Assembly: GCF_001428505.1 (NCBI RefSeq)
Contig: NZ_LMHU01000001.1
Location: forward strand, 1,629,813-1,693,812
Origin: Terrabacter sp. Root181
GTDB taxonomy: Bacteria; Actinomycetota; Actinomycetes; Actinomycetales; Dermatophilaceae
Direction: 5' to 3'
Length of the DNA stretch: 64,000 bases
Program-made: the position numbers and the translations under genes
The notes under the pieces: model-generated
What the model was told of the DNA's origin: nothing
Seen by the model: the letters and a program-made list of their open reading frames with translations, nothing else
Databases searched by the model: none
In this document: in pieces, positions 1-64,000 of the stretch
How positions within the stretch are numbered: the first letter of the stretch is position 1
How the letters are laid out: every line of letters starts with the position of its first letter

Positions 1-644
1 TCGTCGACGTAGGTGCCCATGAAGTCGTAGGAGCCGGCCTCGTCCCTCGCCTTGTCGAAGGGGACCCGCTTGACGTCCGTCAGGCCACCGCGGATCAGGT
101 CGTTGGCGCGCGTGGCGATGACGGACGTCGCATCGGTGTCGGCCGGGCCGCCGTGCGGCGGGTTGTACTTGAAACCGCCGTCGGCCGGCGGGTTGTGTGA
201 CGGCGTCACGACGATGCCGTCGGCGAGACCGCTTGCCCTCGAAGCCTTCCCGCGGTTGGCGCGCAGGATGGCGTGGGAGACGGCGGGGGTGGGCGTGAAG
301 CCGTCCCGGTCGTCGACGAGCACCTGCACCCCGTTGGCGACGAGCACCTCGAGGGCCGAGCGCCAGGCGGGCTCGGACAGCCCGTGCGTGTCGCGACCGA
401 TGAAGAGGGGCCCGTCGAAGCCCTGCGAGACGCGGTAGTCGACGATCGCTTGCGTCGTGGCGAGGATGTGGTCCTCGTTGAAGGCGGTGCGCAGGCTCGA
501 GCCCCGGTGGCCCGACGTCCCGAACGCGACCTGCTGGTCGGGGTCGTCGACGTCGGGGTGCCGGTCGTAGTAGGCCCCGATGAGGGCGTCGACGTCGACG
601 AGGTCCTGCGCCTCGGCCGGCTGGCCGGCGCGTGGGTGGGTCAT
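1..644 (-). CDS. pgm: phosphoglucomutase, alpha-D-glucose-specific (N-terminal part, cut by window edge)
   Basis: Interconverts glucose-1-phosphate and glucose-6-phosphate, which links the glycogen genes upstream to glycolysis. The 214 residues visible begin MTHPRAGQPAE and match the start of the E. coli Pgm family: a GTSGHRGS segment near residue 43, then TPTPAVS and the phosphoserine-loop motif TPSHNPP. The ATG at 644 overlaps the glgB stop by four bases (ATGA), so it is translationally coupled as the last visible gene of the glgE-treS-mak-glgB-pgm operon. The C-terminal half lies outside the window. The family is clear from the motifs; only the missing end is unknown. Confidence 0.93.
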   Translation of the reverse strand, partial: MTHPRAGQPAEAQDLVDVDALIGAYYDRHPDVDDPDQQVAFGTSGHRGSSLRTAFNEDHILATTQAIVDYRVSQGFDGPLFIGRDTHGLSEPAWRSALEVLVANGVQVLVDDRDGFTPTPAVSHAILRANRGKASRASGLADGIVVTPSHNPPADGGFKYNPPHGGPADTDATSVIATRANDLIRGGLTDVKRVPFDKARDEAGSYDFMGTYVD

Positions 645-2923
645 GAGGGGTCTCCGTTCGTCGTCGGGACGGCGTCGTCGCCCGAGCCGGTCCCGGCGGG
701 GAGGTCCGGGGCGGTGGGCTCGTCGACGGGGACGAGCCAGACGGTCGACAGGCGCGGGACCGTCAGGTCGGCGGCATACGGCTGCTGGTGCCAGGCCTCC
801 TCGCGTGCCTCGACGACGATGCCGGTGCTGCTCGGGGCGTCCGGGTGGTAGCCCGCGGTGTCGAGGACGACCGTCCACCTCCCGCCGCGCGGCAGGCCGA
901 TCCGGTAGGACTGCTGCGTCTCGCCGCTGAAGTTCATGACGCACGCGACCACGGGTGCGTCGGTTGCCCGGTCGCCGGTGCCGAAGCGCAGCCACGAGAA
1001 CGTGTTGTGGGCCGCGTCGTCGGCCTCGAGCCACTCGAAGCCCGAGCGGTCGGCGTCGAGCTCCCACAGCGCACGGTTGCCCCGGTACAGGCCGTTGAGG
1101 TCCTTGACGAGGTTGTGGACGCGGTAGTGGAGCGGTTGCTCGAGCAGCCACCAGTCGAGGCTGCGGCCCTCGGACCACTCGGACTCCTGCCCGAACTCGC
1201 AGCCCATGAAGAGCAGCTGCTTGCCGGGGTGGCACCACAGGTAGGCGAGGAAGGCCCGCAGCGTCGCGACCTGCTCCTCGCGGGGACCCCGCGACTTGCG
1301 CAGCAGCGAGCCCTTGCCGTGGACGACCTCGTCGTGGCTGATCGGCAGCACGAAGTTCTCGTCGAACGCGTACATGAGCGAGAAGGTCAGCTTGCCGTGG
1401 TGGTAGCTGCGGTAGATGGGCTCCTCGCCGAGGTACTTCAGCGAGTCGTTCATCCAGCCCATGTTCCACTTGAAGCCGAAGCCGAGGCCGCCCTCGTTGG
1501 TCGGCTTCGTGACGCCCGGCCACGTCGTCGACTCCTCGGCGATCGTGACGATGCCGCCGACCCGCTTGTACGCGGTGCCGTTGGTCTCCTTGAGCAGCTC
1601 GACGGCCTCGAGGTTCTCGCGCCCCCCGTCCTTGTTGGGCACCCACGCCCCGGCGTCGCGGGCGTAGTCGAGGTAGAGCATCGAGGCCACGCCGTCGACG
1701 CGCAGTCCGTCGAGGTGGAACTCCTCGAGCCAGTAGATGGCGTTGGCGACGAGGAAGTTGCGCACCTCGGGCCGGCCGTAGTCGAAGATGTTGGAGCCCC
1801 ACTCGGGGTGCCAGCCCTTGCGGGGGTCCGGGTGCTCGTAGAGCGGCAGGCCGTCAAAACGCGCGAGGGCCCACTCGTCGGTGGCGAAGTGCCCGGGCAC
1901 CCAGTCGAGCAGCACCCCGATGCCGGCCCGGTGCAGCTCGTCGACGAGGAAGCGGAAGTCGTCGGGTCGCCCCCAGCGTGAGCTCGGCGCGTAGTAGCCC
2001 GTGACGTGGTAGCCCCACGACGGGACGTACGGGTGCTCCATGACGGGGAGGAGCTCGACGTGGGTGAACCCCAGGTCGCGCACGTAGTTGACGAGGTGCT
2101 CGGCGAGCCCGCGGTAGCCGAGCTCCTGGCGCCACGATCCGAGGTGGACCTCGTAGATGCTCATCGGTCCCTGGTGGGCGTTGCTCGTGCGGCGGCGCTC
2201 CATCCAGTCGTCGTCGCGCCAGTCGTAGTGGGTCTCGGTGACGATGGCCGCCTGCTTGGGCGCGACCTCCGTCATCCGCGCCATCGGGTCGCTCTTGAGC
2301 CGGACGAGCTCGTCGGGGCCGCGCACGGCGAACTGGTAGTTCATCCCCTCCTGGGCGCCGGGCAGGAAGAGCTCCCAGATGCCGCTCTCGCCGAGCGCCC
2401 GCATGGGGTGCGAGCGGCGGTCCCAGTCGTTGAAGTCGCCGATGACGTGGACGGCCTTGGCGCGTGGCGCCCACACGGCGAAGGAGACACCCCAGACGTC
2501 ACCGAGAGGGCCCGGGTACTGGCGCACGTGCGCCCCGAGGACGGTCCACAGCTGCTCGTGGCGTCCCTCGTTGATGAGGTGGCGGTCGATCTCGCCGAGC
2601 GTCGGGGCGAACCGGTAGGGGTCGTCCTGCTCGTGCTCGACGCCGTCGCCGTACTCGACGAGGAGGCGGTAGTCGTGCGTCGTGCCGAAGTCGGGCGAGG
2701 TCATCGACCAGATGCCGTCGCGGACGTGCTGCAGGTCGACCCGCTCGCCCGAGTCGAGCCGGGCGCCGACGCGCGTCGCGAACGGACGGTAGGCCGTGAT
2801 CGTCAGCCCGCCCGGGCCGACGTGGTGGCCGAGCAGGTCGTGCGGCTGGCCGTTGCGGCCCTGGAGGAACGCCGTGATGGCGGCATCGTCGAGGGAGGGA
2901 CCGTGGGCGGTCTCGGTGGTCAT
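641..2923 (-). CDS. glgB: 1,4-alpha-glucan branching enzyme
   Basis: Introduces alpha-1,6 branches into the alpha-glucan made by GlgE. The protein has 760 residues from the ATG at 2923, normal for the family: an N-terminal domain and a CBM48-like beta domain (about residues 140-210), then a GH13 barrel. The nucleophile Asp410 lies in LRVDGVASMLY, the acid/base Glu463 in TIAEEST, and ISHDEVVHG supplies the third acidic residue. The ATG overlaps the stop of mak (ATGA), with GAGGAA just upstream inside mak as ribosome site. A longer reading frame runs 19 codons further upstream but lies inside mak, so the coupled start is preferred. Overlaps pgm by four bases downstream. Confidence 0.96.
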   Translation of the reverse strand: MTTETAHGPSLDDAAITAFLQGRNGQPHDLLGHHVGPGGLTITAYRPFATRVGARLDSGERVDLQHVRDGIWSMTSPDFGTTHDYRLLVEYGDGVEHEQDDPYRFAPTLGEIDRHLINEGRHEQLWTVLGAHVRQYPGPLGDVWGVSFAVWAPRAKAVHVIGDFNDWDRRSHPMRALGESGIWELFLPGAQEGMNYQFAVRGPDELVRLKSDPMARMTEVAPKQAAIVTETHYDWRDDDWMERRRTSNAHQGPMSIYEVHLGSWRQELGYRGLAEHLVNYVRDLGFTHVELLPVMEHPYVPSWGYHVTGYYAPSSRWGRPDDFRFLVDELHRAGIGVLLDWVPGHFATDEWALARFDGLPLYEHPDPRKGWHPEWGSNIFDYGRPEVRNFLVANAIYWLEEFHLDGLRVDGVASMLYLDYARDAGAWVPNKDGGRENLEAVELLKETNGTAYKRVGGIVTIAEESTTWPGVTKPTNEGGLGFGFKWNMGWMNDSLKYLGEEPIYRSYHHGKLTFSLMYAFDENFVLPISHDEVVHGKGSLLRKSRGPREEQVATLRAFLAYLWCHPGKQLLFMGCEFGQESEWSEGRSLDWWLLEQPLHYRVHNLVKDLNGLYRGNRALWELDADRSGFEWLEADDAAHNTFSWLRFGTGDRATDAPVVACVMNFSGETQQSYRIGLPRGGRWTVVLDTAGYHPDAPSSTGIVVEAREEAWHQQPYAADLTVPRLSTVWLVPVDEPTAPDLPAGTGSGDDAVPTTNGDPS

Positions 2924-4347
2924 GGCGTGCCTTCCTCGGTGGTGAGTCGCTCGACGGCGCCGAGCGGGATCGGCAGCCACGAGGGCCGGTTGCGGGCCTC
3001 GTAGACCACCTCGTAGAGCGCCTTGTCGAGCTCGAGCGCGCGCGTCAGGGCCTGGGCGTCGGCGTCGGGCGCACCTGCGACGGAGGCGTACCCGTCGAGG
3101 AAGGCGGTGCGGCAGGCTGCGGCCCAGGCCGTCGCGTCGACGGGCGACTCGGCCAGCGCGACGGAGCCGGCGGCGTAGTCGAACGAGCGCAGCATGCCGG
3201 CGACGTCGCGCGCCGTGAGGTCAGGGCGGACGCGTTCGGCGAGCGGGCGCAGCGGCTCACCCTCGAAGTCGAGGGCCACCCACCCGCGCTCGGCCACGTC
3301 GAGCACCTGGCCGAGGTGGTAGTCGCCGTGGATCCGCTGCAGGGGCGGCCAGTGGACGTCGCGCACGGACGCGACGACAAACTCGACGGCGGCCGAGCGG
3401 GACGCGAGGTCGGGCACGAGGGCCACGGCGGCGGCATACCGCTGGTGCATCGACGTCACGACCGCCTCGCGGGCCTCGGGAGTCACCTCGTGGGTGCCGA
3501 GCGAGTGCGCGAGAGCCGTGTGGATCTGCGCGGTCACGACGCCGAGGTCGCGGGCCCGGGCCGTGAAGTCCGTGCCCGAGGCGGCCGCGACGAGCGCCAC
3601 CCGCCAGGCGTCCTCGACGCCCGGGATGAACTCCTGCGCGAACGCGAGGTGGCCGCGCATCTCCGGGCCACCGGTCGGCGCGTCCCAGGCGCCCGCGAGG
3701 TGGCCGATGGCCATCGGGACGCGGTCGGAGCCCTCCTCGGTCAGGGCGGACTGCACGATGACGTCGGGGTTGTCGCCGTCCTGGAGGGTGCGGAAGACCT
3801 TGACGATGACCGGCTCGGCCGGGCCGCCGCCGGGGGCGGCCATGCGGCAGATGATCGAGGTGTTGGACTGCTCGCCGCTCAGCACGGTCGACGAGGACAC
3901 GGAGCCCTCGGCATGGCCCGTCGAGGAGCCGATGGCGAGGGCGTTGCTGCCCACCGACGCCTGCGCCTCGTCGGAGACGCCGGACCCGAGGATCGTCGCC
4001 ATGAGCTGGGAGACGTAGACGGGGTCGTGCGGTCCGTCGTAGACCCAGCGCGTGCCGAGGACGCTGTGCTCCATCGTGCCCAGCAGGGCGCGCTCGGCGC
4101 CGTCGAGCGGGGCGGCGCGGTAGGTGAGCGGCACCTGGTACACGACAGCGGGGGCGACGGCCTCGTCGGCGAGCAGGAGGGTCTCGCACCCGACCTCGCC
4201 CTCCGGGTCCTCGAAGCGGAAGCCGCCGACGCGGCGCAGCTGCGGCACGTGGCCCTTGCCGTGGTACCACCGCTGGCGCGGCATCCACTCGGTGACCATC
4301 TCGGTCTTGGTCGGCACGATCGACGCGCCCTTGTGCACGATGGCCAT
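2920..4347 (-). CDS. mak: maltokinase
   Basis: Phosphorylates maltose with ATP to maltose-1-phosphate, the donor used by GlgE. The 475-residue protein (actinobacterial Mak/Pep2 size) has an N-lobe with IVKVFR (Lys183) and kinase-like catalytic motifs HGDYH (340-344) and LDFEGEP (359-365), as in aminoglycoside-phosphotransferase-fold enzymes. The ATG at 4347 shares one base with the treS stop (TGATG). The open frame continues far upstream through treS in another frame, but that part is an Arg/Pro/Ala-rich shadow and is not coding. In many actinomycetes treS and mak are fused or adjacent, and TreS and Mak proteins form a complex, so the overlap fits a shared job. Confidence 0.95.
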   Translation of the reverse strand: MAIVHKGASIVPTKTEMVTEWMPRQRWYHGKGHVPQLRRVGGFRFEDPEGEVGCETLLLADEAVAPAVVYQVPLTYRAAPLDGAERALLGTMEHSVLGTRWVYDGPHDPVYVSQLMATILGSGVSDEAQASVGSNALAIGSSTGHAEGSVSSSTVLSGEQSNTSIICRMAAPGGGPAEPVIVKVFRTLQDGDNPDVIVQSALTEEGSDRVPMAIGHLAGAWDAPTGGPEMRGHLAFAQEFIPGVEDAWRVALVAAASGTDFTARARDLGVVTAQIHTALAHSLGTHEVTPEAREAVVTSMHQRYAAAVALVPDLASRSAAVEFVVASVRDVHWPPLQRIHGDYHLGQVLDVAERGWVALDFEGEPLRPLAERVRPDLTARDVAGMLRSFDYAAGSVALAESPVDATAWAAACRTAFLDGYASVAGAPDADAQALTRALELDKALYEVVYEARNRPSWLPIPLGAVERLTTEEGTP

Positions 4348-6053
4348 CAGCCGTGGTCCTCCCCGCCCCGCAGGCGGAGCCAGAAGAAGTCGCGGGAGCC
4401 GAGCGTCAGGGTGACCCGGCCGTCGCTCGCCACCCAGGGGAAGCCGCTGCCGCCGAACAGGTCGATCAGCTCGCGGCCCGCGAGGTGCTCCGGGAGCTGG
4501 ATCGTCGCGGCCTGCGGTCGGCTCGAGAGGTTGTTGACGCAGAGCACGGCCTCGCCGGGCTCGTTGCCGTCGGCCTCCATCGTGCGCGTGAACGAGAGGA
4601 TGGCGTCGTTGTCGGCCTCGACCACCGTGAAGTCGCCGAGCCCGAAGACGGGGTGGCGTCCGCGGACCTGGAGCATGCCGCGTACCCAGTGGAGCAGGGA
4701 GGCCGAGGAGGCCATCTGCGCCTCGACGTTGATGTTGTTGTAGTGGTAGACGAGGCTCGAGATGACCGGAAGGTAGAGCTTGCCCGGGTCGACGCTCGAG
4801 AAGCCGGCGTTGCGGTCGGGGGTCCACTGCATCGGGGTGCGCACCGCGTCGCGGTCGGTGAGCCAGATGTTGTCGCCCATCCCGATCTCGTCGCCGTAGT
4901 AGAGGCACGGCGACCCCGGCAGCGACAGGATCAACGCGTGGATGAGCTCGATCTCGGGCCGTGAGTTGTCGAGCAGGGGAGCGAGCCGGCGTCGGATGCC
5001 GACGTTGGCGCGCATGCGCGGGTCGGGGGCGTACCAGCCGTACATCGCGGCCCGCTCCTCGGGCGTCACCATCTCGAGCGTCAGCTCGTCGTGGTTGCGC
5101 AGGAAGGTGCCCCACTGCGTGCCGCTCGGGATGGCCGGGGTGTCCGCGAGCACGTCGATGATCGGCGCGGCGGTCTCCTCGCGGAGGGAGTAGTAGAGCC
5201 GCGGCATGACCGGGAAGTGGAAGCACATCTGGCACTCCGGCGCCTCCTCGGAGCCGAAGTAGTCGACGACCTCGGCGGGCGGCTGGTTGGCCTCCGCGAG
5301 CAGGATCCGGCCGGGGTACTCGGCGTCGACCATGGCGCGCAGCCTGGCGAGGAACTCGTGCGTGCGCGGGAGGTTCTCGCAGTTCGTGCCCTCCTCCTCG
5401 AAGAGGTAGGGGACCGCGTCGAGACGGAAGCCGTCGATGCCGAGGTCCATCCAGAAGCGCACGATGTCGAACATCGCCTCCTGCACGGCCTCGTTCTCGA
5501 AGTTGAGGTCGGGCTGGTGGCTGAAGAAGCGGTGCCAGAAGAACTGCCGGCGCACCGGGTCGAAGGTCCAGTTGGACACCTCGGTGTCGACGAAGATGAT
5601 GCGCGCGTCGTCGTAGCCGTCGTCGGTGTCGGACCAGACGTAGAAGTCGCCGTAGGGACCGTCGGGCTCCGCGCGGCTCGCCTGGAACCACGGGTGCTGG
5701 TCGCTCGTGTGGTTCATGACGAAGTCGGTGACGATGCGGATGCCGCGGGCGTGCGCCTGCGAGACGAGCTCGGTGAACTCGGGCAGCGTCCCGAACTCGG
5801 GCAGGACCGCCTTGTAGTCCGCGATGTCGTAGCCGCCGTCCCGGAGCGGGGACGCGTAGAAGGGCGGCAGCCACAGGCAGTCGACACCGAGCCACTGGAG
5901 GTAGTCGAGCCGGTTGATCAGGCCGGTGAAGTCACCGGCGCCGGAACCCTTCGAGTCGGCGAAGGCGCGGACGAGCACCTCGTAGAAGACCGCCTTCTTG
6001 AACCACTGCGGGTCGTGCTTCAGGCCGGGCTGGGACAGGTTGAGGCCCTGCAT
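4347..6053 (-). CDS. treS: trehalose synthase (maltose alpha-D-glucosyltransferase)
   Basis: Isomerises trehalose to maltose, feeding Mak and GlgE. 568 residues, slightly short of the 590-600 usual in mycobacteria but with all GH13 motifs: [11 protein letters not shown], the nucleophile Asp212 in [15 protein letters not shown], Glu254 in LLAEANQ and His321-Asp322 in [12 protein letters not shown]. The start at [10 protein letters not shown] is three bases after the glgE stop, giving tight operon spacing. The C-terminus ends in [13 protein letters not shown] and overlaps the start of mak by one base. Confidence 0.95.
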
Positions 6054-6056
6054 GCG

Positions 6057-8261
6057 TCAGTGGCTCCTCACGTGGATGATGTGGACGGGCTCGGAGTCGG
6101 GACCGAGCCGCACGAAGTTGTCCTGGCGCCACTCCCACGTCTGGTTCGTGATGTGGTCGTGCGCGTCGAACGTCGACCACGTGGCCATACCCAGTGCCTC
6201 CATGTCGAGGTGCACCCACGTCTCACGGGTGGCGTGCGGGTCGAGGTTGGCGATGACGAGGACGGTGTCGCGCTCGCCGGTGGCCCGGTCGACCACGCGG
6301 GTCTTGCTGAAGACCATGACGTTCTCGTCGTCGGCCGCGTGGAAGCGCAGGTTGCGCAGCCAGTGCAGCGCGGGGTGCCAGCCGCGGATGTCGTTGAGCC
6401 GCTTGAGGTACCAGGCGAGCGAGCGGCTCTCGAGGGGGCCGCCCGGTTCGTAGAGGTACCACTGGCGGTCCTTGTACTCGTACTTCTCGTTGTCGATCTG
6501 CTCCTCGGCCCCCGGGCGTGCGACGTGCTCCATCAGCTCGTAGCCGGCGTAGATGCCGTAGGTCGGCGACATCGTCGCGGCGACCGCGGCGCGGAGCTTC
6601 CACGCGGTGGGCCCGCCGTACTGCATGTAAGGGGTGAGGATGTCGTGCGTCGTCGGCCAGAACGCCGGTCGCATGTAGGCCGACCCGGTGGCCTCGCCGG
6701 CGAGCTCGGTGCCGTACTCCTCGAGCTCCCACTTCGCGTTGCGCCAGGCGTAGTAGGTGTAGCTCTGCTGGAAGCCGGCCTTGGCGAGGTGGTGCATCAT
6801 CGCCGGCTTCGTGAACGCCTCGGACAGCCAGATCGTGTCGGGGTGCTCCTGGGCGACGTCGGCGATCAGCCACTGCCAGAAGGCGACCGGCTTGGTGTGA
6901 GGGTTGTCGACGCGGAAGATGCGCACGCCGTGGTCGAGCCAGACCTGGATGACCCGGCGCACCTCGGCGTAGGACCCCGCGGGGTCGTTGTCGAAGTTGA
7001 GCGGGTAGATGTCCTGGTACTTCTTCGGCGGGTTCTCGGCGTAGGCGATGGTGCCGTCGGCCCGGGTCGTGAAGAGGTCGGGGTGCGTCTGGACCCACGG
7101 GTGGTCAGGAGAGGCCTGGAGCGCGATGTCGAGCGCCACCTCCATGCCGACGCGGCGCGCCTCGGCGACGAAGTAGTCGAAGTCGTCGAACGTCCCAAGG
7201 TCGGGGTGGAGGGCGTCGTGCCCCCCGTCGGGCGAGCCGATGGCATAAGGGGATCCGGGATCGCCGGGCTGGGCGGTGAGGGTGTTGTTGCGACCCTTGC
7301 GCGCCGTCGTGCCGATCGGGTGGATCGGTGTCAGGTAGACGACGTCGAAGCCCATGTCGGCGATCGCGGGCAGCCGCTTCGCTGCGGACCGGAAGGTCCC
7401 GGAGACCCAGTCGCCGGTCTTCTCGTCGCGGTGCGCCCCCTCGGAGCGGGGGAAGATCTCGTACCAGGCGCCGTAGAGCGCGCGCTCGCGCTCGACGAGC
7501 AGGGTGTATGCCGGTGAGGTCGACACGAACTCGCGCAGCGGCACGAGCGCGGCGAGTCCCGTGATCTCGGGTGAGGTCGCCGCTCCGAAGCGGTGGGCGG
7601 CGGGGGCCCGGTTGTCGCTGAGGGCGACGACGCCCTTGTCGATCTCGGAGGCGTCGACACCGAGGCCGCGGACGGCGTCGGCGAAGCGCTCGAGCACGCG
7701 GACGCCCTCGGCGCACATGAGGTCCTCGTCGACGCCGGCGGCGATCTTGATGCCGGCGTCGTGGACCCACGTCGCGTAGGGGTCGGACCAGCCCTCGACG
7801 CGGTAGGTCCACCAGCCCTCGCGGTCGGCGACGACGGTGGCGGCCCACTCGGACAGACCGGGGTTGACGCTGTGCATCGCGAAGTAGTGGTCGGTGCCGT
7901 CGGGATCGGTGAGCACGGCCGTCGCGTTGACGGCGTCGTGGCCCTCGCGGAAGACCTTGGCCCGGACGGTGAACTCCTCGCCGACGACCGACTTCGCCGG
8001 GCGCGTGCCCCCGTCGACGAGCGGGCGGACGTCGCTGACGGGGATGCGTCCCATCGGGAGGGCGCCACCCGGCATGCCCTCGACGGTGGGCGGGGCGCTC
8101 ACGGGGTGGTCGGGGGCGAGGTGAACCGCTCCTGCCTCGGTGTCGTCGACGAACGCGGTGTCTGCGGTCGGGGTGGCATCGTCGCGTCGTGGTGCTTGGG
8201 GGGCGGCGCTGCGCACGCGGTTCGGCTTGCTGGAACGGGGCTTCTTCGCTGAGCCAGTCAC
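6057..8261 (-). CDS. glgE: alpha-1,4-glucan:maltose-1-phosphate maltosyltransferase
   Basis: Extends linear alpha-1,4-glucan with maltosyl units from maltose-1-phosphate; first gene of the operon. A GH13 enzyme: nucleophile Asp452 in IFRVDNPHTKP and acid Glu481 in WLSEAFTKP (numbered from the GTG at 8261). The conserved domain only begins near MGRIPVSDVRP, so the chosen start gives about 65 extra residues rich in Lys, Arg, Pro and Ala. Internal ATGs at 8078 or 8057 would give a 673- or 666-residue protein, closer to the usual length, and neither start has a strong ribosome site. The open frame runs on to 8360, but that part lies in the divergent promoter region shared with glgP. Product certain, start uncertain. 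Confidence 0.93.
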   Translation of the reverse strand: MTGSAKKPRSSKPNRVRSAAPQAPRRDDATPTADTAFVDDTEAGAVHLAPDHPVSAPPTVEGMPGGALPMGRIPVSDVRPLVDGGTRPAKSVVGEEFTVRAKVFREGHDAVNATAVLTDPDGTDHYFAMHSVNPGLSEWAATVVADREGWWTYRVEGWSDPYATWVHDAGIKIAAGVDEDLMCAEGVRVLERFADAVRGLGVDASEIDKGVVALSDNRAPAAHRFGAATSPEITGLAALVPLREFVSTSPAYTLLVERERALYGAWYEIFPRSEGAHRDEKTGDWVSGTFRSAAKRLPAIADMGFDVVYLTPIHPIGTTARKGRNNTLTAQPGDPGSPYAIGSPDGGHDALHPDLGTFDDFDYFVAEARRVGMEVALDIALQASPDHPWVQTHPDLFTTRADGTIAYAENPPKKYQDIYPLNFDNDPAGSYAEVRRVIQVWLDHGVRIFRVDNPHTKPVAFWQWLIADVAQEHPDTIWLSEAFTKPAMMHHLAKAGFQQSYTYYAWRNAKWELEEYGTELAGEATGSAYMRPAFWPTTHDILTPYMQYGGPTAWKLRAAVAATMSPTYGIYAGYELMEHVARPGAEEQIDNEKYEYKDRQWYLYEPGGPLESRSLAWYLKRLNDIRGWHPALHWLRNLRFHAADDENVMVFSKTRVVDRATGERDTVLVIANLDPHATRETWVHLDMEALGMATWSTFDAHDHITNQTWEWRQDNFVRLGPDSEPVHIIHVRSH

Positions 8262-8280
8262 GTGATCGACCGTATCGAAG

Positions 8281-8350
8281 TTGCAGCGTTTGGCCCATGA
8301 GGCGGTGCGCGTCCGTCCGGTGGGTGAAACCTCGCTGCAAGGGTTGCAAG
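8281..8350. promoter_or_regulatory. TTGCAG/TTGCAAG repeats in the glgE-glgP divergent region
   Basis: The region between glgE and glgP carries TTGCAG at 8281-8286 and a pair CTGCAAG-GG-TTGCAAG at 8335-8350, which on the minus strand reads as two directly repeated CTTGCA units. Repeated CTTGCA-type half-sites are typical of LacI-family maltose regulators (MalR type) in actinomycetes. A role in sugar control of the divergent glycogen genes is inferred; no regulator gene is present in this window. Confidence 0.35.
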
Positions 8351-8369
8351 AAGCCGACATGGAGACCCC

Positions 8370-8375
8370 TATGCT
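8370..8375 (+). promoter_or_regulatory. -10 box of glgP (leaderless)
   Basis: TATGCT ends 8 bases before the GTG at 8384, so transcription should begin at or next to the start codon. No Shine-Dalgarno sequence lies between them. Confidence 0.5.
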
Positions 8376-8383
8376 GTCCCCTT

Positions 8384-10972
8384 GTGAAGGCCATCCGTCG
8401 CTTCAGCGTCCGTACCGTCCTGCCGAGCCGCATCGAGGGACTCGGCGTCCTCGCGAGCAACCTGCGCTGGTCCTGGCACCCGCCGACCCGCGACCTGTTC
8501 GAGAGCATCAGCCCCCGCAAGTGGGCGCAGGCCGGTGAGGACCCCGTCAAGCTCCTGTCCCGCCTGTCCTCCGACGAGCTCGCCTCCCTGGCTGCCGACG
8601 ACGACGTCGTCGGGAGCGTCGTGGCCGCCAACGAGGACCTGCACCACTACCTCTCCGACGAGCGCTGGTACCAGTCGTGGAGCCGCGAGCAGGAGGCCGC
8701 CGGCAAGGCCGCCCCCGCCGCGATCGCGTACTTCAGCCCCGAGTTCGGCATCACGTCCGTGCTGCCGCAGTACTCCGGCGGTCTCGGCATCCTCGCCGGC
8801 GACCACCTGAAGACCGCGTCGGACCTCGGCGTGCCGATCGTCGGCGTCGGGCTCTTCTACAAGACCGGCTACTTCAAGCAGTCGCTCAACCGCGACGGCT
8901 GGCAGGTCGAGACCTACCCGGTGCTCGACCCCGACGGCCTCCCGCTGTCGCTGCTGCGCGAGGAGGACGGCACGCCCGCCGTCGTCACCGTCAGCCTGCC
9001 CGCCGGTCGCCAGCTGCACGCGCACGTCTGGAAGGCGCAGGTCGGCCGCGTGCCCCTGCTGCTGCTCGACTCGGACGTGCCCGGCAACGACGAGCAGACC
9101 CGCAAGGTCACCGAGTCGCTCTACGGCGGCGGCGGCGACACCCGCCTCGAGCAGGAGCTGCTCCTCGGCATCGGCGGCGTCCGCGCGCTGCGCCTCTGGT
9201 CGCGACTGTCCGGCGACCCGACGCCGGAGGTCTACCACACCAACGAGGGCCACGCCGGCTTCCTCGGCGTCGAGCGCATCACCGAGCTCGTCCGCGACCA
9301 CGGGCTGACCTTCGACGAGGCGCTCGAGGCCGTCCGGGCGGCGACCGTCTTCACGACGCACACGCCGGTGCCCGCCGGGATCGACCGCTTCGACGCCGCG
9401 AAGATCAACCTCTTCTTCGGCGGCGCCAACGCCATCCCCGGCGTGCCGGTCGAGCGGCTGCTCGCCCTCGGGGCCGAGGACTACGAGGGTGGCCAGCCGG
9501 GCATCTTCAACATGGCCGTCATGGGCCTGCGTCTCGCGCAGCGCGCCAACGGCGTGTCCCAGCTGCACGGCGTCGTGAGCCGCGAGATGTTCGACGGCCT
9601 GTGGCCGGGCTTCGACGACGTCGAGGTCCCGATCTCCAGCATCACCAACGGTGTCCACGCCCCGACGTGGGTCGACCGCGCCGTCTACGACGTCGCCCGC
9701 AAGCACCTCGGCACGGCCGACATCGCCGGCGAGAACGCTTGGGACCGCATCGACGAGGTGCCCGCCGACGCCGTGTGGTCGACCAAGCGCGAGATGCGCG
9801 AGAAGCTCGTCGCCGACGCCCGCCGTCGCGTCAAGGCCTCCTGGCAGAAGCGTGGCGCGAGCGACGCCGAGCTCGGCTGGGTGGAGGACATCCTCGACCC
9901 CGACGTGCTGACGATCGGCTTCGCCCGCCGCGTGCCGACCTACAAGCGCCTCACGCTCATGCTCCGCGACCCCGAGCGGCTCAAGCGCCTGCTGCTCCAC
10001 CCGGAGCGTCCGGTGCAGCTCGTCATCGCCGGCAAGTCGCACCCCGCCGACGAGACCGGCAAGCGCCTCATCCAGGAGATGGTCCGCTTCGCCGACGACC
10101 CCGAGGTGCGCCACCGCATCGTCTTCCTGCCCAACTACGACATCGCGATGGCCCAGCACCTCTACCCGGGCTGCGACGTCTGGCTCAACAACCCGCTGCG
10201 CCCGTTCGAGGCGTGCGGTACGTCCGGCATGAAGGCCGCGCTCAACGGTGGTCTCAACCTCTCGATCCTCGACGGCTGGTGGGACGAGTGGTTCGACGGC
10301 CGCAACGGCTGGGCCATCCCGACGGCCGACGGGGTCGAGGACGCCGACCGGCGTGACGACATCGAGGCCTCGGCGCTCTACGACCTCATCGAGAACGACG
10401 TCGCCGCGAAGTTCTACGACCGCGATGCCGCCGGCCTGCCGCAGGGCTGGATCGACATGATGACCCACACCCTGAAGACGCTCGGCCCGAAGGTGCTCGC
10501 GAGCCGCATGGTGCAGGACTACACCGAGCAGCTCTACAGCCCCGCGGCCGGTGCCGGTCGCTCGGTCGCGGGCTCGGAGTTCGCCGGTGCCAAGGAGCTC
10601 GCGGCCTACAAGACGAAGATCCGCGCCGCCTGGCCGAAGGTCAAGGTCGAGCACGTCGAGCCGTCGGGCCTGTCGGACTCGCCGCAGATCGGCGACGTCC
10701 TCGACCTGCGTGCCTACGTCGCGCTCGACGGGCTGACTCCCGACGACGTCGAGGTCCAGCTCGTCCACGGCCACGTCAACGACGTCGACGAGCTGTGGGG
10801 TGTGGAGGTCGCCCCGCTCCACCTCGTCGAGTCCTACCAGGACGGTCGGCACCAGTTCGCCGGCTCGCAGCCGCTGCGCCGCACCGGTTCGTTCGGCTAC
10901 AGCGTCCGCGTCGTGCCCCAGCACGCCGGCCTGGCCGGCCCGGCCGAGCTGGGTCTGGCGCGCAACGCCTGA
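8384..10972 (+). CDS. glgP: alpha-glucan (glycogen/maltodextrin) phosphorylase
   Basis: Releases glucose-1-phosphate from alpha-1,4-glucan ends using phosphate and PLP; in this setting it removes the chains made by GlgE/GlgB. The 862-residue protein belongs to the shorter bacterial/archaeal phosphorylase family. Seen: YFSPEFGI and QYSGGLGILAGDHLK near the N-terminus, HTNEGHAGF, THTPVPAG, and the PLP site GTSGMKAALNGG with Lys617. The GTG at 8384 begins VKAIRRFSVR, as relatives do; an in-frame extension upstream contains no conserved sequence. Divergent from the glgE operon and followed by a strong terminator. Confidence 0.95.
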   Translation: MKAIRRFSVRTVLPSRIEGLGVLASNLRWSWHPPTRDLFESISPRKWAQAGEDPVKLLSRLSSDELASLAADDDVVGSVVAANEDLHHYLSDERWYQSWSREQEAAGKAAPAAIAYFSPEFGITSVLPQYSGGLGILAGDHLKTASDLGVPIVGVGLFYKTGYFKQSLNRDGWQVETYPVLDPDGLPLSLLREEDGTPAVVTVSLPAGRQLHAHVWKAQVGRVPLLLLDSDVPGNDEQTRKVTESLYGGGGDTRLEQELLLGIGGVRALRLWSRLSGDPTPEVYHTNEGHAGFLGVERITELVRDHGLTFDEALEAVRAATVFTTHTPVPAGIDRFDAAKINLFFGGANAIPGVPVERLLALGAEDYEGGQPGIFNMAVMGLRLAQRANGVSQLHGVVSREMFDGLWPGFDDVEVPISSITNGVHAPTWVDRAVYDVARKHLGTADIAGENAWDRIDEVPADAVWSTKREMREKLVADARRRVKASWQKRGASDAELGWVEDILDPDVLTIGFARRVPTYKRLTLMLRDPERLKRLLLHPERPVQLVIAGKSHPADETGKRLIQEMVRFADDPEVRHRIVFLPNYDIAMAQHLYPGCDVWLNNPLRPFEACGTSGMKAALNGGLNLSILDGWWDEWFDGRNGWAIPTADGVEDADRRDDIEASALYDLIENDVAAKFYDRDAAGLPQGWIDMMTHTLKTLGPKVLASRMVQDYTEQLYSPAAGAGRSVAGSEFAGAKELAAYKTKIRAAWPKVKVEHVEPSGLSDSPQIGDVLDLRAYVALDGLTPDDVEVQLVHGHVNDVDELWGVEVAPLHLVESYQDGRHQFAGSQPLRRTGSFGYSVRVVPQHAGLAGPAELGLARNA

Positions 10973-10990
10973 GGCACCGACCGGACACGA

Positions 10991-11023
10991 GAAGAGCCCG
11001 GACCCACAGGGTCCGGGCTCTTC
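10991..11023. terminator. rho-independent-type hairpin after glgP
   Basis: A 14-base stem (GAAGAGCCCGGACC with its complement) closes on the loop CACAG. It sits 18 bases past the glgP stop and before the convergent glgX end. There is no long T run, as is usual in high-GC actinomycetes; the position suggests bidirectional termination. Confidence 0.75.
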
Positions 11024-11099
11024 CGTGCGTCAGGGTCGGGCGCCGACGGGCGACCGTTGCGCGGCGCACCGGGAGGCGCGAGCGACGATGCCGCCCGGC

Positions 11100-13265
11100 T
11101 CAGGCGAGGTCTGCGACCGAGGGGCGTCCGTCGGTCGAGCTCCAGACGCGCATCGACGCGGCCAGCATCGTGATGGTGGTGCCCGCGGGGACGGGATCGC
11201 CCGGGGGAGCGGGTCGGTCGTCGGCGCTGTCCCAGAGCAGGTCGTATGCCGTCGCGCCGGGGGCCTTGGGCAGCGTGACCTCGGCCGGGTGGGCCGCCCC
11301 GTTGACGACGACGAGCACCGACTGCTGAGCGAGCCGCGTGCCCTCGTAGAGGGCCTGGAGCACGTGCGCGGCCGGGCCGTCCCAGCGCTCTTCCATGGGG
11401 AGCCCGTCGGCGGCGAACCAGGCGAGGTCCGTCGAACCGTCGGCGTGGACCTGCCTGCCGGAGAAGAACGCCCGCTGCCGGAGCACCGGGTGCTCGTGAC
11501 GCAGCCGGACGAGGTGCCGGGTGGTCGCGAGGAGGTCCTCCTGCCAGGGCTCGAGGTCCCACGACATCCAGCTGATCTCGTTGTCCTGCGAGTAGGGGTT
11601 GTTGTTGCCGCGCTGGCTGCGCCCCACCTCGTCGCCGGCGTTGACCATCGGCACCCCCGTCGACAGCAGGAGCGTGCCGAGCAGGTTGCGGATCGTGCGG
11701 CGTCGCGCCGCCGTGATGTCGGGGTCGTCGGTGCGACCCTCGACGCCGTGGTTCCACGACCGGTTGTCGTTGGACCCGTCCGCACCGCTGTGGCCGTTGG
11801 CGCCGTTGTGCTTCGTGTCGTAGGACGTGAGGTCGGCGAGCGTGAAGCCGTCGTGGGCGGTGACGAAGTTGACCGAGGCGATGGTGCCGCGGTCATGGTG
11901 GTCGAAGAGGTCCTGGGACCCGGCCAGGCGCGTCGCCAGCTCGCGGACGCCGTGGCCGACACCGCCCGACGCGGAGGCGGCCAGGTCGCGCAGCCAGAAG
12001 GTGCGGGTCGCGTCGCGGTAGCGGTCGTTCCACTCCGAGAAGGGCGGCGGGAACTGCCCGGTGCGCCAGCCGTGGAGACCGAGGTCCCACGGCTCGGCCA
12101 CGAGCTTGGCGCGGGAGAGCACGGGGTCGGTGCGCAGCGCCACGAGGAAGGGGTGGTCGCGGTCGTAGCCGTCGTCCCTGCCGCGACCGAGGGCGACGGC
12201 GAGGTCGAAACGGAAGCCGTCGACGTGGAACTCCTGCACCCAGTAGCGCAGCGAGTCGAGCACCATCCGCGAGACGACGGGGTGGGTGAGGTCGAGGGTG
12301 TTGCCGCATCCGGTGACGTCGATGTCGCGGCCGCGGCCGTCGACGCGGTAGTACGCCCGCTGGTCCAGCCCGCGCCAGGAGAGCGTCATCCCCTCGCGGG
12401 CGTTCTCGGCCGTGTGGTTGTAGACGACGTCGAGGAGCACCTCGATCCCGGCGGCGTGGAGGTCCCTGACCATCGTCTTGAACTCGTCGAGCGCGCCCTG
12501 CGGGTCCGCTGTCGACGCGTAGGCGGCGTGCGGCGAGAAGAAGCCGAGCGTGTTGTAGCCCCAGTGGTTCGTCAGCCCGCGCAGCACGAGGTCGGGCTCG
12601 TGCGTGAAGGTGTGGACCGGGAGGAGCTCGACCGCGGTGACACCCAGCCCGAGCAGGTGGTCGACGAAGGCGGGGTGGGCCAGGCCGGCATACGTTCCCC
12701 GGAGGGCCTCGGGGACGCCCGGGTGCAGCTTCGTGGCGTTCTTGACGTGGACCTCGTAGATGAGCGACTCGGTGAGCGAGCGTCGCGGGAAATCGTCAGT
12801 GCCCCAGTCGAACTCGTCCTCGACGATGACGCAGCGCGGCAGGTGCGGCGCCGAGTCGCGGTCGTCGCGGACCCACAGGTCACCGCGCAGGTCCGGGCCC
12901 ACGTGGTGGGCGTAGACGGCCGGGTCGAGGTGCACCCCGCCCTCGATGGCCCGGGCGTAGGGGTCGAGGAGCAGCTTGGCCGGGTTGTGCAGGAGGGATC
13001 GGTCGGGGTCCCAGTCGCCGTCGACGCGGAAGGCGTAGCGCTGCCCGACCCCGACCCCGGGCACCGTGTCGAACCACGTCCCGTGCGCCCGGTGGCGCAG
13101 CGGCACCCGACGCTCCGTCTCGCTGCCGTCGGCGGCGGTGTCGAAGAGGCAGACCTCGACACCCCGGGCGTGGCCGGCGTAGACGGCGAACTGCGCCCCG
13201 TCGGCGGTGAGCCTGACCCCGAGCTCGGGAGGCAGGTCGGGCGTCGCGGGAGGGGGCGGGCACAT
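11100..13265 (-). CDS. glgX: glycogen debranching enzyme (isoamylase type)
   Basis: Hydrolyses alpha-1,6 branches left after phosphorylase action. 721 residues: N-terminal CBM48/isoamylase domain, then a GH13 barrel with LLDVVYNHTAE, nucleophile Asp354 in GFRFDLAVALG, Glu391 in LVAEPWDLG and VTAHDGFT, plus a C-terminal beta domain. The ATG at 13265 (MCPPPPATPD) is preferred because a -10 box lies seven bases before it; the frame is open further upstream, through the divergent promoter and into the neighbouring gene. Faces glgP tail to tail and is divergent from the YbjN-like gene. Confidence 0.94.
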   Translation of the reverse strand: MCPPPPATPDLPPELGVRLTADGAQFAVYAGHARGVEVCLFDTAADGSETERRVPLRHRAHGTWFDTVPGVGVGQRYAFRVDGDWDPDRSLLHNPAKLLLDPYARAIEGGVHLDPAVYAHHVGPDLRGDLWVRDDRDSAPHLPRCVIVEDEFDWGTDDFPRRSLTESLIYEVHVKNATKLHPGVPEALRGTYAGLAHPAFVDHLLGLGVTAVELLPVHTFTHEPDLVLRGLTNHWGYNTLGFFSPHAAYASTADPQGALDEFKTMVRDLHAAGIEVLLDVVYNHTAENAREGMTLSWRGLDQRAYYRVDGRGRDIDVTGCGNTLDLTHPVVSRMVLDSLRYWVQEFHVDGFRFDLAVALGRGRDDGYDRDHPFLVALRTDPVLSRAKLVAEPWDLGLHGWRTGQFPPPFSEWNDRYRDATRTFWLRDLAASASGGVGHGVRELATRLAGSQDLFDHHDRGTIASVNFVTAHDGFTLADLTSYDTKHNGANGHSGADGSNDNRSWNHGVEGRTDDPDITAARRRTIRNLLGTLLLSTGVPMVNAGDEVGRSQRGNNNPYSQDNEISWMSWDLEPWQEDLLATTRHLVRLRHEHPVLRQRAFFSGRQVHADGSTDLAWFAADGLPMEERWDGPAAHVLQALYEGTRLAQQSVLVVVNGAAHPAEVTLPKAPGATAYDLLWDSADDRPAPPGDPVPAGTTITMLAASMRVWSSTDGRPSVADLA

Positions 13266-13272
13266 GTGTCTG

Positions 13273-13278
13273 AGCGTA
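13273..13278 (-). promoter_or_regulatory. -10 box of glgX (leaderless)
   Basis: TACGCT on the minus strand, seven bases before the ATG at 13265; no ribosome site intervenes. Confidence 0.45.
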
Positions 13279-13331
13279 GGGGGTGGGCGATCACACGCAC
13301 GGGCCGGATCGACCTCGCCGCGCAGTCTCGT

Positions 13332-13337
13332 TACGGT
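13332..13337 (+). promoter_or_regulatory. -10 box of the YbjN-like gene (leaderless)
   Basis: TACGGT six bases before the ATG at 13344. It shares a 78-base divergent region with the glgX promoter. Confidence 0.4.
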
Positions 13338-13343
13338 TGGCGC

Positions 13344-13856
13344 ATGACCGATCCGACTTCGCTGCCCAACTTCATGCCGAGCGCCCCCGACGCCGGCCCC
13401 AACGGAGCCCCCGTCAGTGACGCGCCCGTGCGCGACCGCATCCTCGACGTCCTGAAGGGCCTCGGCATCGAGGCGAGCATCGACGGCGACGGCGACCTCG
13501 AGTTCGCCATCGTGGACGACCAGGGCACGAGCACCACCCTCTTCGCCCGTGTCGCGGAGGGCGACCTCGCCCTCGTCCGCTTCTTCGGCCAGTGGCAGCT
13601 GGCCGAGCCCGTCTCGTCCGACCGCAACGAGCGCCTCGCCCGCTGCAACGACCTGACGATGCAGCTCAACATCGTCAAGCTCTCGCTCGTCCAGGAGAGC
13701 CTCGTCGTGTCCGCCGAGCACGTCGTCACCCCGAACGCCGACCTCGACATCCTCGTGCCGCTGTCGGTCAACCACATCCTCCAGAGCGTCGGCTTCTTCT
13801 TCCAGTCCTGGCTGCCGATCGACGACGCGCCCGCGGGCACGCCCGGCGACGCCTGA
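13344..13856 (+). CDS. YbjN domain-containing protein
   Basis: 170-residue cytosolic protein of the YbjN type, a type III secretion chaperone-like fold of uncertain biochemical role, often called a sensory-transduction regulator. Recognisable: the RDRILDVLKGLGIEASIDGDGDLEF start of the fold, split as RDRILDVLKG and GDGDLEF, followed by the helix NERLARCNDLTMQLNIVKL and C-terminal SVGFFFQSW. The first 25 residues are a Pro/Ala-rich tail. Its stop overlaps the next gene by one base (TGATG), so it is expressed together with the enoyl-CoA hydratase. No enzymatic residues can be pointed to; identification rests on overall pattern. Confidence 0.75.
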   Translation: MTDPTSLPNFMPSAPDAGPNGAPVSDAPVRDRILDVLKGLGIEASIDGDGDLEFAIVDDQGTSTTLFARVAEGDLALVRFFGQWQLAEPVSSDRNERLARCNDLTMQLNIVKLSLVQESLVVSAEHVVTPNADLDILVPLSVNHILQSVGFFFQSWLPIDDAPAGTPGDA

Positions 13857-14635
13857 TGGGCGAGTTCGTCCGGCTCGAGGTCGAGGACGGCATCGGCACG
13901 ATCCGCCTCGACCGGCCGAAGATGAACGCCCTCAACGTCCAGGTCCAGGAGGAGATCCGCGAGGCCGCCGCCGAGGCGACCGCGCGCACCGACGTCAAGG
14001 CCGTCATCGTCTACGGCGGTGAGCGGGTCTTCGCGGCCGGGGCGGACATCAAGGAGATGCAGACGATGTCGTACACCGACATGGTCGAGCGCTCCGGTCC
14101 GCTCATGAGCTCGATCAGCGCCGTGGCACGCATCCCCAAGCCGGTCATCGCCGCGATCACCGGGTACGCGCTCGGTGGTGGCTGCGAGCTCGCCCTCGCG
14201 TGCGACTTCCGCGTGGTCGCGGACGACGCGAAGCTCGGCCAGCCCGAGATCCTCCTCGGCATCATCCCCGGCGCGGGCGGCACGCAGCGCCTCTCGCGGC
14301 TCGTCGGCGCCTCGCGCGCCAAGGAGATCATCTTCAGCGGCCGCTTCGTCGACGCCGAGGAGGCGCTCGCCATCGGCCTCGCCGACAAGGTCGTGCCCGC
14401 CGTCGACGTCTACACCGCGTCCCGCGCGTGGGCGTCCACCTTCGTCGGAGCGGCGTCGTATGCCGTCCGCGCTGCCAAGGAGGCCATCGACCGGGGTCTC
14501 GAGGTCGACCTCGAGACGGGCCTGGAGATCGAGCGGCTGCTCTTCGCGTCGCTCTTCGCGACGAAGGACCGCGAGATCGGGATGTCCTCGTTCGTCGAGC
14601 ACGGTCCCGGCAAGGCGCAGTTCGAGGGTCGATGA
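13856..14635 (+). CDS. enoyl-CoA hydratase/isomerase family protein
   Basis: Hydrates trans-2-enoyl-CoA in beta-oxidation or a related catabolic route. 259 residues, standard crotonase length. The oxyanion-hole segments GADIKEM and GGGCELALACDF are present, and IIPGAGGTQRL carries the usual catalytic region. The ATG overlaps the YbjN-like stop (TGATG). The etfBA genes 1.5 kb downstream also serve fatty-acyl-CoA oxidation, which makes a role in beta-oxidation likely, although the exact substrate cannot be told from the sequence. Confidence 0.9.
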   Translation: MGEFVRLEVEDGIGTIRLDRPKMNALNVQVQEEIREAAAEATARTDVKAVIVYGGERVFAAGADIKEMQTMSYTDMVERSGPLMSSISAVARIPKPVIAAITGYALGGGCELALACDFRVVADDAKLGQPEILLGIIPGAGGTQRLSRLVGASRAKEIIFSGRFVDAEEALAIGLADKVVPAVDVYTASRAWASTFVGAASYAVRAAKEAIDRGLEVDLETGLEIERLLFASLFATKDREIGMSSFVEHGPGKAQFEGR

Positions 14636-14717
14636 CCCGCACCCGTCCGCCGATCGAGGCGGGCTCGCCGGGCCGGTGCCGGTGGGTCCGCCTCGAGCGC
14701 ATCCGGGGGAGCCGACC

Positions 14718-15065
14718 GTGACCGCGCCGGTGGGACGCGGCCCCCTCGACGTCCTCGTCGTCTACGTCCCCGTGGGCGACACCGACGCCCTGCTGCGGGC
14801 CCTCTTCGACGCCGGGGCGGGGGCGGTCGGTGACTACCGCGACTGCGCCTTCGTCACCCGCGGCACCGGCCAGTTCCGGCCCCTCGAGGGCGCGAACCCG
14901 ACCATCGGCGCCGTCGGCGAGCTCGAGAAGGTCTCCGAGAACCGCGTCGAGGTCACGCTGGAGCGGGCCCGCCGCGCCGACGTCGTGGCGGCGCTCCGGG
15001 CCGCCCACCCCTACGAGGAGCCGGCCTTCCACGTCGTCGAGGCCGCCGACACCGACCCCGCCTGA
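14718..15065 (+). CDS. stand-alone YqfO/NIF3-insert (CutA/PII-like) domain protein
   Basis: 115 residues resembling the small alpha/beta domain inserted in NIF3-family dinuclear-metal proteins: VVYVPVGDTDALLRALFDAG, then GAVGDYRDCAFVTRGTGQF, split here by the family's Gly-Asp-Tyr turn, and a C-terminal AAHPYEEPAFHV. In NIF3 proteins this domain interrupts the metal-binding core; here it is alone, with no NIF3 partner in view. The GTG at 14718 has GGGGGA eight bases upstream. It follows the hydratase by 82 bases and converges on an SDR gene. Function unknown. Confidence 0.8.
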   Translation: MTAPVGRGPLDVLVVYVPVGDTDALLRALFDAGAGAVGDYRDCAFVTRGTGQFRPLEGANPTIGAVGELEKVSENRVEVTLERARRADVVAALRAAHPYEEPAFHVVEAADTDPA

Positions 15066-15102
15066 CCTGTCGGCGCGGGAGTGCGCCACGGCGCGGTCGT
15101 GG

Positions 15103-15897
15103 TCAGGAGGTCCTGAAGCCGCCGTTGCTGAGGAGGAGCTGGCCGTTGATCCACCCGCCCTGCTCCGACAGCAGGAAGCGCACGAGGTCCGCCGTGTCCC
15201 GTGGCGTGCCGAGCCGCCCGGCCGGGGTGTCGGCCACCCCGAGCGCCCGGATCCGCTCGTCCATCCAGCCCGTGTCGATGGGCCCGGGGTTGACGACGTT
15301 GGCCCGCACCCCGCGGTCGGCCAGCTCGATCGCCGCCGCGATGACGATGCGGTCGAGCGCGCCCTTGCTCGAGCCGTAGGGCAGGTTGTGCGCCGTGTGG
15401 TCGCTCGTTAGGGCCACGACGTGCGCGGCCGGCGGCCCACCCGGCGGCTGCTCCGGCAGCCGTTCGGCGAACGCGCGGACGAGCAGCCAGGTGGCGCGGG
15501 CGTTGACGGCGTAGTGCCGCTCCCAGCTCTCGAGCGAGGTCGTGAGGATCCCGCTGTCGACCGACTCGCAGTGCGACATGACGAGCCCGGTCAGGGGGCC
15601 GAGCCGATCGGTCGACGCCGCGACGAGGGCCTCCGGGACGGCCGGGTCCGCGAGGTCACCGGGCAGCAGCTCGACCCGACGACCCAGCGCCCGGCACTCC
15701 TCGGCGACGGCGGCGGGGTCGTCGGTGCCTCGCTCGTAGCCGAGTCTCTCGTCGTACGGCTGCCAGTGGCCGAGGGCGAGGTCCCACCCGTCGGCGGCCA
15801 GCCCGAGCGCGAGCTCGGACCCGATCGAGCGCCGCCTCCCGACGCCGGTGACGAGGGCGACGCGCGGGGCCGGACGGTCAGCGGTGGTGTGCGACAT
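15103..15897 (-). CDS. short-chain dehydrogenase/reductase with C-terminal glycine-rich end
   Basis: NAD(P)-dependent oxidoreductase of unknown substrate, 264 residues. The nucleotide-binding loop is atypical: VALVTGVGRRRSIGSELAL rather than the plain TGxxxGIG. This RRSIG arrangement is often seen in enoyl-reductase-like SDRs. The active site has Ser-Asp in ALTSDHTAHN and the YGSSK pair. NPGPIDTGWM and INGQLLLSNGGF are the usual C-terminal SDR elements. Start chosen at the ATG at 15897, with AGAGGA upstream; two in-frame ATGs six and three codons earlier are possible. Single gene, convergent with the YqfO-like gene. Confidence 0.85.
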   Translation of the reverse strand: MSHTTADRPAPRVALVTGVGRRRSIGSELALGLAADGWDLALGHWQPYDERLGYERGTDDPAAVAEECRALGRRVELLPGDLADPAVPEALVAASTDRLGPLTGLVMSHCESVDSGILTTSLESWERHYAVNARATWLLVRAFAERLPEQPPGGPPAAHVVALTSDHTAHNLPYGSSKGALDRIVIAAAIELADRGVRANVVNPGPIDTGWMDERIRALGVADTPAGRLGTPRDTADLVRFLLSEQGGWINGQLLLSNGGFRTS

Positions 15898-16046
15898 GCG
15901 CCCCATCCTCTGCACGGGATGTGCCCGTCGACAAACCGTTTTGGCGACGGCGTCCGGCGGCGACCCGTGGCTGCGGTCGCCCCTGCGAGATGGCGGACGG
16001 CATACGTCGACGGTCTGGTGGTGAGCGTCACGCCACGGGCGTGCGG

Positions 16047-16064
16047 ACTGAGCGGGCGCTCAGT
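16047..16064. promoter_or_regulatory. TetR-type operator upstream of etfBA
   Basis: ACTGAGCGGGCGCTCAGT is a perfect 8-base inverted repeat with a 2-base centre, about 80 bases before the etfB start. TGAGCGNNCGCTCA-type sites are typical of TetR-family regulators of acyl-CoA metabolism in high-GC bacteria. Repressor identity is unknown; the two TetR genes in this window have different candidate operators of their own. Confidence 0.55.
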
Positions 16065-16145
16065 GAGAGGATGGACGGCAGTGCCGGAGCGACCTCCGGC
16101 AGTTCCATGAGCACCACCACCAGCAACGGAAGAGGACGTTCACCC

Positions 16146-16937
16146 ATGAACATCGTCGTCTGTGTCAAGCACGTGCCGGACGCCCAGGCCGAGCGCACGT
16201 TCAACGCATCTGACAACACGACCGACCGCGAGAACGTCGACGGTCTGCTGTCGGAGCTCGACGAGTACGCCGTCGAGGAGGCCCTCAAGATCGTCGAGGC
16301 CGGCGAGGGTGAGGTCACCGTCCTGACGGTCGGCCCCGACGCCGCTGCCGACGCCATCAAGAAGGCCCTGCAGATGGGCGCCGACAAGGGTGTGCACGTC
16401 AACGACGACGCCATCCACGGCTCCGACGCCATCGCGACCTCGCTCGTCCTCGCCGAGGCCATCAAGAAGATCGGCGCTGACACGGCTGTCGACCTCGTCG
16501 TCACCGGCATGGCCTCGACCGACGGCAGCATGGGGGTCGTCCCCGCGATGCTCGCCGAGCGCCTCGGCCTGCCGGCCGTGACGTTCGCGTCCGAGCTCAC
16601 CGTCGAGGGCACCACGGCGACGATCCGCCGCGACGGCGACGCCTCGACCCAGACGATCACCGCCACGCTGCCGGCCCTCGTCTCGGTCACCGACCAGATC
16701 AACGAGCCGCGCTACCCCTCGTTCAAGGGGATCATGGCCGCGAAGAAGAAGCCCGTCGAGCAGTGGACCCTCGCCGACCTCGGCGTGGACGCCGCGCAGG
16801 TCGGCCTCGACGCCGCCTGGACGAAGGTCGAGTCCTTCGCCGCCCGCCCGCCGCGCTCCCAGGGCGAGATCGTCGCCGACGAGGGCGACGGCGGCAGCAA
16901 GCTCGCCGCGTTCCTCACCGAGCGCAAGTTCGTCTGA
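16146..16937 (+). CDS. etfB: electron transfer flavoprotein, beta subunit
   Basis: Beta subunit of ETF, which takes electrons from acyl-CoA and other dehydrogenases to the quinone pool via ETF dehydrogenase. 263 residues with the family opening MNIVVCVKHVPD, the NVDGLLSELDEYAVEEAL region, VVTGMASTDGSMGVVPAML (AMP site) and the C-terminal YPSFKGIMAAKKKP. GGAAGAGGA lies 8 to 16 bases before the ATG. The 230 bases upstream hold a perfect operator palindrome. Followed by etfA 36 bases later. Confidence 0.95.
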   Translation: MNIVVCVKHVPDAQAERTFNASDNTTDRENVDGLLSELDEYAVEEALKIVEAGEGEVTVLTVGPDAAADAIKKALQMGADKGVHVNDDAIHGSDAIATSLVLAEAIKKIGADTAVDLVVTGMASTDGSMGVVPAMLAERLGLPAVTFASELTVEGTTATIRRDGDASTQTITATLPALVSVTDQINEPRYPSFKGIMAAKKKPVEQWTLADLGVDAAQVGLDAAWTKVESFAARPPRSQGEIVADEGDGGSKLAAFLTERKFV

Positions 16938-16973
16938 CCTGCCCCTTCCCAGCCAGCAAAGGAGATCCGCACC

Positions 16974-17948
16974 ATGGCTGAAGTACTCGTGCTCGTCGAC
17001 CACGTCGAGGGCAAGGTCCGCAAGACCACGTCCGAGCTGCTGACGATCGCCCGCCGCCTCGGTGAGCCGTCCGCCGTCTTCGTCGGCTCCGGCTTCGACG
17101 CCGCCAAGGAGACCCTCGCCCGCTTCGGCGCCGAGAAGGTCTACCGCGTCGAGTCGCCCGAGGTGCTCGAGCACCTCGTCGTCCCGCAGGCCGAGCTGCT
17201 CGCGCAGCTCGTCGCCTCGACGTCCCCGGCCGCGGTCCTCGTGCCGTCCTCGCCGGAGGGCAAGGAGATCGCCGCGCGTCTCGCCGTCAAGACCGAGTCG
17301 GGCCTGATCACCGACGCCGTCGACGTCCAGGCCACTGGTGACGGCAGCGGCGGCGTCGCGACGACGCAGTCGGTCTTCGCCGGCTCCTACACCGTGTCGG
17401 CCACGGTCACGAAGGGCACGCCCATCGTCGCCGTCAAGCCCAACTCGGCCGCCCCCGAGGAGGTCGCGGGTGCGGCCAGTCAGATGAGCGACGAGGTCGT
17501 CGACTTCACGCCGTCCGAGGCGGCCAAGGGCGCGAAGATCACGGAGTCCAAGCCGAAGCAGGCCACCGGCCGCCCCGAGCTGACCGAGGCCGCGATCGTG
17601 GTCTCCGGTGGCCGCGGCACCGGCGGCGACTTCTCCAAGGTCGAGGACTTCGCCGACTCGCTCGGCGCCGCCGTCGGTGCCTCGCGCGCCGCGGTCGACG
17701 CCGGCTGGTACCCCCACACCTCACAGGTCGGCCAGACCGGCAAGCAGGTGAGCCCGCAGCTCTACGTCGCGTGCGGCATCTCCGGTGCCATCCAGCACCG
17801 CGCCGGCATGCAGACGTCCAAGACGATCGTGGCCGTCAACAAGGACAACGAGGCCCCGATCTTCGAGCTCGTCGACTTCGGTGTCGTGGGAGACCTCTTC
17901 ACCGTCCTCCCGCAGGCCACCGAGGCCATCACGGCCGCCAAGGACTGA
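16974..17948 (+). CDS. etfA: electron transfer flavoprotein, alpha subunit
   Basis: Alpha subunit, which carries FAD. 324 residues: N-terminal [17 protein letters not shown], then the FAD domain with the ETF signature: [44 protein letters not shown] and [21 protein letters not shown], given here in pieces. AAAGGAG stands 10 bases before the ATG. Together with etfB it forms a complete ETF; no ETF:quinone oxidoreductase is in the window. A strong hairpin follows. Confidence 0.96.
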
Positions 17949-17976
17949 GCCCCCGCGCCGGGCCGTGACCCCGCGT

Positions 17977-18016
17977 GACAGCGGCCCCCGACCCGTCGTG
18001 GTCGGGGGCCGCTGTC
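17977..18016. terminator. hairpin after etfA
   Basis: A 16-base perfect stem (GACAGCGGCCCCCGAC and its complement) with the 8-base loop CCGTCGTG, 28 bases after the etfA stop; it also lies just past the end of the convergent membrane-protein gene. Confidence 0.8.
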
Positions 18017-18043
18017 GTGCCCGCAGCGTCACGTGGTGCGGAC

Positions 18044-18517
18044 TCAGGCGGCCTCGGAGTCGAGGTCGAGGCGCGCCGACAGCCGGGTCCAGCTCTCGAG
18101 CCGCTGCCGGTTGAAGGCGTAGGCCGAACGCCCCGTCCCGAGGGTCCACCACGCCCCGCGCAGCGCCTCCGACGGCAGGCGCACGGGGCGCCCCTGGCCC
18201 CGACGCCACTCGAGGCGTCCGCTCGACGACACGCGCCGCACGTCGCGCCGGTCGATCGTCGTCGTCATGAGGGTGTTGTGCACGCGCAGGCTCTTGGTCC
18301 CGAGGTCGATGCGGGCCGACCACGCCCGCCAGCCGAGGGCGAGCGCGAGGGCCAGGCACACGGCATACGTGACCGTCGCGGGCAGCGACGGGACGAGCCG
18401 CACGAGCAGCCGGGCCACGAAGTAGCCGATGACGGGGCAGGCCAGGGCAGCGACGGCCCGGTGCACAGCGGGCGCGCGCAGCCGGCTCCCACCGGTGCCC
18501 TCGTGCCTGCCACCCAT
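18044..18517 (-). CDS. small membrane protein with PH-like (bPH_6 type) region
   Basis: 157 residues of no assigned function. Two hydrophobic helices (about residues 25-40 and 45-65) are followed by ARIDLGTKSLRVHNTL and TTTIDRRDVRRV, which resembles the start of the bacterial PH-like domain found in small actinobacterial membrane proteins. The PH-like call is a weak pattern match. The ATG at 18517 is chosen because TATGAT stands seven bases before it; an ATG four codons upstream overlaps that box. Confidence 0.6.
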   Translation of the reverse strand: MGGRHEGTGGSRLRAPAVHRAVAALACPVIGYFVARLLVRLVPSLPATVTYAVCLALALALGWRAWSARIDLGTKSLRVHNTLMTTTIDRRDVRRVSSSGRLEWRRGQGRPVRLPSEALRGAWWTLGTGRSAYAFNRQRLESWTRLSARLDLDSEAA

Positions 18518-18524
18518 GGGGCCG

Positions 18525-18530
18525 ATCATA
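18525..18530 (-). promoter_or_regulatory. -10 box of the PH-like membrane protein gene (leaderless)
   Basis: TATGAT on the minus strand, seven bases before the ATG at 18517. Confidence 0.45.
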
Positions 18531-18585
18531 GGCAGACCGGCCCCGTGCGTGGGGTGGACGGGGTGGTGCGAGGTGACGAGCTGCT

Positions 18586-20097
18586 TCAGGGACGGATGGC
18601 CGTGGCCGCCGCGACGACGTCGACGAGGCCGTGCCCCTTGTCGAACGAGGTCGTGCCGTTGCCGGCCGGGTCGCTGGCGTAGGCGGCCCCGTCGGCGTAC
18701 TTCCAGGCCGTGGCCTTGAGGGCGGCCTCGACCTGGGCCGGCGTCGCGCTCGGGTTGGCCTGGAAGAGCTGGGCGACGATGCCCGAGATGTGCGGCGTGG
18801 CCATCGAGGTGCCGCTGATGGTGTTGTAGTCGCCGTTGTTGCGCGGGTCGCCGCCGGTCGTGCAGATCGGCAGGTAGATGCGGCACGACGACGTGATGCC
18901 CTCACCCGGGGCCGAGATGTCGGGGTAGGTGGCGAACTGCCCGGCCCGGCCCCGCGAGCTGAAGTCGCTGACCGTGCCGCTGCGCGTGCCGGTGTCCTGG
19001 TCGTTGTACGACGCGACGGAGATGATGCCGCCCGTGGGGTCCTGGCCCGGAGGGTTGGACAGGTCGGCGGAGCCGTCGCCGCCATCGTTGCCGTTGGCCC
19101 AGACCGACACGACGCCTTCGCTGACGAGGGCCCGCTGCAGCTTGACCGTCGCCGAGCTGGCATCGAACTCGCCGCCGCCCGTGGGCCCATAGGAGTTGCT
19201 CGTGACCTTGATCGGCGGGCAGGTGCTGGCGGGGACACCGGCGCCGCAGGGCGCGGCGTGGTGCTCGAGGACCCAGTTGAGCGCGGAGTCGGCGCCGACG
19301 ATGAGCAGCACGGCACCGGTGCTCAGGCTGACGATGCTGGCGCCCGGGGCCGCCCCGTGCATCCTCGTGCCGTCGGCCAGCGTGACGTCGCGCCCGGCGA
19401 CGATGCCGGAGACGTGCATCCCATGGCCGCCCGCGGCGAGCAGGTCGGTGTCGAGGCTGCCGGCGTCGACGGGCCGGCAGGGGATCAGCTCGAGGGGGTC
19501 GCACACCATCTTGAGGTTCTTCACGACGGCCGACGTGCCGTCGGCGTTCTGCAGGAACGGGTGGGTCGGGTCGACGCCCGAGTCGATGACCGCCACGCTG
19601 ACGCCGGAGCCGTCGAGGGCCGTGCCGTTCGCCCCCGTCAGGGTCGCCCGTGCCTCGGAGCCACGCGTGGCCGTGTTGGACGTCGAGAGGAACATGTCGA
19701 TGGGCTGGTTGCCCTCGACGTAGGTGACGCCGGGGACTGACCGCACGGCGTCGATCTGGACCGGCAGGCCGGCTGCGACGACCACGCCGATCTTGTCGTA
19801 GGTGTCGCGGACCGCGAGGCCGGACGCGGTGGCTGCCCGGCGTGCGGTCGACACGTCAGCGGCATGGACCAGCACGGTCGTGGGGCTGACGGTGGACAGG
19901 GTCGACCAGTGCTTCGCGAGCCAGGTCGACAGCGGGGCCTTGGACTCGGTCGAGCCGAACAGGCCGCTCACGGCCCCGGTGGGGCCCGCTCCCGGCGCGG
20001 CCGAGGCGGACGCGGCCACGGCGGCGGACGTCAGGGCCGTGGCGGCTGCCACGGTCACGGCCCCGAGACGGAGGCGGCGGGAGGTGGTCGTTCGCAT
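18586..20097 (-). CDS. secreted S8-family serine peptidase (subtilisin-like)
   Basis: Exported endopeptidase, 503 residues. A Sec signal peptide is visible: MRTTTSRRLR, a hydrophobic Ala/Val/Thr core to about residue 28 and an ASAAPGA cleavage region. Next comes a pro-region (about 50-160) and a subtilase domain. The catalytic triad is Asp172 (VAVIDSGVDPTHP), His225 (GGHGMHVSGIVAG) and Ser431 (ISGTSMATPHISG), with oxyanion Asn337 in ANGNDGG. Residue pairs such as CDPLELIPC and SCRIYLPIC suggest disulfides. AGAGGGA precedes the ATG at 20097. A longer in-frame start exists but would bury the signal peptide. No transmembrane anchor follows, so it is probably released. Confidence 0.93.
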   Translation of the reverse strand: MRTTTSRRLRLGAVTVAAATALTSAAVAASASAAPGAGPTGAVSGLFGSTESKAPLSTWLAKHWSTLSTVSPTTVLVHAADVSTARRAATASGLAVRDTYDKIGVVVAAGLPVQIDAVRSVPGVTYVEGNQPIDMFLSTSNTATRGSEARATLTGANGTALDGSGVSVAVIDSGVDPTHPFLQNADGTSAVVKNLKMVCDPLELIPCRPVDAGSLDTDLLAAGGHGMHVSGIVAGRDVTLADGTRMHGAAPGASIVSLSTGAVLLIVGADSALNWVLEHHAAPCGAGVPASTCPPIKVTSNSYGPTGGGEFDASSATVKLQRALVSEGVVSVWANGNDGGDGSADLSNPPGQDPTGGIISVASYNDQDTGTRSGTVSDFSSRGRAGQFATYPDISAPGEGITSSCRIYLPICTTGGDPRNNGDYNTISGTSMATPHISGIVAQLFQANPSATPAQVEAALKATAWKYADGAAYASDPAGNGTTSFDKGHGLVDVVAAATAIRP

Positions 20098-20273
20098 GAG
20101 ATCCCTCTCTGCTGGGCCACCCCGCGACGGTGGGGGGCGGCGACGTGCCTGACCAACGAGGGGTCCCCGCGTGAGGTTACGGACGAGTAGCCGGCCGGAC
20201 GGCATACGCCATGGCACCCGAGCAGGGCACCCGGCCCGTCCGACGGCGGTCCGGCCGAGGCCCGTCGGCGTCC

Positions 20274-20279
20274 TAGAAT
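20274..20279 (+). promoter_or_regulatory. -10 box of the cysteine desulfurase gene (leaderless)
   Basis: TAGAAT six bases before the GTG at 20286, with no ribosome site between. Confidence 0.55.
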
Positions 20280-20285
20280 CGGTGG

Positions 20286-21476
20286 GTGACTGCCTATCTC
20301 GACCACGCGGCGACCACGCCGATGCTCCCTGCCGCCCTCGCGGCGATGACGGAGCAGCTCGCGGTCGTGGGCAACGCCTCCTCCCTCCACCGCACGGGAC
20401 GCGCCGCGCGCCGGGCCGTCGAGGAGTCCCGCGAGAAGATCGCCCGCTGCCTCGGTGCCCGCCCCTCCGAGGTCGTCTTCACCTCCGGTGGCACCGAGTC
20501 CGACAACCTCGCCGTCAAGGGCACCTACTGGGCCCGACGCGACCGCGACCCTGCGCGCGTGCGTCTCCTCGTCGGCGCCACCGAGCACCACGCGGTCCTC
20601 GACTGCGTCGACTTCCTCGTCGCCCACGAGGGCGCCAAGGTCACCTGGCTCGAGTGCACGCCCGACGGCGTCGTCGAGCCCGCGACCGTGCGCGCCGCCA
20701 TCGAGTCCGACCCCGACTCGGTCGCCCTCGTCTCGGTGATGTGGGCCAACAACGAGGTCGGGGCCGTCCAGGACGTCCGTGCCCTCGCCGAGGTCGCGCA
20801 CGAGTTCGGGGTGCCGTTCCACACCGACGCCGTGCAGGCCGCGGGACACCTCGCCGTCGACTTCGAGGCCAGCGGCGCCGACCTGATGTCGGTCACCGCG
20901 CACAAGCTCGGCGGCCCCATCGGGGTCGGCGCCCTCGTGGTGCGCCGCGACGCGAGGCTCGTCGCGCTGACGCACGGCGGCGGACAGGAGCGGCAAGTGC
21001 GCTCGGGCACGCTCGACACACCGGCCATCGTCGGCTTCGCCACCGCACTCGTCGAGGCCACCGCGTCGATCGAGACCGAGTCCGCCCGGCTCGTGGCCCT
21101 GCGCGACGACCTCATCGAGCGCGCGATGGCGCTCGCGCCGGACATCCGGCCGTCCGGGGTGTGGCAGCGCGGTGACGGCGTGCGCCGCCTGCCCGGCAAC
21201 GTGCACCTGCTCGTGCCCGGGTGTGACGGTGACTCGCTGCTCTACCTGCTCGACGCCGCGGGCGTCTCGTGCTCGACGGGCTCGGCCTGCCAGGCCGGGG
21301 TGCCCCAGCCCAGCCACGTGCTGCTCGCGATGGGCGTGGCCGAGAGCGACGCGCGGGGTGCCCTGCGCCTGACGCTCGGCCACACCTCGACCCAGGCCGA
21401 CGTCGACACGTTCATCGAGGCGCTGCCAGCCGCAATCGAGCGGGCCCGTCGCGCCCGGGAGGCGACCGCGTCGTGA
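20286..21476 (+). CDS. iscS: cysteine desulfurase (NifS/IscS family)
   Basis: Takes sulfur from cysteine as an enzyme persulfide; the gene directly overlaps mnmA, so the likely recipient is tRNA 2-thiouridylation. 396 residues with [10 protein letters not shown], the PLP lysine Lys207 in [12 protein letters not shown] and the persulfide cysteine Cys335 in TGSACQAG. The loop before it has a further Cys329. The GTG at 20286 begins [10 protein letters not shown], the typical first residues of the family. No SUF or ISC scaffold genes are near, which supports a dedicated tRNA-thiolation role over cluster assembly. Confidence 0.93.
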
Positions 21477-22579
21477 GGGTCGTGGCGGCGATGAGCGGTG
21501 GCGTCGACTCGGCGGTCGCCGCGGCCCGCATGCTCGACGCCGGGCACGAGGTCGTCGGCGTGCACCTCGCCCTGAGCCAGAGCGCCGCGACGCTGCGGGA
21601 GTCGGCGCGCGGCTGCTGCACCATCGAGGACGCCGGTGACGCGCGGCGCGTGGCCGACGTGCTCGGGATCCCCTTCTACGTGTGGGACATGGCGGCCCGG
21701 TTCAAGCGTGACGTCGTCGACGACTTCCGTGCCGAGTACGCCGCGGGCCGCACGCCCAACCCGTGTCTTCGCTGCAACGAGAAGATCAAGTTCGCGGCCC
21801 TGCTCGACAAGGCGGTCGCGCTCGGGTTCGACGCGGTCGCCACGGGCCACTACGCCCAGGTGGTGCAGGCCGACGACGGGCACGGGGGAGTGCGCCGCGA
21901 GCTGCACCGCGCCGTCGACGCGGCCAAGGACCAGAGCTACGTCCTCGGCGTGCTCGACGCCGACCAGCTGGCCCGGTCGTTCTTCCCGCTCGGCGACACC
22001 ACGAAGCCGCGCATCCGCGAGGAGGCGGCCGAGCGGGGCTTCTTCATCGCGAAGAAGCCCGACAGCCACGACATCTGCTTCATCGCCGACGGCGACACCC
22101 GCGGCTGGTTGACTCGAGAGCTGGGCGAGGCACCCGGCGACATCGTCGACACGGCCGGTGAGGTCGTCGGGCACCACGCGGGAGCCTTCGCCTACACGGT
22201 CGGCCAGCGGCGCGGGCTGGGACTCTCGCGGCCCGCCGCAGACGGCGAGCCGCGCTACGTCGTCGAGGTGCGCCCCGACACCAACCAGGTCGTCGTCGGC
22301 GCCGCCGACCTGCTCGGTGTCAACGCCATCACGGGCGACCACGCCCGGTGGTGCGGTCCGGCGCCCGAGGGCGTCGTGCACGTCGGCGCGCAGGTGCGCG
22401 CTCACGGCGAGGAGTACGCCGCCACGGCGTGGGCCGAGGGCGACCGGGTCGAGGTGCGGCTCGACGGGCGCGTCCGGGGCGTGGCACCGGGGCAGTCCGT
22501 CGTGCTCTACGAGGGGACCCGGGTCGTCGGGTCGGCCACGATCGCCGCGTCCCGGCTCGAGCGCACCCCCGTCGGCTGA
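21473..22579 (+). CDS. mnmA: tRNA-specific 2-thiouridylase MnmA
   Basis: Thiolates U34 of Lys, Glu and Gln tRNAs using ATP and sulfur from the upstream desulfurase. 368 residues: PP-loop SGGVDS (8-13), [17 protein letters not shown] with catalytic Cys101, and Cys202 in [10 protein letters not shown]. The [12 protein letters not shown] region and a C-terminal beta barrel follow. GTG at 21473 overlaps the desulfurase stop (GTGA). Asp is replaced by Cys98 in the NPC segment, a common actinobacterial variant that leaves the usual catalytic pair in place. Confidence 0.95.
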
Positions 22580-22597
22580 TCCGAGCGAGCCCTGACG

Positions 22598-23521
22598 ATG
22601 TCGATCGAGAGCGTCGCCGCGTCGACCGTGACGACCGACGCGCTCGTCGAGGCGTGGAACGCCGCGTATGCCGGCTACTTCGTCGACGTGTCCCGTGACG
22701 CCGCGGGCCTGCAGGCGCACGTCGAGACTGGGTCGATCGACCTCGGGAGGTCCGTCGTCCTCCGTGACGGCGGTCGACCGATCGCCCTCTCCTTGCTGGG
22801 GGCTCGCCCGGTCGAGACCTCAGACGCCGCGGCGGGGGAGCGTGGCTGGATCGGTGGCTTCGGCGTCGCCCCGTCCCACCGCGGGCACGGCGTCGCGGGG
22901 CGCCTCGTCGACGAGCAGCTCGACGTCGCGCGGCGGTCGGGGGTGGCGTTCGTCGACCTCGAGGTGCTGACGCAGAACTGGGCGCGCCGCGTCTACGAGC
23001 GGGCCGGCTTCACGGTCCGTCGACGGCTGCTCGTGCTCTCGGGCCCCCTGGACACCACGACGATGGCGGGGGACCCGCCCGAGCCGCCGGGTCGGGTGCT
23101 CGTTTCTCGCGCCACGGAGGTCGAGGCCTCCGTCCGGGGGATGGCGGCGATCAGCGGCCACCACCGGGCTCCGTGGGGCCGGGAGCCGACGCACCTGGGC
23201 CTCGACCCGGGCCTCGTCGTCCTGTCGACCGGGCCGGGGAGCGGGACGGCGCCGCAGGCGGGCGACGAGGCGGACGGCATGCTCCTGCTGCGCCCGTCGC
23301 CCGAGCGGGTCGCCGTGCTTGCCGCGGCCGCACGCGACGACAGGGCCGCGCACCGGCTCGCCCGAGGGCTGGCACGGGAGTACGCCGGGGCGACCTGCCG
23401 GGTCGTCAACGAGCCCGAGGGCTCACCCCTGGTCGCCGGACTCGGGGCAGTGGGGATGGTCGAGGAGCTGGCGCAGCACGAGATGCGGGTCGAGCTCAGT
23501 CCAGCGAGCGCGTCCACGTGA
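22598..23521 (+). CDS. GNAT-family N-acetyltransferase
   Basis: 307-residue protein with one clear acetyl-CoA-binding GNAT core in the N-terminal half: WIGGFGVAPSHRGHGVAGRL (split motif, Q/RxxGxG/A) and NWARRVYERAGF. The C-terminal 150 residues are a degenerate second half. Acceptor substrate unknown. It follows mnmA by 18 bases and may ride on that transcript. Its last 26 bases overlap the end of the opposing GNAT gene. Confidence 0.82.
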   Translation: MSIESVAASTVTTDALVEAWNAAYAGYFVDVSRDAAGLQAHVETGSIDLGRSVVLRDGGRPIALSLLGARPVETSDAAAGERGWIGGFGVAPSHRGHGVAGRLVDEQLDVARRSGVAFVDLEVLTQNWARRVYERAGFTVRRRLLVLSGPLDTTTMAGDPPEPPGRVLVSRATEVEASVRGMAAISGHHRAPWGREPTHLGLDPGLVVLSTGPGSGTAPQAGDEADGMLLLRPSPERVAVLAAAARDDRAAHRLARGLAREYAGATCRVVNEPEGSPLVAGLGAVGMVEELAQHEMRVELSPASAST

Positions 23522-24383
23522 CGGTGCGGGCGCGCGGACGGAAGCCCAACGAGCGATAGAGCCGCTGCGGACCCGGGTAGCCGTCGTCCCCGCGCGGGCT
23601 CACCTGTGCCACCGAACCACCCACCTCCGCGAGCCGGCGCAGCGCCGCCGACGTCACCGCGCCCGCGAGCCCGCGACCACGGTGCTCGGGCACGCACCCC
23701 ACCGGCTCGACGAGACCGACTCCGGAGGCCGGATCGAGCCACACGAGCGCCGAGGCCACCATGGTGCCGTCGGCGTCGACGGCGACCCAGTCGAGGTCGG
23801 GGCGGTAGGGCCATGCCGCCATGAGCTGCTCGTAGGCCTGCTCGTCGACCTTCGACGGCCCGAACTCGGACCAGGAGGCTGCGTGGACCGCAGCCCGTGA
23901 GCGGGCCTCGTGCGGCTCGACGTGGCGGAAGCGGTAGCCCGGCACGGTCGGCGCCGGGCGGAGGTCGGCGAGGTCGACGGTGTGGTGCGTGAAGTACGGC
24001 TCGTCTGGTTGCGGCGCGAATCCTGCTGCGGCGAGGGCCCGCTCGGCGACGTCGCCCTCCATGACGAGGGCCGACTGGGTCTCGGCGTCGCTCGCCTCCT
24101 CGAACCAGTCGACGACGTCCGCCGCGACGTCGGGCCGTGACGGGTCGACCTGCAGCTCGAGCCAGTCCGGCGCCTCGGCCCAGCCGAAGCCGAGGACCTC
24201 GTCGCCGTCGGTCCAGACCGCGATGGCCTCGCCCTCGTCGAGGGCGCTCGGGTCGACGGGCCGGTGGTAGCGGCTCCACGCCAGCTGGCCGGGGTGGAAA
24301 CGGCTCGTCGGCGACCACAGCCGCGAGGCGAGCTGCTGCATCGCGCGCACGTCGTCGGGTCCGGAGAAGTCGTGTCGTCGCAC
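23496..24383 (-). CDS. GNAT-family N-acetyltransferase (two-domain)
   Basis: 295 residues with a C-terminal GNAT core: VEPVGCVPEHRGRGLAGAV and RLYRSLGFRPRARTVTWTR, split by the usual strand-helix pattern; the N-terminal half looks like a second, worn GNAT fold. Resembles the mycothiol-synthase-like family only in general layout. The GTG at 24383 is chosen because TAGCGT stands seven bases before it; another GTG three codons upstream is possible. Converges on and overlaps the previous GNAT gene by 26 bases. Acceptor unknown. Confidence 0.8.
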   Translation of the reverse strand: MRRHDFSGPDDVRAMQQLASRLWSPTSRFHPGQLAWSRYHRPVDPSALDEGEAIAVWTDGDEVLGFGWAEAPDWLELQVDPSRPDVAADVVDWFEEASDAETQSALVMEGDVAERALAAAGFAPQPDEPYFTHHTVDLADLRPAPTVPGYRFRHVEPHEARSRAAVHAASWSEFGPSKVDEQAYEQLMAAWPYRPDLDWVAVDADGTMVASALVWLDPASGVGLVEPVGCVPEHRGRGLAGAVTSAALRRLAEVGGSVAQVSPRGDDGYPGPQRLYRSLGFRPRARTVTWTRSLD

Positions 24384-24390
24384 GGGCGCC

Positions 24391-24396
24391 ACGCTA
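24391..24396 (-). promoter_or_regulatory. -10 box of the minus-strand GNAT gene (leaderless)
   Basis: TAGCGT on the minus strand, seven bases before the GTG at 24383. Confidence 0.4.
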
Positions 24397-24492
24397 GCGC
24401 CGGCTCGACGGCGGTGCGGTGTTCCGTCCGGGTGAACGCGATGGCGACGCCCGGCGGGCCCCGCGCCGTGCCGGCCCCGGGTGGGCTACGCC

Positions 24493-24498
24493 TAGGCT
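24493..24498 (+). promoter_or_regulatory. -10 box of the MetE-like gene (leaderless)
   Basis: TAGGCT six bases before the GTG at 24505. Confidence 0.5.
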
Positions 24499-24504
24499 GG
24501 CGCG

Positions 24505-25485
24505 GTGACTCTCGCGACCGGCATCGGCTCCTGGCCAGGCACTTCGGTGCGCGACGCGCTGCGACAGGTGCGTGAGATCCTCGACGGCCACCTGCCCTAC
24601 CTCCCGGAGCTGCCCGAACGAGGGCCGGGCGCCGACATGGTGGGCCGCACGGCGGGCCTGCTCGTCGAGCTGCCGGTCGACCTGCAGCCCATCGGCTGGA
24701 GGCTCGTCGACCGGCCCGGTCGGGACGCCTCCCGGACGGCAGCGCTGCTGCGCGAGGACCTCGACGAGCTGGCCGAGGCGTTCGACGGGCACACCGGCCC
24801 GCTCAAGCTCCAGGTCGTCGGGCCGTGGACCCTCGCCGCCAACGTGTGGCTCTCGCGCGGCGAGCGCGTCATCGTCGACGACGGCGCCAGCCGCGACCTC
24901 GTCGAGTCGCTCGCCGAGGGCGTACGCCTCCACGTCGCGACGGTGCGCAGCCTCGTCCCAGGCGCGCAGGTCGTCCTCCAGGTCGACGAGCCCAGCCTCC
25001 CCACCGTGCTCGCCGGCCGGCTGCCGACCTCGTCGGGCTTCGGTCGCCTGCCGAGCCTCGACCCGCAGGTCGCCGCGGCCGGCCTGCTGACGGTGCTCGG
25101 GGCGCACGACGGCGACACGGTCGTGCACTGCTGTGCGGCGGGCCCGCCGCTGCCCCTGCTGCGCGCGACGACACCGACCGCGCTGTCGCTCGACACCTCA
25201 CTGCTGCGCCCGCGCGAGTGGGAGGGCATCGCCGTCGCGGTGGAGGACGGCATACGCCTCCACGCCGGCGTCGTGCCCACCGACGGCAGCCGCACGCGGC
25301 CGCAGGACCTCGCCGCCGACCTCGTCGCGCCCTGGACCCGGACCGGGCTGCCCCTCAGGTCCCTCGCCGACGTCGTCGTCACGCCGGCCTGTGGTCTCGC
25401 CACCGTGTCACCGGACGTCGCCCGCTCCGTCCAGCGCGCGGCGGTCGAGACGGCCCGCGAGCTCGAGGAGCGCAGCGCCGGCTGA
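24505..25485 (+). CDS. MetE C-terminal-domain-like protein (B12-independent methionine synthase fold)
   Basis: 326-residue protein with the fold of the catalytic half of cobalamin-independent methionine synthase, lacking the N-terminal half of true MetE (about 750 residues). Seen: TGIGSWPGTSVRDALRQV, LKLQVVGPWTLA, LQVDEPSLP, HCCA and VVTPACGLATVSPDVA; His and Cys in HCC plus the Cys in PACGLA are candidate zinc ligands. Genes of this kind sit between mnmA and ligA in other actinobacteria, including mycobacteria, as conserved proteins of unproven activity. Whether it methylates homocysteine, and with what donor, cannot be told from sequence. Confidence 0.82.
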   Translation: MTLATGIGSWPGTSVRDALRQVREILDGHLPYLPELPERGPGADMVGRTAGLLVELPVDLQPIGWRLVDRPGRDASRTAALLREDLDELAEAFDGHTGPLKLQVVGPWTLAANVWLSRGERVIVDDGASRDLVESLAEGVRLHVATVRSLVPGAQVVLQVDEPSLPTVLAGRLPTSSGFGRLPSLDPQVAAAGLLTVLGAHDGDTVVHCCAAGPPLPLLRATTPTALSLDTSLLRPREWEGIAVAVEDGIRLHAGVVPTDGSRTRPQDLAADLVAPWTRTGLPLRSLADVVVTPACGLATVSPDVARSVQRAAVETARELEERSAG

Positions 25486-25516
25486 CCGTCCCCTGCGACG
25501 GGTCCCGGACACGCCA

Positions 25517-25548
25517 GAGGCCGGTCACCCCGGAGGGTGACCGGCCTC
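25517..25548. terminator. bidirectional hairpin between the MetE-like and L,D-transpeptidase genes
   Basis: GAGGCCGGTCACCC and its exact complement form a 14-base stem around a 4-base loop, between two convergent genes (ends at 25485 and 25569). Confidence 0.8.
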
Positions 25549-25568
25549 GTCGGTCTCGGTGGCTCGGC

Positions 25569-26801
25569 TCAGAGCGCGGAGCCGGACGTCCACCTGGCCC
25601 AGCTGAGGTTCCAGTCGGAGTAGCCGTTGCCCATCGTCATGGGACGGTTGGTGCCGGTCGTCTCGACGACGTCGCCGATCTGCATCTGGCCGTAGAGCCA
25701 CTTGCCGTTGGCGTCGCTCATGCCCGTGCAGCCGTGGCTCACGTTGCGGTGGCCCTGGTCGGCCACGGACCACGGGGCCGTGTGGAGGAACTCGCCGGAG
25801 TTCGTGACGCGCATGGCGTACTTGACCGGGGTGTCCTCGTAGTAGCCGGTGTCGCCCTTCTTGAGGCCGATGGTCTCGGCGCGCATCGTGATGTTGGTCT
25901 GCTTGTCCATGATGACCTTGACGCCCGAGCGGGTCGTGAAGCCGTCGCGGCCACCGGTGACCGGGATGCGCTTGACCCACTTGCCGTTGATGAAGACGTC
26001 CATCTGGTCCGTCTTGAGGTTGACCTTGGCGACGACGGCGCGGCCGATGGTGAAGTCGGAGGTCCGGGACATCTGTCCGTAGCGGTTGCCACCCGCGGGG
26101 ACGCCGTTGAGGTCGGCCTCGACGTGCACCTTGGTGCCGGCCTTCCAGTACGTCTTGGGGCGCCAGTGCGCCTCACGCGAGCTGAGCCAGTACCAGGAGC
26201 CGGCCTGGGCCGGGGTCGAGGTGACCTTCATGTGCTTCTCGAAGCTCGCCTTGTCGACGACCGGCAGGTCGAAGCGGACGACGACGGGCATACCGATGCC
26301 GACCGTGCCGCCGTCACGCGGCGAGATCGCGACGTAGACCTGGTCGTCGAGCGTGAGGTTCGAGGTGCGGAACGTCTGCGTCGACTCAGTCGTCTTGCCG
26401 TCGGCGTCCTCGGCCTCGAGGGCCAGGGTGTACTTGACTCCGGGCTCGAGCAGGTCGCCCGCCGTCCACCTGCCGCCGTCGAGGGTGCCGTCGACGGGGA
26501 TGCGGTTGCCCTTCTTGCTCTTGTAGGAGAGCGAGGCCTTCTTGAGCGTGCCCTTCTCGGCCGAGGCGGTGACCCGCGTGTCGACCGAGACGTCCTCGGA
26601 CTCGTCGGCCGGGGTGGTCTTGAAGACGACCGGGTCGGTGGTCGGGGTGGGCGCCGGCGACGAGGTCTCACCGGGCGCCGACGAGGAGGAGCTCGCGGGC
26701 TTGCCGTTGTCGGCCGTGGCGGTTGCATTGCAGGCCGTGACGCCGAGCATGGCCAGGACGGCCATCCCCGAGACTGCGGCGGAACGGATGCTCAACTTCA
26801 C
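25569..26801 (-). CDS. L,D-transpeptidase lipoprotein (Ig-like plus YkuD domains)
   Basis: Forms 3-3 cross-links in peptidoglycan from outside the membrane. 410 residues: signal peptide with lipobox MLGVTAC (Cys24), a Ser/Thr/Pro linker (30-60), two Ig-like domains (about 60-250) and a YkuD catalytic domain (about 255-385). The active site is His340, His356 and Cys358 in NVSHGCTGM. A C-terminal aromatic tail, NGYSDWNLSWARW, matches actinobacterial LdtB/Ldt Mt2-like enzymes. The GTG at 26801 with GAAGGG upstream is chosen since it begins VKLSIRSAA right before the hydrophobic core. Single gene with a 215-base upstream region. Confidence 0.93.
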   Translation of the reverse strand: MKLSIRSAAVSGMAVLAMLGVTACNATATADNGKPASSSSSAPGETSSPAPTPTTDPVVFKTTPADESEDVSVDTRVTASAEKGTLKKASLSYKSKKGNRIPVDGTLDGGRWTAGDLLEPGVKYTLALEAEDADGKTTESTQTFRTSNLTLDDQVYVAISPRDGGTVGIGMPVVVRFDLPVVDKASFEKHMKVTSTPAQAGSWYWLSSREAHWRPKTYWKAGTKVHVEADLNGVPAGGNRYGQMSRTSDFTIGRAVVAKVNLKTDQMDVFINGKWVKRIPVTGGRDGFTTRSGVKVIMDKQTNITMRAETIGLKKGDTGYYEDTPVKYAMRVTNSGEFLHTAPWSVADQGHRNVSHGCTGMSDANGKWLYGQMQIGDVVETTGTNRPMTMGNGYSDWNLSWARWTSGSAL

Positions 26802-27016
26802 GCGTGAATACCCTTCGCAGACGCGACGCCGGGCGCCCCAGGGCGGGGCGGGGTGCGGCACGTCGATAGTGACCCTGCTCCAGTGTCACCGATACGGGGG
26901 CAATACTCCAAAACGTGCGGCGCGTCCAAACCGTCGCGTGTCGCCCGAGCCGCTGATCTGCCGGGAGAGGCCGTCCGGACGTCGTGGCGGGCTCGCCCGA
27001 GGGCCTGCGCGGCCCG
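26802..27016 (-). promoter_or_regulatory. upstream region of the L,D-transpeptidase gene
   Basis: 215 bases without a gene, between the acyl-CoA ligase stop and the transpeptidase start. On the minus strand a GTGAC...GTCAC inverted repeat is followed by TATCGA, about 75 bases before the GTG, which may be the promoter. I see no hairpin terminator for the upstream ligase gene. Confidence 0.3.
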
Positions 27017-28528
27017 TCAGGAGGCGGTGCGCGGACGCACCTCGCGACGCAGGATCTTGCCGGTCGGACCCTTCGGCAGCTCGTCGAGCGACCAGATGCG
27101 GCGAGGGTACTTGTAGGCCGCGAGGCGCTCCTTGACGTAGGTCTGGACGTCCTCGAGGGTCGCGGTCGAGCCGGGACGGAGCACCACGGCGGCGCCGACC
27201 TCCTCACCCATGAGGTCGTCGGGCACGCCGACGACGGCTGCCTCGAGCACGTCCGGGTGCGTGTAGAGCACCTCCTCGACCTCGCGCGGATAGACGTTCA
27301 TGCCGCCGCGGATGATCAGGTCCTTCTTGCGGTCGACGATCGTGTAGTAGCCCTCGTCGTCGACGGTCGCGAGGTCGCCCGAGCGGAACCACCCGTCGGG
27401 GATGGCCTCCTTCGTGGCCTCGGGCCGGTTCCAGTAGCCCTTCATGATGTTCTCGCCGCGGATCGCGATCTCGCCGATCTCGCCGGCCGGGGTGTCGTTG
27501 CCGTCCAGGTCGATGAGCTTCATCTCGCAGCCCGGGATCGCCCGCCCGATGGTGCCCGGCTTGGTCGGCTTGTCCGGCATGTTGAAGGATGCGACGGGAG
27601 AGGTCTCGGAGAGGCCGTAGCCCTCGAGGATCTGGCAGTGGAACTTCTGCTCGAACGCCTTCATGACCGCCTCCGGCATCGCGGAGCCGCCGGACGCGCA
27701 GGTGCGCAGGCTGCTCGTGTCGGCCTCGTCGGCGTTCGGGTGGTTGAGGATGGCGGCATACATCGTCGGGACGCCCTGGAAGATCGTCACGTGGTCGCGC
27801 CCGAGGACCTCGATGGCCTTGGCCGGGTCGAAGCGGGGGATCAGGGTCAGGGTGCACCCGCGCTGGACCGAGGTGTTGAGACCGCACGTGAGCCCGAAGA
27901 CGTGGAAGAGCGGCAGGCACCCCATGATCACGTCGTCCTCGGTGATCTGCATGATGTCGGTCGCCGAGCGCTCGGCGTTGCGGTGGAGGTTGAAGTGCGT
28001 CAGCTCGGCGCCCTTGGGCTTGCCGGTGGTGCCGCTCGTGTAGAGGATCACGGCGGTGTCGTCGTCGGCGCGCTCGACCGGCTCGAGCACCGGCGCGCCG
28101 GCCGTCTCGGACGCGTCGAACTGTCCGTCCGCCGGTCCCATGGGGCCACAGACGACCAGGCGCGTGCCGGTCTCGGCCGCCGCCTTGCCGGCCTCGTCGG
28201 CGAAGTCGGGCCACACGAAGCTGAAGCGCGCGCCGCTGTCCTCGTAGAAGTACTGGATCTCGCCCGACTTGAGCAGCGGGTTCATCGGCACGACGACACC
28301 GCCGGCGAGGAGCGAGCCGTAGAAGGCGACGGGGTAGGCCGGCACGTTGGGCAGGATGAGCGAGACGCGGTCGCCGGGCTCGAGACCCGCAGCGCGCAGC
28401 TGCCCGGCCACCGCCGCCGCCGCGCGGTGCAGCGCCGACCACGAGAGCTCGATCTGGTCGAGCTTGATGCCCACCTTGTCGGGGACGCGGGCCGCGGTGG
28501 CGGTGAGGTTGGCGGCGAGGTTGGTCAT
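27017..28528 (-). CDS. long-chain acyl-CoA synthetase (AMP-forming)
   Basis: Activates a fatty acid to its CoA thioester with ATP. 503 residues, class I adenylate-forming: P-loop-like [27 protein letters not shown], the [10 protein letters not shown] and [20 protein letters not shown] hinge motifs, and a C-terminal Lys in [13 protein letters not shown]. The ATG at 28528 has GAAGGAG eight bases upstream. An in-frame start further upstream falls in the divergent promoter area with ligA. It fits functionally with etfBA and the enoyl-CoA hydratase as part of fatty-acid use; chain length is not predictable. Confidence 0.92.
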
Positions 28529-28587
28529 CTCTGCTCCTTCGCAGGGGGCGGGCTCCGGCCCATTGTCACTGCTGGGTCGCCCGGTGA

Positions 28588-30905
<2,318 letters not shown>

Positions 30906-31141
30906 GGCCCGTCGCCTCGCGCGCCGCACGACCGGTCGACCGACGGCTGCACCGACTCATGTGTGCCGACCCCACAGAACCCGTCCAGGTGTGTGGGTCC
31001 CCACCGTCCTTTCGCCGGGCTGCCCTCCTAGGCTTTGCCGAAGTTTCCCGGACTCTCCGGGGTCGACATCGCTGGTCAGATCCGACCGGCACGGCCCGAC
31101 ACCATGCTCACCAGAGCGCGACGCACGAGGAGGTGCAGGTC
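30906..31141 (+). promoter_or_regulatory. upstream region of the Liv-type transporter operon
   Basis: Non-coding stretch from the end of ligA to livG. TAGGCT at 31029-31034 is a plausible -10 box, giving a leader of about 100 bases; no clear -35. AGGAGG at 31129-31134 is a strong ribosome site that decides the livG start. No riboswitch or operator palindrome was seen. Confidence 0.35.
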
Positions 31142-31897
31142 TTGACGGGTACCCCGTTGCTCGAGACCAGGGCCCTGACCAAGGAGTTCCGCGGTTTCCG
31201 GGCCGTCTCGGAGGTCGACCTCACGGTCACCCGCGGCACGGTCCATGCCCTCGTCGGACCCAACGGTGCGGGCAAGACCACGCTGTTCAACCTGCTCACC
31301 GGCTTCCTGTCCCCGACGTCCGGCACCGTGCTCTTCGACGGCCAGGACATCACCGGTATGGATCCCGAGCAGATCGCGCCGCTCGGCATCGCGCGCTCGT
31401 TCCAGATCACGAGCCTCTTCGAGGCGATGACGCTGCGCGAGCACCTCGAGCTCGCGCTCGCCAGCCCGACCGGCATGGGCAAGCAGTGGTGGCGCTCGGT
31501 CACCCGCATGTCGACGTTCAAGGACCGGGCCATGGAGCTGCTGGAGCAGGTCGGGCTCGCCGACCGCGCCGGCGCACCGGCCTCGTCCCTGGCCTACGGC
31601 CAGAAGCGCGCCCTCGAGCTCGCCATCGCGATGGCCCTCGACCCCAAGCTGCTGCTCCTCGACGAGCCGACCGCCGGCATGGGCATCGAGGACGTCGACC
31701 GCACCATCGCGCTCGTCAAGCAGCTGGCGGCGGGCCGCACCGTCGTCTTCGTCGACCACAACATGCACGTCGTCGGCTCGCTCGCCGACCGCGTCACCGT
31801 GCTCCAGTCGGGGCAGGTGCTCGCGGAGGGACCCTACGAGCAGGTGCGCGCCGACGAGAGGGTCATCACGGCATACCTCGGAGCAGCCCATGAGTGA
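31142..31897 (+). CDS. livG: branched-chain amino acid-type ABC transporter, ATP-binding protein (LivG-like)
   Basis: One of two ATPases powering a Liv-type importer. 251 residues: Walker A GPNGAGKTT (39-47), signature LAYGQKRALELA (150-161), Walker B LLLLDEPTAGM (170-180), and the LivG-type insert with MGKQWWRSVTRMSTF. The TTG at 31142 is chosen because AGGAGG lies seven bases before it; a GTG at 31133 would overlap that ribosome site. Overlaps livF by eight bases. Confidence 0.9.
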   Translation: MTGTPLLETRALTKEFRGFRAVSEVDLTVTRGTVHALVGPNGAGKTTLFNLLTGFLSPTSGTVLFDGQDITGMDPEQIAPLGIARSFQITSLFEAMTLREHLELALASPTGMGKQWWRSVTRMSTFKDRAMELLEQVGLADRAGAPASSLAYGQKRALELAIAMALDPKLLLLDEPTAGMGIEDVDRTIALVKQLAAGRTVVFVDHNMHVVGSLADRVTVLQSGQVLAEGPYEQVRADERVITAYLGAAHE

Positions 31898-32684
31898 CGA
31901 CACGACCGACACGGCCGGCACGACGACCACGGAGCAGGCCTCGCTCTCGGGCGCCGGGTCGACGGCGGGTGCCGAGCCCGGCCCGTCCCGGATGCTCGAG
32001 GTGGCAGGCCTGTCCGCCTGGTACGGCGAGGCCCGCGTCCTCACCGACGTCAGCATCGACGTCGCCCCCGGCGAGGTCGTCACCCTCGTCGGACGCAACG
32101 GTGCCGGCAAGACCACCCTGCTGCGCTCGGTCATGGGCCTGCACCGACAGACCGAGGGCACGATCACCCTCGACGGCACCGACCTCGCCAAGCGCTCGGC
32201 CGACGCCCGCGCGCGCGCCGGCATCGGCTGGGTCCCCGACGACCGCGGCATCTACGCGAGCCTCACCGTCGCCGAGAACCTCCTCCTGCCGCCCGTCGTC
32301 CACGCGGACGCCTGGCCGCTCGAGCGGGTCTACGAGTTCTTCCCGGTGCTCCACGAGCGGCGTGACTTCCCCGGCACCAAGCTGTCGGGCGGCGAGCAGC
32401 AGATGCTCGCCATGGCCCGGGTGCTGCGGATGGGCTCCCGACTGCTGCTGCTCGACGAGCCGAGCGAGGGCCTGGCCCCCGTGATCGTGCAGCGCATCGG
32501 CGAGATCATCCGCGAGATCAAGGGCCAGGGGGTCGGTGTCCTCCTCGTCGAGCAGAACGTCACGTTCGCCAGGGCCGTCGCCGACCGCCACTACCTGCTC
32601 GCGCAGGGCAAGGTCGTCGAGCACCTCGGCAACGACGACTTCAAGGCCCGCGAGGGCGAGCTGCTCACCTACCTCGGGATGTAG
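31890..32684 (+). CDS. livF: branched-chain amino acid-type ABC transporter, ATP-binding protein (LivF-like)
   Basis: Second ATPase of the importer. 264 residues with Walker A GRNGAGKTT (68-76), signature KLSGGEQQMLAMARVL and Walker B LLLLDEPSEGLAP. The first 34 residues are a Thr/Ser/Gly-rich tail absent from LivF; an internal ATG at 31992 would remove it, but the ATG at 31890 is coupled to livG by an eight-base overlap and is kept. Confidence 0.9.
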   Translation: MSDDTTDTAGTTTTEQASLSGAGSTAGAEPGPSRMLEVAGLSAWYGEARVLTDVSIDVAPGEVVTLVGRNGAGKTTLLRSVMGLHRQTEGTITLDGTDLAKRSADARARAGIGWVPDDRGIYASLTVAENLLLPPVVHADAWPLERVYEFFPVLHERRDFPGTKLSGGEQQMLAMARVLRMGSRLLLLDEPSEGLAPVIVQRIGEIIREIKGQGVGVLLVEQNVTFARAVADRHYLLAQGKVVEHLGNDDFKAREGELLTYLGM

Positions 32685-32828
32685 CCCCCGTCCACGGCCC
32701 CGGCCGCAGCACCGCCGGGCGCACCACGCCAGCGTCAGGACGCCTTCGCGTCCATCGCGTCACACGGCCCCACCCCGCGTCACCCCGTCACACACCCGTC
32801 ACATCTCGACACAACCCCAGGAGGGGAC

Positions 32829-34073
32829 ATGCGTAGCAGGACAGTTCAGGGCACCGTCGCCATCGCGGCGACCGCGTCGCTCGCGCTCGCCGCGTGCGGA
32901 GGGGCCGGCGGCCCGCAGTCCGGCGGCTCGAGCAAGCTCACCGACGACAAGGTCGTCATCGGCCTGCTCAACGACCAGTCGGGCGTCTACAAGGACCTGT
33001 CCGGTCCCAACAGCAAGGTCGCCATCGAGATGGCGATCGAGGACTACAAGGCCAAGTACGGCGACAAGGCCGTCGCCAAGGACATCGAGGTCGTCACGGC
33101 CGACCACCAGAACAAGGCCGACATCGCCAACTCCAAGGCGCAGGAGATGTACGACCGCCAGAAGGCCGACATCATCCTCGACGTGCCGAACTCGGCTGCC
33201 GCCCTCGCCGTCGCCACGCAGGCCAAGAACAAGAAGAAGCTCTACATCAACATCGGCGCGGGCACGACGGCGCTGACCGGCGCGAGCTGCAACAAGTACA
33301 CGTTCCACTGGGCGTACAACACCGGCGTCCTGGCACGCGGCACCGCCGGCACGATCACCAAGGCCGGCGGCAAGAAGTGGAACATCGTCTACCCGGACTA
33401 CGCCTTCGGCCAGGACATGAACAAGTCCTTCACCAAGGAGATCACCGCCGCGGGCGGCACCGTCGGCCAGTCGATCGCCTCGCCCTTCCCGAGCGACAAC
33501 TTCGCCACCTTCATCACCAAGGCCGGCGAGGGCGACCCTGATGTCATCGGCTCGATGCACGCTGGTGGCGACCTCATCAACTTCGTCAAGCAGTTCAACC
33601 AGAGCTCGCTCAAGGGCAAGGTCCAGCTCGCGGTCGGCCTGATGTTCATCACCGACATCCACTCGCTCGGCGTCGACCAGTTCGCCGGTACGCAGTTCAC
33701 CGACGCGTGGTACTGGAACTTCGACGCGCAGAACAAGAAGTGGGCCGACCGCTTCAAGGAGAAGACGAACACCCGTCCGTCGTTCGCCCACGCCGCGAAC
33801 TACTCGGCCGCGATGAACTACCTCGAGGCCGTCCAGGAGGCCGGGACGGACAACGCGGACGCCGTCGTCGGCAAGCTCGAGGGCAAGAAGATCAACGACG
33901 TCTTCCTGCGCAACGGCGAGGTCCGCAAGGCCGACCACGCCGTCACGCACGACGTCTACCTCGCCAAGGTCAAGAGCTCCGCCCCGGAGGAGTGGGACTA
34001 CGAGGACATCGAGAAGACGATCCCGGCCGCCGAGGCCTACGGCGAGGCCAACCCCGCCTGCTCGATGAGCTGA
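32829..34073 (+). CDS. Liv-type ABC transporter substrate-binding lipoprotein
   Basis: Periplasmic-type ligand-binding protein anchored as a lipoprotein; 414 residues. Signal peptide MRSRTVQGTVAIAATA with lipobox LALAAC, then a type 1 periplasmic-binding fold: KVVIGLLNDQSGVYKDLSGP, NSAAALAVATQAKNKK, KKWNIVYPDYAFGQDM. AGGAGGGG lies before the ATG at 32829. The LNDQSG and YAFGQ segments resemble binding proteins annotated for branched-chain amino acids, but this superfamily also binds amides, aromatic acids and urea, so the ligand is open. Confidence 0.9.
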   Translation: MRSRTVQGTVAIAATASLALAACGGAGGPQSGGSSKLTDDKVVIGLLNDQSGVYKDLSGPNSKVAIEMAIEDYKAKYGDKAVAKDIEVVTADHQNKADIANSKAQEMYDRQKADIILDVPNSAAALAVATQAKNKKKLYINIGAGTTALTGASCNKYTFHWAYNTGVLARGTAGTITKAGGKKWNIVYPDYAFGQDMNKSFTKEITAAGGTVGQSIASPFPSDNFATFITKAGEGDPDVIGSMHAGGDLINFVKQFNQSSLKGKVQLAVGLMFITDIHSLGVDQFAGTQFTDAWYWNFDAQNKKWADRFKEKTNTRPSFAHAANYSAAMNYLEAVQEAGTDNADAVVGKLEGKKINDVFLRNGEVRKADHAVTHDVYLAKVKSSAPEEWDYEDIEKTIPAAEAYGEANPACSMS

Positions 34074-34214
34074 CCTGCCGATGGCTGGAGCCGGCGCTCT
34101 GCGCCGGTGTGCCGTCCGGTCGCGTCCCACGGGGCCGCGCCGGACGGCATACGGCCACGGACACCGGCCCAGCCCGGTCCACCCGGCCCGATCGAACGCG
34201 AACGAGCGAGAGAC

Positions 34215-35084
34215 ATGAGCGAATTCATCCAGTACACCCTCCAGGGGCTCGCCGCCGGCGGCTTCTACGCGCTGTCCGCGCTGGGCCTCGCCGTCATCTT
34301 CGGTGTCCTCGGGGTCGTCAACTTCTCCCACGGCGCCTGCTACATGCTCGGCGCCGTTCTGTCGGCCGTCCTGCTCGCCGAGCTGAACGTCGGCTTCTGG
34401 GCCGCACTCGTCATCGTGCCGATCCTCATGTTCGGCTTCGGCGTGCTCATGGAGCGCCTGCTCGTGCGCTGGTTGCTCGAGCTCGACCCGCTCTACAACT
34501 TCCTGCTCACCTTCGGCCTCACCCTGGTGATCGTCGAGGCCGTCAAGCAGCGGTACGGCGTGTCCGGTCTGCCCTACCAGGTGCCGGCCGGACTCGGCGG
34601 CCAGGTCACGGTCGGGTCGGTCAACCTCTCGGTCTACGCGATCTTCGCCTGTCTCTTCTCGGTCGTCGTGTGCGTCGCCGTCGGTCTGCTGCTGACGAAG
34701 ACGCGCATCGGCATGATCGTGCGTGCCGCGACCGAGTCGCCCGACCGCACCCGGGCCCTCGGCATCAACGTGGGCCTCTGGGTCACGCCCGTCTTCGGCT
34801 TCGGCATCGCGCTCGCCGGCCTCGCCGGCGTGCTCGCCGCGCCGACCCGCGCGATCACCGCCGAGATGGGCAGCAACTTCATCATCATCCTCTTCGCCGT
34901 GGTCGTCATCGGCGGCCTCGGATCGATCCTCGGGGCGGTGGTCGCGGGCTTCCTCGTCGGACTCGTCGAGGCCTACGGCATCGCCTACGCCCCCACGTAC
35001 GCCCAGATCGTCATCTTCGTGCTGATGGCGATCGTCGTTCTCGTCCGGCCCTCGGGGCTCTTCGGACGAGAGGAGGTCGCATGA
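34215..35084 (+). CDS. livH: Liv-type ABC transporter permease (LivH-like)
   Basis: Membrane permease, 289 residues with about eight hydrophobic segments. It carries the family opening TLQGLAAGGFYALSALGLAVIFG, shown in part, NFSHGACYMLGA, and the EAA-like loop RAATESPDRTRALGINV. The ATG at 34215 follows GCGAGAGA; 141 bases separate it from the binding-protein gene. Overlaps livM by four bases (ATGA). Confidence 0.92.
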   Translation: MSEFIQYTLQGLAAGGFYALSALGLAVIFGVLGVVNFSHGACYMLGAVLSAVLLAELNVGFWAALVIVPILMFGFGVLMERLLVRWLLELDPLYNFLLTFGLTLVIVEAVKQRYGVSGLPYQVPAGLGGQVTVGSVNLSVYAIFACLFSVVVCVAVGLLLTKTRIGMIVRAATESPDRTRALGINVGLWVTPVFGFGIALAGLAGVLAAPTRAITAEMGSNFIIILFAVVVIGGLGSILGAVVAGFLVGLVEAYGIAYAPTYAQIVIFVLMAIVVLVRPSGLFGREEVA

Positions 35085-36100
35085 GCGAGCAGATGACCGC
35101 CAAGGTCGACGTCGACCTGGCCCAGCCCTCGATCCTGTCGCGGCGCAACCCGCTGCGCTACGTCATGCTCCTGGCCGGCCTCGCCGTGCTCGTGATGCTG
35201 CCGTACTGGATCTACCCGCCCGTCGCGATGGACATCCTCTGCTGGGGACTCTTCGCGATCAGCGTCGACCTGCTCCTCGGCTTCACGGGGCTGCTCAGCT
35301 TCGGGCACGCCGCGTTCTGGGGCGGCTCGGCCTACTGCACGGGCCTCATCGCGACCCACTGGGGTGTGCCGTTCCCGGTCGCGGTCGTCGGCGGCGCCGT
35401 CTTCGCGATGGTCATCGCGTGGCCGATCGGCTACCTCTCCGTCCGGCGCACCGGCATCTACTTCGCCATGGTCACGCTGGCCTTCGCGCAGATGATCTAC
35501 TTCATCGCCAACCAGGCCCGTGACCTCACGGGCGGCGAGAACGGCCTGCAGGGCATCCCGAGGAACTTCTTCGGCATCGAGGCCGTCGAGACCGACCCGT
35601 TCTACTTCTACTACGTCGGTGCCGCCATGATCCTCGTCGGGATCGTGCTCGCCTGGCGGGTCGTCAACTCGCCCTTCGGCCGCGTGCTGACGGCAGTGCG
35701 CGACAACCCGGCCAGGGCCCGGGCGCTGGGCTACGACGTCGAGCGCTACAAGATCACGGCCTTCATCATCTCGGCCGGCCTCGCGGGTCTCGCCGGGGGC
35801 GTCTTCGCGGTGAGCCACCAGTTCGCATCCCTCCAGGAGCTGATGTGGACGACGTCGGGCAAGGTCGTGCTCATCACGGTCCTCGGCGGCATCGGCACCC
35901 TCTGGGGTGGCCTCGTCGGCGCCGGCGTCGTCGTGACGCTCGAGGACTACCTCGCGAGCTCCGGCTTCGAGGGCATCGGGCTGATCACCGGCACGATCTT
36001 CGTCGTCATCGTCCTGCTCTTCCGCCACGGCATCTGGGGCACCGGGCGCAACGTCCTGCGCCGCTACGTCCTGGAGCGGCGTCGCAGGAGCCGGGACTGA
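35081..36100 (+). CDS. livM: Liv-type ABC transporter permease (LivM-like)
   Basis: Second permease, 339 residues with a 25-residue cytoplasmic tail and about eight to nine hydrophobic helices. Family motifs: SVDLLLGFTGLLSFGHAAFW, TGGENGLQGIP, and the coupling loop RDNPARARALGYDVERYK. It completes the importer: two ATPases, binding protein, two permeases, in the order G-F-binding-H-M. A long palindrome follows the stop. Confidence 0.92.
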   Translation: MSEQMTAKVDVDLAQPSILSRRNPLRYVMLLAGLAVLVMLPYWIYPPVAMDILCWGLFAISVDLLLGFTGLLSFGHAAFWGGSAYCTGLIATHWGVPFPVAVVGGAVFAMVIAWPIGYLSVRRTGIYFAMVTLAFAQMIYFIANQARDLTGGENGLQGIPRNFFGIEAVETDPFYFYYVGAAMILVGIVLAWRVVNSPFGRVLTAVRDNPARARALGYDVERYKITAFIISAGLAGLAGGVFAVSHQFASLQELMWTTSGKVVLITVLGGIGTLWGGLVGAGVVVTLEDYLASSGFEGIGLITGTIFVVIVLLFRHGIWGTGRNVLRRYVLERRRRSRD

Positions 36101-36106
36101 GCGACT

Positions 36107-36163
36107 CACCGGCTTGAGGTATCCGCGCGTTGGTTCTGTCGGCGCGGATACCTCGAACCGGTG
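36107..36163. terminator. long imperfect palindrome after livM
   Basis: Arms at 36107-36128 and 36142-36163 pair over 22 bases with two mismatches (CACCGGCTTGAGGTATCC on the left), around a 13-base loop. It sits between the convergent livM and TetR gene ends. No T run follows, so it may act on both strands. Confidence 0.65.
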
Positions 36164-36180
36164 GGGTGCGAGGCGTCGGG

Positions 36181-36840
36181 TCAGTCGTCGAGCAGCCCTC
36201 GCAGGACCCGCCGCAGCATGACCGGGAAGACCTCGTCGGGCTCGACGCCGACCTCCGGGCGCAGAGCGGCAAGGCGCGGGAGGCGTCCTTCGGCGACGAG
36301 GTGCGCGACGTAGGCCGCCTGCCCCCGGGCGCGCGCCGGGTCCTGGTCGCTGTGGCCGGACCTGGCGTAGGCGGTCGTGAGGGCGTTCATCGTCGCGAAG
36401 GCCACGAGCTTCCGACCGTCGGCGGCCGGGTGTCTCTCGAGCACTGCGAGGACGTGCTCGGTCAGGGCAAGGCCATGGGGCCCGAGGACGGGTGTCGCCA
36501 CGACGTCACCGAGCCAGCGATGGCGTCGATGGATGGCCAGTCCCTGCAGCGCGAGCGCGGTCAGGTCCGCGATCGCGTCACCCGTCGGTGCCTCGAGCAC
36601 GTACTCACCCGCGACGTGGTCGACCATGAGATCGACCAGCTCGTCGCGGCCGGTGACGTGCCGGTACAGCGAGCCGCCTCCGGTGCCCAGCTCCGAGGCG
36701 ATGCTGCGCATGGTCACGGCTGCCAGGCCTTCGGCATCGGCCACGCGGACGGCCGCCCGCGTCAGGGCCTCACGCGTGAGTCGTGCCGGTCGGCCCACGG
36801 TGGAGTTGTCCCGCCGCATCCAGATGACCTCGTCGCTCAC
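36181..36840 (-). CDS. TetR-family transcriptional regulator
   Basis: 219-residue repressor. N-terminal helix-turn-helix: LTREALTRAAVRVADAEGLA, then VTMRSIASELGTGGGSLYRHV, given as two pieces; C-terminal ligand domain of the tetracycline-repressor class (DELVDLMVDHVAGEYV). The GTG at 36840 (VSDEVIWMRRDN) is chosen; an ATG seven codons later has GAGG upstream and is also possible. It follows the glycosyltransferase gene by 52 bases in the same direction, and a palindromic operator lies before that gene, so it probably represses its own operon. Confidence 0.88.
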   Translation of the reverse strand: MSDEVIWMRRDNSTVGRPARLTREALTRAAVRVADAEGLAAVTMRSIASELGTGGGSLYRHVTGRDELVDLMVDHVAGEYVLEAPTGDAIADLTALALQGLAIHRRHRWLGDVVATPVLGPHGLALTEHVLAVLERHPAADGRKLVAFATMNALTTAYARSGHSDQDPARARGQAAYVAHLVAEGRLPRLAALRPEVGVEPDEVFPVMLRRVLRGLLDD

Positions 36841-36892
36841 CGGTCGAGTCTCGCCGCCGTCGGCGCGCCGACCCGCGCCGGGGTCCGCCCAG

Positions 36893-38137
36893 TCATGCGC
36901 CGACCCGCTCCAACCAGGCCCGCAACGGCGCCGTGCCGTCCTCGTGGGCGATCGCGTCGCGGACGGCCGCCGCACCGTCGCGCAGTGCGCGCGACGTCAC
37001 GGCCTCGGTCATGCGAGCTGCCAGCACCTCGCCGGTGACCCGCGTCATGGGGACGGGTGCGGTGCCGGCGGACAGGGCCACGAGCCGGCGCCCCCAGAAC
37101 GGCTGGTCGGTGTGCATCGGCAGGGGCACCGACGGGACGCCGGCCCGGAGGGCGGCAGCGGTGACGCCGGCACCGGCGTGGTGCACGACGGCGGCCGCAC
37201 GGGGGAGGAGCCACACGTGCGGCACGTCCCCGACACGGAGGACCCGGTCGGGGCCGAGCTCGTCCTCCAGGTGTCTCGCGGTGGCGTCGAGAGCCTCGCC
37301 CTGCAGGACGGTGCGCAGCCCGGTGCCGCGCACCGCATCGGCGACCGCGCGGACGACGGCGCCACCCGGTGGGAGGCTGCCGAGGCTGACGACGACCGGT
37401 GGCGGACCCGAGGCCAGGGTCTCGGCCAGTGCGGCTCCCGGCGTTCCGGCTGCCGACGGCGCCGGCCACCAGAAGCCGTCGAGGCTCAGCCGGTCCGACC
37501 AGTCGCTCGGTCGTGGGAGGACGACCGGGCTGATGCCGTGGTGCACCGGCAGGCTCGCCGCTCGGCGTCGCCGCTGCGCGTGCGCGCGGCTCTCAGCAGG
37601 CAGGCCGAGCTCGGAACGCACCCGGGCGCAGGCGGGGTCGTACGGCGTGCGCACACGCTCGGCGAGGCGTCCGGCCAGCCGGTTCGCCGGACCCAGGTCG
37701 CGCCGGCTGGCGATCACCGGCGGGTACGCGCTGCTCGGCTCGGCCGGCTGGAGGAGGGCCGCGGCCGACGGCACCCCGAGGTGCTCGGCGATGTCGTGGC
37801 CGTAGGGCGAGATCGCGTTGGTGAGGACGACGTCGGCACCCGGGGCAGCCGCGAGGGCGGCCGTCGCGGCGTCCTCCATGTAGGAACGGAGCACCCTGAG
37901 GTAGGCGGCGACACCCGGCCCCTTCCGCCCCTCGGACGAGTCGGGGTCCGACGGCTCGGGCAGCGTCATCGGGGCGTCGAAGCCGACGTGCGTGCAGCCG
38001 GCCTCGACCACGAGGCGCGCGTACTCCGCCCCCGCGACGATCGTCACGTCGTGCCCGTCGTCGACAAACGACCTGCCGAGGCCGGCGGCTGGGGCGACGT
38101 CTCCGCGAGTGCCCGGGGCGAGCATGAGGACCTTCAC
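36893..38137 (-). CDS. glycosyltransferase, GT1 family (sterol/macrolide UGT-like)
   Basis: Transfers a sugar from a nucleotide donor to a small hydrophobic acceptor. 414 residues with a GT-B fold: N-terminal VLMLAPGTRGDVAPAAGLG, and the donor-site segment VHHAGAGVTAAALRAGVPSV followed by PMHTDQPFWGRRL, as in sterol glucosyltransferases and antibiotic-inactivating GTs. The GTG at 38137 has AAAGGAG nine bases before it. Acceptor unknown; pairing with a TetR repressor and an operator suggests induction by a small molecule, perhaps one that is detoxified. Confidence 0.87.
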   Translation of the reverse strand: MKVLMLAPGTRGDVAPAAGLGRSFVDDGHDVTIVAGAEYARLVVEAGCTHVGFDAPMTLPEPSDPDSSEGRKGPGVAAYLRVLRSYMEDAATAALAAAPGADVVLTNAISPYGHDIAEHLGVPSAAALLQPAEPSSAYPPVIASRRDLGPANRLAGRLAERVRTPYDPACARVRSELGLPAESRAHAQRRRRAASLPVHHGISPVVLPRPSDWSDRLSLDGFWWPAPSAAGTPGAALAETLASGPPPVVVSLGSLPPGGAVVRAVADAVRGTGLRTVLQGEALDATARHLEDELGPDRVLRVGDVPHVWLLPRAAAVVHHAGAGVTAAALRAGVPSVPLPMHTDQPFWGRRLVALSAGTAPVPMTRVTGEVLAARMTEAVTSRALRDGAAAVRDAIAHEDGTAPLRAWLERVGA

Positions 38138-38148
38138 GCGACCACTCC

Positions 38149-38169
38149 TTTGCGAACAGTGTTAGCAAA
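38149..38169. promoter_or_regulatory. 21-base TetR-type operator of the glycosyltransferase-TetR operon
   Basis: The sequence reads TTTGCnAACAnTGTTnGCAAA on both strands: nine paired positions per arm around a central base, with one mismatch pair. It begins 11 bases before the GTG at 38137 and overlaps the ribosome-binding region. The pattern is typical of TetR autoregulatory sites; binding by the TetR encoded in the same operon is inferred. Confidence 0.6.
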
Positions 38170-38215
38170 AGAAGCGTAGCGCAGCTCAGCCTGCCTGACG
38201 CACGTCGGCGGACCG

Positions 38216-38845
38216 TCAGGGTGTGAGGATGCGGCGGGCGACCCGCCCCACCACGAGCCATGCCACCGCGGCGAGGCCCCAGTTGGTGACGGTGTTCTTG
38301 ACGACGGCGTTGTCGCCGCTGAACTGCTTGACGCCCGCGGTCCGGCTGAAGACGCCGAGGTCGGCCCAGTCCGCGGCGCGCAGCACGGCCACGACGAGCG
38401 CGTTGCGGGTGTTGGCATCGAGCACCACGAGCACGGCGCCGAGCAGCAGCGCCGTAGCCGCGAGCAGGCACGAGAGCCACGCGATCTCGGCGAGCAGGGT
38501 GCGCAGCCGTGTGATGCCGGCCCCGGTGAGGTGTGCGGCCCGGCGGGCGCCCGCCCCCACGTCCGGTGAGCGGCGCGCGCGAGGGGCGACGTCCGCCATC
38601 TCGGCCTTGGCCGCCGCCCGGTCGGTCGGTGCGTCGGTGGGTGCATCCGCCGGCGCGTCCGCCGGCGCATCCGTCGGCGCATCCGTCGGTGCATCCGCCG
38701 GCGCGTCTGTCGAAGCCTCGGCGGGCGCTGCGGCGGGCGAGCCGGTGTGGGTGCGGACCGCAGGCTCGCCGGCCGGGGCGGGAGGCGGCGCCACGGTCTC
38801 CGTGCGCTCGGGCGTCGTGGTGGTCGGGGTGGCCGGGCTCGTCAT
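38216..38845 (-). CDS. membrane protein with Ala/Asp/Pro tetrapeptide-repeat tail
   Basis: 209 residues, no recognised family. Residues 1-80 are a disordered Thr/Pro/Ala tail that includes a run of TDAP/ADAP tetrapeptides; the C-terminal half has two hydrophobic helices (IAWLSCLLAATALLLGAVLV and NWGLAAVAWLVVGRVARRIL, shown in part). AAGGAG lies ten bases before the ATG at 38845. It looks like a small membrane protein of the type that follows cell-envelope genes, but nothing here fixes a role. Confidence 0.65.
   Translation of the reverse strand: MTSPATPTTTTPERTETVAPPPAPAGEPAVRTHTGSPAAAPAEASTDAPADAPTDAPTDAPADAPADAPTDAPTDRAAAKAEMADVAPRARRSPDVGAGARRAAHLTGAGITRLRTLLAEIAWLSCLLAATALLLGAVLVVLDANTRNALVVAVLRAADWADLGVFSRTAGVKQFSGDNAVVKNTVTNWGLAAVAWLVVGRVARRILTP
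38628..38711. repeat. 12-base tandem repeat, seven units
   Basis: Seven degenerate 12-base units of the type GGCGCATCCGTC encode the TDAP/ADAP repeats of the overlapping membrane protein. Variation is mostly at third codon positions, which suggests selection for the peptide repeat. Confidence 0.85.
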
Positions 38846-39038
38846 CGAGGGTTCTCCTTGGGCGGTTCGTGGGTCCGGTGTGGTCAACGAGCCACCCGTC
38901 CCGCAGGACACGCCCACGACGCGACGACTTCGCCGGCGACGTCGCCGGGCGGGACACCCGAAGGGCACCGGCGCTGCCGCCCCGGGGCACCCGGACGGGT
39001 GGTCCGGGCCCCGAGGGCTGCCCCATAGACTGGCCCGC
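38846..39038. other. intergenic region before gatC
   Basis: 193 bases between divergent genes. Apart from the gatC -10 box at its right end, I see no palindrome or small gene. Confidence 0.4.
39026..39031 (+). promoter_or_regulatory. -10 box of gatC (leaderless)
   Basis: TAGACT seven bases before the ATG at 39039. Confidence 0.5.
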
Positions 39039-39335
39039 ATGTCATCCCTGTCCCGCGACGACGTAGCCCACTTGGCCGGCCTCGCCCGCATCGAGCTCTC
39101 GGAAGCCGAGCTCGACCGCATGGTGGGTGAGCTCGGGGTCATCCTCGAGTCCGTGGCCAAGGTCCAGCAGGCCCCGACCGAGGGCGTCGCCCCGATGTCG
39201 CACCCGATGCCGCTGACCAACGTGACCCGAGCCGACGTGGTGCGCCCGAGCCTCGGTGCCGAGGCCGTGCTCGCCGGGGCGCCCGAGGCCGAGCAGCAGC
39301 GCTTCTCGGTGCCGCGCATCCTCGACGAGGACTGA
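39039..39335 (+). CDS. gatC: Asp-tRNA(Asn)/Glu-tRNA(Gln) amidotransferase subunit C
   Basis: Stabilising subunit of the GatCAB amidotransferase. 98 residues with the family opening LSRDDVAHLAGLARIELSE and the tail LRxDxxxxS-type segment RADVVRPSLGAEAVLAGAPE. No gatA overlap: about 110 bases with a hairpin separate them. Confidence 0.95.
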   Translation: MSSLSRDDVAHLAGLARIELSEAELDRMVGELGVILESVAKVQQAPTEGVAPMSHPMPLTNVTRADVVRPSLGAEAVLAGAPEAEQQRFSVPRILDED

Positions 39336-39353
39336 GCCACCCACCACGCCCAG

Positions 39354-39383
39354 GTATGCCGCCGGGCCGAGCACCCGGCATAC
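39354..39383. repeat. inverted GTATGCC/GGCATAC pair between gatC and gatA
   Basis: GTATGCCGCCGGG and CCCGGCATAC can form a hairpin with bulged bases. It combines two copies of the dispersed heptamer as an inverted repeat in the gatC-gatA gap. A mild attenuating or processing hairpin is possible. Confidence 0.45.
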
Positions 39384-39444
39384 GCCCGCCCGGTGACGGG
39401 CACCACGAAACCCGTTGTCGCAGCTACGAACCGAAGGCACTGAC

Positions 39445-40983
39445 GTGACCGACCTGCCAACTGACCTGACGAGGGCCACCGCCGCCGGCCTCGCCGACGC
39501 ACTCGCGAGCGGAGCCATCAGCTCCGTCGAGGTGACCCAGGCGCACCTCGACCGGATCGTGGCCGTCGACGGCCAGGTGCACTCCTACCTCCACGTCGAC
39601 GGAGCCGGGGCGCTCGCCCAGGCCCGCTCCGTCGACGACCGGCGCCGGGCCGGCGAGACCCTCGGGGCCCTCGCCGGTGTGCCGATCGCCGTCAAGGACG
39701 TCATGACGACGAAGGGCCTGCCGACGACGTGCGGCAGCAGGATCCTCGAGGGCTGGGTCCCGCCCTACGACGCGACGGTCGTCACGAAGCTGCGCCAGGC
39801 CGGCCTGCCGATCCTCGGCAAGACGAACATGGACGAGTTCGCGATGGGCTCCTCGACCGAGCACTCCGCCTACGGCCCGTCGCACAACCCGTGGGACCTC
39901 GACCGGATCCCCGGCGGCTCGGGCGGTGGCTCGAGCTCGGTGCTGGCGTCGTTCCAGGCGCCGCTCGCCACCGGGACCGACACCGGTGGCTCCATCCGTC
40001 AGCCCGCGGCCGTCACCGCGACGGTCGGCACCAAGCCCACCTACGGCGGCGTCTCGCGCTACGGCCTCGTGGCCCTGGCGAGCTCCCTCGACCAGGCCGG
40101 CCCCTGCGGGCGCACCGTCCTCGACACCGCGCTGCTGCACGCCGTCATGGGCGGCCACGACCCGATGGACTCGACGTCGATCGACGCCCCCGTCCCGCCC
40201 GTCGTCGAGGCAGCCCGCGCGGCCGACGTGCGTGGCATGAGGATCGGTGTCGTCAAGGAGCTCGGCGGCGAGGGCTACCAGCCCGGCGTGCGGGCCCGCT
40301 TCGACGAGTCGGTCGCCCTCCTGCAGGAGCTCGGTGCCGAGGTCGTCGAGGTCAGCTGCCCCAACTTCGAGTACGCCCTCGCGGCCTACTACCTCATCCT
40401 CCCCAGCGAGGCGTCGAGCAACCTCGCGAAGTTCGACGCGATGCGCTACGGCATGCGCGTGCAGCCCGACGGCGTCGACGCCCCGAGCGCCGAGCAGGTC
40501 ATGGCGGCGACGCGCGACGCCGGCTTCGGCCCGGAGGTCAAGCGGCGCATCATCCTCGGCACCTACGCCCTGAGCTCCGGCTACTACGACGCGTACTACG
40601 GCTCGGCCCAGAAGGTCCGCGCGCTCATCGCACAGGACTTCGCGTCGGCGTACGACAAGGTCGACGTCCTCGTCAGCCCCACCGCGCCGACCACGGCGTT
40701 CAAGCTCGGCGACAAGCTCGAGGACCCGATGGCGATGTACCTCAACGACATCGCCACCATCCCGGCCAACCTCGCCGGCGTGCCGGGCATGTCGATCCCC
40801 TCGGGTCTCGCCGACGAGGACGGGCTGCCCGCCGGCATCCAGATCCTCGCCCCGGCCACGAAGGACGAGCGGCTCTACTCCGTGGGCGCTGCCCTCGAGG
40901 CCGCGCTCGTCGACCGCTGGGGCGGTCCGATCCTCGACCGCGCGCCCGAGCTGGGCGTCGCCGCTGCAGCGAAGGGAGCCTGA
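39445..40983 (+). CDS. gatA: Asp-tRNA(Asn)/Glu-tRNA(Gln) amidotransferase subunit A
   Basis: Amidase subunit that releases ammonia from glutamine for tRNA-dependent amidation. 512 residues. The amidase signature [13 protein letters not shown], Lys in [10 protein letters not shown] and nucleophilic Ser in [11 protein letters not shown] give the Ser-cisSer-Lys triad. Start at the GTG at 39445 with GAAGG upstream; an in-frame TTG at 39415 is less likely. One base separates the stop from the gatB ATG. Confidence 0.97.
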
Positions 40984-40984
40984 C

Positions 40985-42532
40985 ATGACCACCGTCGCGA
41001 CCGACGCCGTCATGGACTACGACGAGGCCATGAGGAAGTTCGACCCGGTGATGGGCCTCGAGGTCCACGTCGAGCTCCACACGGCGACCAAGATGTTCTG
41101 CGGCTGCCCCACGGAGTTCGGCGCCGAGCCCAACTCGCAGGTCTGCCCGGTCTGCCTCGGGCTGCCCGGTGCGCTGCCCGTGGTCAACGAGAAGGCCGTG
41201 GAGTCGGCCATCCGCATCGGCCTGGCGCTCAACTGCGAGATCGCCGAGTGGTGCCGCTTCGCCCGGAAGAACTACTTCTACCCGGACATGCCCAAGAACT
41301 TCCAGACCTCGCAGTACGACGAGCCGATCGCCTTCGAGGGACACCTCGACGTCGAGCTCGAGGACGGCAGCACCTACCGCGTCGAGATCGAGCGCGCGCA
41401 CATGGAGGAGGACACCGGCAAGTCGCTGCACATCGGCGGCGCGACCGGCCGCATCCACGGCGCCGACCACTCGCTCGTCGACTACAACCGCGCCGGCATC
41501 CCGCTCATCGAGATCGTCACCAAGCCCATGGTCGGGGCGGGGGAGCGCGCGCCCGAGGTCGCCAAGGCGTACGTCTCGGCACTGCGCGAGCTGCTGCGCG
41601 CCCTCGACGTCAGCGACGTCAAGATGGAGCAGGGCTCGATGCGCTGCGACGCGAACGTGTCGCTGCGGCCTCACGTCGGTGACCCGCTGAGCGAGGAGCA
41701 GCTCGCCGTGCCGCTGGGCACCCGCACCGAGACGAAGAACGTCAACTCGCTCCGGTCGGTCGAGCGCGCCGTGCGCTATGAGATCTCGCGCCACGCGGCG
41801 ATCCTCGACGGCGGTGGCTCGATCCTGCAGGAGACCCGGCACTGGCACGAGGACACCGGCATCACGACGTCGGGCCGCGTCAAGTCGGACGCCGAGGACT
41901 ACCGCTACTTCCCCGAGCCCGACCTGGTGCCTGTCGCCCCGACCCGTGAGACGGTCGATGCCCTGCGCGGCACGCTGCCGGAGCCCCCGGGACTGCGCCG
42001 CAAGCGGCTCCAGTCCGACTGGGGCTACAGCGATCTCGAGATGCGCGACGTCGTCAACGCCGGCGCGGTCGAGCTCATCGAGGAGACCGTGGCGGCGGGC
42101 GCGAGTGCGGCTGCCGCGAGGAAGTGGTGGCTCGGTGAGCCGTCACGGCGCGCGAACGCCGAGGGCCAGGACATCGTGACGTATGCCGCCGGGCTGGGCC
42201 TGACGCCCGCGCACGTCGCCGAGCTCGACGGCCTCGTCGCCTCGGGCCGGCTCAACGACTCGATGGCCCGTCAGGTGCTCGACGGCGTGCTCGCCGGCGA
42301 GGGCACCCCCACGGCCGTGGCGGACGCCCGCGGGCTCGAGCTCGTCCAGGACGACGGTGCCCTCGAGGCGGCCGTCGACAAGGTCATCGAGGCCAACCCC
42401 GACGTCGCGGCCAAGATCCGCGACGGCAAGGTGGCGGCCGCGGGCGCGCTCATCGGTCAGGTCATGAAGGAGATGAAGGGCCAGGCCGACGCCGGCAAGG
42501 CCCGCGAGCTCATCCTCGCCAAGCTCCAGTAA
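40985..42532 (+). CDS. gatB: Asp-tRNA(Asn)/Glu-tRNA(Gln) amidotransferase subunit B
   Basis: tRNA-binding and kinase-like subunit. 515 residues: [19 protein letters not shown] with zinc-type cysteines CGC and [29 protein letters not shown] and the C-terminal YqeY-like tail domain ending in [16 protein letters not shown]. Together with gatC and gatA it makes the whole enzyme, which implies that Gln-tRNA (and possibly Asn-tRNA) is made by the indirect route. Confidence 0.97.
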
Positions 42533-42540
42533 CCCGCCCG

Positions 42541-42672
42541 CCCCAACCGTCGAGAGGCCACGTTCGGCCGCCCCAGCGCAGTCGAGAGGCCAGCTCAGGC
42601 CCACGTACGTGGGCTCGAGCTGGCCTCTCGACGTGCGTCAGGGGGCCACGGGTGGCCTCTCGACGGTTGGGG
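42541..42672. repeat. nested palindromes built from four GTCGAGAGGCCA units
   Basis: Outer arms: 21 bases at 42541-42561 pair exactly with 42652-42672. Inside them a 52-base near-perfect palindrome spans 42581-42632: exact 16-base arms (GTCGAGAGGCCAGCTC) around the exact palindrome GCCCACGTACGTGGGC at 42599-42614. It lies between convergent gatB (stop 42532) and the DUF937 gene (stop 42673), so it can serve as a two-way terminator, but its repeated build is more elaborate than any terminator needs. Confidence 0.85.
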
Positions 42673-43383
42673 TCAGCGCTTGCCGCCGCCGAGGAGTCCG
42701 CCCAGCAGGCCGCCGAGGACGTCACCCGCCCCGCCGCTGCCGCCGGACGAGCCGGAGCCGCCACCGAGCACCTGGCCGAGGATGTCCTGCAGCGGGTTCG
42801 ACCCACCGGACGCCGCGCCCGTCGACGTCGCGCTGCCCGGAGCCTGCACCGGCCCGCTGTCGGCGCCCACGCCGCCGGGGAAGAGCGGGCCACCGTCGGT
42901 CGCTCCCGCACCCGTCGAGCCGGTCGAGCCGGTCGAGCCGGTCGAGCCGGTCGAGCCGGTCGAGCCCGAGCCGCCACCGAGCATCCCGCCGAGGCCACCC
43001 TGACCCAGCTTGTTGGCGAGCCACGACATGACGATCGGGGCGAGGATGGGCAGCAGCTTCTGGACGAGGCTCCCGGACGACCCGCCCAGGCCGCCCAGCT
43101 GGGTGACGACCTGGTCGGTGCTGCCGCCGAAGATGTTGCCGACGATGGCCTGACCGTCCTGCTCGTCGACGTCGTCGAGCCCGTTGATCGAGCCCTGGTG
43201 GTCGGAGAGGGCAGAGAGCAGCGAGTCGGCGCCGGCAGGGTCGCCGGCGTTGGCCTGCAGACCGCCGAGGAGGGCGGGCAGGGCGTTCTCCGCCGCCTGG
43301 CGCACCTCGTCGCTGCCGACCCCGAGCTGGCCCGCCAGCTGGTCGATCGGTACCTGGTCGAGGATCTCGTCGTACGAACCCAT
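42673..43383 (-). CDS. DUF937 domain-containing protein
   Basis: 236 residues. N-terminal half is the DUF937 (YidB-like) pattern: IDQLAGQLGVGSDEVRQAAEN, shown in part as DEVRQAAENALPALLGGL, then QAIVGNIFGG and LLPILAPIVMSWLANKLGQG. The C-terminal half is low complexity, Gly/Ser/Thr-rich, with six TGS-type triplets, and ends in repeated GGLLGG. ATG at 43383, with AGGAGG a few bases upstream. No biochemical function is known for the family. Confidence 0.85.
   Translation of the reverse strand: MGSYDEILDQVPIDQLAGQLGVGSDEVRQAAENALPALLGGLQANAGDPAGADSLLSALSDHQGSINGLDDVDEQDGQAIVGNIFGGSTDQVVTQLGGLGGSSGSLVQKLLPILAPIVMSWLANKLGQGGLGGMLGGGSGSTGSTGSTGSTGSTGSTGAGATDGGPLFPGGVGADSGPVQAPGSATSTGAASGGSNPLQDILGQVLGGGSGSSGGSGGAGDVLGGLLGGLLGGGKR
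42914..42967. repeat. 9-base tandem repeat, six units
   Basis: Five identical copies of GTCGAGCCG and a sixth with one change, encoding the Gly-Ser-Thr repeats of the DUF937 protein. The identical DNA copies suggest recent slippage expansion. Confidence 0.9.
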
Positions 43384-43490
43384 GGGTGCCCCTCCTGTTC
43401 GTGGGTGGCGCCGGTGCCGACCCTGCCCGTCAGGCTAGCCACGTGTCGGCACCGGCGGCAGGTCCACGGGTCACCGATGGGCCAGGAGCG

Positions 43491-44669
43491 TCAGCCGACG
43501 CCGACTGCGGGCGACGGCAGTGAGATGAGCCGGTCGGCGCCGTCGTTGTTGCTCGTCGTGATCCACGCCCGGTTGTCGACGAAACGGATGTCGCGGATGC
43601 GGCCGTAGGTGCCCTGGAGGTGTCGGGTGGGCGTGCCGACGGACCCGTCGGCGTTGACCGGCACGCGCCAGACCGACTGTCCGCGCAGGGCCGCCATGTA
43701 GACGGCGCCGTCGGGACCGACGGCGATGCCGCTCGGTGACATCTCGGACGTCGCCCACTGGGCGACCGGGTCGACGTAGTCGGGGTTGTCGGCACGGCCC
43801 TCGACCTCGGGCCAGCCGTAGTTCTTGCCGGGCTCGATACGGTTGAGCTCGTCGTACGTGTTCTGCCCGAACTCGCTGGCCCACAGGCGTTTCCGACTGT
43901 CCCAGGCAAGGCCCTGCACGTTGCGGTGGCCGTAGGACCAGATCGGGGAGCCGCCGAAGGGGTTGCCGGGGGCAGGGTCGCCGTCGGGGGTGATGCGCAG
44001 GATCTTCCCGCCGAGCGAGTCGAGGTTCTGCGACAGGGACGTGTCGCCGGCCTCGCCCGTGCCGACGTAGAGGTAGCCGTCCGGGCCAAAGGCGATGCGA
44101 CCACCGTTGTGGTTCCGCCCGCGGGGGATGCCGGCGAAGATGACGACCGGCTCGCCGATGGTCCCGTCGCGCCACGGCACGGCGGCGATGCGGTTGTCGC
44201 TCTCGGTGGAGTAGTACGCGTAGAAGACGGGGTCGGCGTCGAAGTCCTCCGGAACGGCGAGGCCGAGCAGGCCGCCCTCGCCCTCGGTGCGGGTGATCGG
44301 CAGTCTCCCGGCGACGGTGGCCTTGCCCCCGGAGCCGGGCTTGGGCACGTGGTGGATCCGCCCGGTGTTGCGCTCGCTGACGAGGGCGCTGCCGTCGGGC
44401 AGCACCGCGACCGACCAGGCGATGTCGAGCCCGCCGAGCAGGGTCACCGGTCCGGCGGGCTGGGCCGCCGGCGGGCGTGTGGTCGTGGGGGTCGCCGACG
44501 TCGAGGTGCTGCTTCCGGCCTCGGTGGTCGTGGTGAGGGTCGTCGACCCGCTCGTCCCGGGACCCGTCGAGGGGGCAGAGGGCTCGGCCGTCGAGCACGC
44601 GGCCGTGACCAGCGCGACGAAGACACCGCCCAGGAGGGCGCGGCCTACCGATCGGGAGGAGTGCGGCAT
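43491..44669 (-). CDS. PQQ-type sugar dehydrogenase (GSDH family) lipoprotein
   Basis: Six-bladed beta-propeller oxidoreductase expected outside the membrane; relatives oxidise aldose sugars with PQQ. 392 residues: lipobox ALVTAAC, a Ser/Thr/Pro linker of about 45 residues and the GSDH core: WSVAVLPDGSALVSER, EGGLLGLAVPEDF, NHNGGRIAFGPDGYLYVGTGE, in pieces, SYGHRNVQGLAW, ASEFGQNTYDELNRI, YGWPEVEG. The ATG at 44669 is at the GTATGCC heptamer. No PQQ synthesis genes are present here, so cofactor supply and substrate are open. Confidence 0.88.
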   Translation of the reverse strand: MPHSSRSVGRALLGGVFVALVTAACSTAEPSAPSTGPGTSGSTTLTTTTEAGSSTSTSATPTTTRPPAAQPAGPVTLLGGLDIAWSVAVLPDGSALVSERNTGRIHHVPKPGSGGKATVAGRLPITRTEGEGGLLGLAVPEDFDADPVFYAYYSTESDNRIAAVPWRDGTIGEPVVIFAGIPRGRNHNGGRIAFGPDGYLYVGTGEAGDTSLSQNLDSLGGKILRITPDGDPAPGNPFGGSPIWSYGHRNVQGLAWDSRKRLWASEFGQNTYDELNRIEPGKNYGWPEVEGRADNPDYVDPVAQWATSEMSPSGIAVGPDGAVYMAALRGQSVWRVPVNADGSVGTPTRHLQGTYGRIRDIRFVDNRAWITTSNNDGADRLISLPSPAVGVG

Positions 44670-44709
44670 ACCCCATTGTGTCCCACCGGGCGCCCGGGAC
44701 CGCGGTGGC

Positions 44710-45369
44710 TCAGCCGCCGCGTCGCCCGAGCGTATCCAGCAGCCCGTCGCGGACGTCGGGGTGGACCACGTCCGCCACGACGACCCTTCTCGCGGCGGCG
44801 AGGTCGCCGGTGAGGGCGCGGAAGAGCAGGAGCAGGTCGACGTCGTGGGTGGGCCGCTCGACCTCGATGGGCGCGCCGGCGTGCACCAGCCCCGGGGTGA
44901 CGACCGAGAGGTAGGCGCCGGTGCGCCCGGCCTCGGTGAAGCGGCGCACCCAGCGAGGCTCACCCATGTGCGCGGCGAACGTGCTGCACGGGATGCGCGG
45001 CACCTCGACCTGCAGCACGACGTCGCCGATCCGCCACCGCTCGCCGACGAGGGCGTGCGTCGTCCCGATGCCCACGGTCGTGATGTTCTCGCCGAAACCG
45101 CCTGGGGCGATGGGTCGCCCGATCTGCTGCTCCCAGAACTCCTGGTCCTCGCGCGGGTAGGCGTAGACGGCCTGCAGCGTGCCGCCGTGGTGCTTCGGGT
45201 TGCCGATCTCGTCCCCGACGACGCCGCTTCCGAGGCCCCCGTGCTTGGGGCCCGGGTCGCGCACCTCGAACGACGCGACCGGCCGCTTGTCGATGGCGGT
45301 GGGGCGTCCGCCCCCGGACGGGGCTGTCCGTCGGCCCGAGCCGAGCGCCAGGACGTGGGGGTGGGTCAT
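44710..45369 (-). CDS. MOSC domain-containing protein (YiiM-like)
   Basis: 219 residues of the MOSC fold, which in relatives handles sulfur with the molybdenum cofactor or reduces hydroxylamines. Seen: GDEIGNPKHHGGTLQAVYAY, FGENITT, WRIGDVVLQVEVPRIPCSTFA (the family Cys), HMGEPRW, and a C-terminal YiiM-like helical part. ATG at 45369 with GGTGGAG five bases upstream; an ATG one codon earlier is possible. The partner Moco enzyme is not in the window. Confidence 0.88.
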   Translation of the reverse strand: MTHPHVLALGSGRRTAPSGGGRPTAIDKRPVASFEVRDPGPKHGGLGSGVVGDEIGNPKHHGGTLQAVYAYPREDQEFWEQQIGRPIAPGGFGENITTVGIGTTHALVGERWRIGDVVLQVEVPRIPCSTFAAHMGEPRWVRRFTEAGRTGAYLSVVTPGLVHAGAPIEVERPTHDVDLLLLFRALTGDLAAARRVVVADVVHPDVRDGLLDTLGRRGG

Positions 45370-45431
45370 CACTCCACCGAGCCTATCGGCGACGTGCTGG
45401 ACCGGCTCCCGGCCGGCGACCCGGCCTTCGT

Positions 45432-45437
45432 TAGCGT
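45432..45437 (+). promoter_or_regulatory. -10 box of the 2-hydroxyacid dehydrogenase gene (leaderless)
   Basis: TAGCGT six bases before the ATG at 45444. Confidence 0.45.
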
Positions 45438-45443
45438 GGCTCC

Positions 45444-46400
45444 ATGGCTGCTCATCCCCTCGTCGTGTCCGTCCCCGACTCCGCGTTCGTCGAGGCCCTC
45501 GCTGACCTCGAGGGCGTCGACGCGGTCGTCTGGGACATGGAGCGCCCCCACCCGCGCGGCGCCGAGATCCGCTTCGCGGTCATGCCGTACATGACGAAGC
45601 TCGGCCTCGCCGACGTCACCCGGGGCCTCGACGCGCTCGAGGTCGTCCAGCTGCAGAGCGCCGGCTACGAGCAGTTCGTCGGCGAGCTCCCGGACGGCGT
45701 CACGCTCTGCAATGCGGCCGGTGTTCACGACGCGTCGACGGCCGAGCTCGCCCTGACGCTGACCCTGGCTTCGATCCGCGACATCCCGGAGCTCGTCGGG
45801 TCGCAGGGACGCAGGCACTGGGAGCCGCTGCGCCTGCGTTCGGCGCTCGCCGACCGCCGTGTGCTCGTCGTGGGCTACGGCCGGATCGGACGGGCGATCG
45901 CCCGCCGGTTCGCGCCCTTCGAGGTCACGCTCACGGCGGTCGCCTCGCGGGCGCGTGCGGGCGACGAGCTGGTGCCGCACGTGCACGGCATCGACGAGCT
46001 GCCTGACCTGCTGCCCGACCACGACGTCGTCGTCGTCATCGTGCCGCTCACCGACTCGACGCGCGGACTGGTCGACGCGTCGCTGCTGGGCCGTATGCCG
46101 GACGGTGCCCTTCTCGTCAACGTGGCCCGGGGCCCCGTCGTGGACACCGACGCCCTCGTGGCCGAGTGCACGGCCGGGCGGCTGCGCGCCGCGCTCGACG
46201 TGACCGACCCGGAGCCGCTCCCGGAGGACCACCCGCTGTGGACCGCGCCCGGCGTCCTCATCACGCCGCACGTCGGCGGTGCGACGGACGCGATGCGCCC
46301 CCGCGCCATCGCACTCGTGCGCCGACAGGTCGAGGCGCTGCTCGCCGGTGAGCTCGTCGACAACGCCGTCGCCGGACCCTTGTCTGCCCCACAGACATAG
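45444..46400 (+). CDS. D-isomer-specific 2-hydroxyacid dehydrogenase
   Basis: NAD(P)-dependent reduction of a 2-oxoacid; 318 residues, normal length. Rossmann motif VLVVGYGRIGRAIARRF, catalytic Arg in VNVARGPVVDTDALV, Glu in DVTDPEPLPEDHPLW and His in ITPHVGGAT. Substrate unknown (glyoxylate, phosphoglycerate and hydroxypyruvate enzymes share these motifs). The TAG stop overlaps a GTG of the next frame (TAGTG). Confidence 0.9.
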   Translation: MAAHPLVVSVPDSAFVEALADLEGVDAVVWDMERPHPRGAEIRFAVMPYMTKLGLADVTRGLDALEVVQLQSAGYEQFVGELPDGVTLCNAAGVHDASTAELALTLTLASIRDIPELVGSQGRRHWEPLRLRSALADRRVLVVGYGRIGRAIARRFAPFEVTLTAVASRARAGDELVPHVHGIDELPDLLPDHDVVVVIVPLTDSTRGLVDASLLGRMPDGALLVNVARGPVVDTDALVAECTAGRLRAALDVTDPEPLPEDHPLWTAPGVLITPHVGGATDAMRPRAIALVRRQVEALLAGELVDNAVAGPLSAPQT

Positions 46401-46414
46401 TGGACACTGTCAAC

Positions 46415-47497
46415 ATGACCGAGACCATCGTCGCCATCGGCACGCGCAAGGGGCTCTGGATCGTCCGCAGCACCGACCGGCAGGACTGGACCCTCGAGGG
46501 GCCGCACTTCCTCATGAGCGAGGTCGCCTCCGTCGCCGTCGACACCCGCGAGGGTCGCTCCACGGTGCTGGCGGGCGTCAAGTCGTGGCACTGGGGACCG
46601 ACCGTCCAGGCGTCCACCGACGGTGGTCGCACGTGGACCGAGAGCGCCGAGCGCGCCCTGGCGTTCCCAGCCGACACCGACACCGCGCTCGAGCGGGTCT
46701 GGCAGCTGACGCCCGACCCCAACGACGCCGACGTCGTGTGGGCCGGGGTCGAGCCGCACGCCCTCTTCAAGAGCCGGGACCGCGGGGAGCACTACGAGCT
46801 CGTCCGCGGCCTGTGGGACCACCCGCACCGCCCGACCTGGGAGCCGGGTTTCGGCGGCGGCGCGGTGCACACGATCGTCCCCGAGCCCGGTCACCCGGAG
46901 TCGGTGCTCGTCGCGATGAGCGCGGGCGGCGTCTACCGCTCCGGCGACGGCGGCGAGACGTGGGAGCCGAGCAACCCCGGCATCCGGGCCGGCTTCATGC
47001 CCGACAACGAGTACCCCGAGTACGGCCAGTGCGTGCACAAGGTGGCCCGCGGCCAGGGCGAGGGGGAGCTCTTCGCCCAGAACCACAACGGCGTCTACCG
47101 ATCGCACGACAACGGCGCGACGTGGGACTCCATCGCCGACGGGCTGCCCACCGACTTCGGTTTCACGGTCCTCGCCCACCCGCGCCGCGCGGGAGTCGTC
47201 TGGGTCGTGCCCGTCGCCGACGCCGGCGAGCGCATCCCGCCCGACGCCCAGCTGCAGGTGCAGCGGTCCGACGACGCCGGTGCGACGTGGCGCCAGCAGG
47301 CGACCGGGCTGCCCGACCACAGCTACACGTGCGTCCTGCGCGACGCGGCCTCGCTCGACACCGCCGACCCCGTCGGCGTCTACCTCGGCACCCGCAACGG
47401 CGACGTCTTCGCCTCGGCCGACGAGGGTGACTCCTTCCAGCGCATCGCGACGCAGCTGCCCGACGTGCTCGTCGTGCGCGCGGCCCAGCTCGCCTGA
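46415..47497 (+). CDS. BNR/sialidase-like beta-propeller protein
   Basis: 360 residues, cytosolic (no signal peptide), made of BNR/Ycf48-type blades: TDGGRTWTESAERAL, SRDRGEHYELVRG, SGDGGETWEPSNPG, SHDNGATWDSIADGL, SDDAGATWRQQATG and SADEGDSFQRIATQL. No catalytic sialidase residues or secretion signal, so it is probably a scaffold or a non-sialidase enzyme. ATG at 46415 (MTETIVAIGTRKG) is preferred; a GTG at 46400 overlaps the upstream stop (TAGTG). Followed 17 bases later by a ubiquitin-like gene, a pairing I believe recurs in actinobacteria. Confidence 0.82.
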   Translation: MTETIVAIGTRKGLWIVRSTDRQDWTLEGPHFLMSEVASVAVDTREGRSTVLAGVKSWHWGPTVQASTDGGRTWTESAERALAFPADTDTALERVWQLTPDPNDADVVWAGVEPHALFKSRDRGEHYELVRGLWDHPHRPTWEPGFGGGAVHTIVPEPGHPESVLVAMSAGGVYRSGDGGETWEPSNPGIRAGFMPDNEYPEYGQCVHKVARGQGEGELFAQNHNGVYRSHDNGATWDSIADGLPTDFGFTVLAHPRRAGVVWVVPVADAGERIPPDAQLQVQRSDDAGATWRQQATGLPDHSYTCVLRDAASLDTADPVGVYLGTRNGDVFASADEGDSFQRIATQLPDVLVVRAAQLA

Positions 47498-47514
47498 CAC
47501 CCAAGGGATTCCGT

Positions 47515-47811
47515 ATGCCGTCCGCTCCCGTCCGCGTCATCCTCCCGGGCATGCTCCGCGACCTCGTGGGTGGTGTGGCGGAGATCGAGGTCGAGTCCCC
47601 GGGCGAGACCCAGACGGTGGCCGAGCTGCTCGACCGGGCCTTCTCGGGTCATCGCATCCTCGACGGGAAGGTGCGCGACGAGCGCGGCCAGATCCGCCGG
47701 CACGTCAAGGTCTTCGTCAACGGTGAGGACGCCACGCGCGGCGAGGGTGTCGGCGCGCCCGTCCCGGCCGGCGCCCGCGTGCACATCATCAACGCCGTCT
47801 CCGGGGGCTGA
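47515..47811 (+). CDS. MoaD/ThiS-family ubiquitin-like sulfur-carrier protein
   Basis: 98 residues with the beta-grasp pattern VRVILPGMLRDLVGG, TVAELLDRAF and VFVNGEDATRGEGVGAPVP, and a C-terminal Gly-Gly (VSGG), which in this family is adenylated and turned into a thiocarboxylate or used for conjugation. AAGGGA precedes the ATG at 47515. No E1-like activating enzyme or MoaE is nearby; the partner gene is the propeller protein just upstream. Role open. Confidence 0.85.
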   Translation: MPSAPVRVILPGMLRDLVGGVAEIEVESPGETQTVAELLDRAFSGHRILDGKVRDERGQIRRHVKVFVNGEDATRGEGVGAPVPAGARVHIINAVSGG

Positions 47812-47840
47812 CGCTGCCCGAGAGACCTCGCGTCCGGGCG

Positions 47841-48470
47841 TCAGGCGTCCACGCCGAGGAGGATCGGGAGGACGGTGCGCTCCAGCTCGCCGACGGTGAG
47901 TGACCGAGGCTCGACGAGGCGCTGGGTCATCGACCCCTGGGCCAGCGAGATGGCCGCGCGCACGAAGAGCTCGGTGGAGATGGGCAGCGTCAGACCCTGC
48001 CGCGACACCGCCTCGTCGACGACGGCCACGAGCTCGTCACGGACGCGGCGCTGCTGCGCGGCCCAGGCGCGTCGGGCCTCGGCGTCGCGGATGGCGTGGA
48101 GGGTGAACTCCGTCGTGAGCACGAGCCAGCGCTCCTTGCTCCGACTGTCGTCGGCGAGCGCCGCGAAGACGTCGCGCAGCACCTCGTCGGCGCTCGCGTG
48201 CTCGCGCTTGCTCGCGCGCCGGATGCGCTCGACGAGCGCCTCGGAGTGGCGCTGTGACAGCTCGACGACGAGGTCGTCCTTCGAGCTGAAGTTCGAGTAG
48301 AACGCGCCGCGCGTGAAGCCGGCGCGCTCGCAGATGTCCTCGACGCTGGCGCCGTGGAAGCCGCGCTCCGCGAAGACCTCGCTCGCTGCGGCGAGCACCC
48401 GGTCGCGGGTGGCCCGTCGACGGGCCGTGATGGGGGGCGCGCTCGGCATCGGGGCTGTGGTGGACGGCAT
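47841..48470 (-). CDS. TetR-family transcriptional regulator of the YhgE-type exporter pair
   Basis: 209 residues. Helix-turn-helix ATRDRVLAAASEVFAERGFH, GASVEDICERAGFTRGAFY and SNFSSKDDLVVEL, the AcrR-type arrangement; C-terminal helices MTQRLVEP... for ligand and dimer contacts. ATG at 48470 with TATCCT six bases upstream. Divergent from the pseudo-ATPase/YhgE genes with inverted ATACG sites between, so it most likely represses both directions. Confidence 0.9.
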   Translation of the reverse strand: MPSTTAPMPSAPPITARRRATRDRVLAAASEVFAERGFHGASVEDICERAGFTRGAFYSNFSSKDDLVVELSQRHSEALVERIRRASKREHASADEVLRDVFAALADDSRSKERWLVLTTEFTLHAIRDAEARRAWAAQQRRVRDELVAVVDEAVSRQGLTLPISTELFVRAAISLAQGSMTQRLVEPRSLTVGELERTVLPILLGVDA

Positions 48471-48476
48471 ACGCCA

Positions 48477-48482
48477 AGGATA
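48477..48482 (-). promoter_or_regulatory. -10 box of the TetR gene (leaderless)
   Basis: TATCCT on the minus strand, six bases before the ATG at 48470. Confidence 0.45.
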
Positions 48483-48529
48483 CGCCCTCGAATTGAATAC
48501 GGGTGCGTATTGGATGCATACTCGTATCG
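48480..48529. promoter_or_regulatory. ATACG operator cluster and YhgE-operon promoter
   Basis: AATACGGGTGCGTATT (48496-48511) is an exact 6-base inverted repeat; ATACTCGTAT (48518-48527) and a single ATACG at 48480-48484 add further half-sites. A plus-strand promoter TTGAAT (48493) with CATACT (48517) at 18 bases lies right on top, so a bound TetR would block transcription of the exporter genes and probably its own gene. Confidence 0.6.
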
Positions 48530-48563
48530 AGACGGGATCGCCCCGTCGAAGGGAAGTGCAGCA

Positions 48564-49187
48564 GTGAACGAGCGCCAGGTGACCGCGCGCAACGTGTCGA
48601 TCGAGGGCACGCACGAGCCGTTCGTCGAGGGCGTGGACTTCGTCGCCCCGGCCGGTGAGGTCACCGTGGTCGGGATCGACCCGGGCGTCGGCCAGGTGGC
48701 CCTCGCCCTCGCCATCGGCGGCCGCGTCGACCTGCTCACGGGCTCGATCAGCATCGGCGGCACGTCGGAGCGGTCGCACCTCCAGCTGCGCACCCGCCTC
48801 GTCGACGTCCCCGACGTCACCGCGCCCGAGGACGCCCTCCCGCTGCGAGCCGTCGTCGCCGAGGAGCTGGCGCTCGCCGAGCGTCCCTCCGCCCGCAAGG
48901 ACGTCGCCGCCTTCCTCGAGGACCGCGACCTCACCGACCTCGCCGGCCGCCGCTGGGAGAGCCTCCGGCCCGGGCTGCGCACCCGACTGCTGCTCGAGCT
49001 GGGCTCCTGGCACCCCCGGGTCCGCGTCGTCGTGCTCGCCGGCCCCGACCGCCACGGCGGCGACCCCTACGAGTGGTTCGAGGCCGCGCGTGCCCTCGCC
49101 GACACGGGCCTCACCGTCGTCGCGCTGTGCTCGCCCGCCATCGCCACGACCCTGCGACCCCTGACCTCCGACGGAGTGACCGCATGA
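48564..49187 (+). CDS. degenerate ABC-ATPase-like protein paired with YhgE/Pip
   Basis: 207 residues with the ground plan of an ABC ATPase but without its key residues: the Walker A position reads GIDPGVGQVALALAI (no Lys-Thr/Ser), the signature area is WESLRPGLRTRLLLEL in place of LSGGQ, and the Walker B area is VRVVVLAGPDRHGGDP with no Asp-Glu pair. Family relatives next to YhgE genes show conserved GxxGxGK; here hydrolysis looks impossible. GTG at 48564 with GAAGGGAA upstream; ends in an ATGA overlap with the membrane-protein gene. Confidence 0.75.
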   Translation: MNERQVTARNVSIEGTHEPFVEGVDFVAPAGEVTVVGIDPGVGQVALALAIGGRVDLLTGSISIGGTSERSHLQLRTRLVDVPDVTAPEDALPLRAVVAEELALAERPSARKDVAAFLEDRDLTDLAGRRWESLRPGLRTRLLLELGSWHPRVRVVVLAGPDRHGGDPYEWFEAARALADTGLTVVALCSPAIATTLRPLTSDGVTA

Positions 49188-51247
49188 ACCCCATCCGACT
49201 GGCCCTCGCCGAGCTGCGCCGACTCACGTCGTCGCGCCTCGCCCGGCTCGGCGTCGTCGCGCTCGCCCTCATCCCCACGCTCTACGGCGGGCTCTACCTC
49301 TACGCCAACCACGACCCGTATGCCGCCCTGCCGCAGGTCCCCGCGGCGGTGGCCAGCGACGACACGGGCACGACCCTGTCGACCGGCGAGAAGCTCGATG
49401 TCGGTGACGAGGTCGCCGACCACCTCGTCGGGTCGAAGTCGTTCGACTGGCACAAGGTCTCGCGGGCCGAGGCCCTCCAGGGGGTGCACGACGGGCGCTA
49501 CTCGTTCGCGGTTCTGCTGCCCTCGACGTTCTCCGCAGACCTCGCGGCGACCGCGGACTTCACGCCCCGGCGGGCCAACGTCGTGCTCGAGACGAACGAC
49601 GCCAACAACTACATGACGACGATCATGGGCAACACCGTCATCAAGCAGGTGAGCTCGTCGGTCGCCTCGCAGGTCAGCGAGAAGGCGGCCGACCGCCTCC
49701 TCATCGGCTTCAACCAGATCCACGACAACCTCGGCAAGGCCGTGGACGGGTCCGAGAAGCTTCGCGCCGGGCTCGTCAAGGCCGACGACGGCGCGGCGCA
49801 GGCGGCGACCGGAGCGCGGTCGCTCGCCTCGGGGCTGCACGACCTCGCGTCGGGCGCGACGGCCCTGCACACGGGGGCGGCGAAGGCGCTGTCGGGCGCC
49901 GAGCGGCTGCACTCCGGCGCGACCAGCCTGGCCTCGGGTCTCGGTACCCTCGAGTCCCGCACGCGGTCGCTCCCCGCCCAGTCCGATCGCCTCGCCGACG
50001 GCGCCGCGCAGGTCGCGGCCGGCAACCAGAAGGTCGCGGCGGTCGGGCAACAGGTCGCCGGCATCTCGACGACGCTCCAGGGCGACCTCACGACCCAGCG
50101 CGCACGTCTGCTCGACGAGCTGCAGGGCGCCGGTCTCGACGAGGCCCAGCTGGCCCTCGTCGAGAGCCGTCTCGACACCATCGACGGGCTCGTCGACACC
50201 GCCGACGGGCGCATCCAGTCGGCCTCCGGCGACCTCGACCGACTCTCCGCCGGTGCCGACCAGGTCGCCGCCGGCGCCAGGCAGCTCGCCGACGCGACGC
50301 CCGCCCTGACCGACGGCATCTCGAAGGCCGCCACCGGCTCTCGCGCGCTCCGCGACGGCACGGCGACCCTCGAGAGCGGCCTCGGCACGCTCGTCGCGGG
50401 CTCGGCCCAGCTCCAGACCGGCGCCGCCCGGGCGGCCTCGGGCGGTGACTCGCTCGCGGCCGGGGTCGCCGACCTCAGGACGGGTCTCGGCCGGCTCGCG
50501 GCCGGCGCGACGGACCTGCACACGCAGCTCGCCAAGGGCCGTGACGCGGTGCCCGACCCCACCGACGCCCAGCGCCGGGCCGTCGCCGCCACCGTCGGCG
50601 ACCCGGTCGACGTGTCGTCGGCGAGCATGGCCGCGGCGGGCACCTACGGCGCCGGGCTGGCCCCGCTCTTCCTCAGCCTCGCGCTGTGGATCGGTGCCTA
50701 CACGCTGTTCCTGCTCGTGCGGCCCTTCTCGACCCGTGCGCTCGCGACGAGCCAGCGGTCGCTGCGCACCGCCCTCGGTGGCTGGCTCGCGCCCGTCGCC
50801 GTCGGCATCGTGCAGACCGTCGCCCTCTACCTCGTGGTGTCGATGGCTCTCGACATCCGGGTCGCGCACCCGGTGCTCGCCCTGCTCTTCCTCGGCTTCG
50901 TCTCCATGACCTTCGTCGCGATCCTGCACGCGCTCGCGGCCCGGCTCGGCGCCGTCGGCAAGTTCCTCGGGCTCGTCTTCATGGTCGTCCAGCTCGTCAG
51001 CGCGGGCGGCACCTTCCCGTGGCAGACGCTGCCCGGACCGCTCCAGGCGATCCACCACGTCGTGCCCATGACCTATGCGATCGACGGGCTGCGCCGCCTC
51101 ATGTACGGCGCCGACCTCGGACCCGTCCTCGGCGACCTCGGAGTGCTCGCGGCCTACCTCGTGGGCGCGCTGGCGGTCTCGACGATCGCGGCCCGGCGGT
51201 CGCGGGTGTGGACCCCCTCGCGGATCAGGCCCGAGCTGAGCCTCTGA
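49184..51247 (+). CDS. YhgE/Pip-family membrane protein (phage-infection-protein/ABC-2 type)
   Basis: 687 residues. One N-terminal helix (VVALALIPTLYGGLYLYAN), an external region of about 470 residues carrying many GA/SG heptad repeats such as LASGLHDLASGATALHTGAA, then five to six C-terminal helices with the ABC-2 transporter look (LVFMVVQLVSAGGTFPWQTL, PMTYAIDGLR). Members are thought to act in export (ESX-linked or lipid/toxin) or as phage receptors in Gram-positives. Coupled to the pseudo-ATPase gene (ATGA) and placed under the divergent TetR. Confidence 0.9.
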   Translation: MNPIRLALAELRRLTSSRLARLGVVALALIPTLYGGLYLYANHDPYAALPQVPAAVASDDTGTTLSTGEKLDVGDEVADHLVGSKSFDWHKVSRAEALQGVHDGRYSFAVLLPSTFSADLAATADFTPRRANVVLETNDANNYMTTIMGNTVIKQVSSSVASQVSEKAADRLLIGFNQIHDNLGKAVDGSEKLRAGLVKADDGAAQAATGARSLASGLHDLASGATALHTGAAKALSGAERLHSGATSLASGLGTLESRTRSLPAQSDRLADGAAQVAAGNQKVAAVGQQVAGISTTLQGDLTTQRARLLDELQGAGLDEAQLALVESRLDTIDGLVDTADGRIQSASGDLDRLSAGADQVAAGARQLADATPALTDGISKAATGSRALRDGTATLESGLGTLVAGSAQLQTGAARAASGGDSLAAGVADLRTGLGRLAAGATDLHTQLAKGRDAVPDPTDAQRRAVAATVGDPVDVSSASMAAAGTYGAGLAPLFLSLALWIGAYTLFLLVRPFSTRALATSQRSLRTALGGWLAPVAVGIVQTVALYLVVSMALDIRVAHPVLALLFLGFVSMTFVAILHALAARLGAVGKFLGLVFMVVQLVSAGGTFPWQTLPGPLQAIHHVVPMTYAIDGLRRLMYGADLGPVLGDLGVLAAYLVGALAVSTIAARRSRVWTPSRIRPELSL

Positions 51248-51280
51248 CCCGTCCGGGCTGACAAGAGCCCGCGTCCGGAG

Positions 51281-51286
51281 CATGCT
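51281..51286 (+). promoter_or_regulatory. -10-like box of the SixA gene (leaderless)
   Basis: CATGCT seven bases before the ATG at 51294. Confidence 0.35.
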
Positions 51287-51293
51287 CGGAACC

Positions 51294-51827
51294 ATGAGCA
51301 GCGCCTCGAGAGAGAAGACCCTCATCCTCATGCGGCACGGCAAGGCCGAGGAGGGGCCGGGCAAGCCCGACCACGACCGCGAGCTCGCCGCTCGCGGTCG
51401 CCGGGACGCCAAGGCGGCCGGGAAGTGGCTCCATGCGGAGGGGCTCGTGCCCGACCTCGTCATCTGCTCGACCGCGCAGCGCACCCGCCAGACGTGGGAG
51501 GAGGCGTGCCGCGGCGGTGCGCACACCGAGTTCGTCGAGTTCCGGCGCAGCGTCTACCTCGGAGGGTCGGAGCAGACGCTCGAGACGGTCCGTGAGGACG
51601 CCGGCGACATGGCGACGGTCCTCGTCGTCGGGCACAACCCGACGATGGCCCAGCTGACCAGCCTGCTCACCGACGGCGAGGGCTCCCGGGAGGCGCACGA
51701 GGCGCTCGGCGAGGGGTTCGTGACGAGCGGGCTCGCGGTCCTCCGGTACGCGGGGGAGTGGGCCGATCTCGACCTCGGGTCCTGTGCCCTGGCGCGTTTC
51801 CACGTCAGCCGCGGGCACGACGACTGA
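51294..51827 (+). CDS. SixA-type histidine phosphatase
   Basis: 177 residues of the histidine phosphatase (branch 1) superfamily: TLILMRHGKAEEG with the phosphorylated His, DRELAARGRRDAKAAG, STAQRTRQTW and VVGHNPTMAQL with the second His. SixA removes phosphate from phosphohistidine proteins; in actinomycetes substrates are unknown. Start at ATG 51294, placed by the -10 box; an ATG four codons earlier overlaps that box. Confidence 0.88.
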   Translation: MSSASREKTLILMRHGKAEEGPGKPDHDRELAARGRRDAKAAGKWLHAEGLVPDLVICSTAQRTRQTWEEACRGGAHTEFVEFRRSVYLGGSEQTLETVREDAGDMATVLVVGHNPTMAQLTSLLTDGEGSREAHEALGEGFVTSGLAVLRYAGEWADLDLGSCALARFHVSRGHDD

Positions 51828-51869
51828 CCCCAGGCGTCGTGCCTCGAAGGGCTCAGGCCGTGAGATGCG

Positions 51870-51899
51870 GTGTCCACCCAGCGGACACGGTTCTATGCT
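51870..51899 (+). promoter_or_regulatory. ilvD promoter with GTGTCC/GGACAC inverted repeat
   Basis: TATGCT (51894-51899) lies six bases before the ilvD ATG, giving a leaderless transcript. GTGTCC (51870-51875) and GGACAC (51883-51888) form an exact inverted repeat over the expected -35 region; a regulator site is possible. Confidence 0.45.
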
Positions 51900-51905
51900 G
51901 CAGCC

Positions 51906-53606
51906 ATGACGCAGACGCCTGACATCAAGCCCCGCAGCCGCGACGTCACCGACGGTCTCGAGAAGACCGCCGCGCGGGGGATGCTCCGGGCCGTAGGCCT
52001 CGGCGACGACGACTGGGCCAAGCCCCAGATCGGCGTCGCGAGCTCGTGGAACGAGATCACGCCCTGCAACCTCTCGCTCGACCGGCTCGCCCAGGCGGTC
52101 AAGGACGGTGTCCACGCCGGAGGCGGCTACCCGCTGGAGTTCGGCACGATCTCCGTCTCCGACGGCATCTCGATGGGCCACGAGGGCATGCACTTCAGCC
52201 TCGTCTCCCGCGAGATCATCGCGGACTCCGTCGAGACGGTCATGAGCGCCGAGCGCCTCGACGGCTCGGTGCTGCTCGCCGGTTGCGACAAGTCGCTGCC
52301 GGGCATGCTCATGGCCGCCGCGCGCCTCGACCTGGCGTCCGTCTTCCTCTACGCCGGCACGATCCTGCCCGGCATCGCCAAGCTCTCCGACGGCACCGAG
52401 AAGGAGGTCACGATCATCGACGCCTTCGAGGCGGTCGGGGCGTGCGCCGCCGGGAAGATGTCGCTCGAGGACGTCGACGCCATCGAGCGCGCCATCTGCC
52501 CGGGTGAGGGCGCCTGCGGCGGCTTCTACACGGCCAACACCATGGCCGCCGTCGCCGAGGCGATCGGCATGTCCATCCCCGGGTCGGCCGCGCCGCCGGC
52601 CACCGACCGGCGTCGCGACATGTACGCCCGCAAGTCGGGCGAGGCCGTCGTCGAGCTGCTCCGTCGCGGCATCACGGCCCGCGACATCATGACCAAGCCG
52701 GCCTTCGAGAACGCCATCGCCGTCGTCATGGCGTTCGGTGGCTCGACCAACGCCGTGCTCCACCTGCTCGCCATCGCGAACGAGGCCGAGGTCGACCTCA
52801 CGATCGAGGACTTCCGTCGCATCGGCGCGAAGGTCCCGCACCTGGCCGACGTCAAGCCCTTCGGCAGCTTCGTCATGAAGGACATCGACCACATCGGTGG
52901 CATCCCCGTCGTCATGAAGACGCTCCTCGAGGCGGGTCTGCTCGACGGGGACTGCCTGACGGTGACGGGCAAGACGATGGCCGAGAACCTCGACGACATC
53001 AACCCGCCGCACATCGACGGGCGGGTCATCCGCGAGATGGCGACCCCGATCCACCAGACGGGCGGCCTCACGATCCTCACCGGCTCCCTCGCCCCCGAGG
53101 GAGCCGTCGTGAAGTCGGCCGGCTTCGACGAGTCCGTCTTCGAGGGCACCGCCCGCGTCTTCGACGGGGAGCGCGCCGCGATGGACGCCGTCGAGCGGGG
53201 CTCGCTCCAGAAGAACGACGTCGTCGTCATCCGCTACGAGGGCCCCAAGGGCGGCCCGGGCATGCGCGAGATGCTCGCCGTCACCGGCGCCATCAAGGGC
53301 GCGGGCCTGGGCAAGGACGTCCTGCTCCTCACCGACGGCCGCTTCTCGGGCGGCACGACGGGTCTCTGCGTCGGACACGTCGCACCGGAGGCCGTCGACG
53401 ACGGGCCCATCGCATTCGTCCAGGACGGCGACACGATCCGCCTCGACGTCGCGAACGGCACGCTCGACGTGCTCGTCGACGAGGAGGAGATGGGCCGCCG
53501 CCGGGCCGCCGGGGTGACGCATCCCGAGCCGAAGTACCAGCGCGGCGTGCTCGCGAAGTACCGCAAGCTCGTCGGCAGCGCGAGCCGCGGGGCCGTCTGC
53601 GGCTGA
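51906..53606 (+). CDS. ilvD: dihydroxy-acid dehydratase
   Basis: Third step of valine/isoleucine synthesis, dehydrating dihydroxyacids with an Fe-S cluster. 566 residues. Cysteine ligands in [26 protein letters not shown] and [16 protein letters not shown]-terminal [19 protein letters not shown] is the family signature. ATG at 51906 ([10 protein letters not shown]), placed by the -10 box; the frame extends 12 codons upstream without conserved sequence. Located 4.4 kb upstream of ilvBNC and separately transcribed. Confidence 0.96.
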
Positions 53607-53616
53607 CGACTCACCC

Positions 53617-53687
53617 GCAACACACCGAGCAGGTCGCGGCGCACCGGGATCCGATCCCGGTGCGTCCGCGCGTCCTCGGTGTGTTGC
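53617..53687. repeat. 71-base composite palindrome, copy 1
   Basis: Outer arms GCAACACACCGAG (53617-53629) and its complement (53675-53687) enclose an exact inner hairpin: GCACCGGGATC, one base, GATCCCGGTGC (53641-53663). Sits between the ilvD stop and the end of the convergent AraC gene. 62 of 71 positions match copy 2 at 55498. Confidence 0.88.
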
Positions 53688-53716
53688 AGGCGGAGGTCGT
53701 ATGCCGTGTGGCCGGG

Positions 53717-54547
53717 TCAGTGGCCGGCGTCGCGGAAGGCGCGGGGCGTCAGTCCCGTGTGCTCGCGGAACCGCCGGATGAGGTGCCGTTCGTCGCTAAA
53801 GCCGGTCGCGGCCGCGATGTCCCGGGTGCCGAGCCCGGTGTGGACGAGCAGGTCGGTCGCGGCCTCGAGCCGGCGCGCGGCCCGGTGGGCGTACGGACTG
53901 GTGCCGGTCTCGGACCGGAACCGGCGCCGCCACGTCTCATAGGCCATGCCGACCTGCGCGGACACGGCCCGGAGGTCGAGCGGCTCGGCGAGGTCGCGGT
54001 CGAGGAGCTCGACGGACCGGTCGAGCCAGCTGCGTCGATCGGGCTCGCGCGGACCACTCGGGTCGGCCGCGGTGGCGCTCGCCTCGAGCAGCGCCGTGAG
54101 CAGGTCGAGGGCCTCGGCGTCGCGACCCTCGACGGTGCGCGGGCGGGTCCGCTCCCCGTAGGTCCCGAAGCGGTGACCCCACCGGGTGACCGGGAGCCCG
54201 TGGACGAGCGGTCGGGTCGGGGAGAGCGCCCCGCGTCGGCGCGCGAGCTCGAACGCGACCCCGTCAAACACGACGAAGACCTCGTCCCAGCCACCCCGGT
54301 CGGCGCCGTACCAGTGCGGATGGCCGGGGTGGACGACGACGAGCGTGCCCGGCCCGACGGCCTCGTCGTGCAGCCCGTCGCGGTAGCGGCCCGTGCCCGC
54401 CGTGACGAAGGTGAGGCCCCACGTCGGGTGCCTCCGTGTCGTGCCGACCGGCAGGCCGCTTCCGCCCGTGATGCCCCCGGCCACGAGCACCTCGCCGAGG
54501 CGACCTGCAGGGACCCGCGAGGCGGCGTGCCTCCTCTGATCGTCCAT
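53717..54547 (-). CDS. AraC-family transcriptional regulator
   Basis: 276 residues: N-terminal cupin-like sensing domain with HPTWGLTFVTAGTGRYRDG-type strands (HPTWGL, GTLVVVHPGHPHW), C-terminal double helix-turn-helix: LDLRAVSAQVGMAYETWRRR, FRSETGTSPYAHR, LVHTGLGTRDIAAATGFSDE, RHLIRRFREHTGLTPRAFR. ATG at 54547 (MDDQRRHAAS) preferred; the frame runs on upstream into the divergent promoter. Divergent from the PhyH gene, so probably controls it in response to a small molecule bound by the cupin. Confidence 0.9.
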   Translation of the reverse strand: MDDQRRHAASRVPAGRLGEVLVAGGITGGSGLPVGTTRRHPTWGLTFVTAGTGRYRDGLHDEAVGPGTLVVVHPGHPHWYGADRGGWDEVFVVFDGVAFELARRRGALSPTRPLVHGLPVTRWGHRFGTYGERTRPRTVEGRDAEALDLLTALLEASATAADPSGPREPDRRSWLDRSVELLDRDLAEPLDLRAVSAQVGMAYETWRRRFRSETGTSPYAHRAARRLEAATDLLVHTGLGTRDIAAATGFSDERHLIRRFREHTGLTPRAFRDAGH

Positions 54548-54674
54548 GAGGTCATCGAACCAGATCGTTCCCCTATGCCCACGACGTTCCGGGTCGTGCG
54601 AGGGACCGGCTGGTGTGCTGGACTCCACGACGACCACTCGGGTCGTTCACGATCCACGGAGGACCAGCGACACC

Positions 54675-55493
54675 ATGCCCACCGACCTGTTGCCTGCGCT
54701 CACCACGGCATACCCCGTCAGCGACGACGCCGTCGCGGCGTACCGCACGAACGGCCACGTGCGCCTGACACAGGTGGCGACGCAGGACGAGGCGGCTGCG
54801 TACCGCGGGCCCGTGGCTGCGACGGTCGAGCGCCTCAGCACCGAGACGCGGCCCCTCGCCGAGCGTGACAGCTACGGCATGGCGTTCCTGCAGGTGATGA
54901 ACCTCTGGCGGCACGACGAGGCGGTGGCCCGCTTCGTCATGGCGACGCGGTTCGCCGACGTCGCCGCACGCCTGCTCGGCGTGCCGCGGGTGCGGCTCTA
55001 CCACGACCAGGCGCTCTTCAAGGAGCCGGGCGGGGGCTACACGCCGTGGCACCAGGACGCCATGTACTGGCCGCTCGACGGCTCCCGGTGCCTGACGATG
55101 TGGATGCCGCTCGTCGACATCACGCCCGCCCACGGCGGGCTGGCCTTCGCCAGCGGCAGCCACGTCGACGGGCCGCTCAGCGACATCGGCATCTCGGACG
55201 CGTCCGAGGAGCACTTCGACGGACTCGTCTCCGAGCGCGGACTCGTCGTCGACGAACCGGTGGCGATGCGCGCCGGTGACGCGTCCTTCCACTCCGGCTG
55301 GACCGTGCACAAGGCTCTCGGCAACTCCTCGAGCCGGATGCGCGAGGTCATGACGGTCATCTGGTTCGCCGACGGCCTGTCGGTCCTCGAACCGGCCAAC
55401 CCGGCCCAGGCGAACGACCTCGCCTCGTGGCTGCCCGGTCTCGCACCGGGCGACGTCGCGGCGTCGCCGGCCAACCCCGTGTTGACCCGCTGA
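54675..55493 (+). CDS. phytanoyl-CoA dioxygenase (PhyH) family protein
   Basis: Fe(II)/2-oxoglutarate oxygenase, 272 residues. Iron ligands His126 and Asp128 in TPWHQDAMYWPL, distal His212 in WTVHKALGNSS with Arg221 for 2-oxoglutarate. The MPLVDITPAHGGLAFASGSH stretch (in part: HGGLAFASGSH) is typical. GGAGGA lies before the ATG at 54675. Substrate unknown; these enzymes hydroxylate many small molecules and alkyl chains. Its partner regulator is divergent AraC, and both are bracketed by copies of one palindrome. Confidence 0.88.
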   Translation: MPTDLLPALTTAYPVSDDAVAAYRTNGHVRLTQVATQDEAAAYRGPVAATVERLSTETRPLAERDSYGMAFLQVMNLWRHDEAVARFVMATRFADVAARLLGVPRVRLYHDQALFKEPGGGYTPWHQDAMYWPLDGSRCLTMWMPLVDITPAHGGLAFASGSHVDGPLSDIGISDASEEHFDGLVSERGLVVDEPVAMRAGDASFHSGWTVHKALGNSSSRMREVMTVIWFADGLSVLEPANPAQANDLASWLPGLAPGDVAASPANPVLTR

Positions 55494-55497
55494 CTCA

Positions 55498-55568
55498 GCA
55501 ACACACCGAGCAGGTCACAACGCACCGGCATCCGATCCCGGTGCGTCGGGACTTGCTCGGTGTGTTGC
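55498..55568. repeat. 71-base composite palindrome, copy 2
   Basis: Same design as copy 1 at 53617: outer arms GCAACACACCGAG (55498-55510) with complement (55556-55568), here extended to about 17 pairs, and an inner hairpin 55522-55544 (GCACCGGCATC, C, GATCCCGGTGC, one mismatch). Starts five bases after the PhyH stop. Confidence 0.88.
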
Positions 55569-55617
55569 GTCGGTGGGGGTTCGCCGAGCTGGGGCCAGGG
55601 GTTCTCGCCGACTCTGT

Positions 55618-56040
55618 TCAGCCGCCCGACTCGGCGCGGGCCTTGAGGCCGGCGGCCTCCATGGCGAGGTAGCGCTCGGTGAGCGAGCGGTAGCCGCGCC
55701 CGACGAGCGAGCCGAGCCAGCCCGACTGGGTGATCGAGAGCGTCGCCCGGCAGGTGCCGGGTCCGGTGGCCTCGACGCCGTGGCGACCGGTCGTCAGCGT
55801 GCCGGGCCCGCTCGCCTCCCACGTGAAGTCGTGCCCCTCGGTCAGTCCGGTGACCGTCCAGACCGTCGTCGGGATCCGCGGCTGGTCGATGCGGGCCCGC
55901 GCCCCGACGCGCAGCCCGTCGTCGAGCAGCGTCACCGAGCGCACCGAATCGGTCCACTCGGGCCAGCGCTCGACGTCGCGCACGACCGCCCAGACGCGTG
56001 CGACGGGGGCGTCGATGTCGATGCTCGTGTGCTGCTCCAC
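55618..56040 (-). CDS. SRPBCC-family (START/polyketide-cyclase-like) protein
   Basis: 140 residues with the SRPBCC pattern IDAPVARVWAVVRDVERWPEW, SVRSVTLLDDGLRVGARARI and C-terminal YRSLTERYLAMEAAGLKARA, forming a hydrophobic pocket protein. GTG at 56040 with GAGGAGA upstream. Third gene of a GNAT-GNAT-SRPBCC operon, ten bases after the preceding stop. Ligand unknown. Confidence 0.82.
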   Translation of the reverse strand: MEQHTSIDIDAPVARVWAVVRDVERWPEWTDSVRSVTLLDDGLRVGARARIDQPRIPTTVWTVTGLTEGHDFTWEASGPGTLTTGRHGVEATGPGTCRATLSITQSGWLGSLVGRGYRSLTERYLAMEAAGLKARAESGG

Positions 56041-56049
56041 GGCGTCTCC

Positions 56050-57042
56050 TCAAGCCTCGTCGGCCACCGGTCCCGGCGTCACGTCGGCCGCCCAGTGGCG
56101 CCACACCGACGTGACCTGCATGCCGACCTTCTCATAGAGACCGAGTGCGCCGGTGCGGGAGTCGGTCGACAGCTCGGAGCGCTCACCACCGTGGGTCCGG
56201 GCGACCTCGAAGGCATCGACGAGCAGGGCCCGGGCCAGCCCCTTGCCGCGTTCGTCTCGCCGCACCGCGAGCTTGTCGACGTAGGCGCACCCGTTCGAGA
56301 CGACGACGAAGGCCATGCCGACGACGTCGTCGGAGGCGTCGACCATGAGCCGCAGCTGCCACGGCTCGTAGCCGGGTCGACGCGAGACGTTGGCGGTCCA
56401 CTCCTCGAAGGTCGCGCGCTCGCGATCGGACCACTCGAGGAAGGCGTCCTCGTTGACGGTCCACGTGGCGCGGAGGTCGTCCTCGTCGCGCGGCTCGCGG
56501 ACGGCATACCCGTCCGGAACGGGCTGCGGCTCGATCGCCTGCCCGGCCGGCAGCTCGAGGACCCACGAGGTCCACAGCGTGCGGTAGCCGAGCGACGAGA
56601 GCAGGTGCTCGCCGGGGGAGTCGCCGGGGACCGGCTGGCCGACGATCGTGCCGCCGTCGCGGGCACCGACGGTGCGGGTCCAGCGCGACAGCGCGGTCCC
56701 GATGCCCATCCCGCGGTGGGCCGGGTCGACCGCCGCGTCCGCCCAGCGCCCCTTGTAGACCTCGGCGTACGCGACGAGGCGCTCCCCGTCGACGACGCCG
56801 ATCGACTGCGTGGCGAGGTCGAACGCCGGTCGCTGCCAGTCGCCGGCGATGTCGGCCTCCTCGATGAGGACCTCACCCACGTCGTGCTGCTCGCACGCCG
56901 CCATGAGCCGCGTGACCGCGGGCGCGTCCTCCCGCGTCAACGGGCGGCTCCTCAGGGTCGCCGCCGTCCGGGGCAGGTGCAGCTCCACCGGTGCGTGCGG
57001 ACCCGTCCGGGTGGTCGGGTCGCTCGAGGTGTCTGTGCTCAT
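56050..57042 (-). CDS. GNAT-family acetyltransferase (two GNAT domains)
   Basis: 330 residues with two GNAT folds: the first has DAAVDPAHRGMGIGTALSRW, the second VDKLAVRRDERGKGLARALL and STDSRTGALGLYEKVGMQVT, both with the acetyl-CoA loop (RGMGIG, RGKGLA). ATG at 57042 overlaps the upstream gene's stop (ATGA). Similar to mycothiol acetyltransferase-like tandem enzymes in layout, but substrate not identifiable. Confidence 0.85.
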   Translation of the reverse strand: MSTDTSSDPTTRTGPHAPVELHLPRTAATLRSRPLTREDAPAVTRLMAACEQHDVGEVLIEEADIAGDWQRPAFDLATQSIGVVDGERLVAYAEVYKGRWADAAVDPAHRGMGIGTALSRWTRTVGARDGGTIVGQPVPGDSPGEHLLSSLGYRTLWTSWVLELPAGQAIEPQPVPDGYAVREPRDEDDLRATWTVNEDAFLEWSDRERATFEEWTANVSRRPGYEPWQLRLMVDASDDVVGMAFVVVSNGCAYVDKLAVRRDERGKGLARALLVDAFEVARTHGGERSELSTDSRTGALGLYEKVGMQVTSVWRHWAADVTPGPVADEA

Positions 57043-57722
57043 GAGGTCTCCTCGGGGGAAGGGGTGTCGGTGTCGAGGCCGATGGCGCGTCGGAAGGCCG
57101 GCAGGCCCTCGACCGTGACGGGGTGCTCGCCGCGGACGAGGTCGTCGGGTCGCAGCACCAGCTGCTGGTTGACGGCCAGCTCGCCCTGGCGTCGGCGCAG
57201 CCGGGTCTGCCCGCCGAGGTGGTAGCCGACCTTGCGGCTCACGGCCAGTGAGGCCGGGTTGTCGGTGAAGGCGCCGGACGTGACCTCCTCAGCGTCGAGG
57301 TGGTCGAAGGCGAGGGCGCAGATCGCCCGGCGCATGGCGGTGCCGATGCCCCGGCCCTGGTGGGCCATCCCCAGCCAGGAGCCGGTCTCGCCCGTACGGG
57401 TGACGAGGTAGTCGCGCGTCGAGAACCCCTGCGTCCCCACGAGCGTGCCCTCGTGCCACACGCCGAGGTTGAGGTCCCAGGAGGCGGGGGAGAAGTCCGC
57501 CCGGCAGCGCCAGTGGTACTGCGCGACCTGGCGCCGCAGCGCCTCGGGCTCGGCGTCGGTCCACGGGTGGTAGAAGGGCATCCGGTCTTCGGCGTGGATA
57601 CCCGCGGCGGCGAGGTCGGCGAGCGCCCCGAGGTCGTCGTCCCCGAGGCCCCGCAGCTCGACCGGTCCCGCGACGACCCGCAGGCCGAGAGCGGGCAGGA
57701 GGTCGGTAACGGTGCTCGTCAT
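57039..57722 (-). CDS. GNAT-family acetyltransferase (RimJ/RimL-like)
   Basis: 227 residues, single GNAT domain with GMAHQGRGIGTAMRRAI (acetyl-CoA loop) and SGAFTDNPASLAVSRKVGY, as in RimJ/RimL-type N-terminal acetyltransferases and small-molecule acetylators. First gene of the three-gene operon; ATG at 57722 with GACACT seven bases upstream in the usual leaderless spacing. Substrate unknown. Confidence 0.83.
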   Translation of the reverse strand: MTSTVTDLLPALGLRVVAGPVELRGLGDDDLGALADLAAAGIHAEDRMPFYHPWTDAEPEALRRQVAQYHWRCRADFSPASWDLNLGVWHEGTLVGTQGFSTRDYLVTRTGETGSWLGMAHQGRGIGTAMRRAICALAFDHLDAEEVTSGAFTDNPASLAVSRKVGYHLGGQTRLRRRQGELAVNQQLVLRPDDLVRGEHPVTVEGLPAFRRAIGLDTDTPSPEETS

Positions 57723-57893
57723 GCCGGTCAGTGTCCCGAGCCGCCCGCGCCGACGACAACCGACTTTCGCGCGCGGGTGCCGGCAGGGAGGCGCGACACC
57801 GCGAGGTGACAGTGGGTGAGATCACGAGGTCACATGTTGAGACGCCCGAGATGGTCGATTGACACCGCTGGGGCTTGGTAGGACGGTTGTCAC
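57723..57893. promoter_or_regulatory. divergent promoter region GNAT operon / ilvBNC
   Basis: 171 bases between the divergent GNAT gene and the ilv leader peptide. For ilvBNC: TTGACA at 57859-57864 and TAGGAC at 57879-57884 (14-base spacing, short) would start transcription near the leader GTG at 57894. The decamer TCACATGTTG at 57830-57839 is also present before serA. Confidence 0.5.
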
Positions 57894-57920
57894 GTGGCCC
57901 GACTCCTCGTACTTCCCTAG
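57894..57920 (+). CDS. ilvBNC leader peptide (MARLLVLP)
   Basis: GTG-initiated eight-codon ORF ending in TAG: residues M-A-R-L-L-V-L-P, so four of eight are leucine or valine. It stands at the expected transcription start (leaderless), ends at the foot of a hairpin, and is followed by a terminator with a seven-T run before ilvB. Leu/Val-rich leaders before ilvB are known in other actinobacteria (Streptomyces, Corynebacterium); starvation would stall ribosomes on the Leu-Leu-Val-Leu codons and allow read-through. Includes the rare codons GTA and CTT. Confidence 0.75.
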   Translation: MARLLVLP

Positions 57921-57951
57921 CGCGCCGACCAGCTCGAACGGTCAGCGCGCT
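57919..57951 (+). promoter_or_regulatory. ilv leader hairpin 1
   Basis: AGCGCGCCGACC (57919-57930) pairs with GGTCAGCGCGCT (57940-57951) over 12 positions with one mismatch. It begins within the leader-peptide stop codon, so a ribosome on the leader blocks its left arm. Confidence 0.65.
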
Positions 57952-57987
57952 CCCTTCCGTCCCACCGCGGGACCGAAGGGTTTTTTT
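57952..57987 (+). terminator. ilvBNC attenuator terminator
   Basis: CCCTTCCGTCCC (57952-57963) pairs with GGGACCGAAGGG (57969-57980), 12 positions with one mismatch, directly followed by seven T. It is the only classical hairpin-plus-T-run in the window and lies in a leader, not at a gene end, which marks it as an attenuator. Confidence 0.8.
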
Positions 57988-58046
57988 GTGGGTTGAGTCA
58001 GGCCGAACCGGCATCACCACGCAGTGCTCGAGACAAGGAAGAGATC

Positions 58047-59906
58047 GTGAGCGACACGACGAAGCAGGCGCCCTCGCCCGCCGACGTGGCCTCCCTGGCC
58101 CGTCCCCGACCCGCGGCGGAGGCCAAGCCCGTCGGGCCCGTCACGCCGGCCCGTGAGGTCACCGGGGCGCAGGCGCTCGTCCTCTCCCTCGAGGCCATCG
58201 GCTGCGACACCGTCTTCGGCATCCCCGGTGGTGCGATCCTCCCGGCCTACGACCCGATGCTCGACTCCAAGAAGGTCCGCCACATCCTCGTGCGCCACGA
58301 GCAGGGCGCCGGCCACGCGGCCGAGGGGTATGCGTCGGCGACCGGCAAGGTCGGGGTCTGCATGGCGACCTCGGGCCCCGGCGCGACGAACCTCGTGACC
58401 CCGCTCGCCGACGCGCACATGGACTCCGTGCCCGTCGTCGCGATCACCGGGCAGGTCGCCAGTGCCGCCATCGGCACCGACGCCTTCCAGGAGGCCGACA
58501 TCCGAGGCATCACGATGCCGATCACGAAGCACAACTACCTCGTGACCGACCCGGCCAAGATCCCGCAGGCCATCGCCGAGGCGTTCCACATCGCGAGCAC
58601 CGGCCGCCCGGGTCCCGTTCTCGTCGACATCAGCAAGGACGCGCTCCAGGCGACGACGACCTTCAGCTGGCCGCCGCAGATCGACCTGCCCGGCTACCGC
58701 CCGGTGCTGCGCCCGCACGGCAAGCAGATCCGCGAGGCCTCCCGCCTCATGGCCGCGGCCAAGCGGCCCATCCTCTACGTCGGCGGTGGGGTCGTCCGGG
58801 CCCGCGCGAGCGAGGCCCTGCGCCGCCTGGTCGAGCTCACGGGCATCCCCGTCGTCACGACCCTCATGGCGCGGGGCACGGTGCCCGACAGCGAGCCGCT
58901 CAACCTCGGCATGCCCGGCATGCACGGCACGGTCGCCGCGGTGACGGGCCTGCAGAAGTCCGACCTCCTCATCACGCTCGGGGCGCGCTTCGACGACCGG
59001 GTCACCGGCCAGCTGTCGACCTTCGCCCCGGAGGCCAAGGTGATCCACGCCGACATCGACCCGGCCGAGATCTCCAAGAACCGCATCGCCGACGTGCCGA
59101 TCGTCGGTGACGTGGGCGAGGTCATCAAGGACCTCATCGAGCAGGTGACGCTCGACCGCGCCACCGCCGACGCCGGCCCCGACGCATGGGACTACGCCGC
59201 CTGGCGCGAGCGGGTCGCCGACTGGAAACAGACGTTCCCGCTCGGCTGGACCGACAGCGAGGACGGCACGCTCTCGCCGCAGTACGTCATCGAGCGCATC
59301 GGCGCGCTCACGGGTCCCGAGGCGACCTACGTCGCGGGTGTCGGCCAGCACCAGATGTGGGCCGCGCAGTTCATCAAGTACGAGCGCCCGAACGCGTGGA
59401 TCAACTCCGGTGGTCTCGGCACGATGGGCTTCTCGGTCCCGGCAGCCATGGGCGCCAAGGTCGCCGAGCCCGAGCGCACCGTCTGGGCCATCGACGGCGA
59501 CGGCTGCTTCCAGATGACCAACCAGGAGCTCGCGACCTGCGTCATCAACAACATCCCGATCAAGGTCGCGATCATCAACAACAGCTCGCTCGGCATGGTG
59601 CGGCAGTGGCAGACGCTCTTCTACAACGAGCGCTACTCCAACACCGACCTCCAGCCGATGAACCAGCGCGTGCCCGACTTCGTCAAGCTCGCCGACGCGT
59701 ACGGCTGTCTCGGCCTGCGCGCCGAGACGCCCGAGGAGGTCGACGCCGTCATCAAGCAGGCGCTCGAGACCAACGACCGTCCCGTCGTCATCGACTTCAT
59801 CGTGCACCGGGACGCCATGGTGTGGCCGATGGTGCCGGCCGGCGTCAGCAACGACATGATCCAGGCCGCCCGCCACGAGGCGCCGGTCTGGGAGCGGGAG
59901 GACTGA
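58047..59906 (+). CDS. ilvB: acetolactate synthase, large (catalytic) subunit
   Basis: First common step of branched-chain amino-acid synthesis, TPP- and FAD-dependent. 619 residues: TPP-activating Glu85 in [23 protein letters not shown], and the TPP/Mg motif [16 protein letters not shown] with IINN. N-terminal 35 residues are a Pro/Ala/Lys-rich tail usual in actinobacteria. GTG at 58047 with AAGGAAGAG eight bases upstream; an in-frame start at 57993 lies inside the attenuator region. First gene of ilvBNC. Confidence 0.97.
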
Positions 59907-59908
59907 TC

Positions 59909-60421
59909 ATGAGCAAGCACACCCTGTCGGTCCTCGTCGAGGACAAGCCCGGCGTCCTGACGCGGGTCGCGGCCCTCTTCTCCCGTCGCGGCTTCAACAT
60001 CAACTCCCTCGCCGTCGGCCCGACCGAGCTGCCCGACATCTCGCGCATCACGGTCGTCGTCGAGGTCGAGGGCGCGGCCCTCGAGCAGGTGACGAAGCAG
60101 CTCAACAAGCTCATCGAGGTGCTCAAGGTCGTCGAGCTCGACCCGCACGCCTCGGTGCAGCGCGAGATCCTCCTCGTCAAGGTCCGCGCCGACCCGGCCA
60201 CCCGCAGCCAGGTCATCGACACGATCCAGCTGTTCAAGGCCAAGGTCGTCGACGTGACCACCGATGCGATCGTCATCGAGGCGACGGGCACCTCCGACAA
60301 GCTCCGTGCCCTGCTCGACGTGCTCGAGCCGTTCGGGATCAAGGAGCTCGTCCAGTCCGGCATGGTCGCCGTCGGCCGTGGCTCACGCTCGATCACCGAC
60401 CGCAGCCTGCGCAGCGCCTGA
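59909..60421 (+). CDS. ilvN: acetolactate synthase, small (regulatory) subunit
   Basis: Binds valine for feedback inhibition and activates IlvB. 170 residues: ACT domain HTLSVLVEDKPGVLTRVAAL, FSRRGFNINSLAVGPTE and a C-terminal ALS_ss_C half with VDVTTDAIVIEATGTSDKL. Two bases separate the ilvB stop from this ATG; GGGAGGA lies seven bases before the ATG, inside the end of ilvB. Confidence 0.97.
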   Translation: MSKHTLSVLVEDKPGVLTRVAALFSRRGFNINSLAVGPTELPDISRITVVVEVEGAALEQVTKQLNKLIEVLKVVELDPHASVQREILLVKVRADPATRSQVIDTIQLFKAKVVDVTTDAIVIEATGTSDKLRALLDVLEPFGIKELVQSGMVAVGRGSRSITDRSLRSA

Positions 60422-61507
<1,086 letters not shown>

Positions 61508-61524
61508 CCCGACCTCACGGCCCG

Positions 61525-61559
61525 ACGGCCGGCGTCCCGTTCGTGGGGACGCCGGCCGT
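61525..61559. terminator. hairpin after ilvC
   Basis: ACGGCCGGCGTCCC (61525-61538) pairs exactly with its complement at 61546-61559 around a 7-base loop, 18 bases after the ilvC stop and before the convergent NmrA-like gene end. Confidence 0.8.
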
Positions 61560-61580
61560 TCGCGTCGACGCCGACGGCCC

Positions 61581-62345
61581 TCAGCGGCCGCTCAGGCGGT
61601 CCGGCTGCGTGGACAGCCAGGCGGCGAAGGTGGGGCCGCCGGTCTGGGCGTCACCCGGGAAGGGAACGTTGCGACGCTCGGCGAACGCCCGGAGCACGCC
61701 GCCGATGGCGGGGAGGCGCACCACTCTCGGGGCGGAGGCGCCCCGGTGCGCGCGCAGCAGGGTCGCGAGCTCACCCACGGTCAGCACGTCGGGGCCGGCG
61801 ACGTCCGTCGCCCTGGCGTATGCCGTCGGGCGCGCTCCCGATGCGAGGTCGGCGAGGCGTCCGGCGACGAAGTCCGTGTCGACCGGCTGGAAGGCCGTGT
61901 CACCGATCGTCACGGTGATCGGTCCGGTGCTCAGCGTGCGGGCGAAGAAGGCTGCGAGGGAATGGAACTGGGTGGCGCGCAGGACCGTCGCGGGGCCGCC
62001 GGCCGCCTCGATGCCCTGCTCGGCGCGCAGCTTGCGTCGGTAGTAGGCCATCGGGTGGTCGTCGATGCCGACGATCGAGATGTGCACGAGGTGCACCCCT
62101 CGGTCGGCGGCCGCGTCGGCAAGCCGTCGCGTCCCGTAGACCGTGACGGTGTCCCCGCGCGACGTGTCGTCGGCACAGTGCACGACGGCGTCGGCGCCCG
62201 AGAGGGCGGCGTCGAGTCCGTCACCGGTGGTCAGGTCCACCCCGGTCCGCCGGCTCACCGGCACCGCCTGGTGCCCGCGAGCCGTGAGCTCGCGGACGAC
62301 CCGGGACCCGAGGTCGCCGGCGCCCCCCGTCACGATGATGCGCAT
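61581..62345 (-). CDS. NAD(P)-binding (NmrA/atypical SDR-like) protein
   Basis: 254 residues of the atypical SDR class: MRIIVTGGAGDLGSRVVREL nucleotide loop, ADAVVHCADDTS, VHISIVGIDDHPMAYYRRKL (Tyr-x3-Lys-like pair), and C-terminal TDFVAGRLADLASG. Proteins of this kind sense redox state or reduce small substrates. ATG at 62345; the frame continues upstream into the serA promoter region without conserved sequence. Single gene, convergent with ilvC. Confidence 0.83.
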   Translation of the reverse strand: MRIIVTGGAGDLGSRVVRELTARGHQAVPVSRRTGVDLTTGDGLDAALSGADAVVHCADDTSRGDTVTVYGTRRLADAAADRGVHLVHISIVGIDDHPMAYYRRKLRAEQGIEAAGGPATVLRATQFHSLAAFFARTLSTGPITVTIGDTAFQPVDTDFVAGRLADLASGARPTAYARATDVAGPDVLTVGELATLLRAHRGASAPRVVRLPAIGGVLRAFAERRNVPFPGDAQTGGPTFAAWLSTQPDRLSGR

Positions 62346-62648
62346 GACCCCACCCTGACGTGCCGCCCGGGCAGCACGCAACGCTCCGGCGGTCCGGGAT
62401 CCCGTCGGGTCGCCCCGGGCGGCACCGCCAACCCGGCGGGACGCGCGCCGGGACGGTCCGGCATACGGGATCGACGTTCCAGCCACTGATACGGCGACCG
62501 GGCTCGACCTGTTGTTCACATGTTGGTTACATGTCGTGATTCTACGAGTGCGACGGCCTAGACTCGCCGACGGCACATCGCGGTGCCGCCGACGGCCCGC
62601 GCCCCCTGTCGTGCGTGTGGCCCCGCCCCGTCCGGAAGGGATTCCCTT
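62346..62648 (+). promoter_or_regulatory. serA upstream region
   Basis: 303 bases without a gene. It holds GGCATAC at 62460, TCACATGTTG at 62516-62525 followed by a partial second copy (GTTACATGT), a possible promoter with TAGACT at 62559-62564, and GGAAGGGA before the GTG at 62649. The decamer also occurs before the ilv leader, so a regulator common to serine and branched-chain synthesis is possible. Confidence 0.45.
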
Positions 62649-64000
62649 GTGAGCAAGCCCGTCGTTCTCATCGCCGAAGAGCTGTCACCAGCCACGATCG
62701 AGGCGCTGGGACCCGACTTCGAGGTCCGTTCGGTCGACGGGGCCAACCGCGACGAGCTGCTCCCGGCGCTCGCCGACGTCGACGCGATCCTCATCCGTTC
62801 GGCCACGAAGATGGACGCCGAGGCGATCGCCGCCGCGAAGCACCTCAAGGTCATCGCCCGGGCCGGTGTGGGCCTCGACAACGTCGACGTCCAGTCGGCC
62901 ACGCAGGCCGGCGTCATGGTCGTCAACGCACCGACCTCCAACATCACGTCAGCCGCCGAGCTCGCCGTGGCCCTGCTCCTCGCGACGGCGCGCAACATCG
63001 CCCCGGCCAACCAGGCCCTCAAGGGCGGAGCATGGAAGCGCAGCACGTACTCCGGCGTCGAGCTGCTCGACAAGACCGTCGGCGTCGTCGGCCTCGGCCG
63101 CATCGGCGCCCTCGTCGCCGAGCGGCTCAAGGGGTTCGGCATGAAGATCGTCGCCTACGACCCCTATGCGTCGCCCGCCAAGGCCGGTCAGCTCGGCGCC
63201 CAGCTCGTCGGCCTCGACGAGCTGCTCGCCCAGTCCGACTTCATCACCATCCATCTGCCGAAGACGCCCGAGACGCTGGGTCTCATCGGTGAGGAGGCGC
63301 TCGCGAAGGTCAAGCCGTCGGTACGCATCGTCAACGCCGCGCGCGGGGGCATCGTCGACGAGGCCGCCCTCGCGCGGGCCATCGCCGAGGGTCGCGTGGC
63401 CGGCGCCGGCATCGACGTCTTCGCCACCGAGCCGACCACCGAGTCGCCGCTCTTCGAGCACGAGTCCGTCGTCGTCACGCCGCACCTCGGCGCGTCGACC
63501 GACGAGGCCCAGGAGAAGGCGGGCATCGCCGTGGCCAGGTCGGTGCGCCTCGCCCTCGGTGGCGAGCTCGTCCCCGATGCCGTCAACGTCAGCAGCGGCT
63601 TCATCGCCGAGGAGGTCCGCCCGGGCATCCCGCTCGTCGAGAAGCTCGGTCGCATCTTCACGGCCGTGTCCGGCAGCGTGCCGGCCCAGCTCGACGTCGA
63701 CGTCCGCGGCGAGATCACGGCCCACGACGTCAGCGTGTGGAAGCTCGTCGCCCTCAAGGGCCTGTTCACCGACGTCGTCGAGGACCCCGTGACCTATGTC
63801 AACGCCCCCGTCCTCGCCGAGCAGCGCGGGTGTGTCGTGCGCCTCGTCACCGACCCCGACTCCGGCGACTTCCGCAACGTCACGACGCTGCGCGGCACCC
63901 TCGCCGACGGCTCGGTCGTCTCGGTCTCGGGCACGCTGACCGGCCCGAAGATGGTCGAGAAGCTCGTCGGCGTCAACGGCTACGACCTCGAGGTCCCGCT
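62649..64000 (+). CDS. serA: D-3-phosphoglycerate dehydrogenase (C-terminus outside window)
   Basis: First step of serine synthesis. The 450 residues present cover the substrate and NAD domains: VVLIAEELSPATIEALGPDF, ARAGVGLDNVDV, VGVVGLGRIGALVAERLKGF, VNAARGGIVDEAALARAI (Arg) and TPHLGASTDEAQEKAG (His), then the start of the ASB intervening domain seen in long, mycobacterial-type SerA. The ACT domain should lie past 64000. GTG at 62649 with GGAAGGGA upstream. Confidence 0.95.
   Translation, partial: MSKPVVLIAEELSPATIEALGPDFEVRSVDGANRDELLPALADVDAILIRSATKMDAEAIAAAKHLKVIARAGVGLDNVDVQSATQAGVMVVNAPTSNITSAAELAVALLLATARNIAPANQALKGGAWKRSTYSGVELLDKTVGVVGLGRIGALVAERLKGFGMKIVAYDPYASPAKAGQLGAQLVGLDELLAQSDFITIHLPKTPETLGLIGEEALAKVKPSVRIVNAARGGIVDEAALARAIAEGRVAGAGIDVFATEPTTESPLFEHESVVVTPHLGASTDEAQEKAGIAVARSVRLALGGELVPDAVNVSSGFIAEEVRPGIPLVEKLGRIFTAVSGSVPAQLDVDVRGEITAHDVSVWKLVALKGLFTDVVEDPVTYVNAPVLAEQRGCVVRLVTDPDSGDFRNVTTLRGTLADGSVVSVSGTLTGPKMVEKLVGVNGYDLEVP

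Follow-up and report, generated by a model that had tools for sequence, protein, structure and literature searches.

A family-restricted octamer with lineage-specific dialects in Actinomycetota, a candidate DNA uptake word

Over-representation in the window and in the genome

The octamer CGGCATAC occurs 2,231 times in the 4.94-Mb genome of Terrabacter sp. Root181 (452/Mb), and comparison across its family suggests that it probably marks the whole genome as 'self', in the manner of a DNA uptake sequence. We also lean slightly towards a fuller reading, in which it may belong to an uptake-word system of Actinomycetota with a putative receptor of the Tad and not the type IVa pilus, two related dialects, transitional genomes that carry both spellings, and Janibacter-type genomes that would have moved to the unrelated word CGAAGGGGG.

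In the window, which is the whole 64-kb stretch of DNA analysed here, the heptamer GGCATAC/GTATGCC is present 29 times between positions 773 and 62466, against a mean of 2.0 and a maximum of 6 in 100 dinucleotide-preserving shuffles. Among the 7-mers with at least 8 occurrences it ranks first by z-score (first-order Markov model), and the same ranking of 8-mers puts this heptamer preceded by C at the top. All copies except the one at 26287, which is preceded by G, are the octamer CGGCATAC. The excess reported in the initial annotation is therefore real and larger than was stated; its 28 copies become 29, and its estimate of about six expected copies was too high. An Rfam scan of the window gave no match. 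The copies, with their state in aligned relatives where given, are as follows.

772..779, + strand, CGGCATAC word
3432..3439, + strand, CGGCATAC word
7506..7513, - strand, CGGCATAC word
11244..11251, - strand, CGGCATAC word
12686..12693, + strand, CGGCATAC word
14458..14465, - strand, CGGCATAC word
15998..16005, + strand, CGGCATAC word
18361..18368, + strand, CGGCATAC word
20200..20207, + strand, CGGCATAC word
22666..22673, - strand, CGGCATAC word
25248..25255, + strand, CGGCATAC word
26287..26293, + strand, heptamer GGCATAC only, preceded by G, no leading C
27754..27761, + strand, CGGCATAC word
29418..29425, - strand, CGGCATAC word
31869..31876, + strand, CGGCATAC word; same word in 5/7 aligned congeners
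34145..34152, + strand, CGGCATAC word; same word in 6/6 aligned congeners, the 7th unaligned
39354..39361, - strand, CGGCATAC, left arm of inverted pair in the gatC/gatA gap; CGGCATCC at the aligned place in G311
39376..39383, + strand, CGGCATAC, right arm of inverted pair; CGGCATCC at the aligned place in G328 and G330
42181..42188, - strand, CGGCATAC word; same word in 3/7 congeners
44664..44671, + strand, CGGCATAC word; same word in 7/7 congeners and three other aligned genomes (G333, G339, G335)
46093..46100, - strand, CGGCATAC word; same word in 4/7 congeners
47513..47520, - strand, CGGCATAC word; same word in 7/7 congeners, CGGCATCC in G311
48465..48472, + strand, CGGCATAC word
49318..49325, - strand, CGGCATAC word; kept in only 1/4 aligned congeners
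53699..53706, - strand, CGGCATAC word
54706..54713, + strand, CGGCATAC word
56502..56509, + strand, CGGCATAC word
61818..61825, - strand, CGGCATAC word
62459..62466, + strand, CGGCATAC word

The initial annotation had proposed counting the word in the whole genome and in relatives, and these counts bear out its over-representation. The genome contains 2,324 heptamers against 418 of the reversed-word control, and for the octamer the control stands at 250; this control is itself too high, since CATACGGC shares letters with the word in CGGCATACGGC (word-bearing samples 51.8/Mb, wordless samples 4.3/Mb). A 444-kb sample of the genome holds 188 copies of CGGCATAC, where Markov models of order 1, 2 and 3 expect 6.1, 8.0 and 9.8, respectively. 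An extended preference around the word in its own genus reads roughly ACGGCATACG.

Distribution and dialects

Among 296 Actinomycetota genomes, high counts of CGGCATAC were found only in its own (GTDB-type) family. Counts over the 186 genomes of this family are bimodal, lying either at background or high, with a maximum of 4,724 copies in 4.2 Mb (G394). Word-bearing strains include Janibacter sp. HTCC2649 with 2,982 copies and Ornithinimicrobium murale DSM 22056 with 1,009.

Some lineages of the family (G311, G312, G328, G329 and G471) carry CGGCATCC instead of CGGCATAC, in 3,619-4,480 copies, and two genomes (G330 and G331) bear both spellings; these two share the genus g212 with G328 and G329. 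The flanks of the word are lineage-specific, and in a GatB tree the CGGCATCC genomes are split between two distinct, supported clades. Janibacter samples, for example those of J. terrae NBRC 107853, bear CGAAGGGGG, whose counts come from samples only (28 in two Janibacter loci, with none added by J. massiliensis, L013).

The spelling is switched in place at orthologous sites. In comparisons that share sites and ancestry, sites with CGGCATAC were aligned to exact CGGCATCC in 48 of 235 cases with CGGCATCC genomes and in 10 of 282 with six loci of neither dialect (two of them Janibacter loci with CGAAGGGGG), and exact CGGCATAC stood at the aligned position in 9 of the 235 and 0 of the 282 cases, respectively. 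The reverse mapping is weaker, with CGGCATCC sites aligned to CGGCATAC in 49 of 510 cases, compared with 10 of 195 for CGGCATCC in the neither-dialect loci.

Inverted pairs, conservation and near-miss copies

Copies of the word lying at most 40 bp apart are mostly inverted: 32 inverted pairs were counted against 4.2 expected, with one ancestral pair counted repeatedly in several congeners, and direct pairs number 2. The sample of the Terrabacter genome alone contains 7 such inverted pairs, where about 1.3 are expected. The same arrangement is seen for CGAAGGGGG (7 inverted pairs against 0.6 expected, no direct ones). Some inverted pairs are perfect stems; the pair in the window has no unusual RNA stability (fold z -0.14).

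CGGCATAC is kept in 47 of 63 comparisons with seven of the eight congeners (all but G467), against about 57% for control octamers, as an average over one region with shared ancestry. In eight farther word-bearing genomes it is kept in 8 of 30 comparisons, where control octamers predict about 8.3 (summed over one region), and conservation beyond the nearest genera is thus no better than that of the control. Singly mismatched words are not in excess (853/841 = 1.01; wordless genomes 524/509 = 1.03). As for mobile elements, a portal protein was matched in one of 56 picked family genomes, no family plasmid turned up in the searches, and no mobile-type gene was recognised by eye in the widest stretch without the word (17 kb in L098).

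Competence genes and the proposed uptake mechanism

ComEC, TadE and PilM were searched in 68 genomes picked from the 186 of the family. ComEC and TadE are each present in 67 of them, wordless genomes included, whereas PilM, a marker of the type IVa pilus, is found in one. None of the three tracks the presence of the word in these 68 genomes, and no receptor candidate was found. In the Terrabacter genome the ComEC and ComEA-like genes are open. Micrococcus luteus, also an actinobacterium, needs its Tad genes to be transformed (PMC4322843, excerpt).

We infer a receptor, its binding to the word, an uptake bias and a resulting drive. A putative surface receptor of a Tad-pilus/ComEA/ComEC transformation system would bind the word on extracellular DNA, and fragments that bear it would be preferentially taken up and recombined. 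Such a preference would let the word accumulate and imperfect copies be replaced. If the specificity of the receptor then drifted, the words of a genome might be re-spelled site by site, and dialects could arise. Against this reading stand the lack of a mismatch excess, conservation only among near relatives, the weaker reverse mapping, the search that gave no receptor candidate, the single PilM among 68 genomes, and the presence of ComEC and TadE whether or not a genome bears the word.

Alternative explanations

The initial annotation had compared the word to HIP1 and offered a methylation site, an uptake word or a segregation/repair motif. A HIP1-type word, maintained inside the cell by an orphan methyltransferase or a biased repair enzyme and with no role in uptake, is in our view unlikely. 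The abundance of the word both inside genes and in the gaps between them is in line with it, the absent cloud of mismatched copies may reflect active upkeep within the cell, and cyanobacterial HIP words accompany methyltransferases and have derived spellings (PMC4390886, excerpt). However, CGGCATAC is not a palindrome, the inverted pairs are left unexplained, and of 50 word-bearing genomes, mostly drafts, 13 have neither of the N6-methyltransferase families PF01555 and PF02384 (the two that the test covered), G394 with the largest CGGCATAC count of the family being one of these; methylation is disfavoured on this last ground. An architectural or segregation site for a nucleoid or chromosome-organising protein seems quite unlikely. 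The word is found in every one of 20 stretches sampled from the largest contig, and in one region its conservation among congeners exceeds that of the control, but its spacing, described as fairly even in the initial annotation, is near random (gap CV 0.91 for 168 gaps in 444 kb), and sampled genera of the same family are wholly without it (16/16 in g224, 12/12 in g243). A check of strand skew around oriC had also been suggested; with oriC located, the orientations in the sampled replichore, summed over the sample, are 81 and 95. This lacks the origin-to-terminus polarity of KOPS and Chi and speaks against a polar motif for segregation or repair.

Transcription terminators or the operator of a regulator are very improbable. 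Close inverted pairs, some with perfect stems, would suit them, but only 14 of the 188 sampled copies lie in such pairs and 119 lie within called ORFs; moreover, the pair in the window is located between gatC (assigned by eye, with its stop at 39335) and gatA, which presumably form one operon. The remaining 69 copies lie outside the ORFs, as called by a heuristic on GC by codon position, which agrees with the earlier statement that the word occurs both in genes and between them. These calls also bear on a preference for Tyr-Ala codon pairs, or for certain amino acids, or on base composition, to which we give practically no chance. TAT-GCC is indeed the commonest frame (56 of the 119 coding copies), and this codon pair is seen 68 times against 10.4 expected, yet TAT-GCG is seen 8 times against 6.8, and frames without Tyr are in excess as well (GGC-ATA 10 against 1.3, GTA-TGC 6 against 0.6). 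Since copies are read in each of the six codon frames, the excess is not explained by Tyr-Ala pairing, which the initial annotation had named as what could undo its reading. Base composition as the source was rejected by the shuffles, the Markov expectations and the wordless family samples, which hold 4 copies of CGGCATAC in 700 kb against 11.4 expected. The description as a genome word holds, and of the three options offered earlier the uptake word fits best because the word is non-palindromic and without polarity in the sample, its dialects switch in place, genomes with two dialects exist, inverted pairs are enriched, and the background is one of Tad and ComEC.

Comparison with known systems

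In the literature, uptake words and their dialects are ascribed to Neisseriaceae and Pasteurellaceae alone (PMC12616744, excerpt), and neither CGGCATAC nor an uptake word of Actinobacteria is described in the titles and abstract openings of the matches listed in our searches, which covered a part of the literature. If uptake is confirmed, there would be a 'self' tag in a branch of bacteria far from Neisseria and Haemophilus. Such a tag in Gram-positive bacteria, apparently with an origin of its own, would imply that these words arise time and again and do not require type IVa pili. With the two-spelling genomes and the orthologous sites whose spelling has changed in place, the origin and change of uptake words, by drive or by selection, can be tested directly; were the uptake-word reading true, the change of a receptor and the re-spelling of a genome could be traced stepwise.

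The USS of Pasteurellaceae has A+T-rich flanking segments, and none were seen around CGGCATAC in the 444-kb sample. It differs from CGGCATAC also in sequence, phylum and pilus type, but is alike in density, given as 200-800/Mb, and in having two sub-family spellings (PMC12616744, excerpt). The DUS of Neisseriaceae is, like CGGCATAC, a short non-palindromic word with thousands of copies and dialects. That family also includes a genome in which two dialects are about equally numerous and members with no obvious DUS (PMC3630211, excerpt), and its DUS occurs in close inverted repeats (PMC2397512, excerpt), all of which have counterparts here. The hosts of DUS are Proteobacteria, whereas those of CGGCATAC are Actinomycetota in which TadE and not PilM prevails; here the core is of 8 bp, and both receptor and uptake are putative. 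A very large excess throughout the genome, lineage-specific dialects within one family, use of both orientations with no replication polarity in the sampled replichore, close inverted pairs and competence machinery (in wordless genomes too) are shared with DUS and USS, but the over-representation of singly mismatched copies reported for both (PMC1939737, excerpt) is not.

HIP1 (GCGATCGC) of cyanobacteria is likewise an over-represented octamer with derived spellings, and one-off copies, not in excess for CGGCATAC, are common in many HIP1 genomes (PMC4390886, excerpt). HIP1 is a palindrome that accompanies methyltransferases, whereas CGGCATAC is not self-complementary, and 13 of 50 genomes that bear it have neither of the two N6 families tested.

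Micrococcus belongs to the order Micrococcales, and we know of no uptake word for Micrococcus luteus. In the paper on its Tad transformation the phrase 'uptake sequence' occurs 0 times (PMC4322843). The Tad/ComEA/ComEC transformation described there is also actinobacterial, and its class of machinery is shared with the word-bearing family.

Abundance and sequence context of the word

The heptamer GGCATAC/GTATGCC occurs 29 times in the window, compared to a mean of 2.0 and a maximum of 6 in 100 shuffles, which confirms the over-representation claimed in the initial annotation. It is the top 7-mer of the window by z-score, and the octamer CGGCATAC, the same word with the leading C present in 28 of the 29 copies, is the top 8-mer. 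Counting over the whole genome bears this out, with 2,324 heptamers and 2,231 octamers, of which 1,096 are forward and 1,135 are reverse. A 444 kb sample, made up of the window and 19 stretches spaced along the largest contig, holds 188 octamers, where Markov models of orders 1, 2 and 3 predict 6.1, 8.0 and 9.8; the octamer is preceded by A in 0.52 and followed by G in 0.67 of copies. In the same sample, CGATCG is rarer than expected (710 versus 1,439, Markov order 2).

As noted initially, copies lie both in genes and between them: called ORFs, which make up 77% of sampled bases by heuristic gene calls, contain 119 of the 188 octamers in all six frames, and 69 lie outside. Preference for the Tyr-Ala codon pair had been raised as an alternative source of the excess. 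TAT-GCC is found 68 times versus 10.4 expected, but TAT-GCG 8 times versus 6.8; GGC-ATA (10 versus 1.3) and GTA-TGC (6 versus 0.6) are also above expectation, and the word holds 60 of 146 TAT and 10 of 22 ATA codons. The use of six frames, the copies outside ORFs and the near-expected TAT-GCG lead us to reject a coding artefact, and a DNA word is favoured, not a peptide.

The spacing, earlier described as fairly even, is near random (CV 0.91 over 168 gaps in the sample). Stretch L090 carries dnaA, dnaN, rnpA and parB, identified by eye in translations, and five parS-like sites; on this basis oriC lies at about 108 kb on contig C1. Sampled octamers beyond oriC number 81 forward and 95 reverse, assuming a terminus outside the 1.89 Mb contig, so that the word shows no polarity in this sample.

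Distribution of the word

Among 296 Actinomycetota genomes, the three of the own family carry 2,231, 2,476 and 1,251 octamers; the other 293 have at most 386 (in a genome of 7.5 Mb, control 176), and among those with at least 100 copies the word stands furthest above control in G276, at 161 to 30. Aeromicrobium ginsengisoli (locus L025), outside the family, has CGGCATAC about threefold over control (191 versus 61 in 4.0 Mb). None of the papers listed in our literature searches describes a word of this kind in Actinobacteria.

The count of CGGCATAC is bimodal across 186 genomes of the family, taken as the GTDB one, whose members NCBI splits among several families. All nine genomes of the own genus have 1,423 to 2,358 copies and 30 of 31 in genus g239 at least 394, the exception being G408 with 50, whereas all 16 genomes of g224 and all 12 of g243 have at most 38; genera g201, g206 and g210 are intermediate (153 to 322). 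Genera g224, g225, g227 and g239 can be linked to Janibacter terrae (22 copies, control 13), J. massiliensis, Janibacter sp. HTCC2649 (2,982, control 59) and Ornithinimicrobium murale (1,009, control 127), respectively.

Dialects of the word

K-mer scans of samples detected CGGCATCC in genomes G471, G311 and G328. The scans also gave CGAAGGGGG for G346, G387, J. terrae and J. hoylei, whereas samples of J. massiliensis did not show it; in other word-poor samples, such as G457 and G302, no word stood out clearly. Over whole genomes, CGGCATCC numbers 3,949 copies in G471, 3,816 in G311, 3,838 in G312, 4,480 in G328 and 3,619 in G329. Two genomes of the same genus as G328, G330 and G331, bear both spellings (CGGCATAC 1,217 and 1,189; CGGCATCC 2,195 and 2,099), and the remaining 179 family genomes have 241 to 1,336 copies of CGGCATCC. 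Flank variants among word-bearing genomes are AGCGGCATAC (G335), CGCGGCATAC (G458) and ACGGCATAC (G333). In a single-gene, midpoint-rooted GatB tree, G471 and G311 group together with support (97/92), and G328 and G330 form a second supported clade (95/94), a placement that suggests two or more origins of CGGCATCC.

Several smaller signals were observed. G378 (loci L138-L141) lacks CGGCATAC, which its two genus-mates have, and shows CGCCGTAC 59 times versus 11 expected; this word, which differs at two bases, may be another dialect. In G400 (L158-L161, g239), CCGCATAC is in mild excess beside CGGCATAC (8 versus 0.9), and the word may be less strict in the Ornithinimicrobium group. G447 and G452 of g243 have 1,210 and 1,336 copies of CGGCATCC, about twice the Janibacter (g224) counts; since g243 is sister to g212, the CGGCATCC genus, on the GatB tree, these may be a decaying remnant of the g212 dialect. 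AGCCCGTCCA in G380 (L166-L169; 19 versus 0.3) is probably a local repeat.

Re-spelling and conservation at orthologous sites

Sites of CGGCATAC from 18 word-bearing loci were aligned in the gatB region, in comparisons that share sites and ancestry. Exact CGGCATCC stands at these sites in 48 of 235 comparisons with CGGCATCC genomes (CGGCATAC in 9), in 10 of 282 with six loci of neither dialect (CGGCATAC in 0) and in 14 of 61 with the mixed G330 (CGGCATAC in 12). Mapping in the other direction gives a weaker signal: sites of CGGCATCC read CGGCATAC in 49 of 510 comparisons with CGGCATAC genomes, compared to 10 of 195 for sites where CGGCATCC occurs by chance in loci of neither dialect. At one inverted pair each arm is re-spelled, in different genomes:

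39354-39383 (window), inverted word pair; left arm CGGCATCC in G311, right arm CGGCATCC in G328 and in G330

In the same region, the seven congeners compared, out of eight, keep 47 of 63 words, versus a weighted average of about 57% for control octamers; the figures are 8 of 10 for G333 (control 0.44) and 5 of 10 for G339 (control 0.34), whereas eight farther word-bearing genomes keep 8 of 30, about 8.3 being predicted from control. Retention above control nearby and at control level farther away indicates that word sites are apparently stable among near relatives and turn over between genera.

Pairs within 40 bp are mostly inverted: 32 for CGGCATAC (4.2 expected; orthologous repeats are counted, the own sample by itself giving 7) with 2 direct, 7 for CGAAGGGGG (0.6 expected) with 0 direct, and 11 for CGGCATCC in its own genomes (4.5 expected) with 5 direct.

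Possible function of the word

The word is real, strongly over-represented and family-specific, and it has dialects. Of the readings considered, the evidence best supports a function in DNA uptake, which we hold to be somewhat probable rather than demonstrated. ComEC and TadE were each found in 67 and PilM in 1 of 68 picked family genomes, with no difference in the presence of the three between word-bearing and wordless members. The own genome has an open ComEC reading frame of 846 aa, adjoined by an open ComEA-like gene, in which SLBB and helix-hairpin-helix were recognised by eye. ComP and ComN are minor pilins, and by this analogy we would guess at a Tad minor pilin or ComEA as the putative receptor. 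Transformation of Micrococcus luteus is described as needing Tad genes (PMC4322843). ComEC matches are partial in two word-poor genomes, G408 (model 1-150, on the 8.5 kb contig C11) and G362, J. massiliensis (model 27-268 and a separate fragment, contig C1). The phage portal PF04860 occurs in 1 of 56 picked family genomes, and prophages of that portal type seem rare in the family.

The rival reading takes the word as methylation-based. Among 50 picked word-bearing genomes, methyltransferase family PF01555 is present in 16 (15 above cut-off) and PF02384 in 31, yet as far as these two families go, 13 genomes, mostly drafts, have neither:

G463, G464, G469, G333, G367, G371, G394
G439, G085, G442, G443, G430, G311

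Returning to uptake, singly mismatched words show no excess (ratio 1.01 versus 1.03 in wordless genomes), which suggests stringent maintenance or replacement of the word. The uptake sequences of Neisseriaceae (DUS) and Pasteurellaceae (USS) are described otherwise where PMC1939737 deals with singly mismatched forms: their excess of mismatched copies is absent from the word of the Terrabacter family, and this is its clearest departure from the known kind.
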